From assembly GCF_029338295.1 (NCBI RefSeq), contig NZ_CP119793.1:1-64000 (forward strand): a DNA stretch of 64,000 nt, given 5' to 3'. The notes beneath the pieces were generated by a model. That model ran no database searches. It saw only the letters and a program-made list of their open reading frames with translations, and had not been told where the DNA came from. How positions within the stretch are numbered: the stretch's first letter is position 1; the number at the start of each line of letters is the position of its first letter. This DNA is from Haladaptatus sp. QDMS2. GTDB taxonomy: Archaea > Halobacteriota > Halobacteria > Halobacteriales > Halococcaceae. Both the position numbers and the translations under genes were made by a program. This document shows, piece by piece, positions 1-64,000 of the stretch.

Positions 1-178
1 TTTCTTCGGACAGTTCCTATCACCGATCGTGATACGCCCGGTGAGTGAGACAATTGGGCTCAGTATGACGTTTCTCAGCGTCGGCGTGATACTGGCGGGT
101 GGCGCAGCTACATTCGCTTTTGCAGCAATATACGCCACACCACCGACTGAGTTGGGTCCTGAGCCGACGAGCAGCTAG
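1..178 (+). CDS. MFS transporter, C-terminal end (partial)
   Basis: The reading frame is open from base 2 to a TAG stop at 176-178 and enters from outside the window. The 58 visible residues begin with FFGQFLSPIVIRPV, continue through one long hydrophobic helix (SMTFLSVGVILAGGAATFAF) and end in a short polar tail. This is the usual last-helix ending of a major facilitator superfamily permease, and the GQFLSP motif is common at the start of the second-last helix of drug or sugar exporters. The substrate cannot be inferred from so little. It does not closely resemble the C-termini of the two MFS genes near 43 and 54 kb. Confidence 0.6.
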   Translation, partial: FFGQFLSPIVIRPVSETIGLSMTFLSVGVILAGGAATFAFAAIYATPPTELGPEPTSS

Positions 179-204
179 GCACTGAGAGAGTACTCGACTG
201 AAGG

Positions 205-970
205 ATGCACGTATCCCACATCACCACAGCGAAGCACCAGTCCAAGCAGTACGTATCCGACAGCTTTCGAACGAGTTGTCTCTGTGAGTCGTATCAGTTC
301 GGTATCGACATCCGAAATGATCTATATACTACTGCTATCGTCACTGCTTTTGAGCGTCTCGACCGCTCGATCAACGCGATCAAAGACGGGTATCCAGCGT
401 GGCATCCTATACCATTTTCCTTCCGCGCGATGGTGCTGGCGTTCCTCTTCATGGAAATCACAGGCGATTCGTACGCCGAGTTCACTCGTCGACTCACGCG
501 GCAACCCGAAATAGCCTCAATTCTTGGGTTCAGTCGCGTGCCAGACGAATTTCCGGGTTGGGCCGGATGCAGCCAAGACGTTCTGTCGTCGGTTTGTGCC
601 GCCGGTGGCAGATCGAAAACGAGTATAAGTCGATTAAGTACGACTTCCTGGCGAAGACATCCTCGAAAGACTACCGCGTCCGGCTGTTCTATTTCGTGTT
701 CGCAGTACTGTTGCACAACATCTGGCGGCTTACCGATTTCCTCCTGAAGGTCGGTATCGACGCTAAAATGGACTATGCACCAGTTCTGACGGCTGGTGAA
801 TGTGTCGAGTTGGTCTCTTCTGCGCTGATTCCGGGAGACCAGTTCCACGGCAACCTCGGAGTACCCGCTGTGAGTGGAAACGCTCCCTCTCGGCAACGAT
901 TTCGGGGTGTTTTTCTCATGTTCTTGGACTTCGACTCGGAAGTCGTCGTGGATTCCGACTACGCTGGATG
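205..970 (+). pseudogene. IS4-like transposase remnant with internal deletion
   Basis: The first part (about 205-560, frame 1) reads like the N-terminal domain of a haloarchaeal DDE transposase, including AFLFMEITGDSYAEFTRRL and a FSRVPDE segment. The C-terminal part lies in another frame (about 590-780). It contains RRWQIENEYKSIK followed by YRVRLFYFVFAVLLHNIWRL, which matches the R-x3-E-x6-K part of the YREK signature of IS4-type transposases. The central part that should carry the first catalytic Asp residues is missing, so the copy is dead: a deletion plus a frame change. I did not find clear terminal inverted repeats. The exact IS family is tentative. Confidence 0.6.
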
Positions 971-1490
971 AAGGGGTATTTGCGTGAAATACGCCGTGAA
1001 ACAGTTCATCCTCCGACACACTGGAACCCGTGAGCTAACAAAATATATAGCCATATGCAATTTATGAGCGCTGGATTTTCCGTAATCTCCTTCTAATCCT
1101 TCGAAAGATGGAGAACTGTAGATCCACTGCCTTTAGACAAGTTGTACAGAACCCTATCCTCATCAGCCAACCAATTATCTCTTGGCTCTCTCAGGTGTCC
1201 GTGGCACAAAGATATTCGTCGAGTCACCCATGGAAAACGGACCGGCATCACTTAGAGAGCCGCCAGTTCGACGCTGCTGCGGTTCACGTCCGGAAAATCA
1301 GGCGCGTACGAGTGAGCCCAGAATCCCGAAATGGTTGCGGCGTCGCTTGAACAGGACAGAACCGTCCTCGATTCACCACCCGGTCAACGACTGGTCTTCC
1401 TCAGTGCACCTGCTCCCCCGAAGTATCGCGGATTCCTGGAGTAGTAGGAGTGGATACACCTCGTTGTAGTCTATCATTGATTCACTGGGT
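971..1490. other. Non-coding stretch downstream of the transposase remnant
   Basis: Only short open frames on the plus strand (80 and 95 codons) are present, with unremarkable composition and no motif I recognise. It probably contains decayed flanking sequence of the insertion element. I see no RNA gene here. Confidence 0.35.
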
Positions 1491-1684
1491 CAATGACTCA
1501 ATGGTTCACAACATCTGGAATTCTTTGACCAGCTCATACGAATTGCGTGGTTCGAACTCATAGGGCTCCCTGATTTCCATATTCAATACTTCAAATACTC
1601 ATTGAGTCACTGAATCAATGACTCATTGGTTCACAACATCTGGAATTCTTTGACCAACTCATACGAATTGCGTGGTTCGAACTC
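1491..1684 (+). repeat. Tandem direct repeat, 69-base core at 125-base period
   Basis: The segment 1491-1559 recurs at 1616-1684 with two mismatches by eye (a/t in the first third, g/a in the middle), so the period is 125 bases. The spacer between copies (attcaatacttcaaatactc) also recurs after the second copy near 1706-1725 in degenerate form, so a third partial unit is present. From 1470 to 1870 the DNA is filled with GATTCA/TGAATC words, some forming short palindromes. The array ends about 25 bases from the stop codon of the integrase gene, which suggests recombinase arm sites or an att-proximal repeat, but this is inference. Confidence 0.8.
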
Positions 1685-1893
1685 CTTGGAATCTCTGACT
1701 TCATTATTCAAAACTTCAAACACTCATTGATTCACTGAATCATTAACTCACAACTGCACTGACTCTGTACTCTCAGCACTCGTGGATTCTTCGATTCAGC
1801 ACTTCACAGATTCACGATTTCTCTTACTCATTATCTCAGGGATTCTGTGATTCCATGATTCACTGATTCAATAATTTCTGCCTCTCAAGCATC

Positions 1894-3096
1894 TTATCTA
1901 TCCACGTCGTCGAGAACGTCACCCACCTGCTCTGCGAGGTCGCTCGCTTCGATGTGGGCGTACGCCCGAGAGGTCGTCTCGGGACTCTTGTGTCGGAGCG
2001 CCCGCTGTGCCGCCGCCGGACTGTGCTCGCGATACAGCGTCTCACCGAGGCCACGCCGGGCGCCGTGCAACGTCAAATACTCACTGTCACCTGCTACTTC
2101 GAAGTTCGCTTCGGCACAGAGGCGCTTCATCACCGACCGCGCGCCGGTCGTCGTAAGCGACGGCGGGACGAGTTCGTACTCACGAATCAGTGTGTCCGTG
2201 TCGTACTCGTCGAGAAGGTCGTCAATCTCGCTCTCGGAATAGCCCTGATCGCGGCGGCCCTGTCGGGCGGTTTTGTAGAGTGTGGGGGCACTCCGTGTGG
2301 GGAACACCGGCCATTCTGGAGTGGGTGGCGAGAGCATCTCTCGGTAGCGACCTAGCGGTTCACGTGCCTGTGGTGGCAGTTGTACCGGTTCGCGTTCCTG
2401 TGACTTCCCGAGGACGATGAGGATGCCGGCGTCGAGGTCTACGTCGGCCCAGGTAAGGCCATTCCGTCGGCTATCACCGGGTGCGGAGAACACTTCTGCG
2501 CCTCGCACGCCGGAGTAGGCGAGCAGGGCAACGAGCGCCCGGTCGCGGGCTTCCTCGATGGCGTCAAACCCACGGTCGTCGATGGCGTCGTGGGCTCGCT
2601 GGTTGACGAACGCCATGATTTCGCGGCGTTCGCGTGGCGACCAGAACTGCTCTGGTTGCTTTTTGGTGCCGTTTGATTTGTCGGGGAGTTCTTCTTCAGC
2701 GCGGCGTTTCGCCGCTGGATTGTCGTCGAGGAGTTCTTCGCGAACGCACCAGGTGAGGAACGCCCGGATGATGGCGTAATAGTTGTGAGCGGTCGAAGCG
2801 GCGATGCCGCCGGCACGAACGCGTTGGGTGAGGTAGCGAGCGTATTCGCGCATGGAGCGAATGTCGAGATCGTCAAACGAGTAGACGCCCCGGTCGGCTT
2901 GCCAGCCAGCCCACTGAGTGATAACGCGCTCTGCGTTTCGCTGGTAATTCCCCGATCCGGTTTCGCCTTTGCTCTTGCTCGCGATGAAGCCTGGAAGGGC
3001 GTCTTGGATGGGTTCACCCTGGGAGTCGCGGTCTGAAGGATGGGTTGTAGAATCGGTGGAATCGGGTGTGGGAGGTGTGTCGTGGGGCGTGGGCAT
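1894..3096 (-). CDS. Tyrosine recombinase / phage-type integrase
   Basis: A 400-residue protein with a low-complexity acidic N-terminus (residues 1-40), a SAM-like core-binding domain (about 45-130, ending IIRAFLTWCVREELLDDNP) and a catalytic domain (about 150-390). Catalytic residues can be seen: Arg in YSGVRGAE, the His-x-x-Arg box in LTLHGARRGLG, and a terminal HKSPETTSRAYAHIE segment carrying the second His and the nucleophile Tyr. The set R, H-x-x-R, H, Y is complete, so the enzyme should be active. It cuts and rejoins DNA at specific sites, as in integration of viruses or plasmids. It stands alone, between the tandem repeat and an AT-rich stretch, consistent with a mobile-element boundary. 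No excisionase or other phage gene is next to it. Confidence 0.88.
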   Translation of the reverse strand: MPTPHDTPPTPDSTDSTTHPSDRDSQGEPIQDALPGFIASKSKGETGSGNYQRNAERVITQWAGWQADRGVYSFDDLDIRSMREYARYLTQRVRAGGIAASTAHNYYAIIRAFLTWCVREELLDDNPAAKRRAEEELPDKSNGTKKQPEQFWSPRERREIMAFVNQRAHDAIDDRGFDAIEEARDRALVALLAYSGVRGAEVFSAPGDSRRNGLTWADVDLDAGILIVLGKSQEREPVQLPPQAREPLGRYREMLSPPTPEWPVFPTRSAPTLYKTARQGRRDQGYSESEIDDLLDEYDTDTLIREYELVPPSLTTTGARSVMKRLCAEANFEVAGDSEYLTLHGARRGLGETLYREHSPAAAQRALRHKSPETTSRAYAHIEASDLAEQVGDVLDDVDR

Positions 3097-4614
3097 GGAG
3101 TCGGTTTGATAGACGGAGGCGGGGTACTAAATTCTGGTGTTGACTATTCGATTAATCAACACTGAAATTGGAACGGTGGATAATGACCAAAAACGCAAGA
3201 CTGCGAAGGGGTGCATAACACATAAACTATATGTTGATATATTAAAACACATCAGTGGACACCTTCGAGGAGGCTCTCATGAAACTCGTGAGAACAACTT
3301 CTTACACAGGCTGACACCCAGAATGTAGTCTTGTGAATTAAAGATTGACAGAGTCACCGAACTTTGTATAGATGACTGCCTCCTCGTTACCCCTGGTTCA
3401 TCGTGGATTTATAGCAATCGAGAGTTCCTGAGGCTCAGCGTTACTCTGAGCCGAAACGCCTATACCGGTTTACTCCTCATTTCTTTTGACATGCAGCCGA
3501 CCTCCTCGCTTTTGGCGACATCTTTGGGTGCTGCCAACATTTATTTGCTCATTCCAAAGTTAGATCTGAACTCTCGAGTAGTACATCCGGCCCATTGACG
3601 GAGTATATGTTCACCATCAACGGACAGCAAACAATATTTGTGTTATTGAATACGAAAATAGAGAACGGGTAAATCGTTCTACTGAACAAGTGTGTATAAA
3701 TTCTAAAATTATAAAATTGATATAATTAAAAATTCAACAACTCTCATAGAGAATATTGTAGAAAATAGCCTAATAAAAATCCTAATTCATTTAATAACTA
3801 ATATAAAATTACAATTAAGAACTAATGGCTGGGAATAGTATTTTCACCTATAGTAAACAACGCTACGAACAGCGATAAAGTAATTTAGCTCATGAATATT
3901 TTCAATGCCGTTTGGTCCGCTTTCGTCATCACGTCCAATATTTATTTGGACGTTTAGTTGATTCAAAAACTCCTAATTAGTGAACGATTGTAGACCCACA
4001 TCACTCCTATTTACGCCCATAGTGTTGTAAAAATCTATTCGAACTCCAAATTACACACATATGGCTGTAAAATCCTACTAGACTATCTGAGTGGAACACG
4101 CTCTCTTCCCGAAAACTCCGACGATTTCACTAGTCGGTTTTTCCAGCTGGGATCGATCTATTCGAGTCCAGTTAGACTGACACACTCGCAAGACATTGAA
4201 CAGACCAATACCCATTATCCGATGACCTCTCGATATACGATACTATTGTGCACCATTAGTAGAAACCAGGAAAATTCACAGTCTCGTTCTCTCTTCCACT
4301 ATTACTATCCATAAATAGACAAAAACAAATTCAAAATAATGAACATCGAATCGCTATATGTGGTTAACCCCTCCATTCCACTAGAAGTAAACTATTCACG
4401 AACGATAATATTCTTACTTAGAATCGGTGTTCACTATCGATAGAACTTGACCACAATACCCATCGTTGAATTGAGAACATTATCTCTTCCTCGGTGCGAT
4501 GATTCTGAAAAAGAACGTCCAGTTAAACGGAGGGCCACACTCTTGGCTCAGCACGTTATTCTACGGCCGATTCTTCCGTCCGAAACCGGACAATAAGACG
4601 TTGATCAGTACTTC
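3097..4614. other. AT-rich stretch without a convincing gene
   Basis: About 1.5 kb with only small open frames (63 and 103 codons, the latter overlapping the IclR gene). From roughly 3600 to 4500 the sequence is strongly AT-rich compared with the rest of the window, with many TATA- and AAAT-like words. A small hairpin (GGCTCAG, 7-base loop, CTGAGCC) lies at 3432-3452. I see no tRNA, no protein motif and no repeat array. It may be decayed mobile DNA next to the integrase or an intergenic regulatory region. Confidence 0.5.
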
Positions 4615-5382
4615 CTATTCGTACGCGACATTCAGTTCAATCACATTCTTTGCCTTGAGAATTGCCTCAGGAATTTCCTCACTGAATCTAGTCCCGTTCA
4701 TTCGACTACTCGGTCCAGAGATGCTGATCGCGCCAAGGACCTCACCATTCGGATCGAGAATAGAGCCAGCAACGCAGCGCAAACCTTTGAGCCGTTCTTC
4801 ATCATCGTAAGCCCAGCCACGTTCACGTATCTCATCGAGTTCTTTCTCAAGCGCTCTACGATTGGTAACTGTTTTCGGGGTCACTCGAGGTAATCCATAC
4901 CGATCGATGATTTCGTCTACTCGCTCTTCAGGCAGATCGGCGAGAATGGCTTTTCCCAATGCAGTTGTGTGCAGGTAGACATCTCGACCTGCACGCGTGT
5001 CTAAGTTGACTGCATGGCTACTGTCTGCCCGGTATAAGAAAATTCCTCGCCCATGCTCTTCGACCAGCAGATTGGCCATCTCGTTCGATTCCTCTGCCAG
5101 CTCTTTTATCTGCGGCTTCGCTATTTCGTAGATTCCGTATCGCCGTCGAGTTTCTGCTCCTAATCCCAAAAAGCGGAGGCTTAATTGGTATTCTTTGTTT
5201 TTGTCTTTGACAATGTATCGGTCCTCCTCGAGCGTTTTGAAGTACTTATACACGTTACTTTTTGACATTCCCAGATGGTCCGCAGTTTCCGTTACTCCGG
5301 CTCCATCTAGTTCCTGAAGTGTTTCGAGTATTCTAAACGTGGTTCTGGCCGATTTTACCGTGCTTCGGTTTGGGGCCCCCAT
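4615..5382 (-). CDS. IclR-family transcriptional regulator
   Basis: A 255-residue protein with the full IclR layout. The winged helix-turn-helix at residues about 10-75 includes LQELDGAGVTETADHLGMSKSNVYKYFKTLE (two segments: GVTETADHLGMSKSNVYKY is the recognition region). The C-terminal effector domain follows (about 80-250), with the typical LHTTALGKAILADLPEE, GWAYDDEE and GAISISGPSSRM segments. IclR proteins bind small organic acids or sugars and repress or activate nearby catabolic operons. It lies 74 bases downstream of the FAD/Fe-S dehydrogenase on the same strand, so that operon and neighbouring organic-acid genes are likely targets. A TATA-like box sits about 35 bases before the ATG. 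It is the only recognisable DNA-binding regulator in the window. Confidence 0.92.
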   Translation of the reverse strand: MGAPNRSTVKSARTTFRILETLQELDGAGVTETADHLGMSKSNVYKYFKTLEEDRYIVKDKNKEYQLSLRFLGLGAETRRRYGIYEIAKPQIKELAEESNEMANLLVEEHGRGIFLYRADSSHAVNLDTRAGRDVYLHTTALGKAILADLPEERVDEIIDRYGLPRVTPKTVTNRRALEKELDEIRERGWAYDDEERLKGLRCVAGSILDPNGEVLGAISISGPSSRMNGTRFSEEIPEAILKAKNVIELNVAYE

Positions 5383-5415
5383 TTGCGTTCTCCAATATGA
5401 AACAACAGTGTCGTA

Positions 5416-5424
5416 GTATAAATT
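5416..5424 (-). promoter_or_regulatory. TATA-like box before the IclR gene
   Basis: On the minus strand the segment reads AATTTATAC, an archaeal TATA-box-like sequence about 35 bases before the IclR start codon at 5382. It lies in the 74-base gap after the dehydrogenase gene, so the regulator may be transcribed independently. Inferred from position and sequence only. Confidence 0.4.
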
Positions 5425-5456
5425 GATTGTGCCGTTATCCGATTGATTTATATTGA

Positions 5457-8400
5457 TTATTTGATGTTTCTCAGCGATTGTCGAACCAACTCAATCGGAT
5501 GAGGTGGCGTCTTGGCACTTGGTCGGTCTCCCAGTTGTGACCGACAGGATGCACCCGGAGCCGTGACAATATCACCAGTACTTTCCTCAACTTGTTGGAA
5601 GAGAATGCGACCGATTGCCTGTGAAAGATCGTAGTGTTCAGCTTCATAGCCAAATGACCCTGCCATCCCACAACACCCTGAATCAAGCGGGTCCACGGCA
5701 TAGCCAGCCCGTCGAAGAACACCGACAGCGTGGTGATCTTTCTTCGTCGCCTTCTGGTTGCAGTGACCATGATAGGTCAATGCATCTGTAGACTCTTCGA
5801 AGGCGACCTTCTCATCTATTCGGTGGACATCAATGTACTCAAGTACCCCAAATGCCGCCTGAGAGACGGCACGAGCAGCTGGCTCAGATAACAAATCGCG
5901 GTACTCATCCTGGAACATCACCGCGTCTGATGGCTCAATGAACACGATGTCCCATCCGTTTTCGATGTCGGTCCGCAACGCCTCGACGTTGTGTTTGGCA
6001 CGCTTTCGAGCCAAGTCAAGAAACCCCTTTGAGTATGCTGCCCGGCCACTCGGTTTGAGGTCTGTTGGAATGCGCACGTACACCCCTGCGGCCTCCAGCA
6101 CCTCCACGGCAGCTTTCCCGGGTGCAGAGTAGCTGTAATTCGTGTACGTGTCTGGGAACAGCAATACCTGAGCGTTCGCCTCACTGGGTGTTAGCCTACA
6201 GCCTCCCCGGGCATCGAACCAGTCGACGAGTGTCTCCCGTTCGAACGTTGGGAGCACTCGATTTTCGGCGATACCGAGACCCCTTCTCAACGCCATGCGC
6301 GCACCTGGAATCCTCGTCGCCCAATTGGACAGGGGTGCAAGCGCACTCCCTATCCGAGAGAAGGTATCGATGTTCGCAAACAGCTGTTCACGAAGAGTCG
6401 TCCCTTTTTCTTTGTGATACTGGTGTTTCACCTCTGTCTTGAGCTTCGCCATGTCCACGCCCGTCGGACAGTCTGAGGCACAGCCTTTGCACCCGATACA
6501 CAGGTCGAGAACATCTTCTTTGAACCGCTCTGAATACAGCTCCTCTTTGGGGAGGTCGCCGCTTATCGCCGCTCGGAGTAGATTCGCTCGACCTCTTGTG
6601 GTCTGTATCTCTTCTTTGGAGGCTCGATAAGTCGGACACATCGTGCTGGTGTCGGTCTGGCGGCAGGTTCCACACCCGTTGCATAGTTCGACCAACTGGG
6701 TGAACCCCCCTTCTTCCGCGAAATCGAGTGTGGTCTGCGGTTCGAGCGACTGGTATTGAACGCCATATCGAAGATGTTCACGCATGTCAGCTCCCACTCC
6801 GATGTCGGAGTCTGGACCAGGATCGGTTTTATCTTCACGGAATACGACTTTTCCCGGATTCATGAGCCATTCCGAGTCGAATGCTGTCTTCAACTCTTTG
6901 AACGCTTGCCAAAGTTGGGGGCCATACATTTTGGGATTGAACTCGGTACGTGCCAGTCCATCACCGTGTTCACCGGAGAATGCACCGTGATGTTTTAACA
7001 CGAGGTCGGTTACGGCATCAGTGATGGAGTGCATCGTGTCAATGCCATTGCCATCTTTGAGATTGAGTATTGGACGAATATGAAGGGTTCCGCTGCCGGC
7101 ATGGGCAAAGTACGCGGCGGATGTCTCATGGTCCTCGAGTATAGCCTGGAATTCCTGGACGTATTCGGCCAACTCTTCGGGAGGTACGGTTGCATCTTCG
7201 ATGAACGGGTACGGTTTGGGGTCCCCTCAAGGCTCATCAATAGAGGAATCGCAGCCTTTCGCAGTTTCCAGATGTCCGCCTGATCCTCATCTGTGTACGC
7301 CTCAATCACATCAAAGGCGTCACCTTTTTCGACGAAGTGGTGGTTCGTCGCGTTAATTGCCGCTTCGAAGTCGTCGTGAAGTTCCGAGTCGTACTCAAGC
7401 ATCAACGTCGCCACCGTTTGATCGGGGATGGGTTCTGTGTACTTGGCGTATCCGTCGGATTCTCGAGCAAGGCGAAACACTTCGTTGTCCATGAGCTCAA
7501 CTGCTGAAACATCGAAGGTAAGTGCCTCGGGGACGGCATGCATTGCCTCCACGAGATCTTCAAAGCAGTAGAGCGCAAGGGCGGTTTCATCCGGACGCGT
7601 TACGAGCGAAACGGTTGCCTCGACAATGACACCTAACGTACCCTCGGCACCAACAAAGAGCTTCGAGAGATTGATGATGTGCTCTCCTTGCTCGGAGTGG
7701 TAGATTACTTTCTGTAGGTTATAGCCTGAGACAGACCGTTTTAGTGTAGGATATCGAGCCTCAATCTCGTCTTCGTTCTCTTCGACCAGCGCACGGACAG
7801 TTCGATAAATATGTGCCTCAAGATCATCTTTTTCAACCAAATCCTCCCACTCAGGGGAATCGAGGACGACCTCACGAGTGTGGATGAGTGAGCCATCTGC
7901 CAAGACCACCTTGAGCTCTTCAGTGTACGCGTCGGTGATACCGTATCGAACCGAATGTGCCCCCGTTGAGTTGTTCCCGATGCCCCCGCCGATCGTTGCG
8001 CGATTGGAAGAGGCTGGATCCGGTGCGAACTTGAGCCCCCACTCCTCTAGGTGGGCGTCCAGGTGGTCCTGGACAACACCCGGCTCGACGGTTGTGAGTT
8101 GCGCCTCCGGGTCCACTTCTAATATCGAGTCCATGTGTCGAGTAAAGTCAAGAACCACGCACCCAGGTCCCACGGTTTGTCCGCCAAGTGATGAGCCAGC
8201 CCCGCGAGGGAGTATTGGGATGCCGTGATCAGCCGCGACGCGCACGGACGCAATCACGTCAGAGGTATCTGTAGGATAGACAACACCGGCGGGTCGAGCT
8301 CGGTAGATACTACCATCAGTGGCGTACAATATCTGGGCATACTCGTCGAACTCAACGCCGCCGTCGACTACCTCTCGGAGATCGGCCGCCAGCGATTGAT

Positions 8401-8485
8401 ACTCGGCGATATCAGGTCGTTCATTGCCCAGCGTCACTGCTTGTTCTTCCTCCTCCGCATTAGAGGGAGTATTCTCAACAGCCAT
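5457..8485 (-). pseudogene. FAD-linked oxidase/Fe-S (D-lactate/glycolate-type) dehydrogenase, split by a one-base frameshift
   Basis: Two overlapping frames together make one haloarchaeal-type fused dehydrogenase of about 1009 residues. The N-terminal half (from the ATG at 8485, MAVENTPSN) has the FAD-binding fold (GVVYPTDTSDV, LPRGAGSSLGGQ, GGGIGNNSTGAHS) and part of the oxidase C domain. The C-terminal half continues the oxidase domain (AHAGSGTLHIRPILN) and adds two 4Fe-4S clusters (CNGCGTCRQ...CPTYR, CIGCKGCASDCPTG) and cysteine-rich CCG segments (GCCGMAGSFGYE), as in GlpC/GlcF. The frame is lost at a run of four C at 7223-7226 (plus strand). One extra base would restore GDPKPYPFIEDATVPPEE and a total length divisible by three. 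It would oxidise a 2-hydroxy acid and pass electrons to quinone. Frameshift may be real or a homopolymer sequencing error. The upstream in-frame start 39 bases earlier is less likely. Confidence 0.85.
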
Positions 8486-9086
8486 AATTCTCAACAGGAA
8501 GGAGTAGATGTTAAACTCTCGCATAGAGGTCCACTGACCGACATTCGTGAATATTACTGAGGAACTATGGAGTGATACTGCCCCATTTGAATTCTGCCTT
8601 GCCTATTCTTCCTTGGATGATTGTCCACTAGCGGTGCAGAAATTCAGCTGTTTGCTGCCCCACTCACCCAATACCGGACATATGTGGAATCTTGCAAAAG
8701 TATATATGATTGTGCTAACAAGACTCAAGTGCATTCGCAGCCGCCGATGCACCACCAGTGCTATCACCTCTAATAGGCTTGCTGTGAGTGCCACCCTCTG
8801 GCAACGCATAGGGGCATCTTCCGTTTGAGGTGAATATGCCTACGAAGATGCCCATTCGTGCGTACGTCGATTGACCCATCGAACCATTCTGGTCGATCAC
8901 CACCCGCTCGGCTACCAGTGGCTCGAGCTCTCGAGACGGTGAGACGAAGGCAGTGATACGATGGGAGTCACGAACTCAATGCCTTGTCAGCCTCATCGAA
9001 CTGGAAGCACAGTCGATGAGGGTTACCGATACAATGCTCATATTTTGCACCGATGAAGTTATTAGTTAAAGCGACACAGAGTTGCC
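8486..9086. other. Intergenic stretch between dehydrogenase and VOC gene
   Basis: No convincing gene. Several 60-110 codon frames exist on both strands without a recognisable domain. One minus-strand frame (8715-8903) begins VIDQNGSMGQ, loosely like a von Willebrand A metal site, but it is too short and ends in unrelated sequence; it might be a decayed fragment. An ATTAG-rich TATA-like segment (ttattagtta, 9059-9068) lies about 20 bases before the VOC start codon. Confidence 0.35.
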
Positions 9087-9458
9087 ATGGACCTGATCCA
9101 TACCTGCCTGAACGTTGCAAACGTCGAACGGTCAGTAGAATTCTACACGACACAGCTCGGCTTCGAAGAGTCATGGTCGTTCACGACTGCCGATGGAAAG
9201 ACCGAAAATCGGTATGTCGCCGCCGATAATGGCGTCGAACTCCAACTTTCACAGAGTGAAGGGGAAGTGGATTTCGAGGACGGGACGCTCTGGGACCACA
9301 TCGCCGTTCGAGTCTCCAGCGTTGACGAGGCTTTCGAGCGAATCAACCACTTTGGCGTGGTCAAAGCACCAGGTGACCAGCCAGAGGCCGGCGCGAGAAC
9401 TGCGTTCATCAAAGATCCAGACGGACATATTGTCGAGCTTGTTGAGGCGCTTGACTAA
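9087..9458 (+). CDS. VOC-family (glyoxalase/dioxygenase fold) protein
   Basis: A 123-residue single-module vicinal-oxygen-chelate protein made of two beta-alpha-beta-beta-beta repeats. Visible family features: MDLIHTCLNVANVERSVEFY at the start (metal-ligand His in strand one), GVELQLS (Glu), LWDHIAVRVSSVDEAFERI (second His at the start of the second repeat) and DPDGHIVELVEALD (last Glu ligand). All four metal-ligand positions of glyoxalase I are present. It could be a lactoylglutathione-lyase-like enzyme, an epimerase or a ring-cleavage-type protein; the fold alone does not settle this. It is followed by the convergent CitE-like gene. Confidence 0.85.
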   Translation: MDLIHTCLNVANVERSVEFYTTQLGFEESWSFTTADGKTENRYVAADNGVELQLSQSEGEVDFEDGTLWDHIAVRVSSVDEAFERINHFGVVKAPGDQPEAGARTAFIKDPDGHIVELVEALD

Positions 9459-9516
9459 GGCTCACCGTGTATTCGCAACCACCTCTAAAAATCGAAGCTA
9501 GAACGTGAGGTTGAAC

Positions 9517-10440
9517 CTATAATATGTTCGCTGCCCGTGCTTGGGACACAATCTCCTGTGCCATTTTGTTCGTCGCTTCGTCGACCATTTCGCCGTCCAC
9601 AGAGACGGCCCCGCGTCCTGATTCTTGTGCTTCTGCGTACGCCGTCACGATACGCTGGGCTTTTTCGGCCACGTCAGGTTCTGGAGCAAAGACTTCGTTG
9701 GCGATAGTGATTTGGCTGGGGTGAATCGCCCACTTGCCGTCACAACCGAGCATATTTGCGTTCTGGCACATGGCGCGGAATCCCTCCTCGTCTTCGATGG
9801 TCGCATACGGTCCATCGATACACGGAATTCCGGCACTCTTCGCGGCATGATTGCAGCGCGAGAGTGCGTAATGCCAGTAGTGACCGGGATACTCGGGGAA
9901 CTGGCCAATCGTCAGTCCGGGGGTCCCCATCGCAGCCGAGTAGTCACCAGGGCCAAAGATGATAGAGTCAAGTCGGGCGCTAGCATGCGCAATCTCGTCA
10001 ACATTGTTCATGCCGAGTCCATCCTCGATCTGTGGTTCGAGTCCGATTCCACCAATTTCGAGACCGGCGTTTACCTCGACTTGTTCGAGAAGATTCTCGA
10101 CGGTATGAATGTCGCTTGCAGACTTTACTTTGGGAATGATAATATCGTCGAGATATTCCCCTGCCGCACTCACGACCTCGATAATGTCGTTGTACCACCA
10201 GCGGGTATCAAGGCCGTTCATACGGAAACTCACGATTTTATCGGACCAATCTTCCTTTTCCAAAGCCCGAATTAGTGGCTTTCGAGATTCGGCTTTCGCC
10301 CCAGGGGCCACTGAATCTTCGAGATCTAAAAACACCTCGTCGGCATCACTGCCTGCAGCCTTATGCATCATCTTCTCGTTGCTTGCTGGCGTCGCTAATT
10401 GCGTCCGCCGAAGGACGACTTCATTACTCTCGTCACTCAT
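9517..10440 (-). CDS. HpcH/HpaI (CitE-like) acyl-CoA lyase
   Basis: A 307-residue TIM-barrel lyase of the citrate lyase beta / malyl-CoA lyase family. Motifs: RTQLATPASNEKMM, VFLDLEDSVAP (metal and CoA region), SFRMNGLDT (substrate Arg), GLEPQIEDGLG (metal Glu), IIFGPGDYSAAMG (metal Asp) and KWAIHPSQI near the end. Family members split or join malyl-CoA, methylmalyl-CoA or citramalyl-CoA with glyoxylate, acetyl-CoA or pyruvate. Haloarchaea use such an enzyme in the methylaspartate cycle. Here the neighbours are a VOC protein and a galactonate-dehydratase-like gene, with a class III CoA-transferase and a MaoC hydratase a few kb away, so a C4/C5 acyl-CoA route is possible. The specific substrate is inferred only loosely. 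Confidence 0.85.
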   Translation of the reverse strand: MSDESNEVVLRRTQLATPASNEKMMHKAAGSDADEVFLDLEDSVAPGAKAESRKPLIRALEKEDWSDKIVSFRMNGLDTRWWYNDIIEVVSAAGEYLDDIIIPKVKSASDIHTVENLLEQVEVNAGLEIGGIGLEPQIEDGLGMNNVDEIAHASARLDSIIFGPGDYSAAMGTPGLTIGQFPEYPGHYWHYALSRCNHAAKSAGIPCIDGPYATIEDEEGFRAMCQNANMLGCDGKWAIHPSQITIANEVFAPEPDVAEKAQRIVTAYAEAQESGRGAVSVDGEMVDEATNKMAQEIVSQARAANIL

Positions 10441-10602
10441 TTAGAGATCCACTCTCCTAATCCAATGGTCACCTAATAAACCTTCTGTGTAACCACACAA
10501 CCAGGACTGAGTCTAACCGATTACATTCTCATCTGTTGAATTCCGAGTTTATTGTTTTCGCGGGTTGCCTGCCGGAAATGGATTTACCTCGTGGTCTTGT
10601 GT

Positions 10603-10716
10603 TCAGTCTGCTCCGTGAGGTGGGGAGTATCGACAGGTGTCACACATCCAGGTCCCAAATTGGTTTCTGAGAATCCCGGCACATCGTGGGCAGGTATACA
10701 GTGTAGAATCTATCAT
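10603..10716 (-). CDS. Possible 37-residue zinc-ribbon microprotein
   Basis: A short frame starting at the ATG at 10716 encodes 37 residues with two CxxC knuckles, CPRC and CDTC, 16 residues apart, in YTCPRCAGILRNQ followed by WMCDTCRYSPP. The frame continues open upstream to 10827, but the ribbon begins just after the internal ATG. Haloarchaea have many such small zinc-finger proteins, usually of unknown or regulatory role. It sits alone between the CitE-like gene and the galactonate-dehydratase-like gene, all on the same strand. Expression is not proven; the paired CxxC motifs are the only support. Confidence 0.5.
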   Translation of the reverse strand: MIDSTLYTCPRCAGILRNQFGTWMCDTCRYSPPHGAD

Positions 10717-10894
10717 CAGGTATCGACTACGTATCGACAAGTGATAAATGTATACTTCGACAATCAACGAATCCATATTCACCATTCGACCACAATATGA
10801 CTCGCCGTAATAGAGCAAATATCCCACACGAGATGGGTGAAATCGCTACTGAACGAGCGACCACAACTGGACTACGGACTGCAGTCCGCGAGAC

Positions 10895-12040
10895 TTATTG
10901 ATCGACAACAGATCCATCCTCATGTAGGCGGGTGACAAATTCCCGTGGTTCGTACGGGTACTTTTCGAGTGCGTCGTCATCTAACTCGACGCCGATTCCT
11001 GGCCCATCCGGAATGTCAAGATATCCGTCCTCGCACGTCAACTCTTGCCGAATGAGATCGCTGCCACGTGCCTGTCCCTTATCCGGTCTAAACGGATACT
11101 CGAGGAGCTTGAAGTTCGGAATGCAGGCAGCGAGCTGTAGACAGGCGGCCGTACTAACCGGCCCCAGTGGATTGTGTGGAACAACCCCAGCGTAATGTGC
11201 CTCTGCGAGCGCGGCGATTTTCTTGGCGTGACTGAGCCCTCCCACCATACATATGTCCGGACGCACGTACTGGACGGCGTCGCGGCGGAACAACATTTCG
11301 AATTCGTGAATCGTGTGCAATCGCTCCCCGGTCGCGATAGGGATGTTAATTTTCTCTGCAACGGATGCCATCGCGTCCAAATTGTCCGGCCGGATCGGAT
11401 CCTCGTAGAACGCTGGTCGATATTGCTCGATCTCATGAGCCAGTACAACCGCTTCTTCCGGTTCGAGACGGCGATGAATCTCGATGCAAAGATCGACATC
11501 ATCCCCAACCGCCTCGCGGAACCGACGAACACGGTTAGCCGCCGTTGCGATTTTCCCAGCGTGGGTCTCGAAGTACGGCTCCCTGCGCGATTCGTCTAGA
11601 AATGGCGAGAGATGGCCAACAGCCGTGAATCCCTGCTCTCTTGCCTGCTCGCAACGGCGCACCAGTTTGTCGGTCGAATCGCCTCGAACGTGAGCGTAGA
11701 CGCGTGCTTTGTCCCGGCACTTGCCGCCGAGTAGCTGATACGCCGGCGTCTGGAAGTGTTTGCCAGCAATATCCCAAAGCGCGATATCTATCGCGCTGAG
11801 AGCACCCATAATCGCCGCTCCGCGGAAATGGGCGCGTCGATACAGATACTGCCAGTGGTGTTCGATTCGGAGTGGGTCTTTCCCGATCAAATAGCGTTTG
11901 AACGTCTCGATAGCCTGTTCCGAAGCCTCGAGGAATCCCCACGTTCCGGATTCGCCGAGGCCCGTGATTCCTTCATCCGTATGCACTCGGACGAACAGCC
12001 AACGCCCGATCGGAAGCGTTTCGATGTCGGTTATTCGCAT
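10895..12040 (-). CDS. Enolase-superfamily sugar-acid dehydratase, galactonate-dehydratase-like
   Basis: A 381-residue protein with the N-terminal capping domain (1-115) and the beta-barrel domain of the mandelate racemase group. Visible active-site elements: IEIHRR (metal carboxylate plus base His, like the D-x-H of galactonate dehydratase), FYEDPI (second metal ligand), TGERLHT (third), YVRPDICMVGGLSHAKKIAALAE, and VVPHNPLGPVSTAA (His of the acid/base dyad). The LGPVSTAA segment is typical of the DgoD/ManD subgroup. It would dehydrate an aldonic acid to a 2-keto-3-deoxy acid in a semi-phosphorylated Entner-Doudoroff-type route. The exact sugar acid (galactonate, gluconate, mannonate) is not determined. 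An aldo/keto reductase gene lies upstream on the same strand, 179 bases away. Confidence 0.85.
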   Translation of the reverse strand: MRITDIETLPIGRWLFVRVHTDEGITGLGESGTWGFLEASEQAIETFKRYLIGKDPLRIEHHWQYLYRRAHFRGAAIMGALSAIDIALWDIAGKHFQTPAYQLLGGKCRDKARVYAHVRGDSTDKLVRRCEQAREQGFTAVGHLSPFLDESRREPYFETHAGKIATAANRVRRFREAVGDDVDLCIEIHRRLEPEEAVVLAHEIEQYRPAFYEDPIRPDNLDAMASVAEKINIPIATGERLHTIHEFEMLFRRDAVQYVRPDICMVGGLSHAKKIAALAEAHYAGVVPHNPLGPVSTAACLQLAACIPNFKLLEYPFRPDKGQARGSDLIRQELTCEDGYLDIPDGPGIGVELDDDALEKYPYEPREFVTRLHEDGSVVDQ

Positions 12041-12219
12041 ACCATCACGGCAATCTGCGCTTGATTATTTATAGATTTGGCCGTTCCACCCCTCAGCACC
12101 CGAACGATGAGGGACGTACGGAATTGCCTGCCACTGAGAAAAGAGCAGTCGGTCGACGACAGGAGTATCCGTCTCCAGTGTACAGCTGTCACCTCTAACG
12201 AGTCAAAAATCCGTCCCGA

Positions 12220-13095
12220 TCAACGCTTTGGAACCGGACTTGATCGTGAGCTCCCCTCATCCATGAGTGCTCGTTGCTCCGATTCGCTCAACGTTCGAAA
12301 GCGCTCTGCCGCATCGAGGATCATCGGGATGAGCTTTGGATCACCAGCATTCGTGATCGAAGTCAGACCTTGAGAGAGCGTGAAGTTCAGACACTCATCG
12401 ATTCGAGCCTGCGTATCGAAGGGTTCGTACCAGGTGTCGTATGGTCTGTCTCCAGGTGAGATCTCATTTTTAGGTGGCCATGTTCCCTTTGCGAAGGTCT
12501 TGATACCGATGGTACCGATTCCTTTCTCCTCGGCCCGTCTGAGGACGGGGCGATAATCGTGCTCGTCGTCATCCTTCCCAAGAAGGGTGTAGTTCATTGG
12601 GAACATGACAGTCTCGAGGTCGTCGATTCGCTCAATCGCATCGAGGATGACAGCAGGAGCACCGTGGCTAGTCAGCCCGATATGGTCGATGATCCCCGAT
12701 GCTTTGGCTTCACGGAACGTTTCGAGCGCTCCGTCTGGACTCGTGATTGCGTCGAGTTCGTCGCGCCCCGTTACCGCGTGGAACTGATAGAGATCGATGT
12801 TCTCGATACCCATTCGTTCGAGTGACTGTTCCAGTTCGTTGGCCGCACCCTCCTTCGTACGTGCTTTGGTCTTACAGCCAAGGAAGATATCGTCCCGGTG
12901 AGCTCGCAACGCCGGTTCGAGTTTCACCTCGGCATCACCGTACGTCGGCGCGACATCGAAGTGATTTACGCCATGCGAACGGACCAACTCGACCATTCGG
13001 TTCGCCCCATCCTGATTGAGCGTCCGGAGGACGATTGCACCGAACGTTAATAGGGTGCTTTTCTGCCCAGTCTGACCAAGCATTCTCGTGTCCAT
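12220..13095 (-). CDS. Aldo/keto reductase
   Basis: A 291-residue NAD(P)H-dependent reductase with the AKR barrel. Motifs: MDTRMLGQTGQKSTLLTFG at the start, VNHFDVAPTYGDAEVKL (catalytic Asp and Tyr), FLGCKTKARTKEGA (catalytic Lys), and IDLYQFHAVTG (the family His position). It ends with a Ser- and Pro-rich tail. It likely interconverts an aldehyde or ketone sugar and an alcohol. It is transcribed in the same direction as the galactonate-dehydratase-like gene and may form a unit with it, which suits oxidation of a sugar before the dehydratase. A second, only distantly similar AKR is encoded at 18.4 kb. Confidence 0.85.
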   Translation of the reverse strand: MDTRMLGQTGQKSTLLTFGAIVLRTLNQDGANRMVELVRSHGVNHFDVAPTYGDAEVKLEPALRAHRDDIFLGCKTKARTKEGAANELEQSLERMGIENIDLYQFHAVTGRDELDAITSPDGALETFREAKASGIIDHIGLTSHGAPAVILDAIERIDDLETVMFPMNYTLLGKDDDEHDYRPVLRRAEEKGIGTIGIKTFAKGTWPPKNEISPGDRPYDTWYEPFDTQARIDECLNFTLSQGLTSITNAGDPKLIPMILDAAERFRTLSESEQRALMDEGSSRSSPVPKR

Positions 13096-13193
13096 AGTTG
13101 GATGTCACTGAATGAGTGCATAAAACCACCGCTGAGAGCGTTATCGAAGACTTTGTTCGATTTAATATGATGGACTCTCCCTCCAGGTTTCAA

Positions 13194-13204
13194 TCTTTAT
13201 GTAC
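13194..13204 (+). promoter_or_regulatory. TATA-like box before malic enzyme
   Basis: The segment tctttatgtac lies about 20-30 bases before the ATG of the malic enzyme gene, the distance expected for a leaderless archaeal transcript. No clear Shine-Dalgarno sequence lies between it and the start. Inferred from position. Confidence 0.4.
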
Positions 13205-13224
13205 TATGGGTTCCCAGTCAATCT

Positions 13225-15486
13225 ATGGGATTAGATGACGAATCCCGGGAGTACCACCGTCAGGAACCCCCGGGAAAGTTAGAGATTTCGACGACAAAAC
13301 CGACGAACACCCAGCGCGACCTGAGCCTCGCGTACTCGCCCGGGGTGGCCGCACCCTGCCTTGACATCGCAGAGGATGTCAGCCTCGCCTATGAGTACAC
13401 CGCGAAGGGGAACATGGTGGGCGTCGTCTCCAATGGCTCTGCGGTGCTTGGCCTTGGGGACATCGGCGCACAGGCCTCGAAACCGGTGATGGAGGGCAAG
13501 GGCGTCCTGTTCAAGCGGTTCGCCGACATCGACGTCTTCGACGTGGAACTGGACACCGACGACCCGGAGAAAATGATCGAATCGGTGGCCATGATGGAAC
13601 CGACGTTCGGGGGCATCAACTTAGAGGACATCAAGGCCCCCGAGTGTTTCACCATCGAGGAACGGCTGCGAAAGGAGATGAACATCCCCGTGTTCCACGA
13701 CGACCAGCACGGGACGGCCATCATCTCCGGAGCCGCCCTCCTGAATGCCCTCGAAATCGCCGAGAAGGACATCTCTGATATTAACGTGGTGTTTTCCGGG
13801 GCTGGGGCGAGCGCCATCGCAACCGCCCGGTTCTACGTCTCACTCGGCGCAAAAAAAGAGAACATCACCATGTGCGATTCCTCGGGCATCATCACCGAAC
13901 AACGTGCCGAGGCAGGCGAGGTGAACCAGTACAAACGCCAATTCGCCCGCGACATCCCTGAGGGCGACCTCGCCGACGCGATGGAAGGCGCAGACGTGTT
14001 CGTCGGCCTCTCAGTCGCCGGCATCGTGAGCCAGGAGATGGTGCAGTCGATGGCGAACGACCCCGTCATCTTCGCGATGGCGAATCCGGACCCCGAAATC
14101 ACCTACGAGGCGGCGAAATCGGCCCGCGACGACCACGTCATCATGGCGACGGGGCGCTCTGATTACCCGAATCAGGTGAACAACGTTCTCGGGTTCCCCT
14201 TCATCTTCCGTGGCGCACTCGATGTGCGCGCCAGCGAGATCAACGAGGAGATGAAGGTCGCCGCCGCAGAAGCCCTCGCTCGCCTCGCCCGACAGGACGT
14301 CCCCGACGCCGTGGTCAAAGCCTACGGCGACCAGCCAATTCAGTTCGGCCCGGATTACATCATTCCGAAACCGGTCGACCCGCGCGTATTGTTCGAGGTG
14401 GCTCCGGCCGTCGCGAAGGCAGCAGTGACCTCAGGTGTCGCTCGTAACGAGATCGATATCAATCGCTACGTCGAGAAACTCGAAGCGCGTCTCGGGAAGT
14501 CCCGCGAGATGATGCGCGTCGTCCTTAACAAAGCCAGGTCGGACCCGATGCGGGTCGCGCTCGCAGAGGGAACTGAGGAAAAGATGGTGCGTGCGGCCTA
14601 CCAGCTCGTCGAGCAGGGCATCGCAGAGCCAATCCTCATCGGCGACGCAGACGCCATCACCCGGACGGCACGTACCCTTGGCCTCGAGTTCGACCCTACG
14701 ATCGCAGACCCCACGAATGAGGGTCAGTGGGACCATTATGCAAACCGACTTTATGAGCTGCGTCGGCGCAAGGGACTCTCCCGCAGCGAGGCGAGCGACC
14801 TCATACATAGAGATACGAACTACTTCGGTAGTGTGATGGTCGATTCGGGAGACGCAGACGCGATGCTCACCGGTCTCACCCACCACTACCCCTCGGCACT
14901 CCGACCGCCCCTGCAGGTCATCGGCACGGCCGAGGACACTGACTACGTCGCTGGCGTCTACATGCTCACGTTCAAAAACCGCGTCATCTTCTGCGCTGAT
15001 ACCACCGTTAACTTCGATCCCGACGCGAAGATGTTGGCCGAAATCACCAAGCATGCCAGCGATTTGGCACGACGATTCAATGTCGAACCGCGTGCGGCCC
15101 TGCTCTCGTACTCGAACTTCGGATCGGTTGACAACCAATCTACGCGTGAGTCACGGGAAGCTGTCCAGCTCCTCCACGCTGATCCAGAGGTCGATTTCCC
15201 AGTGGACGGAGAGATGCAGGCGGATACTGCTGTTGTCGAGGAAATTCTCACTGGAACCTATGCAAACTTCGAGCTGAAAGAGCCGGCCAACGTACTCGTG
15301 TTCCCGAATCTGGAGGCGGGGAACATCGCGTACAAACTGCTGCAGCGCCTCGGCGGCGCGGAAGCCATCGGGCCGATGCTCGTCGGCATGAACAAACCCG
15401 TCCACGTCCTCCAGCGCGGCGACGAGGTCAAAGACATCGTGAATCTCGCCTCGGTTGCTGTCGTCGACGCCCAGGGGCGAGAGTAG
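13225..15486 (+). CDS. maeB: NADP-type malic enzyme with phosphotransacetylase-like C-terminal domain
   Basis: A 753-residue two-part protein. Residues 1 to about 420 are a complete malic enzyme: [13 protein letters not shown], the catalytic Tyr/Lys region with [44 protein letters not shown], and the cofactor fold [12 protein letters not shown]. From about 430 onward lies a phosphotransacetylase-like domain ([48 protein letters not shown]), which in this family is usually regulatory (binding acetyl-CoA) rather than catalytic. The enzyme decarboxylates malate to pyruvate, making NADPH. The fused length agrees with bacterial MaeB and haloarchaeal homologues. Its codon use is noticeably more GC-rich than the surrounding genes, fitting a conserved housekeeping gene. 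It is flanked by divergent and convergent catabolic genes, so it is probably transcribed alone. Confidence 0.95.
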
Positions 15487-15518
15487 CGTCGGTAATGTGA
15501 CGCGGAAAAACCGGTGGT

Positions 15519-16735
15519 TCAGGGACGTGCTCGCGTTTCACGGCGTGCTAGCAACCAGAGCAGTGCGATGCTCACCACAAAGCACACGATGAGTTGGGCA
15601 AATGCGGCTGAGTAAGTCGCACGTTCGGCGATAATTCCAACGAATGCTGGCCCCAAACTCCCGATGCCTGTATACACGGTCTTGATCGCTCCGAAGTCGC
15701 TACCAAGGGTGTCTTTCGAAAGATGGTCGAAGAGGTAGGCTTGCATGACTGGCGGACAGGTACGAATTCCTGTGCATACACGAGGACGCTCGCACCGATC
15801 AGCGGCATCGATGTCATCGATAGCATTCCAACGAGGCCGAGTATGCTGAGTGCGATTCCACCTGTGGCGATGTTCATTCGGGGCAGCCTATCACTGAGGT
15901 CTCCTGCAATTGGACTCGCTACCATTCCGACGATGAACAAGATCGAAAAGGAGGCACTCGCTAGTAACGGCGAGAATCCTTTATCCGCTTGTAGAAACAG
16001 TGGCAGGAAACTCACGATCCCAGAGGTGGCGAAATTGAACAACGAGTACACTACGATTAGCCACCGGATTTCTCGGTAGGCGATGACTCTGTGAATCACC
16101 TCCTGTACGTTGAAATCGACCTGACTGATGACGTATGATTCCTGTCGCCAACGGGAAAGGAGAACTGAGGTTACTGCGAGTACTCCTACGACTGGGAGGA
16201 ACGTGAGCTTCCAGTTTCCGAGTGCGAGCGTGACGATAACGATTCCTGCGGCAATCGCGCTCCCGATTGTTCCAGCAGCGTCGTTGATTCCGAGCGCGAG
16301 ACCGCGTCGCTCGACATACATATCCGAGATAAGCGTGCGCGAAGATGTGAAGTACAACCCGCCGCCGATACCAACCAAGACGACGCTAGAGAGGAGACCC
16401 GTATAGGTAGAAATCGTCATCAGCGCAAGGAACCCGCCGGTGAGGATTACCAAACTAGGTACTAGAACCGTGATACGCGATAGTTGATCGGAGAGTCGAC
16501 CGCCCGGATACTGGACCAGAGCATACAATGCCCACAGAATCGTCAGGCAGAACCCAGCCTGAGATGGCGATATAGCCAGAGTTTCGATGAGAACTGGCAG
16601 AAGCGGCGGTAACGCCTCACGCCCGAGTCTGAGCCCGAGCCAACCCAGCGAAAGAACGATTGAAACTCGTCCCATCGGTCCGGTCAGCAAGCGCTCGGCG
16701 TGACCCGTCGCGTGCTCTCCTGACTTGCGAGTCAT
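15519..16735 (-). pseudogene. MFS transporter, split by a one-base frameshift
   Basis: Two overlapping frames form one 12-helix permease of about 405 residues. The longer frame carries helices 1 to about 10, with GWLGLRLGREALPPLLPVLI at the start, the QYPGGRLSD motif of loop 2-3 and NDAAGTIGSAIAAG. After VYAQEF it runs into non-membrane residues. The second frame picks up with PPVMQAYLFDHLSKDTLGSD and the last two helices, ending IALLWLLARRETRARP. A single missing base at about 15755-15764 explains the break; adding one makes the length divisible by three. The typical MFS text for such transporters reads straight across this point. As it stands the encoded protein would lose its last helices. 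It could be a sequencing error. The substrate is unknown. Confidence 0.8.
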
Positions 16736-16936
16736 TCCGTGACTCGAACCCGATGCCGGGTGATAGAGCTTCCGTTCGCTGAACGGACTGTCATTCTCGC
16801 ATTGGGATCTTCGCCCGAATTGGAACCCCGTCTTGGTTCACACACAGACCGACAAGGATGACAAATTCTGCAAGTTCGAATGGGTCCAGTCAGTACACCG
16901 AACGAACGCCCGAAGTATCGACCGTCTAAGCTACTT

Positions 16937-18118
16937 TTACTCATCCTTCTTATCGAGAACGCCAGTTTCGATGAGGTCATGGATTTTCTCGTCAGAGTAG
17001 CCCAGTTCAGAGAGCACTGCAAAGGTGTGTTCGCCGAGTTCAGGTGGTCGCCCGCCGAGTTCGGGCGAGCCCTTGTCGGTGCGGAAAGGGAGCGTCGAGG
17101 TTAGCAGTGATTCCTCGGCCGCCAGATTATACGAGTCAGTGAGCATTCCTCTGGCTTTCACATGTGGATCTTGATCGACGAGCTCGCCAACATCCTGTAC
17201 CGAACCTATCGGAACGCTCGCTTGAGCCAACCGCTCGACCAGTTGCTCACGGTCGAACTGCGCAAAGCTTTGTTTCAATTCAGCTTCGAGGGCGTCGGTG
17301 TTCTCGATCCGTGTAGCATCTGTCTCAAAGCGCTCATCCTCGATCAAGTCGTCTCGATCGATTACATGACACATGCTCTCGTACTGTTGTTGGGTGATTG
17401 CCTTTACGTAGAATGGCTTGTCGTCACCAGCGTAATAGACCCTGTCAGTAACGTCGTTCCCCGAGCCAGTGCGCTCGCGAACGCGTCCTGTACGCGAGTA
17501 TTCAGCGATTCGATACGCCATCCACGACACTGCCGTATCGAAAAGCGATGTATCGATGTACCTCCCTTCACCCGTTTGTTCCCGCTCTAATGCAGCGGCC
17601 ATAACGAACAGTGCTGCGTGAACCGCGGTTCCACAGTCGATAAAGCTCGCTCCAATTCGAACTGGAGGGCGATCGGGATATCCCGTTGATGCAAGGACGC
17701 CGCTCAGTGCCTGTGCAATCGGATCATATGCAGGGAAGTCACGGTACGGGCCGTCCTGACCGAATCCACTAATCGAGCAGTAGATGACGTCCGCGTTCTG
17801 TTTTGCGACTGCGTCGTAATCCAGTCCAAACCGTTCGAGAACTCCAGGTCTGAAGTTCTCGACGACGATATCGACCCGCTCGGCGAGTTGCTGGGCGATT
17901 CTCTTCCCCTCGTCAGTTTTCAGGTCAATACTGACTGAGCGTTTTCCTCCGAGATTGAATGAGGAAAACGCGTCAACCCATTCTGATCGGGGACGTTCCC
18001 CACCAGGCGGTTCGATTTTTATGACGTCTGCACCTAGTCCGGCCAATAATTGCGTACAGTGCGGTCCCGAGACCTCTCGAGTGAAATCGAGAACCTCGAA
18101 ACCCGTGAGTGGTTTCAT
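16937..18118 (-). CDS. Class III CoA-transferase (CaiB/BaiF family)
   Basis: A protein of about 393 residues starting MKPLTGFEVLDFTREVSGP (an upstream in-frame start adds three residues). Family features: QLLAGLGADVIKIEPPGGERPR, KRSVSIDLKTDEGK, VVENFRPGVLERFGLDY, and SGFGQDGPYRDFPAYDPIAQALSG, which contains the catalytic Asp that forms the acyl anhydride. Members move CoA between acyl-CoA and a carboxylic acid such as oxalate, mesaconate, carnitine or succinate derivatives. The gene is divergent from the aldo/keto reductase at 18.4 kb, with about 245 bases between starts. A CitE-like lyase and a MaoC hydratase are encoded within 7 kb, so a CoA-linked dicarboxylate route is plausible but unproven. 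Confidence 0.88.
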   Translation of the reverse strand: MKPLTGFEVLDFTREVSGPHCTQLLAGLGADVIKIEPPGGERPRSEWVDAFSSFNLGGKRSVSIDLKTDEGKRIAQQLAERVDIVVENFRPGVLERFGLDYDAVAKQNADVIYCSISGFGQDGPYRDFPAYDPIAQALSGVLASTGYPDRPPVRIGASFIDCGTAVHAALFVMAAALEREQTGEGRYIDTSLFDTAVSWMAYRIAEYSRTGRVRERTGSGNDVTDRVYYAGDDKPFYVKAITQQQYESMCHVIDRDDLIEDERFETDATRIENTDALEAELKQSFAQFDREQLVERLAQASVPIGSVQDVGELVDQDPHVKARGMLTDSYNLAAEESLLTSTLPFRTDKGSPELGGRPPELGEHTFAVLSELGYSDEKIHDLIETGVLDKKDE

Positions 18119-18362
18119 CTCGCACAAGGATTCTCTATTTAATTATTTAAGTATTGTGACGACTGTCAAATTCAATCGTCGCCTGAGACCGTCGATGCAA
18201 ACGGAGCAATCGCGGGGGATTCTCGTCTGCTCATTATCTGGTACTGCATCAATCAGTGAATCCAGTATATTCGTCTGCAGCGCTCGATATTCGAGCGAGG
18301 CAACAATACTGAGTTGCACGTACGGGGAACTTATAACGGCTGCTTGTGAATCTACCTCTGGT

Positions 18363-19334
18363 ATGGAGTACACAACCCTCGGAAGCACTGGCATGACGGT
18401 CAGTCGAATTTGCCTCGGTTGCATGAGTTTTGGAACGGATCGCGAGTGGAAGCTCACACAGGAAGAAAGCGCCGAAATCATCGAGCGGGCGCTCGATCTC
18501 GGCATCAACTTCTTCGATACCGCGAACGTCTATTCGAAAGGTGAATCCGAACGAATCGTCGGGAACGTCCTCAGCGATTACGACCGCGACCGATTGGTTG
18601 TCGCGACAAAGGTTTACGGAGAAATGGATGAGACAAATCCCAATGCTAGTGGGCTCTCGCGAAAGGCAATTGAGCAGGAACTAGCGAACAGCCTGGAGCG
18701 CCTCGGGATGGATACCATCGACCTCTATCAGACCCACCGATGGGATTACAACACACCTATCGAGGAGACGCTCCGCACGCTCGACGACGCAGTTCGCCGA
18801 GGGACGGTCCGGTATTTGGGTGCTTCGTCGATGTGGGCCTATCAGTTCGCCAAGGCTCTCTACACGAGTGAGGCACTCGGCCTCAATCGGTTCGCTACGA
18901 TGCAAAACCACTACAATCTACTCTACCGCGAGGAGGAGCGTGAGATGCTCCAACTTTGCCAAGAGACAGGCATTGGTGTCATTCCGTGGAGTCCACTGGC
19001 CAAAGGGTATCTTGCGCGTCCACATAATCAGCTCGAAGCAACCACCCGCGGAGAAACGGAAGACTACACCCAGACCCATCCCTACTTCCAGGGGAATGGG
19101 CAGGCCATCAATGAACGCGTGCAGGAACTTTCTGACGAGAAGGGCGTTTCAATGGCCCAGATTTCGTTTGCGTGGCACCTCCACAAAAGCGGTGTCGATG
19201 CACCCATCGTCGGTGTGACGACCGTCGAGCAGTTAGAGGAGGCCGTAGAGGCGCTTGACATCACGCTTTCCGAGGCCGATCTCACGTATCTCGAAGAGCC
19301 GTACCGTCCCGTTCCGCCGTCCGGTCACGAGTGA
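18363..19334 (+). CDS. Aldo/keto reductase (YajO/Tas-like subgroup)
   Basis: A 323-residue AKR beginning MEYTTLGSTGMTVSRICLG. Catalytic features: FFDTANVYSKGESERIVG (Asp, Tyr), VVATKVYG (Lys), DLYQTHRWDYNTPIEETL (His), and the cofactor segment VIPWSPLAKGYLAR. The open frame reaches back to 17955, but that upstream part overlaps the CoA-transferase on the other strand and has no AKR sequence, so the ATG at 18363 is chosen. The insert after VATKVYGEMDETNPNASGLSRKAI is the usual longer loop of the AKR subgroup acting on sugar or aldehyde substrates. It ends 38 bases before the convergent chaperonin gene. Confidence 0.9.
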   Translation: MEYTTLGSTGMTVSRICLGCMSFGTDREWKLTQEESAEIIERALDLGINFFDTANVYSKGESERIVGNVLSDYDRDRLVVATKVYGEMDETNPNASGLSRKAIEQELANSLERLGMDTIDLYQTHRWDYNTPIEETLRTLDDAVRRGTVRYLGASSMWAYQFAKALYTSEALGLNRFATMQNHYNLLYREEEREMLQLCQETGIGVIPWSPLAKGYLARPHNQLEATTRGETEDYTQTHPYFQGNGQAINERVQELSDEKGVSMAQISFAWHLHKSGVDAPIVGVTTVEQLEEAVEALDITLSEADLTYLEEPYRPVPPSGHE

Positions 19335-19372
19335 CGGTCCTAGCGAGCATTTCCAATTCAACTATCTCAACG

Positions 19373-20956
19373 TTAGTAGGGTTCGTCCGAAAGCTTTGCT
19401 GGAATAACATCGTCGATTTTGAGCACCTGGAAAACGACCTCCGATGCACCGATAATCGCCTGGAGCTTCACGTTATGCGGTTCGACGATACCTGCCTCGA
19501 CAACATCGTCGACGACACCTTCGTCCGGAACGACGCCAGCGTTGCGATGATTCATGTCGTGTCGTCTCCGGAGTTCGACAAGGGTGTCTATCGGGTCGTG
19601 CCCCATGTTTACGGCGAGTGTTCGTGGAATGACTTCGAGCGCATCGGCGTACGCGCGAATTGCAAGTTGTCGTCGGTCGGCGATGTCGTTGGCCTCTGCT
19701 CGTAGAATGCGACCGACCTCCGTTTCTACTGCACCTGCCCCTGGTACGAGACATCCTGACTGTATCGTAGCTCGCACCGTGGCGATGCCGTTTCTGACCG
19801 TGCGTTCGACTTCGTCAAGACTGTGTTCGATTCCGCCCCGGAGGAGAAGCGTGGCACTGCGAGGGTCCTCGCAACCTTCGATAGCGAACAGCTGTTCTCG
19901 CCCGAACTGGCGTAACTCGACTCGGTCGGCCAGCCCGATGTCTGACGGTTCGAGCTCGTAGATGTCGGATATGGCGCTTGCGCCCGTCGCCCGTGCAATC
20001 TGCTCGACGTCTTGCGAAAGTGTGCGCTTGGTTGCGAGTATTCCGTTTTCACTCAGCAGAAGCCGGGTTTTCTGGCTGATGTCTTTCGTGCAGAACACGA
20101 CGTTCACGCCGTGGTCCACGAGTTCGTTTACGAGTTGCTCGGCAGCGCTGTACTCATAGTCGTGGAATTGTGTTACGTCCTCGGGACGTTCAAAATGTAT
20201 CTCCGCAGACCCTCTGCGTGCGCCGGTTGGCTGTATTGGCGCGTCAACACAGGCAATGCGCGCATCTTCGACAGCTCGTGGCATACTGGTGAGTACTGGG
20301 TCCGTAGTGTCGATTAACACCCCGCTGTAGAGGACTGAGTCTCCTACAACACCCCCAGGTATCGTGGTCGTCGTGATGTAGTCGAGATTTATATCACCGT
20401 CCTGTTCGACCGTTCGAACTGCCTCCACGACGAGGTTCGCGAGGGTGTCACCGATCGCAGTCGTTCCTCGTCCCGTCATCGCCACCTTCGCGACGTGCTC
20501 TAAGTGTTCGGTGTTGTTGACCGTAACCTCAAACGAATGTTGCGCCATGAGGTCTGCTGTTCGATCGGAAGCCCACAGATAGCCGTCAACGATGCTGCTC
20601 GGGTGCAGTCCCTTTTCGACGAGAGTCTCCGCACGGCGCATAAGTTCTCCCGCAAAAATCGTCGCGGTCTTCGTTCCGTCGCCGAATCGCTCTCCTTGTG
20701 ACTGGACGAGTTCGGTGATAAGTCTCGCCGACGGGATGATGTCCATCTCGACGTCGACCTCGCCCAGAATAGTCGCCCCATTGTTCGTGATGATGACCAT
20801 CTGGTTTGAATCGACGATCATCTTATCACGTCCAGTTGGTCCGAAGGTCGGTCGGAGCAGGTCCGAGAGTGCAACTCCTGCTTGGATGCTGATGTTAGTG
20901 ACGTTCGATTCCTTGTCCTCGATATCGTTCTGACTGGCCGATCGATTTTTTACCAT
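19373..20956 (-). CDS. Divergent thermosome-like chaperonin subunit with both hydrolytic Asp replaced by Asn
   Basis: A group II chaperonin of 527 residues from the ATG at 20956; a GTG at 21106 would add 50 residues and overlap the upstream chaperonin gene. Equatorial, intermediate and apical regions are complete: FGPTGRDKMIVD, FGDGTKTATIFAGELMRRAE, VNVVFCTKDIS, LVPGAGAVETEVGRIL and GIVEPHNVKLQAI. The ATP site is unusual. The conserved TNDG is TNNG (Asn59), and the Asp of the usual R-x-HDAL helix is Asn389 (TVRNGIA). Those two Asp correspond to GroEL D52 and D398, needed for ATP hydrolysis. The phosphate-binding GDGT (Asp93) remains, with Lys at position 96. The protein may bind ATP without turning it over, as a regulatory ring partner of the neighbouring subunit. 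Transcribed downstream of it. Confidence 0.9.
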   Translation of the reverse strand: MVKNRSASQNDIEDKESNVTNISIQAGVALSDLLRPTFGPTGRDKMIVDSNQMVIITNNGATILGEVDVEMDIIPSARLITELVQSQGERFGDGTKTATIFAGELMRRAETLVEKGLHPSSIVDGYLWASDRTADLMAQHSFEVTVNNTEHLEHVAKVAMTGRGTTAIGDTLANLVVEAVRTVEQDGDINLDYITTTTIPGGVVGDSVLYSGVLIDTTDPVLTSMPRAVEDARIACVDAPIQPTGARRGSAEIHFERPEDVTQFHDYEYSAAEQLVNELVDHGVNVVFCTKDISQKTRLLLSENGILATKRTLSQDVEQIARATGASAISDIYELEPSDIGLADRVELRQFGREQLFAIEGCEDPRSATLLLRGGIEHSLDEVERTVRNGIATVRATIQSGCLVPGAGAVETEVGRILRAEANDIADRRQLAIRAYADALEVIPRTLAVNMGHDPIDTLVELRRRHDMNHRNAGVVPDEGVVDDVVEAGIVEPHNVKLQAIIGASEVVFQVLKIDDVIPAKLSDEPY

Positions 20957-21089
20957 GAGTTTGTGATGTGTTGCGTCGTCATCGCTGTTCGTTGGTTGAT
21001 CTTGTAGTGAATAGCCCTCGAGATGATTGCTGAGCCGATGACGGACCGTCTGTCCTTGCCGCTGTGAGCGCGGTTGGGGTCGTTCAGCC

Positions 21090-22820
21090 TCATCGTTCGA
21101 GATCACCGAGTCCTTGCGTCTCGTCGGGAAGGTCGTCTGCGCTGATATCGACCTCAGCTGGGTCGGTTACGAACGGATCTTCAACGGTCATTATTTCGTC
21201 GATGCCGAGTATTACGTTCGCTGCGTCGACAGCCCCTACGAGGGCGTGTTTTTTTGCGTACGCAGGTTCAATCACGCCAGCTTCCATGGCATCGAAGGGC
21301 GCTCCAGAAGCCGCATCAAGTCCTACAGAAGTGTTGCCGCGTTCATGGGCGGTTCGAAGACTGATGAGCGCATCAATTGGGTCCGTTCCAGCGTTCTCCG
21401 CAAGCGTTCGCGGCACGAATTCAACCGCGTCAGCAAAGGCATTCACGGCAAGTTGTTCCCGGCCCGGAACACCGTCTGCGTACTCACGAATCCGCGCGGC
21501 CACTTCGATCTCGATTGCGCCGGCACCAGGTACCGCATGACCGTTCCGGACGACCTGCGCGACAACATCGATCGCATCGTTGATGTTTCGCTCAAATTCA
21601 TTTACGAGGTGTGGAGTAGATCCCCGGACGAGGAGTGTTGCGCAGGCCGCATTAGAGGGTTCAACGAGGAACAACTCGTCGTATTCATCGCGACGAACGC
21701 ATCCATGCCCAAGGCGGTCTGCGTTCACTGTTCGCAGGTCGGAGATGGCGGCTATGTCGAAGAGGGTTTCCAGGAAGGCCAATCGCTCCTCGCTGACGTT
21801 CTGGAGTGCCAGAATTCCTTCTTTTGCGAGCATGGACCGCGCGAGGTCGTCGATTTTCTCTAAGCAGAATATGACGTTCACCCCACCATCGACGAAGCGG
21901 GTTACAATCTCTCGGAGCGTAGCCTCCTCACTGTCGCGAAACGCTTTGAGCTGCGAGGGGTCATCGACTTCGATGTGTGATCCCGATCCGCTTTCGAGTT
22001 CGTCGGACGTAATCGGAGAATCGAGAAGCAAAATCCGCGCATCATCGACCTCGTAGGGCATATCGTCGTGTACTGCGTCTCGCGTGAACACCGCACCGGA
22101 GACGAGCGTCGATTCGGCTGCTGCGTGCCCAACTTGGGTTTCGACTGCGAGATCTCGGATGTCTACCACTCGCTCTCCATCTGCTGTTTCGGTAGCGGCG
22201 ATACGAACTCCATCGACGACGAGTCCGCTGAGCATTTGCTTCACTTGATCGGCATTTTTCCCGGTCATGCTCGTCTCCGCAAGCGTTTGGAGGAGTGTCT
22301 CGTCATCCGGCCCCACCTGCTCTGAGAGGTTATCGACCTGTCTGAGTGCCTCCTCAACTGCAAGATTGAACCCTCCGACGATTCGGGTGGGATGAACCCC
22401 CTCCTCAAGCAGGCGTTCGGCGCGCTTCAATAATTCACCCGCCAGCACCACGGCCGTAGTCGTGCCATCGCCAGCCTCTTCCTCCTGAACTTTCGCAACC
22501 TCGATGATGACCTTCGCAATTGGATTGTCGACCCTCATTTCTCGCAAAATCGTCACCCCGTCGTTGGTGATAGTGACGGTTCCGATATCGCTGATCAACA
22601 TTTTGTCCATCCCTTTGGGCCCCAGCGTCGAACGAACGGCGTCCGCAACGGCGCGGGCGGACGCGATAATATATCCCCCTGCCTCCTCGTCGACCAGACG
22701 GCCAATCTCGGAACCAAAGAGGTCGTCGTCGAAGCGGTCTTCGGCAAAGAGCTCCTCGGCGAAGAAGTCCTCGTCGATGTCGGGGACGGGTGATTGCCGG
22801 TTATCTATTTCGCTCATCAT
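21090..22820 (-). CDS. Thermosome (group II chaperonin) subunit with acidic N-terminal extension
   Basis: A 576-residue group II chaperonin. Canonical ATP-site sequences are intact: TLGPKGMDKMLISD, TITNDGVTILREM (hydrolytic Asp), EEAGDGTTTAVVLAGELLKRAE, and NINDAIDVVAQVVRNGHAVPGAGAIEIE (second Asp). Segments GVNVIFCLEKIDD (apical) and GVIEPAYAKKHALVGAVDAANVILGIDEI (C-terminal equatorial) follow. Residues 14-36 form an acidic, phenylalanine-rich tail with repeated F-x-x-E/D units (DFFAEELFAEDRFDDDLF), longer than usual. Chaperonin N-termini point into the folding chamber. Start chosen at the ATG pair at 22820/22817; a TTG three codons earlier is unlikely. It is the first gene of a two-gene chaperonin unit, separate from any ribosomal or proteasome genes, and more divergent than ordinary haloarchaeal thermosome subunits would be expected to be. 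Confidence 0.92.
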   Translation of the reverse strand: MMSEIDNRQSPVPDIDEDFFAEELFAEDRFDDDLFGSEIGRLVDEEAGGYIIASARAVADAVRSTLGPKGMDKMLISDIGTVTITNDGVTILREMRVDNPIAKVIIEVAKVQEEEAGDGTTTAVVLAGELLKRAERLLEEGVHPTRIVGGFNLAVEEALRQVDNLSEQVGPDDETLLQTLAETSMTGKNADQVKQMLSGLVVDGVRIAATETADGERVVDIRDLAVETQVGHAAAESTLVSGAVFTRDAVHDDMPYEVDDARILLLDSPITSDELESGSGSHIEVDDPSQLKAFRDSEEATLREIVTRFVDGGVNVIFCLEKIDDLARSMLAKEGILALQNVSEERLAFLETLFDIAAISDLRTVNADRLGHGCVRRDEYDELFLVEPSNAACATLLVRGSTPHLVNEFERNINDAIDVVAQVVRNGHAVPGAGAIEIEVAARIREYADGVPGREQLAVNAFADAVEFVPRTLAENAGTDPIDALISLRTAHERGNTSVGLDAASGAPFDAMEAGVIEPAYAKKHALVGAVDAANVILGIDEIMTVEDPFVTDPAEVDISADDLPDETQGLGDLER

Positions 22821-23038
22821 TAGGTCCAATTGTTAACTCACCTACTTAAATCATCATATAGAATTTCTGCCATTATTTTGGGTGTCGCCAACTCAACGAC
22901 CGCCGCTAACTTCCGTCCCAAACGAGCACTGTGCTGGAGCACTTTCAGACGTCGATACCCCCCAGAAAAGAACCGTGAGACCGACACGGCTGTCTTGAAT
23001 GACCGTGACCAATAGGTATTAATATCGAAGTGGAAGAC

Positions 23039-23500
23039 ATGCATACGTCTGATATGAGAGCAGAGAAACGGTATTTCGAGGAGGTACCAGTTGGAGAAAC
23101 GCGTACGTCCTACGGACGAACTATCACCGAATCCGATATCCACGGCTTCGCCGGCCTTGAGGGACACTACGGTGAGTTACACACAAACAAAGCGTACGCA
23201 GAAACGACACCATATGGTCGCCGAATCGCTCACGGCGCACTAAACGTCACGTTGATTCAGGGACTCATGGCGAGTACGCCGTGGAACTTCCAAACCTACG
23301 CCCTCTATGGATTCGACAAGATTCGGTTCGTGAACCCAGTTTTCATTGGTGACACTGTCCATCTGGAGGCGGAAGTCATCAATAAAGAGGTTCGAAATGA
23401 GGAAACAGGTGTCATCACGATTAACTGTGAACTCACAAAGGAAGATGGGACGACCGCAACGGTACTTAAGTGGCTTCTCCTCGTTCACCGCGAATCCTGA
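23039..23500 (+). CDS. MaoC-like hot-dog dehydratase
   Basis: A protein of about 153 residues with a single hot-dog fold. It starts near MHTSDMRAEKRYFEEVPVGE (other starts are GTG 23030 and ATG 23054) and shows TSYGRTITESDIHGFAGLEG, GELHTNKAYAETTPYGRRIAHGAL, the loop with the catalytic Asp replaced or shifted relative to the usual D-x-N-P-x-H motif (GHYGELHTNKAYA), and GFDKIRFVNPVFIGDTVHLEAEV. MaoC enzymes hydrate enoyl-CoA or mesaconyl-CoA-type substrates. The gene is divergent from the chaperonin pair. A TATA-like stretch (ggtattaatat, 23016-23026) lies just before it. It could serve the same acyl-CoA route as the CoA-transferase and CitE-like lyase. Confidence 0.85.
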   Translation: MHTSDMRAEKRYFEEVPVGETRTSYGRTITESDIHGFAGLEGHYGELHTNKAYAETTPYGRRIAHGALNVTLIQGLMASTPWNFQTYALYGFDKIRFVNPVFIGDTVHLEAEVINKEVRNEETGVITINCELTKEDGTTATVLKWLLLVHRES

Positions 23501-23589
23501 CAGGAGCTATCCACCACCCCATGAAAAACATGAGATCGAAGTTAATCGCAGGTATCTACTGAACACCTGGTTATTCTCTTTTACTCGAC

Positions 23590-24633
23590 TCAAACGAAAC
23601 AACTCGCGGCGAGGAGAAAACTCCCTTGGCCGTACGAGGTGATACCAAGCGGCGCGAACGAACTCGCGGGTGGTTTCGCGACCCGTTGAACTGCCCCATC
23701 TTCCCGAACAGCGCCGATGCACGCATCCATCCCCTTCTCAGCAGCGGCTGCATACGGTGCTCCATCGAGAATACCCTCGTTGAGTGCTCGCTGAATCGTG
23801 TAGGTGAAAAATGCTGTGCCAGACAGTTCCAGCGGGGATTTCGTGTCGTCGACCCGTTGACGCCAGAAACCGGTGTCATCTTGATAGACCAGGAGACCGT
23901 CGACGACGCGCTCAAGAATCTCCCGCACCGTCTCTCGCTCGGAATGATCCTCCGGCAACAGCCCGAGTGTGTCAATAAGCCCAGCGGTCGCCCATCCAAC
24001 CCCACGACCCCAGTACTCACTCGCAGGATAGTAGTCGGGCGTCTCACGCCAAATATGCCGGAACAAGCCAGTATGCGGATCTTGAAGGTGCTTTGCGTGG
24101 ATTTTGATCTGGTGTACCGCATCCTCAACGGGTTCATCATTGTCGGTGAGCAGCCCGTACCGCACGTACCAGGGACAGAGGAAATAGAGAACCTCGGTGA
24201 ACAACTCGATTGGTCCATCGCGGCGGGAGATGCCACCATCTCGCGTACGGTCGACCGTTTCGAAGTACTCATACTGTTTTCGAACCGCATCGAGGTACCG
24301 TTCGTCGCCGGTTCGATCGTAAAACTCTAGGACGCTCGACGCCATCGACGCTGTGTTTGCTGTCGGGAAATACGACGATAGGTCGTATTTCGTCCATTCT
24401 CTCGACCGAGACTCCCTGAAAGAGGCTTGGTCGCCATACCCGTACGCCAGTTGACCAGCGCTTGTCTGTGTTTCTACCGCACTTTCCACGAGTTCGTGAG
24501 CCTCATCAATTCGGATTTCATTTGCGAGAAGTCCGTTCACAGCGGTCGCGCGCTCCCAACTTTCGTGTTCCATGTCACGGCTGACCGTGTACGCAGCAAC
24601 CCTGGTTATGATATCATCTAATGTTTGTGTCAT
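23590..24633 (-). CDS. GH105/GH88-like unsaturated uronyl hydrolase
   Basis: A 347-residue alpha/alpha-barrel protein of the unsaturated rhamnogalacturonyl/glucuronyl hydrolase type (YteR family). Supporting segments: YFPTANTASMASSVLEFYDRTGDERYLDA, DGGISRRDGPIELFTEVLYFLCPWYVRYG, HLQDPHTGLFRHIWRE, SEYWGRGVGWATAGLIDTL (highly typical), FWRQRVDDTKSPLELSGTAFFTYTIQRA, and the closing ITSYGQGSFLLAA. Such enzymes hydrate the 4,5-double bond of unsaturated uronic acids left by polysaccharide lyases, releasing a ketoacid sugar. No signal peptide is present, so it acts in the cytoplasm on imported oligosaccharides. It is divergent from the first large hydrolase at 24.9 kb, sharing a 270-base control region, and marks the start of the glycan locus. 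No polysaccharide lyase is visible in the window. Confidence 0.88.
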   Translation of the reverse strand: MTQTLDDIITRVAAYTVSRDMEHESWERATAVNGLLANEIRIDEAHELVESAVETQTSAGQLAYGYGDQASFRESRSREWTKYDLSSYFPTANTASMASSVLEFYDRTGDERYLDAVRKQYEYFETVDRTRDGGISRRDGPIELFTEVLYFLCPWYVRYGLLTDNDEPVEDAVHQIKIHAKHLQDPHTGLFRHIWRETPDYYPASEYWGRGVGWATAGLIDTLGLLPEDHSERETVREILERVVDGLLVYQDDTGFWRQRVDDTKSPLELSGTAFFTYTIQRALNEGILDGAPYAAAAEKGMDACIGAVREDGAVQRVAKPPASSFAPLGITSYGQGSFLLAASCFV

Positions 24634-24667
24634 GCTTTCACACGCCTACCATGTGATGTCTTCACAA

Positions 24668-24680
24668 TCGATTTATAACT
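24668..24680 (-). promoter_or_regulatory. TATA-like box in the divergent GH105/GH-A1 control region
   Basis: The plus-strand text cgatttataact reads as TTATAAATCG on the minus strand, about 35-45 bases before the GH105 start codon at 24633. The 270-base region between the two divergent start codons is the most likely place for shared regulation of the locus. No operator palindrome was recognised. Confidence 0.35.
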
Positions 24681-24903
24681 ACTGGTTCTTAGCTCGAGAT
24701 CTCTAACCAGCTGGGATATCCTGCCAGTCAATATCCGGTCGGCCTCATTCTTACCGAATCACCGAAGATACTGTCAACTGAACACGCCATATTCGTCGGA
24801 TTTTCACCCTTCATGGACGTTGTTTTCCAGTTATCCTCTTCGGACGCACATAGAGTTAAGAGACTTCGCGAGGGGCGTTCTAATGACAGAGGTCGACCTG
24901 CTA

Positions 24904-27057
24904 ATGTCCACGACTACTAGCCACGAACTCAGTATCGCGTATCGAACCAACTCTCCGCAACTCAGATTCGGCGTGAACGATCTCGTCGCTATCCTCGAAT
25001 GCCGCGCTGCGGTCACCCAAACCAACCTCGGTGATTTATCAAGAAATGATTCACCGAGCATCGTTCTCCTCGGAAACAGCGCGGATAGAGACCAGCTGGC
25101 GGAGCTGACCGATGAAACTCTCATTCCGTCGTCTCATGACCCAGAAGGGTATACGATTTCCCGGATTCGAATCGGCGATGAATCCACCCTTCTCGTTTCG
25201 GCGGCTGACGACACCGGCGGAATGTACGGGGCGTTGGACCTCTGCGAGCAGCTTCGAGCGGGGACAAAAATCGAGGAAATCCAGGAGAAAACGGCGACTC
25301 CGTCAGTCGAGTTCCGTGCGCTCAAATTCAACCTCCCCTGGTCACCCTACCGCGATGGTGAGCAGACGGAGATTCATTTTGAGACGTGTCGGGATCTCGA
25401 GTTCTGGCGTGCGTTCCTTGACATGATGGCGCGCAACCGGTTTAACGCGCTGACGCTGTGGAATCTCCACCCGTTTCCCTACATGATCAAACCCCACGCC
25501 TATCCGGAAGCCAGCCCGTTCACGGACGAGGAACTGGAGCGATGGCAGAACTTTTGGCACGAACTCTTTCGCATGGCGGCCAATCGCGGCGTCGAGACCT
25601 ACATCGTCAATTGGAATATCCACACTACACCCGAATTCGCCGAGGCCCACGGCGTACACCAGTACAACGATCCTGCAGATAAAATCAAAGAATACACGCG
25701 TGCGTGCGTCACGGAGGTACTAAACGAATACCCGAAGCTTACCGGTCTCGGGACGAGTGTCGCGAGTTGGACGGAGAACATGACGCCTGAAGCGAAGCAT
25801 ACCTGGCTTCAAGAGACGTTCGTAGAGGGAATCAAACGCGCCGACCGAGAAATTAAACTCCTCCACCGATCGATCAAATCGCAGGCACTCGATGAGATGC
25901 GGCGAGTAATCGAGGCTGAGGCGGCGCTCGATAACGTTTCGGAGGTGCTCGTTCCGTCGAAATTCAACTGGTCTCACGGCCACTCGACAACGAAACTCGC
26001 ACTCACGCATGATCACAAATCTGGAGACGTCGATAATCTGCTCTGGAATCCCCCACCCGATGACTATAGTGTGGTGTGGACGGTTCGTAACGAGGATTTC
26101 TTTGTGCTCCGGTGGGGTGATCCCGATTTCATCCGCGACCATATTCAGGCCAACCACGCCTCGAAATCCTACGTCGGCGGCTACATCATTGGCTCAGAAG
26201 GCTACATCCCCGCCAAAGATCTTTCTCATCGGGTGCACGAGCATCAGACGTGGCAGTACGCCTTCGAGAAACAGTGGCTGTTCTACTTATTGTGGGGGCG
26301 GTTGCTGTACGACCCATCCACCCCGGACGAGGTGTTTGAGCAGGCGTTCGAGACGCGGTATGGGCCAGGTCTCGGCGAACGGATGTTGGACGGATTTCGA
26401 TTGGGGAGTCAGATGCCAGAGGAGTTGGCGGCGTTTCACGCCGGCACCTGGGACTACACTCTCTACCCCGAGGGCTTTCTCGCTCCCATCGAAAATATGG
26501 GACTGGACGACGGCGTGTCCCCGTTCATCTCGATCAATGAACTCATCGACCACCAAACGCTCGACCCGGATTATCTGTCCATTCCTACCTACCTTGAGCG
26601 AGTCCTTGACGGCCAAGCTATCGAGGACCACCTTGTGACACCACTGGATGTTGCTGACCGAATGACCGACACCGGCGAGTCTGCGCTGGCCCTCGCCGAT
26701 TCACTCAAGCAAGAACGACCGGACGACGTGGGTGCGTTCGAATGCGAACTCTGTGACATCCGTACGTGGGGGCATCTGAGCCTCTACTTCGCCGAAAAGC
26801 TTCGTGCCGGTGTGGAATTCGAGACGTATCGAATGACAGGAATGAACCGATGGAAGACTGCAGTCGTCCACCTCGAAACTGCTGCCGATCATTGGGACGA
26901 AATCTGTGCTATCACCTCTGATCACTACCAACCTCTTCCCTACGCGACGGACCATTGGCCGGGACAAACCTTTGCGTGGGACCACTACCGAGATCAAGTA
27001 CAGCGCGACATTCAAATCGCTCGGAACACCCGGCCATACGACTATGAGATCCCGTAA
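24904..27057 (+). CDS. Large alpha-glucuronidase-like glycoside hydrolase, subfamily A, copy 1
   Basis: A 717-residue protein. The start ATG at 24904 (MSTTTSHELSIAYRTNSP) is chosen because the paralogue at 44.6 kb begins at the same place; the open frame upstream is not conserved. Residues 1-110 form an alpha/beta domain ending GGMYGALDLCEQL, like the N-terminal domains of GH67 and GH20-type enzymes. A TIM-barrel-like domain follows (RALKFNLPWSPYR, NRFNALTLWNLHPFPYM, VETYIVNWNIH, FNWSHGHSTT, DFFVLRWGDPDFIRDH, GGYIIGSEGYIPAKD), then a helical C-terminal domain. Several carboxylates in the barrel strands could be catalytic, but I cannot assign them. No signal peptide. Family membership is inferred from architecture; GH67-like alpha-glucuronidase activity is a hypothesis. 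Immediately upstream of the ABC sugar importer. Confidence 0.7.
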   Translation: MSTTTSHELSIAYRTNSPQLRFGVNDLVAILECRAAVTQTNLGDLSRNDSPSIVLLGNSADRDQLAELTDETLIPSSHDPEGYTISRIRIGDESTLLVSAADDTGGMYGALDLCEQLRAGTKIEEIQEKTATPSVEFRALKFNLPWSPYRDGEQTEIHFETCRDLEFWRAFLDMMARNRFNALTLWNLHPFPYMIKPHAYPEASPFTDEELERWQNFWHELFRMAANRGVETYIVNWNIHTTPEFAEAHGVHQYNDPADKIKEYTRACVTEVLNEYPKLTGLGTSVASWTENMTPEAKHTWLQETFVEGIKRADREIKLLHRSIKSQALDEMRRVIEAEAALDNVSEVLVPSKFNWSHGHSTTKLALTHDHKSGDVDNLLWNPPPDDYSVVWTVRNEDFFVLRWGDPDFIRDHIQANHASKSYVGGYIIGSEGYIPAKDLSHRVHEHQTWQYAFEKQWLFYLLWGRLLYDPSTPDEVFEQAFETRYGPGLGERMLDGFRLGSQMPEELAAFHAGTWDYTLYPEGFLAPIENMGLDDGVSPFISINELIDHQTLDPDYLSIPTYLERVLDGQAIEDHLVTPLDVADRMTDTGESALALADSLKQERPDDVGAFECELCDIRTWGHLSLYFAEKLRAGVEFETYRMTGMNRWKTAVVHLETAADHWDEICAITSDHYQPLPYATDHWPGQTFAWDHYRDQVQRDIQIARNTRPYDYEIP
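25366..25517 (+). repeat. 152-base block identical to 45004-45155
   Basis: This segment of the first subfamily A hydrolase gene is identical by eye to 45004-45155 in the second copy, starting at ACGGAGATTCATTTTGAG and ending at GCCTATCCGGAAGCCAGCCC. The sequence on both sides is clearly diverged. It encodes TEIHFETCRDLEFW through AYPEASP. Perfect identity at silent sites in one block suggests gene conversion. Confidence 0.85.
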
Positions 27058-27197
27058 TTAGCTGTAAAATAATCGGAACTGAGTTTATTCCTCGAAATTT
27101 GAATAGAAACTATATCGCAGCGCGGCTTATCGAATTATACTATTCAAGTACCTAGAGAAACACTTATGTGCGTATGTGACAGGTGTTGGCATGTACT

Positions 27198-28694
27198 ATG
27201 GCAGCAACTAGTGAACCCGCAGACTCTACTACGAGTCTCAACGAGGGCACCTCACGAAAGACAGACAGTGGATTAAAACGCCGGTCCGTACTATCGGCGG
27301 TTGCGACGGGCTTAGCAGCTGGATTGGCCGGCTGTACTGGCGGCGGCGGTGGCGGAACGACTGCGTCTAACGATGGCAAGGAGTTTTCGGGTGTTACGAT
27401 CAACGCGGCCGATATCGGCTACATCGGTCTGGGGCCGATAGCGAAGGACGCGATCAATAAGTGGGCCTCCCAGTTCGAGCAGGAGAAGGGGGCGTCGGTG
27501 AAATTCAACTTCCCGGAAAGCGAGACCTTGCTTACGTCCATTCAGTCAGGGGACATTCCGCATTTTTGGACGGGACACCCTGGCTTCCAAGGCCAGCTCC
27601 TCTCATCGGGCATTGTGCAAGGATACGAAAATGAGTTCCAGGATAAATTCCCTAATTTCCTTGATGGCGGACTCATGGATGTCAATCAAAGCCAGATTGA
27701 GTATATTTATTCTCAATGGGATGACGTCTACAATCTCATCATGACTTCAAAACCGTATGCTCCCTTTGCCGTGCGGATGGATCATATGGAAAGCGCTGGG
27801 TTGTCGGCGGATGACATGCCGACAAGCTATGAAGAGTTAATCGACGTTGCAACGCAACTTCGCGACGCAAACGATCAGAGTCTTGGGTGGCAATGTTACG
27901 CTGGTGGTTGTGACCTGCTCGACGTCTACGGGACACAGTGGCTGGCGGCCAACGGTGGAAACGAGGGCAAGGATGGATATAACTGGGGTGACGATTGGTC
28001 CGCAATCAACTGGCGGAATGATACGTGGACGGAATGGATCGGGAAGAACGTTGCTCTCTTCCAGGATCACAATCTCGGCGCCGAAAACACCCCGTCGATA
28101 TGTGACGAACCAGCCCTTCCAATGATTCTCGGTGGTGAACTGAGCATTATTCAGATGACCTCCGCTAATCACAAGCTCTTCATGGAGCAGGCGCCCGGTC
28201 TCCTGGAAGATGGGACGATACAGTACGCCGAACCCTGGGGCGGGTCGAACAACATCAAAGCGCACTTCCTCAACGACGGAGCGAACTTTGCGACCAAGCC
28301 ACAGGGGAAAGATCAGGCGACGTGGGACAAGTCTATCGAGGCGTCGTACGCGATGGTTAACTATGCGATTAACGAAACGCAGATTCTCAGTCACGACTTC
28401 CCGGCTGGACTCGCGTATCACCCCTCGTGGAAGGAACACTTCAACGCCATGCCCGAAGATGACTTCACTACGGCAGGCAACTGGCTTGAAGTCACGCAAA
28501 ACATGGTTCGGAATTCCGACGTTGCGTATGGATACGAAGCACATCCGCTTGAGGGCATTGCACCAGGAATTATTGGCCCTGCGCTCCAAGAAGCTTGGAA
28601 GGGTGAAGGTTCTGTAGAGGACGGGCTTGACAAGGCTGCGACGGAGATGGAGAACCACCTGAAACAGTCCAACGAACCGTGGAAGAACAACTAA
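27198..28694 (+). CDS. ABC transporter sugar-binding lipoprotein (CUT1 type)
   Basis: A 498-residue extracellular solute-binding protein. The N-terminus has a twin-arginine signal with lipobox (LKRRSVLSAVATGLAAGLAGC), followed by a glycine-rich linker, as typical for haloarchaeal lipoproteins sent out by the Tat system and anchored at the Cys. The mature part has the family 1 binding-protein text FSGVTINAADIGYIGLG, SIQSGDIPHFWTGHPGFQGQL, and PMILGGELSIIQMTSANHKLFMEQAPG. It delivers a sugar or oligosaccharide to the two permeases encoded directly downstream (73-base gap). Position right after the hydrolase gene suggests acidic oligosaccharides as cargo, but the ligand cannot be read from sequence. 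Start: ATG 27198, since the GTG at 27183 only adds five residues. Confidence 0.92.
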   Translation: MAATSEPADSTTSLNEGTSRKTDSGLKRRSVLSAVATGLAAGLAGCTGGGGGGTTASNDGKEFSGVTINAADIGYIGLGPIAKDAINKWASQFEQEKGASVKFNFPESETLLTSIQSGDIPHFWTGHPGFQGQLLSSGIVQGYENEFQDKFPNFLDGGLMDVNQSQIEYIYSQWDDVYNLIMTSKPYAPFAVRMDHMESAGLSADDMPTSYEELIDVATQLRDANDQSLGWQCYAGGCDLLDVYGTQWLAANGGNEGKDGYNWGDDWSAINWRNDTWTEWIGKNVALFQDHNLGAENTPSICDEPALPMILGGELSIIQMTSANHKLFMEQAPGLLEDGTIQYAEPWGGSNNIKAHFLNDGANFATKPQGKDQATWDKSIEASYAMVNYAINETQILSHDFPAGLAYHPSWKEHFNAMPEDDFTTAGNWLEVTQNMVRNSDVAYGYEAHPLEGIAPGIIGPALQEAWKGEGSVEDGLDKAATEMENHLKQSNEPWKNN

Positions 28695-28767
28695 GCCAGA
28701 GAATTCTACCCTCTTCCGCTTCGTACAGCAAACGAATAACACACATCATTCAACTAATATAAAAAGA

Positions 28768-29718
28768 ATGTCTGAAACAACAAAACACCTCAGCGCAGGT
28801 GAGACAGGGAACCTCTCACGTCTTGCCCGTGCGCGGGAAACGTATAAGGAGAATAAATTCGCATATCTCATGGTACTCCCGACAGTGTTGTACCTCTTGC
28901 TACTAGTCTGGTTCCCCTGGATGCAAGGACTTGTAATGAGCTTCTTCAATTGGCCGCTCTTCGGCCCCAAAACGTTCATTGGACTCGATAACTACACATA
29001 CCTTATCTCGTGGGAGGTGTTTCGTCAATCGCTTGTCGCTACCCTCATCTATGGGACCCAAACAATTGGCCACCTCTTACTGGGGACGATAATGGCGCTT
29101 ATCGTCTGGAAGCAGAAACGATTCGTCGGCGTTGTCAGTATCATCTTCCTCATCCCGTACGTGATTCCACCACTGGTAACGGGGACCTTGTTCAGTTACT
29201 TGCTCAACCCAAACGTTGGTCCGTTCTTCGAACTGATGACGGAATGGGGTATCCTCGCAAAACCAGTGTATTGGCTCTCTGATGACTTCTCTGCAATCGC
29301 CGTCGTAACTCTGGTTGGAGTATGGACTTGGGCACCGTTAGTCTTCCTGCTAGTCATCTCAGCGTTAGAAGGGATCCCAAAGCAGTACTACGAAGTTGCG
29401 GAGGTCTTCGGTGCAAACGTCTGGGAACGATTCCGCTACATCACGTTCCCCCAAATCAAAACGACACTCCTGATTGCACTCATCATTCGTATCATCTGGA
29501 ACCTCGGAAAAGTTTCTCAACCGTTCGTGATGACGAGAGGTGGTCCCGGCTATTCCACGTCGATGCTTGGCGTGCTAATCTATCGCTTGGCCTGGATACA
29601 GACTGACTTCGGGTTGGCGTTCGCCACCGGAGTCATCCTTAGTGTAATCTCTCTCGTCTTCATCTCTCTGTTCGTCTATAAGTTCGAACAAGAAGAAGGG
29701 GAGGTTTCGATAGCATGA
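28768..29718 (+). CDS. ABC transporter permease, MalF/UgpA-like
   Basis: A 316-residue membrane protein with about six transmembrane helices, the first being FAYLMVLPTVLYLLLLVWFP. The conserved cytoplasmic EAA loop that contacts the ATPase is present: EVAEVFGANVWERFRYITFPQIK. The C-terminal part has TRGGPGYSTSMLGVLIYRLA. It pairs with the next permease, whose ATG overlaps its TGA by four bases (ATGA), showing translational coupling. Together they form the membrane channel of a CUT1 sugar importer. Confidence 0.93.
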   Translation: MSETTKHLSAGETGNLSRLARARETYKENKFAYLMVLPTVLYLLLLVWFPWMQGLVMSFFNWPLFGPKTFIGLDNYTYLISWEVFRQSLVATLIYGTQTIGHLLLGTIMALIVWKQKRFVGVVSIIFLIPYVIPPLVTGTLFSYLLNPNVGPFFELMTEWGILAKPVYWLSDDFSAIAVVTLVGVWTWAPLVFLLVISALEGIPKQYYEVAEVFGANVWERFRYITFPQIKTTLLIALIIRIIWNLGKVSQPFVMTRGGPGYSTSMLGVLIYRLAWIQTDFGLAFATGVILSVISLVFISLFVYKFEQEEGEVSIA

Positions 29719-30551
29719 GCACTCGAACTCGGATCCTCTCTGATTCGAATATCACCTTCATGGACGTGATTCGGTGGGCGATCACTGTCATTGTGAGTGT
29801 CATCGTTTTCCTCCCCGTTCTCTACGCCTTCTCAGTCTCACTTCGACCGCGAAGCGAAGTCTTCGGACCGGTTCATCTCATCCCTTACGAACCCACCATC
29901 GAGCCGTATCTCTCATTCTTCGCCGATTCCAGTACATATCTCGTCAACAGTTTACTGGTCGCGACGGGTGTGAGTATGCTGATCCTCCTGATCGCGATTC
30001 CGGGGGCGTATGCGTTCGGCCGGCTTGAGTTCAAGGGTCGAAAAGGTTTGTTCTATGCTATCGTGATGATCGTGCTGGTCCCGGAGGTCATGCTCATCGT
30101 CCCGGTCGCACAGATCGTTAGATGGCTCCATCTATTCGACACGATTGCGGGTCTCTGGCTCGCGTTACTTATCGGTGGCATGCCGATCGCCATCTGGATT
30201 CTGCGGGACAACTTCATGCGGCTGCCACCAAATGCAGAGGAAGCGGCGATGGTGTACGGTTGCACACAGTTCTCTGCGTTCCGAAAGGTGGTACTGCCCC
30301 TCGCAACACCCGCGATTATCACGGTCGCGTTCTTGTCGTTCCTCAGCGCGTGGACAGAATTCCTGTTTACGAATATGCTGAGTACACCCGGAGGTGGCTG
30401 GACAGCTATCGTGGTTCTGTTCAGTCTCATGAACCCCGACCACTCACCCAACTGGCCGCTCTTGATGGCTGCGTCGTTCATCGTCTCGCTTCCGCCGATT
30501 GTCTTCTACGGACTCATTCGGCGAACGCTACAAGAGGCGTTGAACTTCTGA
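29715..30551 (+). CDS. ABC transporter permease, MalG/UgpE-like
   Basis: A 278-residue permease with six predicted helices and the EAA motif EEAAMVYGCTQFSAFRKVVLPLATPAI. The opening VIVSVIVFLPVLYAFSVSLRP and the loop SSTYLVNSLLVATGVSMLILLIAIPGAYAFGRLEFKG are standard for MalG-type subunits. The gene overlaps the previous permease by four bases. After it there is a 320-base gap with no gene before the ATPase, so the ATPase probably has its own promoter. Confidence 0.93.
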   Translation: MSTRTRILSDSNITFMDVIRWAITVIVSVIVFLPVLYAFSVSLRPRSEVFGPVHLIPYEPTIEPYLSFFADSSTYLVNSLLVATGVSMLILLIAIPGAYAFGRLEFKGRKGLFYAIVMIVLVPEVMLIVPVAQIVRWLHLFDTIAGLWLALLIGGMPIAIWILRDNFMRLPPNAEEAAMVYGCTQFSAFRKVVLPLATPAIITVAFLSFLSAWTEFLFTNMLSTPGGGWTAIVVLFSLMNPDHSPNWPLLMAASFIVSLPPIVFYGLIRRTLQEALNF

Positions 30552-30871
30552 ATCTCTCACTTTCGGAGCCATCCCATTCATCTTCGAGTGTGAATGTTCT
30601 GAGACACTCCGTAGATCCTCGTGGAACGACGATGTACTTTGCGGGTTCGTTACCTCAGCCGTGATCGAATGCAGACGTTTCGTGTTCAACTCGTCGGTTC
30701 ACGACGGTGCTGGTCTTGAGTTATTCTGGCGATTGAATTCTCGTTGGTCACTTCGATTGGTTATTTATCCTTGAGAAATGTCACAAAACCACTAACGGAT
30801 TCAAATTTGAATTACCGGTATGGGCCTATTTTCCAAAAGGATTAATATTGGCGGCCATGTTAACTGGTACA

Positions 30872-32041
30872 ATGGCACAAACTAGCGATGAACAGAGGGC
30901 TCGTAGTACTACAGATATTGGTGACGTTTCTGAATTCAGCAAGCGAGAGGGTGAAACGCTTCGATTAGAAGGCATAACGAAAACATTCGGTGGCGGAACG
31001 GTCATCGCGGCAGAGGACGTTAACATTACGGTTGAACCAGACGAGTTTGTGGTCCTTGTTGGTCCGTCGGGGTGCGGAAAAACGACTACCCTTCGATGCA
31101 TCTCCGGGCTCGAAATTCCCGACGGCGGGACGGTAATGCTCGGGGATAAAGACATCACAAACCATGCACCAAAAGATCGCGACCTCGCATACGTGTTCCA
31201 GAGCATCGCGCTGTTCCCGCATATGACCGTTCGGAAAAACATGCGGTTCGGGCTCGATATGGCGACGAGTTTGGATGGACAAGAGAAGGAACGTCGGGTA
31301 CGAGATGTCGCGAAGATCCTCCAAATCGACGACTATCTCGACCGAAGTACAAGTGATCTCTCAGGCGGACAACAACAACGTGTGAGTATCGGGCGGGCAA
31401 TGGTTATGGAGCCTGCCGCATTCTTGCTTGACGAACCGTTCTCGAACCTCGACGCGAATCTGCGAGACGAGATGCAAACAGAAGTCAAGAAATTGCAGCG
31501 AAACCTGAATCGTGCCATGATTTTTGTCACGCACGACCAAGCTGAAGCGATGACACTCGCAGATAAGATTGTCATTATGCGCGACGGAACTATTCAGCAA
31601 CAGGGGTCTCCCTACGAGATTTACAACGACCCGGCAAACGAATTTGTTGCCCGATTCATCGGTTCACCGTCCACGAACATGATTCGCGCTCATATCGAAT
31701 CCCGTGGTAGCAATGTCGCTCTTGTGACTGAATCATTCGAGGTGACGCTCTCGAGCGAACGGAGTGATATGCTCGCAAGCCACATTGGCGAGTCGGTCTA
31801 CATGGGTATCCGTCCGGAGTATCTCAGACTTGGAGAGAGCAACGAGGCCGTCCTCACGAATGTGAAGGTCACGCTTGTCGAACCGGAGGGCGCTCGAGAC
31901 ACAATTCACCTTGAGGTAGGAGGGCTTGAACTCGTGGCGGCGGTGCGACAGGGTCAGGTACGTGCCGACGAATCATTCGACGTAAGTTTCGACAGAGATC
32001 AAATTTGGGTCTTCGACGAAACGGGTGAACGTATCGCCTAA
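30872..32041 (+). CDS. ABC transporter ATP-binding protein, MalK/UgpC/MsmX type
   Basis: A 389-residue ATPase (start ATG 30872; an ATG at 30857 and a TTG at 30848 are alternatives). Nucleotide-binding domain: GPSGCGKTT (Walker A), FQSIALFPHM (Q-loop), LSGGQQQRVSIGRAM (signature), AFLLDEPFSNLD (Walker B with catalytic Glu) and FVTHDQAEAM (switch His). The C-terminal third is a TOBE/OB regulatory domain (YMGIRPEYLRLGESN...). An unusual 30-residue acidic N-terminal extension precedes the ABC domain. It powers the importer encoded just upstream. A TATA-like TTAAT sequence lies shortly before it. The ATPase could also serve other importers, as MsmX does in Bacillus. Confidence 0.94.
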   Translation: MAQTSDEQRARSTTDIGDVSEFSKREGETLRLEGITKTFGGGTVIAAEDVNITVEPDEFVVLVGPSGCGKTTTLRCISGLEIPDGGTVMLGDKDITNHAPKDRDLAYVFQSIALFPHMTVRKNMRFGLDMATSLDGQEKERRVRDVAKILQIDDYLDRSTSDLSGGQQQRVSIGRAMVMEPAAFLLDEPFSNLDANLRDEMQTEVKKLQRNLNRAMIFVTHDQAEAMTLADKIVIMRDGTIQQQGSPYEIYNDPANEFVARFIGSPSTNMIRAHIESRGSNVALVTESFEVTLSSERSDMLASHIGESVYMGIRPEYLRLGESNEAVLTNVKVTLVEPEGARDTIHLEVGGLELVAAVRQGQVRADESFDVSFDRDQIWVFDETGERIA

Positions 32042-32124
32042 ATTCTCTCGTTGAGTGCTTGTATTCCAACCCAGCTCGACTCGACAAAGCTTAGTTCGGG
32101 GGAGATTTTTATTGTCGCGCTATA

Positions 32125-32604
32125 ATGTACTACATGACCATGGACAATGATCTACAATCAGTCTTTTCTGAACGCGAAAAACCGCCGAGAGACGTGGTTG
32201 AGTCGGAGCCAAAGTACTGGTACGCACTGGCTGCATTTCTTGCTGCGACCCTTTTCAGCATCATTTACATCGCCGTCGTAACTCGAATTGGAGGACAATC
32301 CGCCATCAGTGGCTCGTTTCTGAACCTCTGGCTGATTGGACTGGTCGTCCTCGCGGTTTTATCATACCCAGCCCTGTTCAAGGACACTGCATTCATTCGA
32401 AAGACAGTCGTCGGGTGGAATCCGAAGTCGTGGTCCGCTATTGTGTTTGGCTTCACACTGCCACTAGTCGTATTCACGGCAAGCCTCATCTGGTATCATC
32501 CCTCCGTCAGCGTGCTACTAGGCATTCTCTCGTTTATCATCACCACTTTCCTCACGATGGGTTTCCACTTATACCGGCGTCATAGCTACATCGGCAATCC
32601 CTGA
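32125..32604 (+). CDS. Small integral membrane protein, unknown function
   Basis: About 159 residues (ATGs at 32125, 32134 and 32140 are all possible starts). A charged N-terminus of about 30 residues is followed by four hydrophobic helices: YALAAFLAATLFSIIYIAVV, FLNLWLIGLVVLAVLSYPAL, SAIVFGFTLPLVVFTASLIWY and VLLGILSFIITTFLTMGFHLY. I recognise no family. It is encoded just after the ABC ATPase and before another small membrane protein and a dehydratase, so it may be an accessory of the sugar-uptake system. Confidence 0.7.
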   Translation: MYYMTMDNDLQSVFSEREKPPRDVVESEPKYWYALAAFLAATLFSIIYIAVVTRIGGQSAISGSFLNLWLIGLVVLAVLSYPALFKDTAFIRKTVVGWNPKSWSAIVFGFTLPLVVFTASLIWYHPSVSVLLGILSFIITTFLTMGFHLYRRHSYIGNP

Positions 32605-32655
32605 ATTGGTCGAATCAACGAAAATCATTTGAACACTCCTCTACGTTGTACACGT

Positions 32656-32931
32656 GTGAAAACTCGAGTCTGGCTTCCGGGGACAAAATCAGGTAACACG
32701 CCTCGTAATGTGGCCGTCGTCCTGCTCTACTTAATCACAGCTCCGATATGGTTGACGCTCGCCCCGACGTTCGTTGGCCTTATCATATACCTGAACGCCG
32801 GTGGTTGGGCAGACGCACTTACGTCACTTCCGGGAATCAATTCGGGAGGTGGGATACAATCAGGCATCGCCGGCTTCGCCTACACCTTCGCCTTCTGGTA
32901 TCTTCTCTACGTCTTCTACACTCTGTTCTGA
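32656..32931 (+). CDS. Small two-helix membrane protein, unknown function
   Basis: A 91-residue protein if translated from the GTG at 32656 (MKTRVWLPGTKSGN); a TTG at 32629 adds nine residues. It has two hydrophobic segments (AVVLLYLITAPIWLTLAPTF and GIAGFAYTFAFWYLLYVFY) with a short glycine-rich loop between. No family recognised. It follows the previous membrane protein closely on the same strand, and the two may be co-transcribed and work together. Confidence 0.55.
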   Translation: MKTRVWLPGTKSGNTPRNVAVVLLYLITAPIWLTLAPTFVGLIIYLNAGGWADALTSLPGINSGGGIQSGIAGFAYTFAFWYLLYVFYTLF

Positions 32932-32949
32932 GTTCCCTCCCGGTGATAC

Positions 32950-32958
32950 CTATATACC
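32950..32958 (+). promoter_or_regulatory. TATA box before the enolase-superfamily gene
   Basis: The sequence ctatatacc lies about 30 bases before the ATG at 32986, in a good position for a leaderless archaeal transcript. It suggests separate transcription of the dehydratase from the upstream membrane protein genes. Confidence 0.5.
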
Positions 32959-32985
32959 GACTCGTCCTAAAAGTCAGTGTGTCAG

Positions 32986-34110
32986 ATGAAAATCAAGCGT
33001 ATCAGCGTACGACTTATCGCTTGTCCGTTGGAGCGAACCGTCGTCGCAAGCAGTTTCACCAAGACGCGGCGCTGTACAGTCCTCGTCACGATAGAAACCG
33101 ATTCCGGAATCCGTGGACGAATCTACGCGGGGGATAAGCGCGACCACCAAGAACAGATTGCCACGTATATCATCGATGACATCGCTCCGCTCTTGATCGA
33201 CGAAGAATTGTTCTCCGTTGAGCGGCTCTGGGAACGAGCGGTCGCCGGTAGTTCAACCGCGAGCGATCGAGACCTCTATATGCACGCCCTCGGTGCGGTA
33301 GACAGCGCAATCTGGGATGCGATTGGGAAGGCACTTGACGTCCCATTGTACCAGCTGTGGGGTGGGTACCAAGACACGCTCCCGATGATCGCGATTGGCG
33401 GATACTACGAGGACGACAAAGATCTCGACGGACTCGTTGCGGAAGCAACCGAATACCGGGAGTTGGGTTTAGACGGAATAAAGCTCAAAGTAGGGGGCGC
33501 CTCGATTGAGGAAGACATCGCGCGACTTGCTGCTATCCGAAAGGAACTCGGTGATGAGTACTGCATCGCGTGTGACGCGAATCGAGCCTGGAGTGTCATC
33601 CAGGCAATCACCTTTGCAGAGCGCGCTATCGAGTATGACCTTGCGTGGTTGGAAGAGCCAGTTGCTTGGTTCGACCAGTATCGTGGCATGCGAGAGGTTC
33701 GACAACGAACGAACATTCCTGTCACGGCTGGTCAAAATGAGACTGCTCCATCTGGATGTGTACGTTTATTGAATGAGTCCTCTGTCGATATCCTCAACTA
33801 CGACGCAAGCCTGGGCGGAGGACCGACTGCGTGGCACAAGGTGGCGGCAACCGCGGGAATTCAGGGGATAACGATGGGTCATCACGAAGAGCCGCATCTT
33901 GCAATGCATCTCCTCGCGAGCATACCGAACAGTGGCCATTTAGAGGGCTTCCATCCCGACCTTGACCCAATCTGGTATCAAATGGTTGAAAACCGCCCAC
34001 CCGTTGAAGACGGTCGTCTTCGCCTCCCTGAGGGTCCTGGATTTGGCCTCACCTTCTGCGAGGAGTTCATCCAAAAGTACACCGTGGATACCGCTGCATA
34101 CGGTCGTTGA
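32986..34110 (+). CDS. Enolase-superfamily enzyme, mandelate-racemase-like with K-x-K motif
   Basis: A 374-residue protein starting MKIKRISVRLIACPL. Capping domain: TRRCTVLVTIETDSGIRGRIYAG, then LGAVDSAIWDAIGKALDVPLYQLWGG. Barrel: GIKLKVGG (Lys-x-Lys acid/base pair), IACDANRAW (metal Asp), WLEEPVAWFD (metal Glu), TAGQNETAPSG (third metal ligand), and GITMGHHEEPHLAMHLLA (catalytic His region). The complete set suggests an active sugar-acid dehydratase or racemase of the mandelate racemase group. It lies between the ABC importer genes and another dehydratase on the opposite strand. It differs clearly from the other four superfamily members in the window. Confidence 0.85.
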   Translation: MKIKRISVRLIACPLERTVVASSFTKTRRCTVLVTIETDSGIRGRIYAGDKRDHQEQIATYIIDDIAPLLIDEELFSVERLWERAVAGSSTASDRDLYMHALGAVDSAIWDAIGKALDVPLYQLWGGYQDTLPMIAIGGYYEDDKDLDGLVAEATEYRELGLDGIKLKVGGASIEEDIARLAAIRKELGDEYCIACDANRAWSVIQAITFAERAIEYDLAWLEEPVAWFDQYRGMREVRQRTNIPVTAGQNETAPSGCVRLLNESSVDILNYDASLGGGPTAWHKVAATAGIQGITMGHHEEPHLAMHLLASIPNSGHLEGFHPDLDPIWYQMVENRPPVEDGRLRLPEGPGFGLTFCEEFIQKYTVDTAAYGR

Positions 34111-34179
34111 GTATGCTTCACGACGCACCTCACTGTGGCGCACTATCGGGGGAAATTTTAAGGTGTGGTCGGTCTCCTT

Positions 34180-34419
34180 ATGCATATGGACGTTGGTAAT
34201 CCAATGAACGTACTGAAAGCAGCAGTAGCATCGGGTACACGGTTTGGGTTCGCAATTTTCTTGGCATTGCTCGCTTCCGCTGCCTTAGATCGTGGATTCA
34301 TGATTGCAATGGTTGTTTTCGTGGCCTTCGCCATCGGTATCGGCGCACTAGGATTTCGGAAGTTCACTAGTGAGTTGGACAATCTCAAATACATCGACAG
34401 TGTCGATGATGCCATTTGA
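34180..34419 (+). CDS. Small two-helix membrane protein, unknown function
   Basis: A 79-residue protein from the ATG at 34180 (an ATG at 34186 is also possible; GTG 34165 adds five residues). It contains SGTRFGFAIFLALLASAALD and FMIAMVVFVAFAIGIGALGF as hydrophobic helices and ends in a charged tail (KFTSELDNLKYIDSVDDAI). A TATA-like aattttaa lies about 25 bases upstream. No family recognised. It sits between two convergent dehydratase genes. Confidence 0.6.
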   Translation: MHMDVGNPMNVLKAAVASGTRFGFAIFLALLASAALDRGFMIAMVVFVAFAIGIGALGFRKFTSELDNLKYIDSVDDAI

Positions 34420-34493
34420 ATGCTCTCCCAATCGAAATAATCAGTAACCACATTCGCCGTCGAAAAATGGCCTACACGGATTTCTGCCTGCCG

Positions 34494-35720
34494 TTAGAAG
34501 ATATATTCAGATTCCTCGGTAAGCCGATCAAGCACAACATCCGGGTTCACTTCAATCCCTAAGCCCGGACCTTCGGGGAGGGAAATCGAACCTTCAGAGA
34601 GGATTGGACCACTTTCACCCGTCCGGACCACCGTTCCGTCCCACCACGGGGCATCACCTCCTCGGTATTCAAGGCTATAGAAATTAGGAATCGATGCGGC
34701 GAAGTGGACGCCTGCGATCGTCCCGACTGGACTTGCCAAGTTGTGTGGTGCCATCGGGACGCCGTAGAGATCGCAGACAGCGGCGATCTTCCGAAGGACG
34801 CTCAAGCCGCCACACTCCGTTACATCCGGTGCCGCAAGGTCGAGTGTATCGTGTTTCAGTAAGTCAGCAAATCGATTGACCGTAACAACGTTCTCGCCGG
34901 TCAAAATCGGAATATCGATCTGTTCTCTAACGCGGGCCTGCGCGTCGAGTTTCTCCGGATGGACTGGATCTTCGAGGAATGAGAGATTAAACTCCTCTAA
35001 TTCGCGGCCGAGTCTAACTGCGGTCTCGACTGTGTACTTCCAATGCAGATCCATCCCAAGATCAACCTCGTACCCAATTTCGTCTCGGACTGCGCGCACC
35101 AATTCTGCCTTGTGCTCGATTTCCCGGTCATCCATACGCCGCGCGGCCGTATCGTCGTTTGGATGACCCGGTGTCATCACATCCAGATCAAACTTGATCG
35201 ACTCAAACCCTTGGTTAACAACATCTCTCGCGGCTCGGGCGAACGCTTCCGGTGTGAACTCTTCTGACGACCCCTCTTCTTTTGCCGTTGCTTGCGTGTC
35301 CGAGTATACACCGATCTCGTCCCGAAATTTTCCGCCTAGTAGTTCGTACACCGGAACGCCGAGGATCTTTCCCTTGATGTCCCAACAGGCGGTTTCGATG
35401 GCAGTAATAGCGGACTGGCCGATAGTCCCACTTCCGGTGTATTTACCGGCCAAGTGTTCGTATATTCGTTCCGGATCCAGGGGATTCTGACCGACAACCA
35501 GTGACTCCATCCGCATTGCGACGTCCATTGACTCTTCGCCCCGGAACGTCTCACCAATTCCGTAGTCTCCGGCGTCTGTTTTGACCTTGACGATACCCCA
35601 AGTATAATGTTCTCCGTTGTCTCTCGGATTACCCTTCACCCCCATCGTTTCAATACCAGTGATTTTAACATCTCGCTCGGGCGGTCGCTGTCTCTCGCTG
35701 TCCGTCACATCTCGCCACAT
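34494..35720 (-). CDS. Enolase-superfamily sugar-acid dehydratase (K-x-D, D-x-H type)
   Basis: A 408-residue member of the mandelate racemase group. Visible features: TWGIVKVKTDAGDYGIGETF, AIETACWDIKGKILGVPVYELLGGK, SIKFDLDVM (Lys-x-Asp), GMDLHWKYTVETA (Asp-x-His), SFLEDPVHPEK, PILTGENVVTVNRF (third ligand in TGEN), LAAPDVTECGGL, and PMAPHNLASPVGT (dyad His). The insert TPGHPNDDTAARRMD after the first motif is characteristic of longer gluconate/xylonate-type haloarchaeal dehydratases, though I cannot name the substrate. It makes 2-keto-3-deoxy sugar acids. Likely start is the ATG at 35720. Confidence 0.85.
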   Translation of the reverse strand: MWRDVTDSERQRPPERDVKITGIETMGVKGNPRDNGEHYTWGIVKVKTDAGDYGIGETFRGEESMDVAMRMESLVVGQNPLDPERIYEHLAGKYTGSGTIGQSAITAIETACWDIKGKILGVPVYELLGGKFRDEIGVYSDTQATAKEEGSSEEFTPEAFARAARDVVNQGFESIKFDLDVMTPGHPNDDTAARRMDDREIEHKAELVRAVRDEIGYEVDLGMDLHWKYTVETAVRLGRELEEFNLSFLEDPVHPEKLDAQARVREQIDIPILTGENVVTVNRFADLLKHDTLDLAAPDVTECGGLSVLRKIAAVCDLYGVPMAPHNLASPVGTIAGVHFAASIPNFYSLEYRGGDAPWWDGTVVRTGESGPILSEGSISLPEGPGLGIEVNPDVVLDRLTEESEYIF

Positions 35721-36287
35721 TTCGTCTCTTAGTCCCCTCTCGAGCGTAATAATGATATCTGTGACGAATTTTCTCCTCGTATTTGCGTGTACATCTCGGT
35801 GTTCATCTATTGGAAACCTGTGAACCGTCTAACCAAAAGTGTGTTTGTCAATCACACCCTTATAACACTCGTACGATTGTTATTCATTTCATCATCTATT
35901 TGACGAAATGATTTGTTAATTGCTAACAAGTCACTACACACTGTTGAATCTCAATTTAGCTTCATGAAGAACATCAGTTGGAGTTTCCACATCACGTGAG
36001 ATTGCACCTCTTAGTCGCCATTGAAGCGCACAACCAGCTCCACACAGACGGTCCACCATTGATTTCGTGAAAATACGATTGAGTTGCAGGCGTATTGTCC
36101 CGAACTCAGGCATTAGTTTCGCGTTTAATTTTCTTCATAGATTGTTCACACGCTGTCTCTCGTTTTTGACCGTGTTTGAACCCGTTTAGAACTGGTTGCG
36201 GATTATCAATGAATTCAACGTACCGGAAAAAATGGTCTATCGGTCGATGTGAGCAAACGGCCAAAAAATCACCGCGAACTAGGATAC
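35721..36287. other. Intergenic stretch, one possible 59-codon frame
   Basis: 567 bases between two minus-strand genes. The only notable frame is on the minus strand at 35934-36113 (59 codons, starts MPEFGTIRLQLNRIF); it matches no family I know and may be chance or a fragment. The remainder is AT-rich with the promoter region of the dehydratase near 35721-35900. Confidence 0.35.
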
Positions 36288-38918
36288 CTATACCGAATTG
36301 ACGGTCACGACGATATACGGAGCGGGTTCCTCGGCGTGGTAGAGCCCTGGGTACAGGAGCGTAGCTCCTGTCTCATCGATAGTCGAGAAGTACACCTGCA
36401 AATCCCATTCCGATTTCACGTAGTCTCCTGGAATGATTGCTTGATAACCCTGCGAGGTCTGCTCCATCTCGACTTGTTTGAACGCGCCCTCTGTCTGGTC
36501 GGTGTGCCGATAATGGAGAGTGACACCGCGGTGTGGATTCAGTTCGCCAGTCCGAACCGCAACATCGATGTCGGTACCCGCTGACGCTGCCTTAGGCAGT
36601 GCCACGTCGAACGACGGGAAATTGAAAGACTGTCCATCGGTCCGAGCGAAGGCAGGATGATCCTGACGCGAGCGTTCGTCCTCAGCGTTGATTCCTTCCG
36701 CTTCTAGCAACCGGTCCAGTTCCTCAACGTCCTTCTCAAGCTCGGGGAGACGGTCGACCCATTGGCCGTCATCGGCGCGGGTCGGTCCCATTCCGAACAC
36801 GAGGTCGTCGTGATACGTCCCTTCGCCCCGCCCGGCCAGTGACGCCCAGGCGTCCCGGGCAGCGGTTGCTGCACAATAGGCAGTCGGAAGGTATGCTGCG
36901 TCTTCGCTTTCGTGGTAGAAGGCGAGTGCGAGGGCGGCGGCGGTTTTCTCGGCGTGGTACTCGGCGAGGTCAGCAAGCATCAGCAAGTCGAGGACTGTCG
37001 CTCGATATTCGTTTGATTCGACTCCACCTTCGTTGATTCGTTCGGCGGCTTCGACGGCGTCGCGCGTCTCGGCGGCCAGCCGCCGATACCAGCGCTGGAG
37101 CTGTATTGGTGTGTACTTGTGGTGTTGGTCATCCGCGAGTGCGTCCCGGACGTACTCGTTGATACCATAGAACAAGCCCGGGTCGCTGGGTTCAGCGTTC
37201 ATATATGTAACATCCCAGTTTCCGAACTCCGGATTGACGTTGTGTTCGGCAAACAGTGCCCCACCAGTATCCAGCTCCGCCCAGTTCGTTAGCGCGGGAT
37301 GACGGGTGAGGTGGGCGGCGGTCAGAAGCGGGAGGATCTTGCTCGCGCTCCGATATCCGGCGAGCAGGGCTTCAGCTGCCTCACCGAACCGTTGAGTGAA
37401 TGCGCGTTCCCAGACTGCAGAGTCCGTCTCCGTCGAATACCCGAGCCGCCCGAACATGAGATACCACGCCCAGTACCGTTCGTCCTCCCACTCGTAGTGT
37501 TCGAGAGACTCATCCTCGAACAACGGCCAGTTTTCGTCTTGGAGGTGGAAGTGACCGCCTTTCAGACTGAGCGGGGCGGTGACCTCGAAACCGGTCGCCC
37601 CGCCGAACTGGGTGCTGTGGGCGAACCGGCGAGCATAATCCGGATCCCCCCACACGAAGATCCGATTTGTTCCGACCACCCAGAGGCGGTAGAGCACGTC
37701 GTAGTAGCGGGGTTTGCGCAGCAGATCCGAATGCCCATATCGACGACTTTTGTTTTCGTCCTCCAGATGAGCGAGTTCCCCGGATCGCATCTGGGTGTTG
37801 TGGTGGGGGAGCCCCGTCGACTCACACCAGTACTTGGTCGGCACGGTCACGTCGAGCCCGGTTTCGAGCGCCCACTGGATCATTTCGTCGGTCAGGCCTT
37901 TTGCTCTGATGTCGAATTTGAGCGGGTCGGCGCGCTCGGCGGAGGCGCGTTCGACCGCGTTGATGATCTCCTGCCAGAACTCCTCGGCCGTCCTGATCGA
38001 ACGGTCTTTGGTGTAATTATCCATTTCACCGACCGACACACCCGACTCCCAGTTGACCCGCAACTGGAGGCCGTCGAGTTCAGGGATGGCCACCAGCAAT
38101 CGTTCGAGTCCCGTCGCACAGTACTCGGCAAGTTCACCGGGCTTCTCTGGTACACCCTCAACGAGTTCGCCTTGGTCTTCTTTCCAGTCGGGGCGTTGTT
38201 GCCAGATTCCAAAGAAGAAGTCAAGACCGTATTCTTTGCAGAGCCGGCCGATCATGCGGAGCACTTCCCGGTGTTCTTCCCGGCTGGTCGCGACCTGATT
38301 TTTCGGGACGGTGACTTCGGGGAAGCCGGGGACGTCGACGAAAAACGGGTACGGTGGCGACATGAACGCGCTGTCGTACCCCGCAATCAACACGAACCGA
38401 TTGAATCGACACTTGGCCAATCGCCTGAGGTAATAGTGCCAGAAGTCTTCGTCGTACAGCCACGTATCCTGGACGGGACCCATGATGAACCGGTCAATCC
38501 CACGGACCTCGTTGTCGGGCGTCTCGATGGAGTCTTCGACCGCGGTGAGCGCAGCGACACCGTTCGTTTGGATGCGGTCAGCAAGTTCCAGTAGCGCGTA
38601 CATGAGCCCGCGGTCGTCGCTGCCGGCGACCACGAGTGCCTGCCGATCACCGGTATTCTCCCACTGATACACGACTGCCTCGGAGTCCAGAATCGTCTCG
38701 CCAAGGAGTTTTTCGATGACGGGGTCAGTCGTGTGACCAACGACGACCACTGGGTCAGCAGTCGTTTCCGTCCAATGAGCCACTGCCTCGACAGTGGCGT
38801 CAGTTTCGTCGAGTGCGTCCAGCAGTTCTGCTCTTCCGAACCCAACTGGACCGTCGACTGCATCGCTTCGGTCAACTATCGCTATCGAATCGCTAAAGCT
38901 AGCTGTCATGCGAGTCAT
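36288..38918 (-). CDS. Large alpha-glucuronidase-like hydrolase, subfamily B, copy 1
   Basis: An 876-residue protein; the ATG at 38918 (MTRMTASFSDSIAIV) matches the starts of the other two copies. Domains: N-terminal alpha/beta domain (1-140) with VVVGHTTDPVIEKLLG and GLMYALLELADRI; a barrel domain (about 140-450) with EVRGIDRFIMGPVQDTW, FNRFVLIAGYDSAFMSPPYP, DFFFGIWQQRPDW, GLQLRVNWESG, VPTKYWCESTGLPHHNTQM and NRIFVWGDPDY; a long helical domain (450-750, including GRLGYSTETDSAVWERAF); and a C-terminal beta-sandwich-like domain (LHYRHTDQTEGAF...). No signal peptide. Distantly related to subfamily A through the GLMYALLEL and WGDPD elements. I infer action on acidic glycosides; the catalytic residues and substrate are unknown. 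Tandem with the next gene. Confidence 0.7.
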   Translation of the reverse strand: MTRMTASFSDSIAIVDRSDAVDGPVGFGRAELLDALDETDATVEAVAHWTETTADPVVVVGHTTDPVIEKLLGETILDSEAVVYQWENTGDRQALVVAGSDDRGLMYALLELADRIQTNGVAALTAVEDSIETPDNEVRGIDRFIMGPVQDTWLYDEDFWHYYLRRLAKCRFNRFVLIAGYDSAFMSPPYPFFVDVPGFPEVTVPKNQVATSREEHREVLRMIGRLCKEYGLDFFFGIWQQRPDWKEDQGELVEGVPEKPGELAEYCATGLERLLVAIPELDGLQLRVNWESGVSVGEMDNYTKDRSIRTAEEFWQEIINAVERASAERADPLKFDIRAKGLTDEMIQWALETGLDVTVPTKYWCESTGLPHHNTQMRSGELAHLEDENKSRRYGHSDLLRKPRYYDVLYRLWVVGTNRIFVWGDPDYARRFAHSTQFGGATGFEVTAPLSLKGGHFHLQDENWPLFEDESLEHYEWEDERYWAWYLMFGRLGYSTETDSAVWERAFTQRFGEAAEALLAGYRSASKILPLLTAAHLTRHPALTNWAELDTGGALFAEHNVNPEFGNWDVTYMNAEPSDPGLFYGINEYVRDALADDQHHKYTPIQLQRWYRRLAAETRDAVEAAERINEGGVESNEYRATVLDLLMLADLAEYHAEKTAAALALAFYHESEDAAYLPTAYCAATAARDAWASLAGRGEGTYHDDLVFGMGPTRADDGQWVDRLPELEKDVEELDRLLEAEGINAEDERSRQDHPAFARTDGQSFNFPSFDVALPKAASAGTDIDVAVRTGELNPHRGVTLHYRHTDQTEGAFKQVEMEQTSQGYQAIIPGDYVKSEWDLQVYFSTIDETGATLLYPGLYHAEEPAPYIVVTVNSV
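37513..37661 (-). repeat. 149-base block identical to 40250-40398
   Basis: Within the first subfamily B gene, this segment is identical by eye to 40250-40398 in the second. It covers the coding of NRIFVWGDPDY through LQDENWPLFED. A further identical stretch of about 65 bases follows. Neighbouring parts of the genes differ at many positions, so the block looks like a recent gene-conversion tract or a recent common origin under local selection. Confidence 0.8.
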
Positions 38919-39027
38919 TCTCACTCTTCTTCGAATCGATATAAGCGTATCCATCGATCAGGCCTGCTGTCATTGAAAACAAGATGGTTCCGTGAGCCGA
39001 GGAGCTCGTCGTGGGATTACAATCGAC

Positions 39028-41655
39028 TTACTCGGTGGTGACCGCAACGACGTAGTACGGCGCGGGTTCGTCAGCATGATACAGACCTGGGACGAGCAGT
39101 CCGTTGTCGGTCTCGTCGATAGTCGAGAAGTACACTTGCAGGTCCCACTCGGGGACGATGTATTCTCCAGGAATGGTTCCCTCGTATCCCCCATCGGTTT
39201 TGGTCATCTCAATGTGTTCGAACGCGCCCGCGGTCTGGTCGGTATGACGGTAGCGAATCCGAAGCCTGTCGTGATCGTTCAGATCACCGGTTCGGACGGT
39301 GAGCGTCAGATCTTCACCCGCGACCGTCGCGTCCGGAACGTCGACATCGAACGACGGAGAATTGAATGAGTCAGCCTGGCCGGCGTCCCGTTCGGTGACT
39401 GGGTCTCTGTAGTCCTGCTTTGTGTCAGAGCCGACGTCATCTATGAGCGCTTCGAGCGCGTCAAGATCCGCTTCGAGCTCGGGGAGACGGTCGACCCACT
39501 GGCCGTCATCGGCGCGGGTCGGTCCCATTCCGAACACGAGGTCGTCGTGATACGTCCCTTCCCCCCGCCCGGCCAACGACTCCCACGCCGTGATTGCGCG
39601 TACCATTCGATCACGCGAGGCCGGAAGGTATGCTGCGTCTTCGCTTTCGTGGTAGAAGGCGAGTGCGAGGGCGGCGGCGGTTTTCTCGGCGTGGTACTCG
39701 GCGAGGTCAGCAAGCATCAACAAGTCGAGTTTCGTTGCCTGATACTCGGCGCCGGTCTGTCCTGTTTTTTCAGCGGCTTCGACGGCGTCGCGCGTCTCGG
39801 CGGCCAGCCGCCGATACCAGCGCTGGAGCTGTATTGGTGTGTACTTGTGATCTTGGTCATCTGCGAGTGCGTCCCGGACGTACTCGTTGATACCATAGAA
39901 CAAGCCCGGGTCACTCGGTTCGACGTCTTGGTAGGTGCCGTCGTAATACTCACGCGCACCGAAGTACGGGTTGACGTTGTGTTCGGCAAACAGTGCCCCA
40001 CCAGTATCCAGCTCCGCCCAGTTCATCAGCGCTGGATGTTCCGTCAAGTGTGCAGCGGTCAGAAGCGGGAGGATCTTGCTCGCGCTTCGATACCCCTTCT
40101 GGATTGCGTCGGCTGCCTCACCAAAGCGCCGAGCGAATGCGCGTTCCCAGACTGCAGAGTCCGTCTCCGTCGAATACCCGAGCCGCCCGAACATGAGATA
40201 CCACGCCCAGTATCGCTCATCCTCCCAATCACCGCTCTGCAGTTCCGGGTCCTCGAACAACGGCCAGTTTTCGTCTTGGAGGTGGAAGTGACCGCCTTTC
40301 AGACTGAGCGGGGCGGTGACCTCGAAACCGGTCGCCCCGCCGAACTGGGTGCTGTGGGCGAACCGGCGAGCATAATCCGGATCCCCCCACACGAAGATTC
40401 GGTTGGTGCCGACCACCCAGAGGCGGTAGAGCACGTCGTAGTAGCGGGGTTTGCGCAGCAGATCCGAATGCCCATACCGACGACTGCGGTTCAAATCGTC
40501 TAATTGCAGCAACTCCTCCTGTCGCATCTGGGTGTTATGATGGGGGAGCCCCGTCGACTCACACCAGTACTTGGTCGGCACGGTCAGGTCAAGACCAGTC
40601 TCAAGCGCCCACCGGATCATTTCGTCGGTCAGGCCTTTTGCTCTGATGTCGAATTTGAGCGGGTCGGCGCGCTCGGCGGAGGCGCGTTCGACCGCGTTGA
40701 TGATCTCCCGCCAGAACTCTTCAGCTGTGGTGGTTGCAGGTCCGATACCGGACCCTGAATCATAGCTTGACCCACCGACACCTGCCTCGAAGTTGACCCG
40801 CAACTGGAGGCCGTCGAGTTCAGGGATGGCCACCAGCAATCGTTCGAGTCCCGTCGCACAGTACTCTGTAAGCTCGTCGGGGTCCCTCGATAACCCTTCA
40901 ACGAGTTCGCCTTGGTCTTCTTTCCAGTCGGGGCGTTGTTGCCAGATTCCAAAGAAGAAGTCAAGACCGTATTCTTTGCAGAGCCGGCCGATCATGCGGA
41001 GCACTTCCCGGTGTTCTTCCCGGCTAATTGAGACTTTGTCATCGGGGACAGTCACCTCGGGGAAGCCAGGAACGTCGACGAAAAACGGGTACGGTGGCGA
41101 CATGAACGCGCTGTCGTACCCCGCAATCAACACGAACCGATTGAAGCGGTTACGCGCGAGTCGCTGAATATAGTAGTGCCAGAAGTCTTCGTCGTACAGC
41201 CACGTATCCTGGACGGGACCCATGATGAACCGGTCGATCCCACGGACCTCGTTATCGGGCGTCTCAACAGTATCTTCTACTTGACCCAGAGCGTCTGGGC
41301 CCTCAGCCTCGACGCGGTCAGCAAGTTCCAGTAGCGCGTACATGAGCCCGCGGTCGTCGCTGCCGGCGACCACGAGTGCTTCCCGATCATCGACTCCTAC
41401 CCATCTATACACGACTGCTTCGGGGTCTGTAGTCGCGTTGCCAAGGAGTTTTTCGATGACGGGGTCGGTGGTGTGGCCAACAACGAGAAGCGGGTCTGCC
41501 ACAGTCTCTGTCCAATGTGAATATTTTTCAACGGTAGTGTCAGTTTCGTCGAGTGCGTCGAGCAGTGCTGACGTGCCGAAACCAACCGGACCATCGGGGG
41601 CGTCGCTTCGGGTAACTATCGCTATCGAGCCGCTAAAGCTGGTCGCTCGTGTCAT
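39028..41655 (-). CDS. Large alpha-glucuronidase-like hydrolase, subfamily B, copy 2
   Basis: An 875-residue protein from the ATG at 41655 (MTRATSFSGSIAIVTRSD), aligned with the start of copy 1; the open frame 144 bases further upstream is not shared. Same domain order as copy 1: EVRGIDRFIMGPVQDTW, FNRFVLIAGYDSAFMSPPYP, FEAGVGGSSYDSGSG in a variable loop, VPTKYWCESTGLPHHNTQM, IFVWGDPDYARRF, the helical domain and the RIRYRHTDQTAGAF C-terminal domain. The variable loop near 40.7-40.8 kb (after GLQLRVN) and the stretch after NVNPYFG differ most from copy 1, a hint of different substrate specificity. The 109 bases between the two copies are too short for much regulation, so they are probably one transcript. 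Confidence 0.7.
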   Translation of the reverse strand: MTRATSFSGSIAIVTRSDAPDGPVGFGTSALLDALDETDTTVEKYSHWTETVADPLLVVGHTTDPVIEKLLGNATTDPEAVVYRWVGVDDREALVVAGSDDRGLMYALLELADRVEAEGPDALGQVEDTVETPDNEVRGIDRFIMGPVQDTWLYDEDFWHYYIQRLARNRFNRFVLIAGYDSAFMSPPYPFFVDVPGFPEVTVPDDKVSISREEHREVLRMIGRLCKEYGLDFFFGIWQQRPDWKEDQGELVEGLSRDPDELTEYCATGLERLLVAIPELDGLQLRVNFEAGVGGSSYDSGSGIGPATTTAEEFWREIINAVERASAERADPLKFDIRAKGLTDEMIRWALETGLDLTVPTKYWCESTGLPHHNTQMRQEELLQLDDLNRSRRYGHSDLLRKPRYYDVLYRLWVVGTNRIFVWGDPDYARRFAHSTQFGGATGFEVTAPLSLKGGHFHLQDENWPLFEDPELQSGDWEDERYWAWYLMFGRLGYSTETDSAVWERAFARRFGEAADAIQKGYRSASKILPLLTAAHLTEHPALMNWAELDTGGALFAEHNVNPYFGAREYYDGTYQDVEPSDPGLFYGINEYVRDALADDQDHKYTPIQLQRWYRRLAAETRDAVEAAEKTGQTGAEYQATKLDLLMLADLAEYHAEKTAAALALAFYHESEDAAYLPASRDRMVRAITAWESLAGRGEGTYHDDLVFGMGPTRADDGQWVDRLPELEADLDALEALIDDVGSDTKQDYRDPVTERDAGQADSFNSPSFDVDVPDATVAGEDLTLTVRTGDLNDHDRLRIRYRHTDQTAGAFEHIEMTKTDGGYEGTIPGEYIVPEWDLQVYFSTIDETDNGLLVPGLYHADEPAPYYVVAVTTE

Positions 41656-41872
41656 TATGGGCGTCCTCACCTTTCGATGTATCCCATCCTCAATAAGCAT
41701 GTGGGTGGGGGTTGTCCTTTGCCGTCCTCTCAGGGTTCGGACCAAATTTTGAGCGAATCCAGTTCGCCCATCGCTCAGCAAGATAGAGAGGCCACTCACG
41801 CTGGACCGACGGGTGTCCGTCTATAAATTATCGTGACCATGCCAAACTGTATCATGTTCCTCATTCACAATA

Positions 41873-41880
41873 TTTTTATA
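41873..41880 (+). promoter_or_regulatory. TATA-like box before the enolase-superfamily gene at 41.9 kb
   Basis: The text tttttata ends 20 bases before the ATG at 41900. It is in the divergent gap between the second subfamily B hydrolase and this dehydratase. A second TATA-like segment, tataaatt, lies at 41822. Positional inference. Confidence 0.45.
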
Positions 41881-41899
41881 GAACGGAGTACAGGTCTGC

Positions 41900-43027
41900 A
41901 TGACCGACATGCAAATCGAGAGTTTAGAGACCTTTACTAGCACGCAGCGTAAAGGACGACCAGCACCAGTGAGCTTCGTTCGTGTTAAAACGGATACAGG
42001 CGAGGAAGGCATCGGGCAGATTTCGCCGTACAACGCGGACATCGCAGCAAAGGTATTCCACCGACAAGTCGCCCCGCATGCCCTTGGCGCAAATCCCCTT
42101 GCGGTTGAGTCGCTCGTTGACGACATCATCGACGCCGAGTACAAATTCCCCTGGTCCTACCTCTGTCGCGCCGTCACCGGTTTGGACACGGCACTGTGGG
42201 ACCTCAAAGCCAAACGCGAGGGAGTGAGCGTGGCGGAGTTGATTGGCGGCGGCCCGACCACGCTCAAACCCTATGGATCGAGCATGAGCCGTGAAATTAC
42301 GCCGGAAGAAGAGGCCGAACGACTCGCGCGCCTCAAAGAGAAACACGGCTATGAGGCATTCAAGATCCGCGTCGGGAGTAAGATGGGGCACAACGAGGAT
42401 GCGTGGCCGGGACGGACCGAGGAACTCATCCCGACTGTTCGCGAAGCTATCGGGGACGACACGAACCTGTTTGTCGACGCCAACAGCTGCTACACACCAG
42501 AGAAGGCAATCGAGGTGGGGCAACTGCTCGAGGAGTACAACGTCATCCATTACGAAGAGCCGTGTCCGTACCCGGAACTCGAATGGACCGCTGAAGTCCG
42601 CACCGCCCTCGACGACACTGTAGTTCAGGTAGCTGGCGGGGAACAGGACAATGACTTGGCGCAGTGGCGCCGCATGATCGACATGCACGCCGTCGACATC
42701 GTCCAGCCAGACATCTGTTACGTCGGCGGCCTTTCACGAGCTCTCCGCGTCGCCGACATGGCCAACGACGCCGGCCTCCCCGTCGTCCCCCACTCGGCCA
42801 ACCATTCGCTGGTGACGGTGTTCACCATGCACATGCTCACCGCTCTTGAGAACGCCGGCCCCTACTTCGAATTCTCAATCGAAGACCAGTGGGCCGAAGG
42901 GATGCTTGAGCCCGCGCTTACCGTTGAAGACGGCGAAATCGAGGTTCCCGACCGACCCGGCTGGGGCTTCTCTATCAATCCGGAGTGGCTCGCCGCCTCG
43001 ACCTACGAACGGAGTGCACTCGACTAA
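41900..43027 (+). CDS. Enolase-superfamily enzyme with K-x-R motif
   Basis: A 375-residue mandelate racemase-type protein (alternative ATG at 41909, MQIESLETF). Barrel motifs: FKIRVGSKMGHNED (Lys-x-Arg in the usual Lys-x-Lys position), LFVDANSCYT (metal Asp), HYEEPCPYPELEW (metal Glu), VAGGEQDNDLAQW (third ligand), VQPDICYVGGLSRALRVADMA and VVPHSANHSLVT (dyad His). It makes a unit with the MFS transporter and the second subfamily A hydrolase that follow on the same strand. Likely an aldonate or uronate dehydratase; substrate unknown. Confidence 0.85.
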   Translation: MTDMQIESLETFTSTQRKGRPAPVSFVRVKTDTGEEGIGQISPYNADIAAKVFHRQVAPHALGANPLAVESLVDDIIDAEYKFPWSYLCRAVTGLDTALWDLKAKREGVSVAELIGGGPTTLKPYGSSMSREITPEEEAERLARLKEKHGYEAFKIRVGSKMGHNEDAWPGRTEELIPTVREAIGDDTNLFVDANSCYTPEKAIEVGQLLEEYNVIHYEEPCPYPELEWTAEVRTALDDTVVQVAGGEQDNDLAQWRRMIDMHAVDIVQPDICYVGGLSRALRVADMANDAGLPVVPHSANHSLVTVFTMHMLTALENAGPYFEFSIEDQWAEGMLEPALTVEDGEIEVPDRPGWGFSINPEWLAASTYERSALD

Positions 43028-43185
43028 TCTTGCGAGAGACAGCGATGTTGTTGTCTCCTCTTCTGCGTCACGATGGACGAGAGCTTCTTACGTATCGTGA
43101 GAACCGCTCACCCAGCAACAACCGGCCATTCTAACCCCATCTGATACAGTCAAGTTCAGCGTTACTGTGTGAAAACCAAGACTCG

Positions 43186-44475
43186 ATGAGAGGGACAGAC
43201 AGTCGAGCGTCGTCGCTCGCCTTATTCGCGAATCGGGAGTTTCTCGCGCTGACGAGCGTCCAGTTCGCCCGTGGTTTCTCGTTTGCGACGATTATTTTGG
43301 CACTTGCCCTCTACGCGGATCTCTTTTCGGCCTCGGGGATCGCCGCGGGTTTGTTCGGGTCTGCGTACGCTTTTGTTCGATTCTTCCTCGTGTTACCCCT
43401 CGGTCGATTTATCGACCGTGGGAACGGGAAGCGATTCCTCCTTATGGGGTTGCTGATTTACGTCGGCGTTCTGGTCGGGTATTCGTACGTAAACACTATT
43501 GAACACGTCATTTTCATGCGTGTGTTCCAGGGAATCGGTTCTCTCGTCGTCTACCTCAGTGCAACAGCCGTCGTTGGCACAATCAGCCCGGAGGATGGTC
43601 GGGGCCTCTGGATTGGAACGTACAATCAGGTGCGTTCATTTTCGAGTCTCACCGGCGACATCGTCGGTGGGACGCTTCTTTTCACGTTCGGGTTTCAGAC
43701 GACGTACTTCGTTTTGATAGCCGTGACGGTGATTGCGACGGTCGCCGTCTTCACATCTCTCCGCGATAACCCCAGTGGTTCCGACGCTAAGCCGGAGTCA
43801 TCGGGGCTCGAGACCTTCAAACGACTTCTCGGACGGAGTTCGATTCAGGCGCTCGTTGCGTTTCGGTTCCTGTTCAGCTTCGGGAAGACGGCTGTCGTTC
43901 TCTTTTTGCCGATTTTCGCGCGAACCCAGTTCGGGATGAGTCCGCTCGCCATTGGAGCCGTCCTCGCCGGAGGGAGGCTTACGAAGACGGTTGCACAGGG
44001 GTATGTTGGGACCGTTAGCGACCGTGTCGGCCACCTCTCATGGTTTATCATTGCAGGGACCGTTCTATACGCTGCCGGGGTGGCGATCATACCTCTTGCT
44101 ACTGTAGCAGACTCTTTTGGATCGCTTTCGCTCCCAGGCTTACTCGTGAATGCACAGGTTACAATCTCTGGTGGAGCGATCGTACTGTTTCTCGCCTACG
44201 CAGTGCTTGGGTTCGCCGACAGCCTTCGCTTGCCGACCAGTACGACGCTGTTCGTTGACGAAGGTGAACATTACAATGCGGTCGCTGGCAGCCTCTCGCT
44301 GCGGTCGATCGCGTGGCAGGTCGGTGCGATTGTTGGGCCGTTGGGCGCAGGTATTGTCCTTGACTACGTCTCCTTTGCGGCTGCCTTCTATCTCGCGGCT
44401 GGCTTCACAGTCTCGTCAGCGATTGCTTTTGCAGCTCTCTACGCAGACGAACCTATTCCCGAGCCTGTTGGCTAG
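43186..44475 (+). CDS. MFS transporter, copy 1
   Basis: A 429-residue 12-helix permease beginning SSLALFANREFLALTSVQFARGFSF. It shows the loop 2-3 motif PLGRFIDRGNGKRF and TYNQVRSFSSLTGDIVGGTLLF. It is a clear paralogue of the transporter at 53.5 kb (shared features: FARGFSFATII/FAQGISFATII, GYVGTVSDRVGHL/GYVGTIADRIGQL, SLRLPTSTTLFVDEG/SLRLPTSLTMFVEEG). It lies directly between a dehydratase and a large hydrolase, so import of a sugar acid or oligosaccharide, or export, is likely. Probably in one operon with both neighbours (158 and 102-base gaps). Confidence 0.85.
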   Translation: MRGTDSRASSLALFANREFLALTSVQFARGFSFATIILALALYADLFSASGIAAGLFGSAYAFVRFFLVLPLGRFIDRGNGKRFLLMGLLIYVGVLVGYSYVNTIEHVIFMRVFQGIGSLVVYLSATAVVGTISPEDGRGLWIGTYNQVRSFSSLTGDIVGGTLLFTFGFQTTYFVLIAVTVIATVAVFTSLRDNPSGSDAKPESSGLETFKRLLGRSSIQALVAFRFLFSFGKTAVVLFLPIFARTQFGMSPLAIGAVLAGGRLTKTVAQGYVGTVSDRVGHLSWFIIAGTVLYAAGVAIIPLATVADSFGSLSLPGLLVNAQVTISGGAIVLFLAYAVLGFADSLRLPTSTTLFVDEGEHYNAVAGSLSLRSIAWQVGAIVGPLGAGIVLDYVSFAAAFYLAAGFTVSSAIAFAALYADEPIPEPVG

Positions 44476-44577
44476 CGGCGGGTGTCGACTCACTTACGGT
44501 CCCGAATTTGCTCCTGTTTACTGGCAATCCACCCGGCAACCGACAAGTAAAAGAGAATCCCCTTAGTGTGTGAGCAT

Positions 44578-46695
44578 ATGCCAAGCCTCAGCCACGGGAC
44601 GGTCAGCATAGCCTATCGAACGGACTCACCGCTGATTCAATTCGGCGTCGATGAGCTTGATGCCGCAATCTCACAAAGCTCGCATTACGACCTGAATCTG
44701 CAACCAGCAACTGACGCTGACCTGTACATCATCGGCGGAGACGCAGACGCAGCAACTCTCGATGCGGCCATTCCCGAGGATGTGACAGCCGAGGGGTTCA
44801 AGATTGAAATAGCGGATGACGGATCCATCTATGTATGGGCATCCGACGACGCCGGTGCCATGTACGGGACGCTGGAACTCGCCGAACGGACACGCTCGGC
44901 AGGTGAATGGGGTGAGATTGAGGAGTCCACCATCAACCCGGCAGTCGAGTTCCGGGCGCTCAAATTCAACCTCCCCTGGTCACCCTATCGGTACGGAGAA
45001 CAAACGGAGATTCATTTTGAGACGTGTCGGGATCTCGAGTTCTGGCGTGCGTTCCTTGACATGATGGCGCGCAACCGGTTTAACGCGCTGACGCTGTGGA
45101 ATCTCCACCCGTTTCCCTACATGATCAAACCCCACGCCTATCCGGAAGCCAGCCCATTGTCCGATAGGGAGTTAGACGAATGGAAGTCGTTCTGGCACGA
45201 ACTCTTTCGCATGGCGAAAGAGCGGGGCATTGAGACCTATCTCCTCACGTGGAACATCGTCGTCACTGAGGAATTCGCGGACATCCATGGCGTTGAACGG
45301 TTAAACGATACCGCTGAGGTCATCAAAACGTACACTCGCGAATCCATCACTCAGGTGCTCAACGAGTATGAAGACCTGACTGGCATCGGGACGACGATGT
45401 CCGATTGGATGGGTGCGATGACGCCACGGGAGAAACAGCAATGGCTCAAAGAGACGTTCGTCGATGGGATTGCAGCCGCCGATCGACCGGCGACGTTCCT
45501 CGATCGGTCGGTTCGAACCAACTCGATAGACGAGATGCGACGCGTCATCGATGAGGCGGACGACGTTGACAACGTGTCCAAAATCTGGGTTCCGTCGAAA
45601 TTCAACTGGTCACACGGTCACTCAACGACAGCACTGGAGATGACCCACGATTACCGATCCGGCGAGGTTGACGATAGCCTCTGGAACCCGGAACCGACGA
45701 ATTACGAACTCGTCTGGACGGTTCGTAACGAGGATTTCTTCGTGCTTCGGTGGGGTGATCCCGATTTCATCCGCGACCATATTCAGGCCAACCACGCCTC
45801 GAAATCCTACGTCGGCGGCTACATCATCGGCTCCGAGGGATATATTCCTGCGAAAGACTTCTCACACCGGGTGCACGAGCACCAGACGTGGCAGTACGCC
45901 TTCGAGAAACAGTGGCTGTTCTACTTATTGTGGGGGCGGTTACTGTACGATCCAACCACCTCCGACGAGGTGTTTGAGCAGGCGTTCGAGACGCGGTATG
46001 GGCCAGGTCTCGGCGAACGATTGCTCAAAGGCTACAAATTCGGGAGTCGGATGCCGATAGAACTGGCGGCGTTTCACGCCGGTACCTGGGACTACACTCT
46101 CTACCCCGAGGGCTTTCTTGCCCCGGTTGTGGCTCGCGGGCTGGACGATGGCGTATCGCCGTTCATCTCGATCGACGAACTTGTCGACCACCAGACCCTG
46201 GATTCGTCGTATCTATCCATTCCTGAGTACATCGAAGCGAGGGACGGTGGAGAAGAAATCGATGAAACGCGGGTCACCCCCATCGATCTCGCTGAGCGAA
46301 TGGAGCGGAACGGCGAACAGATCCTGGGAATCGTAGATTCACTCAACGCAAACGTTCATCGTGGCACCGGCGCGCTTGAATGCGAACTCGCTGACCTCGT
46401 TACGTGGGGGCATCTGAGTCTCTACTTCGCGAAGAAACTCCGCGCTGGCGTCAAATACGAAACCTATCGCGTCACGGGGAAACGACAGAAAGACGACGCC
46501 GTCGAACTACTCCGTGAAGCCGCAGACCACTGGGAGCGCGTAAGTGCCGTGACCGATGAACACTATCACGAGATTCCGTACGCGACCGACTGGAAAGAGG
46601 GAACAACGTTCTCGTGGAAGAAATACAACGACCAAGTCCAGCGTGATATTCACATCGTCCAAATGTCGCGACCGTACGATTACGAGGGGGCGTAA
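44578..46695 (+). CDS. Large alpha-glucuronidase-like glycoside hydrolase, subfamily A, copy 2
   Basis: A 705-residue paralogue of the protein at 24.9 kb. The ATG at 44578 (MPSLSHGTVSIAYRTDSP) is preferred over a GTG four codons earlier. The same landmarks are present: GAMYGTLELAERT, VEFRALKFNLPWSPYR, NRFNALTLWNLHPFPYM, IETYLLTWNIVV, KFNWSHGHSTT, RNEDFFVLRWGDPDFIRDH, GGYIIGSEGYIPAKD and AAFHAGTWDYTLYPEGFLAP. Relative to copy 1 the N-terminal domain and the region around 230-330 differ most, and residues 142-192 are encoded by a 152-base segment identical to copy 1. No signal peptide. Same functional reading as copy 1: an alpha-glucuronidase-like intracellular glycosidase, not proven. Confidence 0.7.
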   Translation: MPSLSHGTVSIAYRTDSPLIQFGVDELDAAISQSSHYDLNLQPATDADLYIIGGDADAATLDAAIPEDVTAEGFKIEIADDGSIYVWASDDAGAMYGTLELAERTRSAGEWGEIEESTINPAVEFRALKFNLPWSPYRYGEQTEIHFETCRDLEFWRAFLDMMARNRFNALTLWNLHPFPYMIKPHAYPEASPLSDRELDEWKSFWHELFRMAKERGIETYLLTWNIVVTEEFADIHGVERLNDTAEVIKTYTRESITQVLNEYEDLTGIGTTMSDWMGAMTPREKQQWLKETFVDGIAAADRPATFLDRSVRTNSIDEMRRVIDEADDVDNVSKIWVPSKFNWSHGHSTTALEMTHDYRSGEVDDSLWNPEPTNYELVWTVRNEDFFVLRWGDPDFIRDHIQANHASKSYVGGYIIGSEGYIPAKDFSHRVHEHQTWQYAFEKQWLFYLLWGRLLYDPTTSDEVFEQAFETRYGPGLGERLLKGYKFGSRMPIELAAFHAGTWDYTLYPEGFLAPVVARGLDDGVSPFISIDELVDHQTLDSSYLSIPEYIEARDGGEEIDETRVTPIDLAERMERNGEQILGIVDSLNANVHRGTGALECELADLVTWGHLSLYFAKKLRAGVKYETYRVTGKRQKDDAVELLREAADHWERVSAVTDEHYHEIPYATDWKEGTTFSWKKYNDQVQRDIHIVQMSRPYDYEGA

Positions 46696-46776
46696 TCGTC
46701 TCTGACTGCCGTCACTCCCTCCACCGTGGGAGTTCGAGCTTGTCCCGACACCGGTGTCGTTCTACTCACTCGAGGA

Positions 46777-47574
46777 TCAGGGGCCAGTGACCACAGCGCT
46801 GGTTAATACACTGACCCGATCGGTCACACGGAACGCCGGTGTCTCAACTACAAGAACGGACCGGTCATTGATGTCGGAGAAGCGGAAGTCGAGTTCGAAC
46901 GTCCCGTCGTTGCTGATCGGGGCCACTTCGACCTGCCCGGTGGGCAGATGACGCACCCAAGCCAGTTCACCCGCAAACTGTTGTGGAGTCTGCCCTTGGA
47001 TGCCACGAAGCAGCGGTCGCGCTTCGACCTGGGTGCCAGCCATTGGGTATTCCAACCCTTGCCATTCCCAGAACCCTTCGTCGATGACGTACACGTTCTC
47101 GTACCCGTCGCTGATGAGTGACGCGGCGCGAATTGACGCCATCGTGTGCGGACAACCACAGTAGCAAACGATACGGTCGGCTTTCGGCCATTGTACGACT
47201 GGGTCGGCGTCGCGACCGTCGGGTGCGGGGCTCCAAACTGCGCCGAAGATGCGCGAGCGCTCCCACGCAATCTCTGGACGCGCATCGACGAACCGCGCTT
47301 CCCCGCGCGTGTACCAGTAGTAGACGTCTTCGATCGGGGCGAGCGGAACATCGATGCCTTCCCGGTCGAGGGTATCGTACGAATTGACGTTGATGGTGCG
47401 TTCTTCGTGCGTGGATGAAAACTGGGGTGGGTAGCCATCATCGGGCGTCTGGTCGTCGGGTAGGTCGTCGCCGTTGGTGGGAGGTGATCCCTGAGCACCT
47501 GATTCGAGGCACCCGGCGAGAAAGCACAGAGAGGTCCCGATAAGAGATAGCGCTGAACGACGATTCACATTCAT
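46777..47574 (-). CDS. Rhodanese-domain lipoprotein
   Basis: A 265-residue protein starting MNVNRRSALSLIGTSLCFLAGC, a short Tat-like (RR) signal with a lipobox ending at Cys22. The open frame upstream of 47574 is not protein-like and overlaps the divergent lyase promoter. After an acidic Pro/Asp-rich linker comes a rhodanese-like domain: VDARPEIAWERSRIFGAVWSP (the first conserved Asp), CYCGCPHTMASIRAASLI (the active-site loop with Cys residues) and YVIDEGFWEWQGLEYPM. The final 90 residues hold a small beta-rich region (FAGELAWVRHLPTGQVEVAPI). Rhodaneses transfer sulfane sulfur, but outside the cell the role is unclear. It lies between the second subfamily A hydrolase and the lyase gene, convergent with the former. 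Confidence 0.8.
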   Translation of the reverse strand: MNVNRRSALSLIGTSLCFLAGCLESGAQGSPPTNGDDLPDDQTPDDGYPPQFSSTHEERTINVNSYDTLDREGIDVPLAPIEDVYYWYTRGEARFVDARPEIAWERSRIFGAVWSPAPDGRDADPVVQWPKADRIVCYCGCPHTMASIRAASLISDGYENVYVIDEGFWEWQGLEYPMAGTQVEARPLLRGIQGQTPQQFAGELAWVRHLPTGQVEVAPISNDGTFELDFRFSDINDRSVLVVETPAFRVTDRVSVLTSAVVTGP

Positions 47575-47689
47575 CAGTACTCTATTTGTAGGAAAAACCG
47601 TATAAAGGCTTCGTGCACCTGCCGGATCCGAATTGCTTGTCTGGTGAGAGGATAGGCTTATCGTGGTTGCGGTTCGTGTTTCGTTCGGA

Positions 47690-49177
47690 ATGACGAGAGA
47701 CATGTTCTCGAGTCGGCTTGGAGAACCACCTGCGAACGCTCATCTGGAGTACTACCGCGTCCCGAAGTTCAAAGAAAAGATGGCCTTTCTCTGGGACTCT
47801 CTCTTGGCTCTCAATCGAGCGCAAGCAATCGTGTTGAATGAGGTTGGTATCCTTGAGTCTCGAGAGGTTTCCGAGGTTTTAGCGGTGCTCACTGACCTCG
47901 AATCGGTTGATCCCGATGAGTTTGAGTCGTATGCGGAGTTTGGAGGACCGTATCTGTTCATCGAAAACCGCGTTATTGAGGAACTTGGCCCTGCCGTCGG
48001 GGGGAAGCTCCATACGGGCAGAAGTCGAAACGATTTGTTCAGTGCGACGTTGAGAGTCGCTGTGCGCGAGCAGATTCTCGAGATCATTGGTGCGACGCTT
48101 ACTCTTCGCGAGCAACTGCTCGCTCGGGCTGCGGAAACTACCGAGGTCGTGTTTCCGGCGTACACGCACAGTCAGCCGGCACAACCGATCACGTTTGCAC
48201 ATTATCTCCTCGGGTTCGACCATTTGATCGGGCGAGACGTCGAAAGGCTCTGCCGGGCGTTCGCGGAGACGAACCGAAGTCCCTTGGGGGCGGCGGCGAT
48301 TGGCGGGACTGGATTCCCGCTTAACCGAGAGCGACTCGCCGAACTCTCCGGGTTTGACGGACTGGTTGTGAACACGTACGATGCTATCGCCTCGGTCGAT
48401 TATCTTCCCGAAACGACGGCGGCGGTCGCGTTACTGATGACGAACATCAGCCGGATGTCCCAGGATCTGCTCGTCTGGAGCATGTTTGAACTCGGTTTTG
48501 TCGAGTTGAGTAATACAATGTCAACCACCAGTAGCATTATGCCTCAGAAGAAAAACCCTGGCGTCCTCGAAAAGACGCGGGCGTATGCAAACGAGTCCAT
48601 TGGCCAGGCGAACAGTACGCTCATTTCACTGAAAGCGGTTCCGTACGGGGATGTCGGAGAGACGACGTATCTCGCGTATCCATTTCTTGGAGCGGCCTCG
48701 AATGCCGCCGATGCGATTCACCTCTTTGCTGCGGTCATCGACGACATTCAGCTTAATGACCAGCGGATGTATCAGGTTGCCCAGGACAGCTTCTGTACAA
48801 TGACCGAACTTGCGGACACGCTCGTCCGAGCAGCGGGTCTCTCCTTTCGGCAGGCACACGAAGTCGTCAGCACACTCGTTCGCGCTGTTTACGAGGACGG
48901 ACGCCACGCTGGTCAAATCACTCTTTCCGACCTTGAGACGGCTGCTTCGATCACTGTGGGAAAGTCGGGGCTCCTGACCAATGAAGCTCTGGTGGAGGCA
49001 CTTGATCCGCAAACGAACGTCACCCGTCGGGACATTCTCGGCGGAACCGCTCCGAAACAAAATCACGACGATCTGTCTCGACAGCGCGCGCTTCTGGATG
49101 AACAGACGACCTGGTTCCACAAGACTCGCGACAGGCTCGCCGCGGCGAAGGATGCACGAGCAACCGTGGACCGATAA
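47690..49177 (+). CDS. Argininosuccinate-lyase-like enzyme (fumarase/aspartase superfamily)
   Basis: A 495-residue protein (ATG at 47690; a GTG at 47663 adds nine residues). Superfamily segments: GGKLHTGRSRNDLFSATLRV (first conserved region), TEVVFPAYTHSQPAQPITFAHYL (His and Thr region), and the lyase signature TTSSIMPQKKNPGVLEK, which holds the catalytic Ser loop. The sequence is longer than ordinary ArgH and its N-terminus is not typical, so it could be a paralogue with another substrate, such as the EDDS-lyase-type enzymes that cleave a C-N bond to give fumarate. No other arginine-biosynthesis gene is nearby, which argues against a housekeeping ArgH. Within a sugar-acid locus its role is open. 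Confidence 0.82.
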   Translation: MTRDMFSSRLGEPPANAHLEYYRVPKFKEKMAFLWDSLLALNRAQAIVLNEVGILESREVSEVLAVLTDLESVDPDEFESYAEFGGPYLFIENRVIEELGPAVGGKLHTGRSRNDLFSATLRVAVREQILEIIGATLTLREQLLARAAETTEVVFPAYTHSQPAQPITFAHYLLGFDHLIGRDVERLCRAFAETNRSPLGAAAIGGTGFPLNRERLAELSGFDGLVVNTYDAIASVDYLPETTAAVALLMTNISRMSQDLLVWSMFELGFVELSNTMSTTSSIMPQKKNPGVLEKTRAYANESIGQANSTLISLKAVPYGDVGETTYLAYPFLGAASNAADAIHLFAAVIDDIQLNDQRMYQVAQDSFCTMTELADTLVRAAGLSFRQAHEVVSTLVRAVYEDGRHAGQITLSDLETAASITVGKSGLLTNEALVEALDPQTNVTRRDILGGTAPKQNHDDLSRQRALLDEQTTWFHKTRDRLAAAKDARATVDR

Positions 49178-49333
49178 TCCTCTTGTACCGATATTCGCAC
49201 TCCAGCGAACGAAGTCGGTTCTCGTGGAATCGGCTGAATTCGAACGAACCACACGCTGTTTTTCCACACGAGGCTACTGCGTGCTACTCTTGTCACTCGT
49301 GGCCCTGAATTCAGATGCTGGCGTGTGTGGAAG

Positions 49334-50488
49334 TTAGCTGAGCATGTTTTCAACAATGACTGTGTCAGTGCCGCGCTTTTGAATCTCCGACTCAGTAATT
49401 TCGACGTGCTTGATCGCACTTCGACGGTACTCGTACGCGAGATGGAGTGTGCCATCACGAGCCTGAATGACGTTCCCGTAGGTGAACTCCGGTCGTCCCA
49501 CCTGGTCCATCTCGCCTAGTTGGAGTCTGTGAGATGCACGAAGATCAGAGCTCACCCCCTCTGGATCGTGTTCATCTTCGAGAGCGGCCTGTTCGAGAAA
49601 TAGTTGATACGGCCACGTCTCGCCCTCGTCTTCGGACATGAACAACGCTAGCTTGTTGCGCCCCTCTGGAATTGTTCCATGGTCTACTCCTGTGGAGGGA
49701 TTGTTCACGAGAACGAGATTTCCCTCGTCGGTACGAACCATATCAAAGGCGGCATTCGGATTAGGAATCGCCGTTTGGGTTGCTCGCGTCCAGTTCAACC
49801 CACGGTCGGTCGAGCGCGTCTCGTGAATGTAGCCACCCTGTCGGGGTCGAAGATATGCAAGGAGACTTCCGTCTGATAGCTCCACCACCGTCGGATGGGT
49901 CAGCCCGGAGTTACCCATGTATCCCCCCGCCTCATAGTGAGTAATCTGGTCACCGCCGACCAGTTGCGGGAAGTCAGCGGGGCGTTCCGCGTAATCTCCC
50001 GGGATGAGATAGAAGTACGGTTTTTCGTCGATAGCGTCGTAGGCGGGCAGTATCCACCGATTCTCGTCCTCCAGAACGAGCGGTTTGTTCTTCAAATACA
50101 TCCCGGTCTTCTCATGAAGCAGCTCGAGATCTTTCCACGTCTCGCCTTCATCCGGGGAGCGCTTGAAGAATACTTTGGACGAGGTAAGCCAATTGCCGTA
50201 CATCACTGGTGCTGTCACCCATAGCTTATCGTCCGGCCCGTGGAAGAGGACGGGACATCCGACAGCACGGCCCTCAACGTCAGCCCAGCATTCCGCGTCT
50301 TCCCATTCAGTCGAGTCGGCTGGCAGCCGACTTCCGTAGACGTTCTGGTCGCGATTTCCCTCACCGACACCGCCTGCGAACCATCCAGCGAGAAGGTCAC
50401 CGTTCGCCAGTTCGTAGATGGTGGCGTTCTTGTGAAAGGTATTCCCGTTCGCACAGCTGTCCATTTGACAGATCAGTCTCTCGATCAT
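49334..50488 (-). CDS. BNR-repeat beta-propeller protein (sialidase-like)
   Basis: A 384-residue six-bladed propeller-type protein (ATG 50488; a GTG precedes it by one codon). Asp-box-like repeats are visible: S-P-D-E-G-E-T-W-K-D (FKRSPDEGETWKDL), S-T-D-R-G-L-N-W (RSTDRGLNWTRA) and S-E-D-E-G-E-T-W (FMSEDEGETWPYQ), each S-x-D-x-G-x-x-W. Other typical text: HKNATIYELANGDLLAGWFAGG, SGLTHPTVVELSDGSLLAYLRP. These repeats fit the BNR_2 sialidase/neuraminidase superfamily. Catalytic Arg and Tyr/Glu residues of true sialidases cannot be confirmed, and similar propellers include rhamnose/glucuronate lyases and other polysaccharide-acting proteins. No signal peptide seen. It is convergent with the lyase gene. 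Confidence 0.8.
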   Translation of the reverse strand: MIERLICQMDSCANGNTFHKNATIYELANGDLLAGWFAGGVGEGNRDQNVYGSRLPADSTEWEDAECWADVEGRAVGCPVLFHGPDDKLWVTAPVMYGNWLTSSKVFFKRSPDEGETWKDLELLHEKTGMYLKNKPLVLEDENRWILPAYDAIDEKPYFYLIPGDYAERPADFPQLVGGDQITHYEAGGYMGNSGLTHPTVVELSDGSLLAYLRPRQGGYIHETRSTDRGLNWTRATQTAIPNPNAAFDMVRTDEGNLVLVNNPSTGVDHGTIPEGRNKLALFMSEDEGETWPYQLFLEQAALEDEHDPEGVSSDLRASHRLQLGEMDQVGRPEFTYGNVIQARDGTLHLAYEYRRSAIKHVEITESEIQKRGTDTVIVENMLS

Positions 50489-50634
50489 CACTTGAAGTTG
50501 TTTTGACGGTGTGAGAATAAGTCTTCGCCAAGCACCACAAATTATGGGTCTACCGGATGTAGAACATCCATCGCCGTCGTTTATGAATCACGAGAATTCG
50601 AAGACATCACGAATGCGGTTCTCGCAACTCGATT

Positions 50635-53265
50635 TTATCCGGCTGAATCCACTTTCACGACGTAGTATGGCATGGGTTCGTCAGCGTGATACAGACCTGG
50701 GATCAGGAGTCCGTTTCCTCCCTCGTCGACGGTTGCGAAGTAGGCCAGAATATCCCACTCTGGGGTGACATAGTCACTGGGAATAGTCGCACGATATCCG
50801 CCGTCGATTCGTTCCATAACGATCTCCCGGAATGGGCCCTCTGTCTGGTCGGTGTGACGGTAATGGAGGACGAGGTCATTGTGAGTGTTGAGCTCGCCAA
50901 TCTCAATCGCGATGTCAATCGGCTCACCGATTTGCGCTCGATCCGGAATCGAGACATCGAACGAGGGAAGTGCGAACGTTGCCCGACCTGCTGTCGGAAG
51001 GTCGGCTGGTGCCGTGTCAAGATCGACGCCCTCATCGTCGGCGAGTTCTTCGAGTTTTCGAAGATCGGCGTCCATCTCCACGAGACGGTCACCCCACTGT
51101 CCAGAGTCTGCCGTAGCGGCACCGCGGACGAACACGAGGTCGTCGTGATAGGTTCCCTCGCCGCGTGCGGCCAGTGTCCCCCACGACTCCCGCGCTCGTT
51201 CGGCCGCGCAGTACGCAGCATGGAGCTGCGCTGCGTCTCCGGTTTCGTCGAACAGCGTTAGGGCGACGGCGGCATCGGTCTTGTGTGCGTGGTATTCAGC
51301 GAGGTCGGCGAGCATCAACAAGTCGAGTTTCGTTGCCTGATACTCGCCGCTGGCATGTCCTGTTTTTTCAGCGGCTTCGACGGCGTCGCGCGTCTCGGTG
51401 GCCAGCCGCCGATACCAGTTACGTACCTGTGGTGGCGTATACTTCCCGCGGAGGGTGTCGTTGAGGGTGTCGTGGACGTACTCGCTGATGCCATAGAATA
51501 AACCTGGGTCGCTCGGTTCTGTAGTGGCGTACGTCACGTCCTCAAATGCACGGTTAAAGTTGTGTTCGGCAAACAGTGCCCCACCAGTGTCCATCTCTGC
51601 CCAATTGACCGTTCCAGGATGGCGGGTGAGGTGGGCGGCGGTCAGAAGCGGGAGAATCTTGCTCGCGCTCCGATACCCCTTCTGGATCGCGTCGGCCGCC
51701 TCACCGAACCGTTGAGTGAATGCGCGTTCCCAGACCGCAGAGTCCGTCTCCGTCGAATACCCGAGCCGCCCGAACATGAGATACCACGCCCAGTACCGTT
51801 CGTCTTCCCACTCGTAGTGTTCGAGAGACTCATCCTCGAACAACGGCCATGCCTCAGTTTGAAGGGAAGAATGGCCACCCTTGTGCGTTAGCGGGGCGGT
51901 GACCTCAAAGCCGGTCGCCCCGCCGAACTGGGTGCTGTGGGCGAACCGGCGAGCATAATCCGGATCCCCCCATAAGAAAATCCGATTCGTGCCCATCACC
52001 CAGAGGCGGTACAGGAGACGGAAAGACTGGGGTCTGCGTAGCATATCCCCGTAACTGTATCGACGACTATAATTGAAATTGTCAAGGCGGGCGAGTTCCC
52101 CGGATCGCATCTGGGTGTTGTGATGGGGGAGCCCCGTCGACTCACACCAATACTTGGTTGCAACGGTCACGTCGAGCCCGGTTTCGAGCGCCCACTGGAT
52201 CATTTCGTCGGTCAGGCCCTTTGCGCGCAGATCCAGCGAGATATCGCGGCCAGATTCGTCTGCCGCTTCGCCTGTGGCACGAATTAGTTCGCGCCAGAAT
52301 TCTTCTGCAGTATCCATATCTCCGAAGCCGGATTCGTAGTTGACGCGGAGTTGAATTCCATCGATTTCTGGGCACTCAAGGAGCATTTTGTGGAGTCCTT
52401 GCGCGCAGTAGTCAGTGAACGATTCAGCCTCGGTTGGCAATTGCTCGACCATCGGGTCGTATGTATCGGTTGTATATTTCGTGGTCAACCGATCTGCCAG
52501 GGTCATCTCGGGATTACTTTCCCATGCCATCTGCGACCAGATCCCGAAAATGAATTCCAGGCCGTATTGCGCACATAAACCCCCGATTGTTCGAACCATC
52601 GATTGAAAGTCTTCGCGCGAGTAACCCACGTCGTCGGTGAGGGTTACCTCCGGATACTCGGGAATATCGACGAGGAATGGATATGGGGGCGACATGAATG
52701 ACGTGTCGTACCCGGTGATCAGTGCAAATCGGTTGAATCGGCAGCTGGCTAATTGTCCGAGATAGTAATGCCAGAATTCCTCCGAGAAGAACCACTCATC
52801 GTGGACTGGTCCGGTGACAAATTTATCGATCCCACGCACTTCGTTCTCTGGAAACTCGATCTGGTTTTCGACCGCTTCGAGTGCCTCTAAGCCGGAATCT
52901 GTGACTCGGTTGGCGACTTCGAGGAGCGAGTACATCAGTCCACGCTCGTCTGTTCCGGCTATCACGAGTACACGCAACGCGCCAGCCGTACACCACCAAG
53001 TTATGACTCCCTCTGGGTCCTTGCGAACTTCAACGCCGTCTGTCGTGAGGAGGTGGTGTATTACCTCATCGTCCGTTGTCCCGATGGCCAAACAGAACTC
53101 GTCAGCTTCGGTCCAGTGACGGAGTGAATTGATGGAACACCCTTGGTCAGTTAGAGCTGAGTTGAGTTCGCGGGTGGCGAATTCCACTGGCCCGGTGTCA
53201 CCGTCTGGAGTTCGGTGGCGGTTTACAATGTCGATACTGGCGTTGGATGTTGATACGTTGGCCAT
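50635..53265 (-). CDS. Large alpha-glucuronidase-like hydrolase, subfamily B, copy 3
   Basis: An 876-residue paralogue of the two genes at 36.3 and 39.0 kb; the ATG at 53265 (MANVSTSNASIDIVNRHRT) gives the same length as copy 1. It retains EVRGIDKFVTGPVHDEW, FNRFALITGYDTSFMSPPYP, EFIFGIWSQMAWE, GIQLRVNYESGFGDMDTAEEFW, VATKYWCESTGLPHHNTQM, NRIFLWGDPDYARRFAHSTQ, the helical domain and LHYRHTDQTEGPF. The most divergent copy, especially in the N-terminal 140 residues (HHLLTTDGVEVRKDPEGVITWW). Conserved throughout are the barrel-strand residues, so they are likely active-site residues. It is alone in its orientation, convergent with nothing and divergent from the MFS copy 2. Confidence 0.7.
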   Translation of the reverse strand: MANVSTSNASIDIVNRHRTPDGDTGPVEFATRELNSALTDQGCSINSLRHWTEADEFCLAIGTTDDEVIHHLLTTDGVEVRKDPEGVITWWCTAGALRVLVIAGTDERGLMYSLLEVANRVTDSGLEALEAVENQIEFPENEVRGIDKFVTGPVHDEWFFSEEFWHYYLGQLASCRFNRFALITGYDTSFMSPPYPFLVDIPEYPEVTLTDDVGYSREDFQSMVRTIGGLCAQYGLEFIFGIWSQMAWESNPEMTLADRLTTKYTTDTYDPMVEQLPTEAESFTDYCAQGLHKMLLECPEIDGIQLRVNYESGFGDMDTAEEFWRELIRATGEAADESGRDISLDLRAKGLTDEMIQWALETGLDVTVATKYWCESTGLPHHNTQMRSGELARLDNFNYSRRYSYGDMLRRPQSFRLLYRLWVMGTNRIFLWGDPDYARRFAHSTQFGGATGFEVTAPLTHKGGHSSLQTEAWPLFEDESLEHYEWEDERYWAWYLMFGRLGYSTETDSAVWERAFTQRFGEAADAIQKGYRSASKILPLLTAAHLTRHPGTVNWAEMDTGGALFAEHNFNRAFEDVTYATTEPSDPGLFYGISEYVHDTLNDTLRGKYTPPQVRNWYRRLATETRDAVEAAEKTGHASGEYQATKLDLLMLADLAEYHAHKTDAAVALTLFDETGDAAQLHAAYCAAERARESWGTLAARGEGTYHDDLVFVRGAATADSGQWGDRLVEMDADLRKLEELADDEGVDLDTAPADLPTAGRATFALPSFDVSIPDRAQIGEPIDIAIEIGELNTHNDLVLHYRHTDQTEGPFREIVMERIDGGYRATIPSDYVTPEWDILAYFATVDEGGNGLLIPGLYHADEPMPYYVVKVDSAG

Positions 53266-53548
53266 ATCTGTAGCTACCCCGTGGGTACTTCTGACCTCGG
53301 AAGGAAGTAGCATAAATCCACACGTTTGCACCCCTGAGCGAAGCGAATTTGGAGGTGGTTGCTGATGCGTACAGGTGTCAAGCCTCGCTACGGAGACAGC
53401 GTTGAGAGTGATCTACACTGACTGGTGAGAACGAAAGTCCCTGACGCGCCCGTTTTGTTCCCGCTTTTGCCGTAGCGACCTTGTTAACCCGGTTAAAGTG
53501 GCCGGTTTCAGTGTGTTAAGTATTGTCAGCACCAAATCAAACTATTAA

Positions 53549-54829
53549 GTGACACACACCGAGACGCACTACACCCCGCTCAAGCTATTCAAAAATCTTG
53601 AGTTTGTAGCGATAGCGAGTGTCAACTTCGCCCAGGGAATTAGTTTTGCGACGATAATCATTGCACTGGCGCTGTATGCCGATATTTTCCAAATATCCGG
53701 CCTCATTGCTGGTCTATTCGGGACCGCATATGCGGTGGTTCGACTTGTGTTAGTCCTCCCATTGGGAAAGTACATCGACGTGGGAGACTCGAAACGGTAT
53801 CTGTTAATCGGACTCCTGATTCAAGTTCTGGTGCTAGTGGGTTATACGAATGTCCAGTCGTTTGAACACGTCATTTTACTTCGAGCTATTCAGGGCGGTG
53901 GCTCGATTATTTTGATTCTCACTGGGCTTTCCGTCGTCGGTGATATCTGTCCAGACGAACAACGCGGACTCTGGTTAGGCACGTACAGCCAAGTCACTGC
54001 GTTGTCGAGTCTGTCGGGTGACCTTGTGGGTGGATTCTTACTATTCACGTATGGATTTTCGACGACATACGTTGTACTGACAGTTGTTACACTGCTAACC
54101 GCCGTCGCTGTATTCATGTTCCTTCCGTCAGATCCAGGGGGACACACGGAACTCTCGAGGGAATTCGGCCTTGGCGCTCTTCGAATGCTCATCAGTCGGA
54201 AGGCCATTCAGGCACTCGTGATGTTCCGGTTTACGTTTAGCTTTGCCAAGACCGCGATTGTTTTGTTTCTCCCCATCTACGCGCATACAGAATTCGGGAT
54301 GAGCGCACTTCTCATCGGCGGCATCCTGGCCGGGGGGAAATTTACTAAAGCCGTTTCACAGGGGTATGTCGGTACGATCGCCGATCGAATCGGCCAACTC
54401 CACTTGTTCGTCGTTGCGGGAACAATTCTCTATGCTATCGGTATCGCAGCTATCCCGCTCGCAGCAGACGCAGACCGACTGTTCGAGCCGGCAACGGTTT
54501 CATTCTGGCATCAGTCGATAACGCTTACGCCGTCCTTCTTTGTCTTGTTTCTCGTGTACTCGGTTCTCGGCGTCGCGGACAGTTTACGACTTCCGACCAG
54601 TCTCACCATGTTCGTCGAAGAAGGCCAATACTATCGAGCGGTCGCCAGTAGCCTTTCTTTACGTTCGATGTCCTGGCAAATTGGCGCCATTTTTGGCCCG
54701 CTCATCGTTGGTGGTTTGGTTGACGTGACCTCATTTACAGTCGCATTTTCCATCGCTGCAGTGATTACGCTGCTCTCGGTGGTCTTGTTCCTCCTATTGT
54801 ATTCATTACAACCACCGCCGGAGGCCTAA
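53549..54829 (+). CDS. MFS transporter, copy 2
   Basis: A 426-residue permease starting at GTG 53549 (THTETHYTPLKLFKNLEF). It is a paralogue of the transporter at 43.2 kb, with the loop motif PLGKYIDVGDSKRY and many shared segments. It is followed 261 bases later by an enolase-superfamily gene, repeating the MFS/dehydratase pairing seen at 41.9-44.5 kb in the reverse order. It probably carries a related acidic sugar or oligosaccharide. Confidence 0.85.
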   Translation: MTHTETHYTPLKLFKNLEFVAIASVNFAQGISFATIIIALALYADIFQISGLIAGLFGTAYAVVRLVLVLPLGKYIDVGDSKRYLLIGLLIQVLVLVGYTNVQSFEHVILLRAIQGGGSIILILTGLSVVGDICPDEQRGLWLGTYSQVTALSSLSGDLVGGFLLFTYGFSTTYVVLTVVTLLTAVAVFMFLPSDPGGHTELSREFGLGALRMLISRKAIQALVMFRFTFSFAKTAIVLFLPIYAHTEFGMSALLIGGILAGGKFTKAVSQGYVGTIADRIGQLHLFVVAGTILYAIGIAAIPLAADADRLFEPATVSFWHQSITLTPSFFVLFLVYSVLGVADSLRLPTSLTMFVEEGQYYRAVASSLSLRSMSWQIGAIFGPLIVGGLVDVTSFTVAFSIAAVITLLSVVLFLLLYSLQPPPEA

Positions 54830-55090
54830 GACCAGAGGCGAAGCTTTCCGATTTCAATTCAAAGAAAAATCTCAATCAGTATCGGTTAGTCGTATTTCGT
54901 CATGGACAGCTGTGGGAACGTGATCAAGATTTCAGGAAAACTCGGTCGAATAATGGTTCGTGTTTGTAATATTAAGAAGCGGAAACTTGAATCCTGGAGG
55001 GCAGTCCCCGTTTATTGCTTCTTGAGCTCGTTTGCGGCCATATCTTCATGGATATATAGATGTATCTCGGTTACTGTTCTCCATTGTGCT

Positions 55091-56227
55091 ATGCAGGTAG
55101 AACGCGTAGAAGCAATTCCACTTAAGCGAGAGCTCGACCACCGTTTTGCGAATGCACAAAAATGGATCTCCAGTCGTGAGTATTGTCTTGTTCGCATCAC
55201 GACAGCGGACGGAACAAGTGGGTGGGGTGAGTGCTGGGGGCCAATCGCTGGGAATCGTGAGATTATCGACACCGTTGTTGCGCCATGGCTTATAGGCCAG
55301 GATATTCGTACTGTGGAATCAATTCATGACGAATTACGATATCTACTTACTACGAAGTATCATTCGTTTTGTCCTGCGAGTGTCGTCAGTGGCATTGATA
55401 TTGCACTGTGGGATCTTTATGGCAAGTCGACCGGGCAGTCCGTCTCCTGCCTTTTGGGTGGTCGAGTTCGGGATGAAATCCAAGCTTATGCGACGGGCCA
55501 CTTCTGGCCGCCAGTCGATGACTTTGAAGAGCTTCGTGAAGCCGTGGTTTCCGAAGCCGAGCATCATGTTCGCTCGGGTTTCGACGCGCTGAAGAACAAA
55601 ATTGGGCTTGCTCGGAATTTGGGGTGGGGGCCGGAGAAAGATGTCGAACTCGTCGGTGCAATACGAGAGGCGGTCGGTGACGATGTGCGGTTGATGGCTG
55701 ATGCCAACCACGCATACGATGTTGCGGATGCTATCCGCGTTGCAGAGGCGCTTACCGAATTTGACGTCTACTTTCTCGAAGAACCTATACCTCCAGAACA
55801 TATCGATCAGTACGCGCGTGTGAATCGGCATACTTCTGTCTCGCTTGCAGGTGGTGAGTGCTGGGCCTTTGCAAACGAGTTCGATCGTGTCCTAGATGCG
55901 GGAGCGGTGGATTACGTCCAGCCGGATGTGACGAGCGCGGGTGGTGTCACATCGACTCGCCGAATTATTACTGCGGCCGAGGCGCAAAACGTGCAACCGC
56001 TCCCCCACGTATTTGGAAGTGCTGTCGCTCTTGCGGCCAGTTTGCAACTGCTCTCGACGGTTCGCGGTGCACCAATGCTGGAGTTTGACCGAACCCCAAA
56101 CCCATTGCGCGATAATCTTATTGACCGTCCAATCTCCAATGATGGGAATACGGTTGTGATCCCCGATACGCCGGGAATTGGAATCGAAATTGATGAATCT
56201 GTGCTTGAAGAATATCGAATTGATTGA
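55091..56227 (+). CDS. Enolase-superfamily enzyme with K-x-K motif, copy near 55 kb
   Basis: A 378-residue mandelate racemase-type enzyme. The open frame reaches to 54902 but the start MQVERVEAIPLKRELDHRFANA at 55091 fits family N-termini, and a TATA-like atatata segment lies about 35-40 bases before it. Features: YCLVRITTADGTSGWGECWG, SGIDIALWDLYGKSTGQSVSCLLGG, ALKNKIGLARNLGWGPE (Lys-x-Lys with an insert), LMADANHAYD (metal Asp), YFLEEPIPPEH (metal Glu), LAGGECWAFANEF (third ligand), and PHVFGSAVALAASLQL (dyad His). The pattern resembles sugar-acid or muconate-lactonizing members; substrate unknown. Confidence 0.85.
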   Translation: MQVERVEAIPLKRELDHRFANAQKWISSREYCLVRITTADGTSGWGECWGPIAGNREIIDTVVAPWLIGQDIRTVESIHDELRYLLTTKYHSFCPASVVSGIDIALWDLYGKSTGQSVSCLLGGRVRDEIQAYATGHFWPPVDDFEELREAVVSEAEHHVRSGFDALKNKIGLARNLGWGPEKDVELVGAIREAVGDDVRLMADANHAYDVADAIRVAEALTEFDVYFLEEPIPPEHIDQYARVNRHTSVSLAGGECWAFANEFDRVLDAGAVDYVQPDVTSAGGVTSTRRIITAAEAQNVQPLPHVFGSAVALAASLQLLSTVRGAPMLEFDRTPNPLRDNLIDRPISNDGNTVVIPDTPGIGIEIDESVLEEYRID

Positions 56228-57324
56228 GGCTTCGAATCGATCTCTTGTCTTAAGTAAAATTATTATCATCATTAATAATAAGGTTTGAAAATACACCAAT
56301 ACAGCGTGTGTCAGACATTCAATATATCCAATATTCTTTCCCAATTTATCCTAAATCCTCTCTTTTTCCCCATTTCCCTATGTGGCTATCAGTTTACCTG
56401 ATTGTGAGAGCAATTGTTTCATCCTATCAATTACCGTTGGGCCTTCCGATCGCAATGGTCTTCTGTATTCACCAGCGAGTCCTCACTGGATCAATCAGCG
56501 AATATTACTAGTCACCTTTTCAACAATCTAAATAACCAAACCTGGTCTTATTGGGCGTTAAAAATTTCTACCCGATATCCATCCGAATCTCTTTTGACTT
56601 CCTCGAGATAATACCCGCTGATTTTCAGCAGCACTCGACAATGTTTAATCGACTTCATTAGTGATAGTTGAGCTCACTACATTTCCACCAGCCGTCTCAA
56701 TCTGCTTACAGCAGTCACTTGTGCTTGCCATTTAAGAACATACAGACAGACCATCTCCCCCTTTAAAATTAAAATGATGCGATGGAGCGAGCGTTTAACC
56801 AGTTACAAAATAATTCAGCCATCAACGTGTAGGTGTTGACATCAGTGAACGTCCGGATTTCTTGGAGAACTGCCTGTCCCAGAACTCATTCCTTAAACGT
56901 GTACATATGTGGACGAAGTTGAATTCTATTCTAAGTAACTCAATATATTTGCACTGTAACTAGTCATAAACACAGATTCTTAATTTACTGATGTCTATGA
57001 TCACTTAGAATAGACCTGATAGAGCTGCTACCTCCGATATGAGTGATTAATTCTAACTATATTGTTGGTTTTTCTCACTCTTACCTTCTCAGTTGTCGTC
57101 TTCGATAATGCCTCATCTTTGAATCCATGACTCCTTGATTCATGGTTTTATTGATTAAATTGTGCAGTAGTTCATCTCCAATTTTCACGTGATTTTCAGG
57201 CTAACAACTCAAAGAGTCGAATAATATTTTATATCATTGGATTTGCAATTCCATGGGTCAATGATTCCAATTTCACTGCTGGAAAAATTAGGCTAGGTCT
57301 TTCTTACTGAGAGGAGGTATTGAC
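56228..57324. other. AT-rich stretch without a convincing gene
   Basis: About 1.1 kb. The longest frames are about 65 codons with no motif. From 57100 to 57290 the DNA contains GATTCA/GAATCC words (tgaatccatgactccttgattcatgg and related), similar in style to those in the tandem repeat near the integrase at 1.5-1.9 kb. I see no RNA gene. It separates the glycan locus from the fatty-acid operon. Confidence 0.4.
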
Positions 57325-58584
57325 TCAACCCCTGCCGCCGGCCAGATTCGACGCTTCTGGGAGTACACGGAGATAGAGCATAGCTGCGGTGCCCATGGCG
57401 GGGCCGATAGCCAGAGGCGCGAACGCCCATTGCCATCCTAAATATCCCTCGAAAATTGGAACCAGCTGAATGGAGATCGTGGTGATAATATATCCAATCG
57501 CAGTTTGCAAGGTGAGAGCCGTCCCGACGTAGTTGTCTTCCGCAAGTTCTGAGACACAGGCCGAGAACTGAGCGGAGTCGGCGACAATCATGAAGCCCCA
57601 GACCAGACAGAACGGGGCCAGGATGACCAGTGGTTCACCAAAGACAAACCCAGCAGCGAGACAGGAGAGGCCGCTAATGACCATGCTCACGCTAGTTACC
57701 GTCGTCCGCCCCACGCGGTCTGCCGCGCTGCCTGCAATCCAGGCACCCACACCTCCGATTGCTATCGTCCCGAAGGCAAGCAACGATGTCGTAGTGGAAC
57801 TGCCGCCTCCGTTCGCGTGCAAACTCGCTGCGATGTAGAATGGAATCCAGGTCCAGATCGCGTACAGTTCCCACATGTGGCCAAAGTAACCAACGTTCGC
57901 AAGCAACGTTCCCCGATCGCGTAGGATTCGCCAGACTGCAGTGGGATCAAACGGTGACGTGTCCGCTTGATAGGGTCCCGATTCATATTTCAATATCAAG
58001 AGTCCACCAGCGGTGGCGACAATTGCTGCCCCATAGAGCACGAGGCGCGGTTGCCCGATCCCCCCGAAAACGCGAAGTAGATGGGGCGCGGCTGACCCGA
58101 CAGTGAGTGCGCCAACCAATACGCCGATTGCCAGCCCACGGCCTGCCTTAAACCATTCTGCCATCATCTTCATGCCAATCGGGTACACCCCAGCCATGGC
58201 TACACCGGTCACGAACCGGAGGCCAACAGCGGGAAGGAACGACTGGACGATGCCGGCAATAAGCACGGTTGCCGCAGCACCGACAAACGCTGAGCCAGCG
58301 AACAGATACTGGGGACGGATTGTATCCGAGATGGTGAAGATAGAGGAAAGAAGCGCGCCCACGACGAAGCCTAGTTGGACGGAGATGGTCAGCCAGGCCG
58401 CTTCAGTCCCGGATAATCCCCAGGCAGTTACGAATGATGACGATACAGCTGACGCACTGAACCACAGCGTCATGACGAATAATTCGGCCACAGCCACGAG
58501 GAGCAAGATTCGCCACTTCAGTTCGCCCCCACTAATCATTTTCACCACCGACCACTGTTTATTCGAACTGTCTACTTGACTCAT
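57325..58584 (-). CDS. MFS transporter (fatty-acid operon)
   Basis: A 419-residue 12-helix permease. Typical segments: AELFVMTLWFSASAVSSSFV, TISVQLGFVVGALLSSIF, GVAMAGVYPIGMKMMAEWFKAGRGLAIGVLVGALTVGSA, ending with a short polar tail. The GxYPIGMKMMAEWF region is common in a broad transporter subgroup. It is the last gene of the minus-strand operon that begins with the AtoE-like permease, so it may carry a short-chain carboxylic acid or a precursor. Confidence 0.85.
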   Translation of the reverse strand: MSQVDSSNKQWSVVKMISGGELKWRILLLVAVAELFVMTLWFSASAVSSSFVTAWGLSGTEAAWLTISVQLGFVVGALLSSIFTISDTIRPQYLFAGSAFVGAAATVLIAGIVQSFLPAVGLRFVTGVAMAGVYPIGMKMMAEWFKAGRGLAIGVLVGALTVGSAAPHLLRVFGGIGQPRLVLYGAAIVATAGGLLILKYESGPYQADTSPFDPTAVWRILRDRGTLLANVGYFGHMWELYAIWTWIPFYIAASLHANGGGSSTTTSLLAFGTIAIGGVGAWIAGSAADRVGRTTVTSVSMVISGLSCLAAGFVFGEPLVILAPFCLVWGFMIVADSAQFSACVSELAEDNYVGTALTLQTAIGYIITTISIQLVPIFEGYLGWQWAFAPLAIGPAMGTAAMLYLRVLPEASNLAGGRG

Positions 58585-58659
58585 CAGTATTCTCCCGAGA
58601 GACGAATGCCTTCGGTCATTTGACTCGAGTCGGGTAGCAGACGGTGTCAGAGCAGAATT

Positions 58660-59115
58660 TCATGCGTTATTGTCCCTCGAATCCAGATCCATGGTGTAGC
58701 AAACTGCGGTGCCATCCAGTACGACCGTTCCATCGTCTCGCGTTACGGTCGTCTCAAGGTTCGTGATTGGTTTGTCGTCACGCACGTCCGTCACCGTTAC
58801 ACAGCCGGTGATCGTATCGCCAGGGCGTGCCGGTGCCTTGAAATCCCAATTTACTGAGAGAAAAACGGTGCCTGGGCCAGGGAGATCTTCGGCGACGACC
58901 GCATTGAGGATCGCACTTGTGATTCCGCCTTGCACAACGATTTCACCGAATTGGGAGTTCGCCGCTGCCTCAGCATCGTAATGTAGCGGGTTGTAATCGC
59001 CGCTAATTGCGGAGAACCGTTCGATATCGTTCTCCTCAATTGTTCGAGATCTCTTCGCTGTATCGCCAATTACCGGCTGACTGACTGGCCAAACTTCCGC
59101 AGATGGGTTACTCAT
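58660..59115 (-). CDS. MaoC-like (R)-enoyl-CoA hydratase
   Basis: A 151-residue single hot-dog protein. It has the intact hydratase motif SGDYNPLHYDAEAAANSQFG (catalytic Asp and His), GGITSAILNAVVAEDLPGPG and DFKAPARPGDTITGCVTV. This is a good match to PhaJ-type (R)-specific hydratases that convert enoyl-CoA to (R)-3-hydroxyacyl-CoA. The upstream neighbour (30 bases away) is an acyl-CoA synthetase, as expected for fatty-acid or polyester metabolism. It differs from the other MaoC-like gene at 23 kb, which has a degenerate motif. Confidence 0.88.
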   Translation of the reverse strand: MSNPSAEVWPVSQPVIGDTAKRSRTIEENDIERFSAISGDYNPLHYDAEAAANSQFGEIVVQGGITSAILNAVVAEDLPGPGTVFLSVNWDFKAPARPGDTITGCVTVTDVRDDKPITNLETTVTRDDGTVVLDGTAVCYTMDLDSRDNNA

Positions 59116-59145
59116 TGTTGGATGTATTACTGGATTTCGTAGTTG

Positions 59146-61131
59146 CTATCGAGCGTCTCTGACTTTCACTAAGCTTTCCGGATTCTCGATACTGGACGTC
59201 TCTTCAATCTCCTCGCCCTGGTAGAGCAAGCTGATGATACCACGCACAATTTTTCCGGATTGTGTCTTCGGGAACTCGTCGACGAACAGGATCTCTCGCG
59301 GTTTGAACGGTTTGCCGTGTTCCTGACCGATTCGATCGCGTATCTCTTCACGGAACAACTCACTTTCGTCGCATTCGGCTTCAACAATGACGTACAACAC
59401 GACGGCAGTACCGGTCGTTTCATCAGGAACTCCGACTGCTGCCGCCTGATTGACACAGTCATGTTCTATTGCGACACCCTCTATTTCTGCAGGCCCGACT
59501 TTTCGACCAGCAACGTTCAACGCATCGTCTGCGCGGCCGTGAAGGAACCAGAAACCATCCTCGTCCTTTTGCGCCCAGTCGCCGTGATCCCAGAGGTCGT
59601 CGAACGTCGACCAGTACTCCTCAAGGTACCGACTATCGCCACTCCACAGGGAGTTCGTCATCGACGGACACGAGTCGGTCGCCACCAGATAGCCTCGTTC
59701 GTTCGTGTCGGCGATCGACTCGCCTGCCTCATTCACGATGTCGACGGGTTTGCCGACCGCTGGGCCCCCAACCGTACAGGGCTTTTGTGGATTCGAGGGG
59801 AAGGGCATAAGGAAACAGCCACATATTTCGGTTCCACCGATAATGTTCATGATGGGTATCTCACCGTTGCCGATTTGTTCGTAGAACCAGCACCAGGACT
59901 CTGGATCCCATGGTTCACCAGCTGAGCCGAGCAACCGAAGCGAAGACAGGTCGTGGCTATGTACCCACTCGTCACCTGATTTCATGAGGGCACGAACCGC
60001 GGTCGGTGATATTCCGAAGATCGTTAACTCGTGTCTATCGACCATTTCCCACAACCGGTCGGCTTCAGGATAATCCGGGGCCCCCTCGTACAGGAACACC
60101 GTACTTCCAAAGGTGTGGTTCCCAAGTAACGCCCACGGACCCATCATCCAGCCGATATCAGTCAACCAGAAGAACCGATCATCCGGCTTCAGGTCGAAGT
60201 GGAAGTACAGCTCGGTCGCACAGTTCACAAGTAATCCGGCGTGCGTCTGGACGATACCCTTTGGTTTCCCCGTTGTACCGGACGAGTACAATACCATTGC
60301 TTCTGCGTCGGCGTCGAGTTCCCTGGTTTCGAATTCTGTGGATTGAGACAGGACGGCATTTGCCCACCAGTCATCTACTGCATCATCCCAGTCAGGATCT
60401 GCATCCAACCGGTCGAAGACGATGGTGCGTTCGACGCTATCGGCCTGTTTCCGAGCCGCATCTGCTGTGGTCTTCATATCTACCTCGGAGCCACGACGGT
60501 AGAACCCGTCTGCCGTGAACAAGATCCGACATCCGGCGTCCTGTAGTCGGGAGGCGGTCGCCTCGACACCAAATCCGGAGAATATCGGGACGACAACTGC
60601 GCCAATCTTAAAACAGCCATAGAGGATCGATATTGCTTCCGGCACCATCGGCATGTACAACCCAACTCTATCGCCCTCTTCAATGCCAGATTCGGAAAGT
60701 GCGTTCGCGACCTGATTTGCTTCTCGGTTAAGCTCCTGAAAGCTGGTCTCGGTCACGTCGCCTGGCTCGGACTCCCAGAGGCAAGCGGTGTTCTCTGGAT
60801 TGGTCGCCGCGTGCCGATCAAGGACATTGTGGGCGATGTTGAACTTTCCCCCAGGATACCAATGCGTGAACTGCGGCCCGCTCGTGTTATCGCGAACGGT
60901 GTCGTAGTCCTCATAGAACTCAATATCTAGGTACTCGACGACCTCATCCCAGAACCAGTCGAGGCCCGATGCCTCGATTCCATCGACCGATGTCGTCGTC
61001 CGAGTTATGAGCTCGTCAGTAGTTTGGATATCGTACTGCTGCATGAACTCGTAGGCGTTTGTCTGCCTGCCTGAGTCCAGGTTCTGTTCGTGAACAATCT
61101 CATCCAGTTCGCTAATGTTTGACAAGCCCAT
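59146..61131 (-). CDS. Acyl-CoA synthetase (acetyl-CoA-synthetase-like, AMP-forming)
   Basis: A 661-residue adenylate-forming enzyme. Motifs in order: MVLYSSGTTGKPKGIVQTHAG (ATP-binding loop), WLTDIGWMMGPWALLG, GSAGEPWDPESW, NIIGGTEICGCF, WDHGDWAQKDEDGFWFLHGRADDALNVAGRKVGP (hinge and CoA region) and KTQSGKIVRGIISL (catalytic Lys). Length and the N-terminal helical part fit the acetyl/propionyl-CoA synthetase group. It activates a short-chain carboxylic acid to its CoA ester. It is preceded by the zinc-ribbon/OB gene (145 bases) and followed closely by the MaoC hydratase. The N-terminal region reads MGLSNISELDEIVHEQN, with no signal. Confidence 0.92.
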   Translation of the reverse strand: MGLSNISELDEIVHEQNLDSGRQTNAYEFMQQYDIQTTDELITRTTTSVDGIEASGLDWFWDEVVEYLDIEFYEDYDTVRDNTSGPQFTHWYPGGKFNIAHNVLDRHAATNPENTACLWESEPGDVTETSFQELNREANQVANALSESGIEEGDRVGLYMPMVPEAISILYGCFKIGAVVVPIFSGFGVEATASRLQDAGCRILFTADGFYRRGSEVDMKTTADAARKQADSVERTIVFDRLDADPDWDDAVDDWWANAVLSQSTEFETRELDADAEAMVLYSSGTTGKPKGIVQTHAGLLVNCATELYFHFDLKPDDRFFWLTDIGWMMGPWALLGNHTFGSTVFLYEGAPDYPEADRLWEMVDRHELTIFGISPTAVRALMKSGDEWVHSHDLSSLRLLGSAGEPWDPESWCWFYEQIGNGEIPIMNIIGGTEICGCFLMPFPSNPQKPCTVGGPAVGKPVDIVNEAGESIADTNERGYLVATDSCPSMTNSLWSGDSRYLEEYWSTFDDLWDHGDWAQKDEDGFWFLHGRADDALNVAGRKVGPAEIEGVAIEHDCVNQAAAVGVPDETTGTAVVLYVIVEAECDESELFREEIRDRIGQEHGKPFKPREILFVDEFPKTQSGKIVRGIISLLYQGEEIEETSSIENPESLVKVRDAR

Positions 61132-61275
61132 TGCTAACTATCCACAAAATCATGGGCCATCAATAAAAATGTTTTCCTGCCTGTCCCCTCGGTTTGAGGG
61201 TGGAACAGGACCAAGGCTTCGATGCGGCCACATATTTCGCCGCTACACCGCTTCTTGATCGAACGACGGAAGCAC

Positions 61276-61737
61276 TCAGGCGGGTTCGATTACGTGAAGC
61301 GGCCAGTCTTGCTCCTGGCGGAGCTCCGTGTCGGCACTGATGTCTTCTGGCTGTCTGATGCGAATTTGAATTGGCATCCCGATATCCACGTCGGCGTATG
61401 GAACCGTCATTCGCCCGGTTAATCGCGCACCGGAGTCCAGTTCGACCGTCGCGATTGCGAACGGCGCCAGACCTTCGAACGCCGGTGGCGGCCGATAAAC
61501 TTCCGTGTAGCTGACAACCTCCCCGGTCATTGGTTGCTCTTCGATTTCGATGGCACGGCTGCCACACGCGTAACAGGCTGGCCTGGGTGGAATCATGCGA
61601 TTTTCACATTCCGAACACTTCCCGGCCAGCAGGCGTTCATCTGCCATTGCCTCGAAGAACCCTGGCAGTGTCAGGGGACTATCGGAGGTAATTTCTCGCT
61701 GTTCGTGTGTCATTGTCTGTATGTTGTTATTGGACAT
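61276..61737 (-). CDS. Zinc-ribbon/OB-fold protein (DUF35 family), thiolase partner
   Basis: A 153-residue protein (an internal ATG at residue 9 is possible). It begins with a helix, then a rubredoxin-like zinc ribbon with two CxxC pairs (AGKCSECENRMIPPRPACYACG), then an OB-fold (VVSYTEVYRPPPAFEGLAPFAIATVELDSGARLTGRMT...). In archaea such proteins bridge acetyl-CoA thiolase and HMG-CoA synthase in a complex. It is encoded directly next to the thiolase (2 bases between stop and start), consistent with a thiolase/OB complex. Confidence 0.9.
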   Translation of the reverse strand: MSNNNIQTMTHEQREITSDSPLTLPGFFEAMADERLLAGKCSECENRMIPPRPACYACGSRAIEIEEQPMTGEVVSYTEVYRPPPAFEGLAPFAIATVELDSGARLTGRMTVPYADVDIGMPIQIRIRQPEDISADTELRQEQDWPLHVIEPA

Positions 61738-61739
61738 TG

Positions 61740-62906
61740 TTAGATTGAAAGAACGTGTGCCACGGTACAGGCATCAGCCACACCACCTTCGTTGATTAAC
61801 AGACCAGTGGTAGCGTTGTCGATCTGTCGCCCAGCCGTCGCATTACCCGTGAGTTGTTCGTACACCTCGACGGCTTGCATTAGGCCAGTCGCACCAGTTG
61901 GATGGCCCCGCGCCTTCAGGCCGCCACTCGTATTGATGTGGACATCGGTCCAGCCGTCTGACCGGTCGACGGGATCGCGGACTGTTTGGATCCCCTCTCC
62001 CCAGGGAGCGAACCCGGCAGCCTCTGCTAAGAGCGCCTCGCATGCGGTGAATGCGTCGTGAACTTCTGCCACGTCCATGTCTTCGGCGGACATTCCGGCT
62101 TCGTCGTAGGCACGCTCAGCTGCCACTTCAGCACCCTCGATGGAAGTAAGATTCCGGTCGGCCACCGAGAGGTTGTTCGAAGTGACGCTGCTCCCGAGGA
62201 TGCTCACTTGTTCTTCGTCAGGGACTAGTTCCGAAGCAAGGTCTTCGGACACGACGATTACGGCTGCGGCCCCGTCGCTGACCGGCGCACAGTCGTAGAG
62301 CTTGATCGGGGGTGCGATGTAGTCAGACTCCATGACATCGTCAATGTCTACTTCCTTCTGGAAGTGCGCGCGTGGATTCTGGGACGCATTGTGATGGTTC
62401 TTCACCGAAATCTCCGCAAGTTCCTCCTCGGTAATCCCCGTTTCGTGGAGATACCGCTGTGCGATGAGTGCGTATTGACTTGGTGCGGTGATTCCCGACC
62501 GTTGCTCGAGTGCTCGGTCAAACGCCCCCGAAAGGGATTCGATCGAGTGAGCGGTTCCGCCAGCAGTCATCTTCTCTACACCACAGGCGAGGACTGCGTC
62601 GTGAGTGCCGGTTTTGACGTCCCGCATTGCATTCTTCAATGCGAGCCCACCTGCGGCGGCACACGCCTCAACTCGCTCGGCGGGGACGTTTCGGAGGCCG
62701 GCCCACTCGGCCAGCAAGGTCCCCATCATAATCTGGTGTTCGTACATTTCGGATTGGCTTCCGGCGTAAACGGCGTCAACGAATGATGCCGGATCTGGGA
62801 GGCCACTAAAGGCCTCTTCCATCGCGACTGCGAACAAATCGCGACCAGTGAGATCGGTTCTGCCAATGGGTGATGTACCCACGCCTATAATGCAAGGGTC
62901 TGGCAT
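61740..62906 (-). CDS. Thiolase, SCP-x-like acetyl-CoA acyltransferase
   Basis: A 388-residue thiolase. Active-site segments: VEACAAAGGLALKNAM (nucleophile Cys), VAEVHDAFTACEALLAEAAG (His region), GGLKARGHPTGATGLMQAVEVYEQL (second His) and VADACTVAHVLSI (C-terminal Cys). The lack of a classical NEAFA motif and the single-loop layout fit the archaeal/SCP-x type. It condenses or cleaves acyl-CoA and acetyl-CoA. It is the second gene of the operon, downstream of the AtoE-like permease. Confidence 0.92.
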   Translation of the reverse strand: MPDPCIIGVGTSPIGRTDLTGRDLFAVAMEEAFSGLPDPASFVDAVYAGSQSEMYEHQIMMGTLLAEWAGLRNVPAERVEACAAAGGLALKNAMRDVKTGTHDAVLACGVEKMTAGGTAHSIESLSGAFDRALEQRSGITAPSQYALIAQRYLHETGITEEELAEISVKNHHNASQNPRAHFQKEVDIDDVMESDYIAPPIKLYDCAPVSDGAAAVIVVSEDLASELVPDEEQVSILGSSVTSNNLSVADRNLTSIEGAEVAAERAYDEAGMSAEDMDVAEVHDAFTACEALLAEAAGFAPWGEGIQTVRDPVDRSDGWTDVHINTSGGLKARGHPTGATGLMQAVEVYEQLTGNATAGRQIDNATTGLLINEGGVADACTVAHVLSI

Positions 62907-63190
62907 TGCATAACAATGTCAATACCCCATCGTCATAAACCTACTGCAACCAATAACATATTTGCTACTACTTCTAGCACGGCTCTTGAGGGGTGACACC
63001 AGTATTGGCAAGCCCTCTTCCGAAATGGGCCCGCAAGAGTAGAATGAGTTAGGCACTCCCCTGTGATAGCGTCCTCAGAATTGCCGACAGCATCAAGCCC
63101 GCAGGCAGGGCACAACGTACAGGTCGAGCTGAACGTATTTTAAACCAAGCCACGCAAAAAGAGGCATCCGAATACATAGATCTGCCAGTG

Positions 63191-64000
63191 CTATGCCCAG
63201 AAGGGGAGGAAATAGAGCACGAGAGCCAGGAATGGAATCAGTCCGATGAGCATCGCGATGGCGTAGCCAAACATCTCACGTGCCTTGATTTGGGTGATTG
63301 CAATCAGTGGCACCGCCCAGAGCGGATTGAGAAGGTTCGTGTGAGCGTCACCGACCGAATAGGCAACCGTTGCCTGACCCACGCTAACACCCATATCCTG
63401 CGCAGCACCGACAATCGCGGGACCGATAACTAGCCATTCACCACCCCCGGATGGGATGAAGAGATTGACCACTGCACCGGTCATCCAGGCGAACACTGGA
63501 AACGTCTGCGGCGTTGACACCGAAATCAACAAATCCGCGAACGTCGCCGACAGACCGGACCCGTTCATCATCCCCTGGATACCCGCAAAGAAGGGGAACA
63601 GTAAGATGATTCCGCCGGCCGCATCTGCGGCTTCGTCGAATCTCTCACGATAGGCCATCGGATTCATGTATAATGAAATTCCACCGAATAAGAACGCGAA
63701 GTTTACTAAGTTGAGGTTCCAGGCCTGGATCCCTTGCGTGGCGAGCGTATAGATGGTCACGGCGACGCCGGTGAGTGCGATCCCACCGCCAATGAGTCGA
63801 CTATTATCGATTTTCTCCGCCGGGACGGTTGGTTCTGAATTCTTCAGTTCTGACGCCTGCGGTTCCGAGACTTTTTGTTCGATACCGCTGGTCTCTCCAC
63901 CGTCAGTGGCCGACTCGAACAGTTTCTCTTTAGCGACATACTCAGTGATTCCGTTCGACATCCCCTCTGGGGGGTCGAGTAGGTAGAGCAACAGCGCGGC
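63191..64000 (-). CDS. Short-chain fatty acid permease, AtoE-like (partial, N-terminus outside window)
   Basis: The frame is open to the window end, so only the C-terminal 269 residues are visible. Hydrophobic helices and the signature FIPSGGGEWLVIGPAIVGAAQDMGV, followed by YSVGDAHTNLLNPLWAVPLIAITQIKAREMFGYAIAMLIG, match the AtoE/TIGR00366-type short-chain fatty acid permease. A charged cytoplasmic loop (AKEKLFESATDGG...) comes first. It imports acetoacetate or short-chain fatty acids. The thiolase and acyl-CoA synthetase downstream agree with this use. The start is not in the window. Confidence 0.88.
   Translation of the reverse strand, partial: AALLLYLLDPPEGMSNGITEYVAKEKLFESATDGGETSGIEQKVSEPQASELKNSEPTVPAEKIDNSRLIGGGIALTGVAVTIYTLATQGIQAWNLNLVNFAFLFGGISLYMNPMAYRERFDEAADAAGGIILLFPFFAGIQGMMNGSGLSATFADLLISVSTPQTFPVFAWMTGAVVNLFIPSGGGEWLVIGPAIVGAAQDMGVSVGQATVAYSVGDAHTNLLNPLWAVPLIAITQIKAREMFGYAIAMLIGLIPFLALVLYFLPFWA

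Follow-up and report, generated by a model that had tools for sequence, protein, structure and literature searches.

What is a set of genes for an unsaturated uronyl hydrolase, five large related proteins, several transporters and several candidate sugar-acid dehydratases used for in a haloarchaeon, and where would the uronyl hydrolase obtain its substrate if, as the first-pass annotation had it, a polysaccharide lyase is missing? We addressed this question for positions 23590-56227 of the window, by which we mean the first 64,000 nt of contig NZ_CP119793.1 of Haladaptatus sp. QDMS2. Our preferred reading, to which we assign a probability of roughly 60%, is that of a plasmid-borne, PUL-like locus for oligosaccharides containing uronic acids, which would be imported, trimmed in the cytosol by one subfamily of the large proteins (G2) and then dehydrated by enolase-superfamily (MR_MLE) enzymes. 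The replicon is a circular Haladaptatus plasmid of ~305 kb, and a near-identical plasmid is present in two further strains.

Gene content of the locus

Profile searches recovered every gene that had been named in the region. The features, in window coordinates, are the following.

10895..12040, minus strand: MR0, galactonate dehydratase, outside 23590-56227 (PRK14017, 335 bits against a cut-off of 311)
23590..24633, minus strand: GH105 (YteR-like) unsaturated uronyl hydrolase, divergent from G1a (PF07470, 9.9e-55; YteR 1nc5, 4e-29)
24820..27057, plus strand: G1a, GH138-related, subfamily G1 (NF049878, 8e-40, 137 of 1300 bits; pLDDT 86.6; Foldseek 6hzg, E 3e-31)
27183..28694, plus strand: solute-binding lipoprotein of the ABC importer (SBP_bac_1; Tat/lipobox N-terminus)
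28768..29718, plus strand: ABC permease 1 (PF00528)
29715..30551, plus strand: ABC permease 2 (PF00528)
30848..32041, plus strand: MalK-type ABC ATPase (ABC_tran, OB_MalK and TOBE_2)
32125..32604, plus strand: small membrane protein (by hydropathy; no Pfam match)
32977..34110, plus strand: MR1, nearest to talarate/galactarate dehydratase (MR_MLE; below cut-off)
34494..35720, minus strand: MR2, nearest to gluconate/galactonate dehydratase (MR_MLE; below cut-off)
36288..38954, minus strand: G2a, GH138-related, subfamily G2, both catalytic Glu present (NF049878, 3.6e-20)
39028..41799, minus strand: G2b, GH138-related, subfamily G2 (pLDDT 84.9; Foldseek 6hzg, E 6e-28)
41900..43027, plus strand: MR3, MR_MLE (PDB 3tcs, 5e-132, function not named there)
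43186..44475, plus strand: MFS transporter 1 (PF07690)
44566..46695, plus strand: G1b, GH138-related, subfamily G1 (NF049878, 2.6e-40)
46777..47703, minus strand: rhodanese-domain protein, probably a Tat-type lipoprotein (PF00581; N-terminus)
47663..49177, plus strand: ArgH-family lyase paralogue (TIGR00838, 358 bits)
49334..50491, minus strand: BNR_2 sialidase-like beta-propeller without a signal (PF13088, 4.5e-45; PDB sialidases, 1e-5)
50635..53331, minus strand: G2c, GH138-related, subfamily G2, both catalytic Glu present (NF049878, 1.9e-14)
53549..54829, plus strand: MFS transporter 2, paralogue of MFS 1 (PF07690; 65% DNA identity over 477 bp)
54902..56227, plus strand: MR4, nearest to arabinonate and gluconate/galactonate dehydratases, true start probably downstream (MR_MLE; below cut-off)

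A crude hydropathy scan found no signal peptides on the five large proteins and, with an importer lipoprotein present, digestion looks cytosolic, in line with the mainly intracellular digestion already proposed. Of the parts that make up a PUL, the locus has an importer and intracellular enzymes, but no exported depolymerase was found in it.

The MR_MLE N and C domains are found in MR0 and in the four enzymes encoded within the locus, and the late-barrel His (H289 of MR0) is invariant in all five. Only MR0 scores above a curated cut-off for a named dehydratase, that of galactonate dehydratase, and it is a possible downstream enzyme of the locus; MR1 to MR4 lie below all such cut-offs. The genome lacks UxaC, so uronate would have to enter by a route other than that isomerase. 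The ArgH-like protein exceeds the TIGR00838 cut-off of 279.5 bits, but the chromosomal argH copy scores higher (471 bits), which makes a biosynthetic need for the plasmid gene unlikely. The BNR protein was also considered as a beta-propeller lyase, and its PDB matches were just weak ones to sialidases.

Two subfamilies related to GH138

The five large proteins had been described as five related hydrolases. All five are indeed related to GH138, but the set is uneven and divides into subfamilies G1 (G1a and G1b, 65% identical) and G2 (G2a, G2b and G2c, 61-79% identical), with about 22% identity between the two. The NCBIfam alpha-galacturonidase model NF049878 is the sole family match common to all five, with 137-138 bits for G1 and 53-72 bits for G2, far short of the cut-off of 1300 bits; a true GH138 protein from Spirosoma validum scores 1563 bits. 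The profile search that the first-pass annotation had proposed for these proteins therefore leads to a glycosidase family, albeit below its cut-off. Their sequence matches in the PDB are to the GH138 enzyme BPa0997 (6hze, 6hzf and 6hzg), an alpha-galacturonidase of RG-II chain A; BT0997 is a further GH138 member with this activity.

AlphaFold models were made for one protein of each subfamily, G1a (pTM 0.90) and G2b (pTM 0.88), and for both the best five Foldseek matches in the PDB are GH138 structures (TM 0.58-0.80), the likeness in fold extending over about 700 residues. GH67 alpha-glucuronidase is the runner-up for both, and G1 has weak GH67N Pfam matches, but the fold match to the GH67/GH115 alpha-glucuronidases is far weaker (E about 1e-11 to 1e-15, 11-12% identity). 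Profiles and models together support a predicted glycosidase fold related to uronide-acting enzymes, with GH138 alpha-galacturonidase as the closest solved structure and GH67 alpha-glucuronidase next. The proteins nevertheless differ from GH138 itself, with scores far under the cut-off and with GH138, G1 and G2 forming three distinct clades in the tree (SH-aLRT 100, 97 and 100). Transfer of the GH138 substrate is weak because identity in the fold matches is only 14-19%.

We take the catalytic pair of GH138 to be E294 and E361 of BPa0997, an E361S mutant being named in a PDB title. In profile alignments these residues correspond to E338 and E414 of G2b, and both Glu are invariant in 91 of 91 G2 sequences. 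Judged by sequence, G2 is a sister family to GH138 that has yet to be named and that has an intact catalytic Glu pair. The G1 sequences differ: the E361 position is Ser or Ala in all 31 members, and the E294 position is Glu in 26, Asp in four and Ser in one. G1a has Ser at both positions (316 and 385), and G1b has Asp at 316 and Ser at 385 (G1a numbering). Since G1 proteins thus lack at least one of the GH138 catalytic Glu, hydrolysis by two of the five proteins is not assured. Nine other residues are invariant in G1 (Lys169, His217, Arg256, Asn266, Arg350, Lys381, Arg423, Asp426 and Arg431). An apparent sixth G1 copy, with a second GH105, at C3:328545-330895 was rejected; the circular overlap had not been trimmed from this contig end, which repeats window positions 11053-25958 at 99.93% identity and adds no genes.

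Genomic neighborhoods of G1 and G2 relatives

At least 212 loci, most of them in bacteria, encode relatives of G2. Their hosts span haloarchaea, Acidobacteriota, Bacteroidota, Bacilli and rhizobia, and the proteins are listed as 'hypothetical protein' where the annotation was inspected. The literature searched gave no tested activity for any G1 or G2 member; for G2, the GH138 fold with an intact Glu pair makes this large set of genes directly testable as uronidases. A G1 gene lies within 10 kb of G2 in 15 of 80 loci of other genomes (Bacilli, Bacteroidota and Planctomycetota), and exported G1 and G2 proteins accompany SusC/SusD in Spirosoma loci. From this co-occurrence, G1 and G2 are probably partners in glycan use. 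G1 is a natural case of a glycosidase relative that has lost a catalytic Glu and yet, across several phyla, still accompanies its partner. G2 is also paired with ABC importers on rhizobial and Marinovum plasmids, in some cases together with MR_MLE.

These neighborhoods also bear on whether the locus is a single pathway at all. It could be a mosaic in which a GH138-like/ABC oligosaccharide module stands by chance beside an unrelated small-acid module of MFS, MR_MLE, ArgH-like and rhodanese genes. Relatives of MR3 occur without G1 or G2 in Ruegeria, Shinella, Halomontanus and Haladaptatus halobius, with aminotransferases and aldehyde dehydrogenases as neighbors in the first two, and some of the genes in the locus may therefore act on other small acids. 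A relative of the ArgH-like protein is found inside a peptide-ABC/CoA-transferase operon, and we know of no role in glycan use for the rhodanese lipoprotein. Against chance association, MR3 homologs of 55-60% identity adjoin G2, mostly together with G1, in five Bacilli genomes, and an MR_MLE gene accompanies G2 in 12 of the 80 loci, across several phyla. We regard the mosaic as possible but rather unlikely.

The GH105 substrate and the proposed pathway

The nearest PDB sequence to the GH105 protein is YteR, an unsaturated rhamnogalacturonyl hydrolase, but the window protein has Glu for Asp143 and Arg for His132. One of 17 homologs shares this Glu, and the other 16, like YteR, have Asp; because the catalytic Asp position is changed, GH105 activity cannot be assumed. 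The claim of a missing lyase holds genome-wide for the three families searched by profile, PL1 (PF00544), PL22 (PF14583) and the RG-I lyase domain (PF18370), none of which was found. A lyase may nevertheless not be needed, because neighboring organisms can supply lyase products or an oligosaccharide dehydratase can make the GH105 substrate from saturated uronide ends, as is known from ulvan use (PMC8511951). The parallel with that ulvan dehydratase (P29_PDnc), whose activity is lost in D248N, R230E and K303I (PMC8511951), is one of mechanism alone.

In the preferred reading, short acidic oligosaccharides would reach the cytoplasm through the ABC importer and perhaps also through the MFS carriers. 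The three G2 proteins would act there as exo-acting alpha-uronidases through the residues equivalent to E338 and E414, with alpha-linked galacturonic or glucuronic acid as the likeliest target, and G1, their conserved partner, would work on the same substrate but by a changed chemistry. GH105 could strip unsaturated uronyl ends if products of a lyase or dehydratase made elsewhere are imported, and the MR_MLE enzymes would dehydrate the released sugar acids or their reduced or oxidized forms. The earlier proposal that the locus processes an acidic glycan fits the GH138-type fold and the context of transporters and dehydratases. The closest precedent in setting is a haloarchaeal plasmid-borne GAG locus of ~46 kb with an ABC importer and GH88 (PMC13260240). 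Such loci are likewise PUL-like, of similar size and equipped with a cytosolic GH88-type enzyme, but they have an exported PL8 lyase, a sulfatase and GH154, none of which was seen in the Haladaptatus locus, and the latter has instead five GH138-like and several MR_MLE genes.

A variant compatible with this pathway is that the oligosaccharides come from the haloarchaea's own uronic-acid-rich glycans (S-layer N-glycans or exopolysaccharide) rather than from plant or algal pectin. Hexuronic acids occur in haloarchaeal glycans, and the lack of a secreted depolymerase fits short oligosaccharides. Pectin, polygalacturonate, rhamnogalacturonan and alginate all failed to support growth of haloarchaea that have uronide enzymes, and the authors of these failed enrichments suggested an unknown activity for the enzymes (PMC9726719); use of imported oligosaccharides may help explain them. 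Many G1 and G2 relatives, however, come from bacteria that live in soil, in the rhizosphere or with plants, a distribution suggesting that the ancestral substrate was plant material, and we regard the recycling variant as possible but rather unlikely.

It is improbable that G1 is itself the missing lyase, that is, a GH138-fold enzyme with catalysis rebuilt after Glu loss that performs elimination on uronides (as a uronyl dehydratase or keto-glycoside lyase) instead of hydrolysis, with G1a making the unsaturated end for GH105: the Ser or Ala at the E361 position, the Ser of G1a at the E294 position, the nine invariant residues, the adjoining GH105 gene and the ulvan precedent are in its favor, but an acidic residue at 316 in 30 of 31 G1 sequences is compatible with a modified glycosidase and no GH105 lies within about 25 kb of G1 or G2 on the same contig in 16 other genomes, some of them fragmented, so that GH105-G1 was rejected as a general pair. 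The literature gave no usable support for a 3-keto-glycoside pathway, which had been prompted by Spirosoma neighborhoods and would also favor elimination: one Spirosoma G1 type adjoins a GMC oxidoreductase and a gluconate-dehydrogenase-type subunit (Gluconate_2-dh3).

The plasmid locus and its setting

The first-pass annotation had described positions 23590-56227 as an acidic-glycan locus; the locus is real and coherent, and its gene inventory proved correct on re-examination. The genes that recur below are these.

10895-12040 (-), MR0, enolase-superfamily (MR_MLE) gene
23590-24633 (-), GH105 gene
24820-27057 (+), G1a, large protein related to GH138
32977-56227, span of MR1-MR4, MR_MLE genes
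36288-38954 (-), G2a, large protein related to GH138
39028-41799 (-), G2b, as G2a
41900-43027 (+), MR3
44566-46695 (+), G1b, as G1a
46777-47703 (-), rhodanese-domain protein
47663-49177 (+), ArgH-like protein
50635-53331 (-), G2c, as G2a

Putative oligouronides are likely imported and would then be trimmed in the cytosol by the G2 proteins. Plasmid-borne GAG loci with an ABC importer and GH88 occur in haloarchaea that use hyaluronate and chondroitin for growth (PMC13260240); the locus described here belongs to the same general kind and is comparable in size, but its enzyme set differs. What is partly new is a haloarchaeal plasmid locus with two unnamed GH138-related families. Haloarchaeal strains with PL1, PL11, PL22, PL26 and GH28 genes failed to grow when given pectin, polygalacturonate or rhamnogalacturonan (PMC9726719).

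The window covers the initial 64 kb of NZ_CP119793.1, part of a haloarchaeal genome of 3.88 Mb. The contig end (316000-330897) copies window positions 11053-25958 with 99.93% identity, so the contig is an untrimmed circular plasmid of ~305 kb; the frameshifted second GH105 and the cut-off sixth large gene (G1) at that end are artefacts of the overlap. Plasmid NZ_CP120471.1 of Haladaptatus sp. DYSN1, which carries orc1/cdc6 and ParA genes and, adjoining the locus, an integrase, is 99.8% identical to the window over 50 kb, and NZ_CP119784.1 of strain YSMS36 is 99.8% identical to positions 36000-56300. Two plasmid-borne thermosome (group II chaperonin) genes (19373-22829, -) adjoin the locus in the window. 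A short-chain acid module (57325-63991, -; acyl-CoA synthetase, MaoC, thiolase with OB-fold partner, short-chain fatty acid transporter) flanks it. At 5457-8524 (-) an FAD-linked oxidase/Fe-S gene reads as two overlapping frames, whereas for DYSN1 a single intact CDS is recorded, which indicates a frameshift or sequencing error in the window.

Two subfamilies related to GH138

The five large proteins had been taken as one set of paralogs; they are related, but they form two subfamilies, G1 and G2, with ~22% identity between groups, 65% between G1a and G1b, and 61-79% within G2. Pfam gave nothing above its cut-offs and two sub-threshold GH67N matches. The one NCBIfam match for all five was the alpha-D-galacturonidase family NF049878 (E-values from 1e-14 to 1e-40), with scores of 53-138 bits where the cut-off is 1300, and a PDB sequence search returned the GH138 enzyme BPa0997. 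AlphaFold models built from homologue alignments (G1a, pLDDT 86.6, pTM 0.90; G2b, 84.9 and 0.88) had GH138 as best structural match (E 3e-31 and 6e-28, respectively), followed by GH67 alpha-glucuronidase. GH138, G1 and G2 formed three distinct clades in a quick tree of 77 rows, some with long branches, that included BPa0997 and the true GH138 of Spirosoma validum (1563 bits); G1 and G2 are thus relatives, not members, of GH138.

E294 and E361 of BPa0997, which we take to be the catalytic pair of GH138, align with G2 E338 and E414 in a profile alignment, and both are invariant (91/91 G2 sequences). An E361S mutant of BPa0997 is listed in the PDB. All 31 G1 sequences have Ser (20) or Ala (11) at the E361 position; at the E294 position 26 have Glu, four Asp (G1b and three Spirosoma proteins) and G1a alone Ser. 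Identical residues in DYSN1 show that these changes do not stem from a sequencing error in a single assembly. Lys169, His217, Arg256, Asn266, Arg350, Lys381, Arg423, Asp426 and Arg431 are invariant in G1, which argues for a family under constraint rather than simple decay.

The tandem G2a/G2b pair (81% DNA identity) arose by a fairly recent duplication; two further paralogous pairs are G1a/G1b, at 75% identity, and the MFS transporter genes, at 65%.

Distribution and gene neighborhoods

G2 relatives occupy at least 212 loci in the genome collection. The 80 kept fall in Acidobacteriota, Bacteroidota, Planctomycetota, Verrucomicrobiota, Bacillota, Pseudomonadota, Actinomycetota and Chloroflexota, besides haloarchaea. 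Only 2 of 392 sampled Halobacteria genomes, the window's own counted, had a G1 or G2 match; carriers by name are Natronoglomus, Halovivax and Salinarchaeum. These and the window form one G2 clade whose closest rows are Bacillota (Halanaerobiaceae, Oscillospiraceae), a placement consistent with transfer from bacteria.

G1 lies within 10 kb of G2 in 15 of the 80 loci (an MR_MLE gene in 12), against ~1% expected by chance, given that a genome of 5-8 Mb has one to a few G1 genes, a comparison tempered by six Spirosoma loci that are not independent. Bacilli recurrently combine G1, G2 and an ABC importer; in several of these loci MR3 and an AraC-type sensor are present as well, and in some there is a Rieske protein, an Amidohydro_2 and a GHL6 hydrolase. 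On rhizobial and Marinovum plasmids G2 is accompanied by ABC importers and in some cases by MR_MLE too. In Spirosoma the loci are of the SusC/SusD type, their G1/G2 exported and accompanied by a PD40 propeller. That G1/G2 act on a glycan is best supported by this recurrent association with sugar importers and SusCD. The Spirosoma G1 type closest to that of the window lies beside SusC/SusD, a GMC oxidoreductase, a Gluconate_2-dh3 subunit and a GHL6-cluster protein, neighbors that suggest an oxidized-sugar pathway.

GH105, the missing lyase and downstream genes

The GH105 is YteR-like, of a type present in 41/392 haloarchaeal genomes. No GH105 lay near G1 or G2 in 16 bacterial and haloarchaeal genomes, so it is a local addition to the locus. 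Its activity is uncertain from the sequence: at the position of YteR Asp143 it and one homologue have Glu, the other 16 compared Asp. As for the lyase reported missing from the window, PL22, PL1 and RG-I-lyase profiles had no match in the whole genome for these three types; a lyase is not strictly needed, since a dehydratase acting on saturated uronide ends can yield the GH105 substrate (PMC8511951) and the host may take up products made by other organisms.

UxaC was not found in the genome. MR0 scored above the galactonate dehydratase cut-off; MR1-MR4 matched no named dehydratase above cut-off, and relatives of MR3 elsewhere occur in contexts without glycosidases. Two aldo/keto reductases are also encoded in the window, together with an HpcH/HpaI-type aldolase, and we infer that the route described in PMC5488244 would employ a galactonate dehydratase, aldo/keto reductases and an aldolase of this kind. 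The chromosome has a better-scoring argH, beside which the ArgH-like gene of the window is an additional copy. A portion of the cluster may be devoted to other small acids. The closest PDB matches of the ArgH-like protein are 6g3d-6g3i, deposited as argininosuccinate lyase and presumably EDDS lyase. The rhodanese-domain gene inside the sugar locus, whose product has a Tat/lipobox-like N-terminus (NRRSALSLIGTSLCFLAGC), overlaps the start of the ArgH-like frame.
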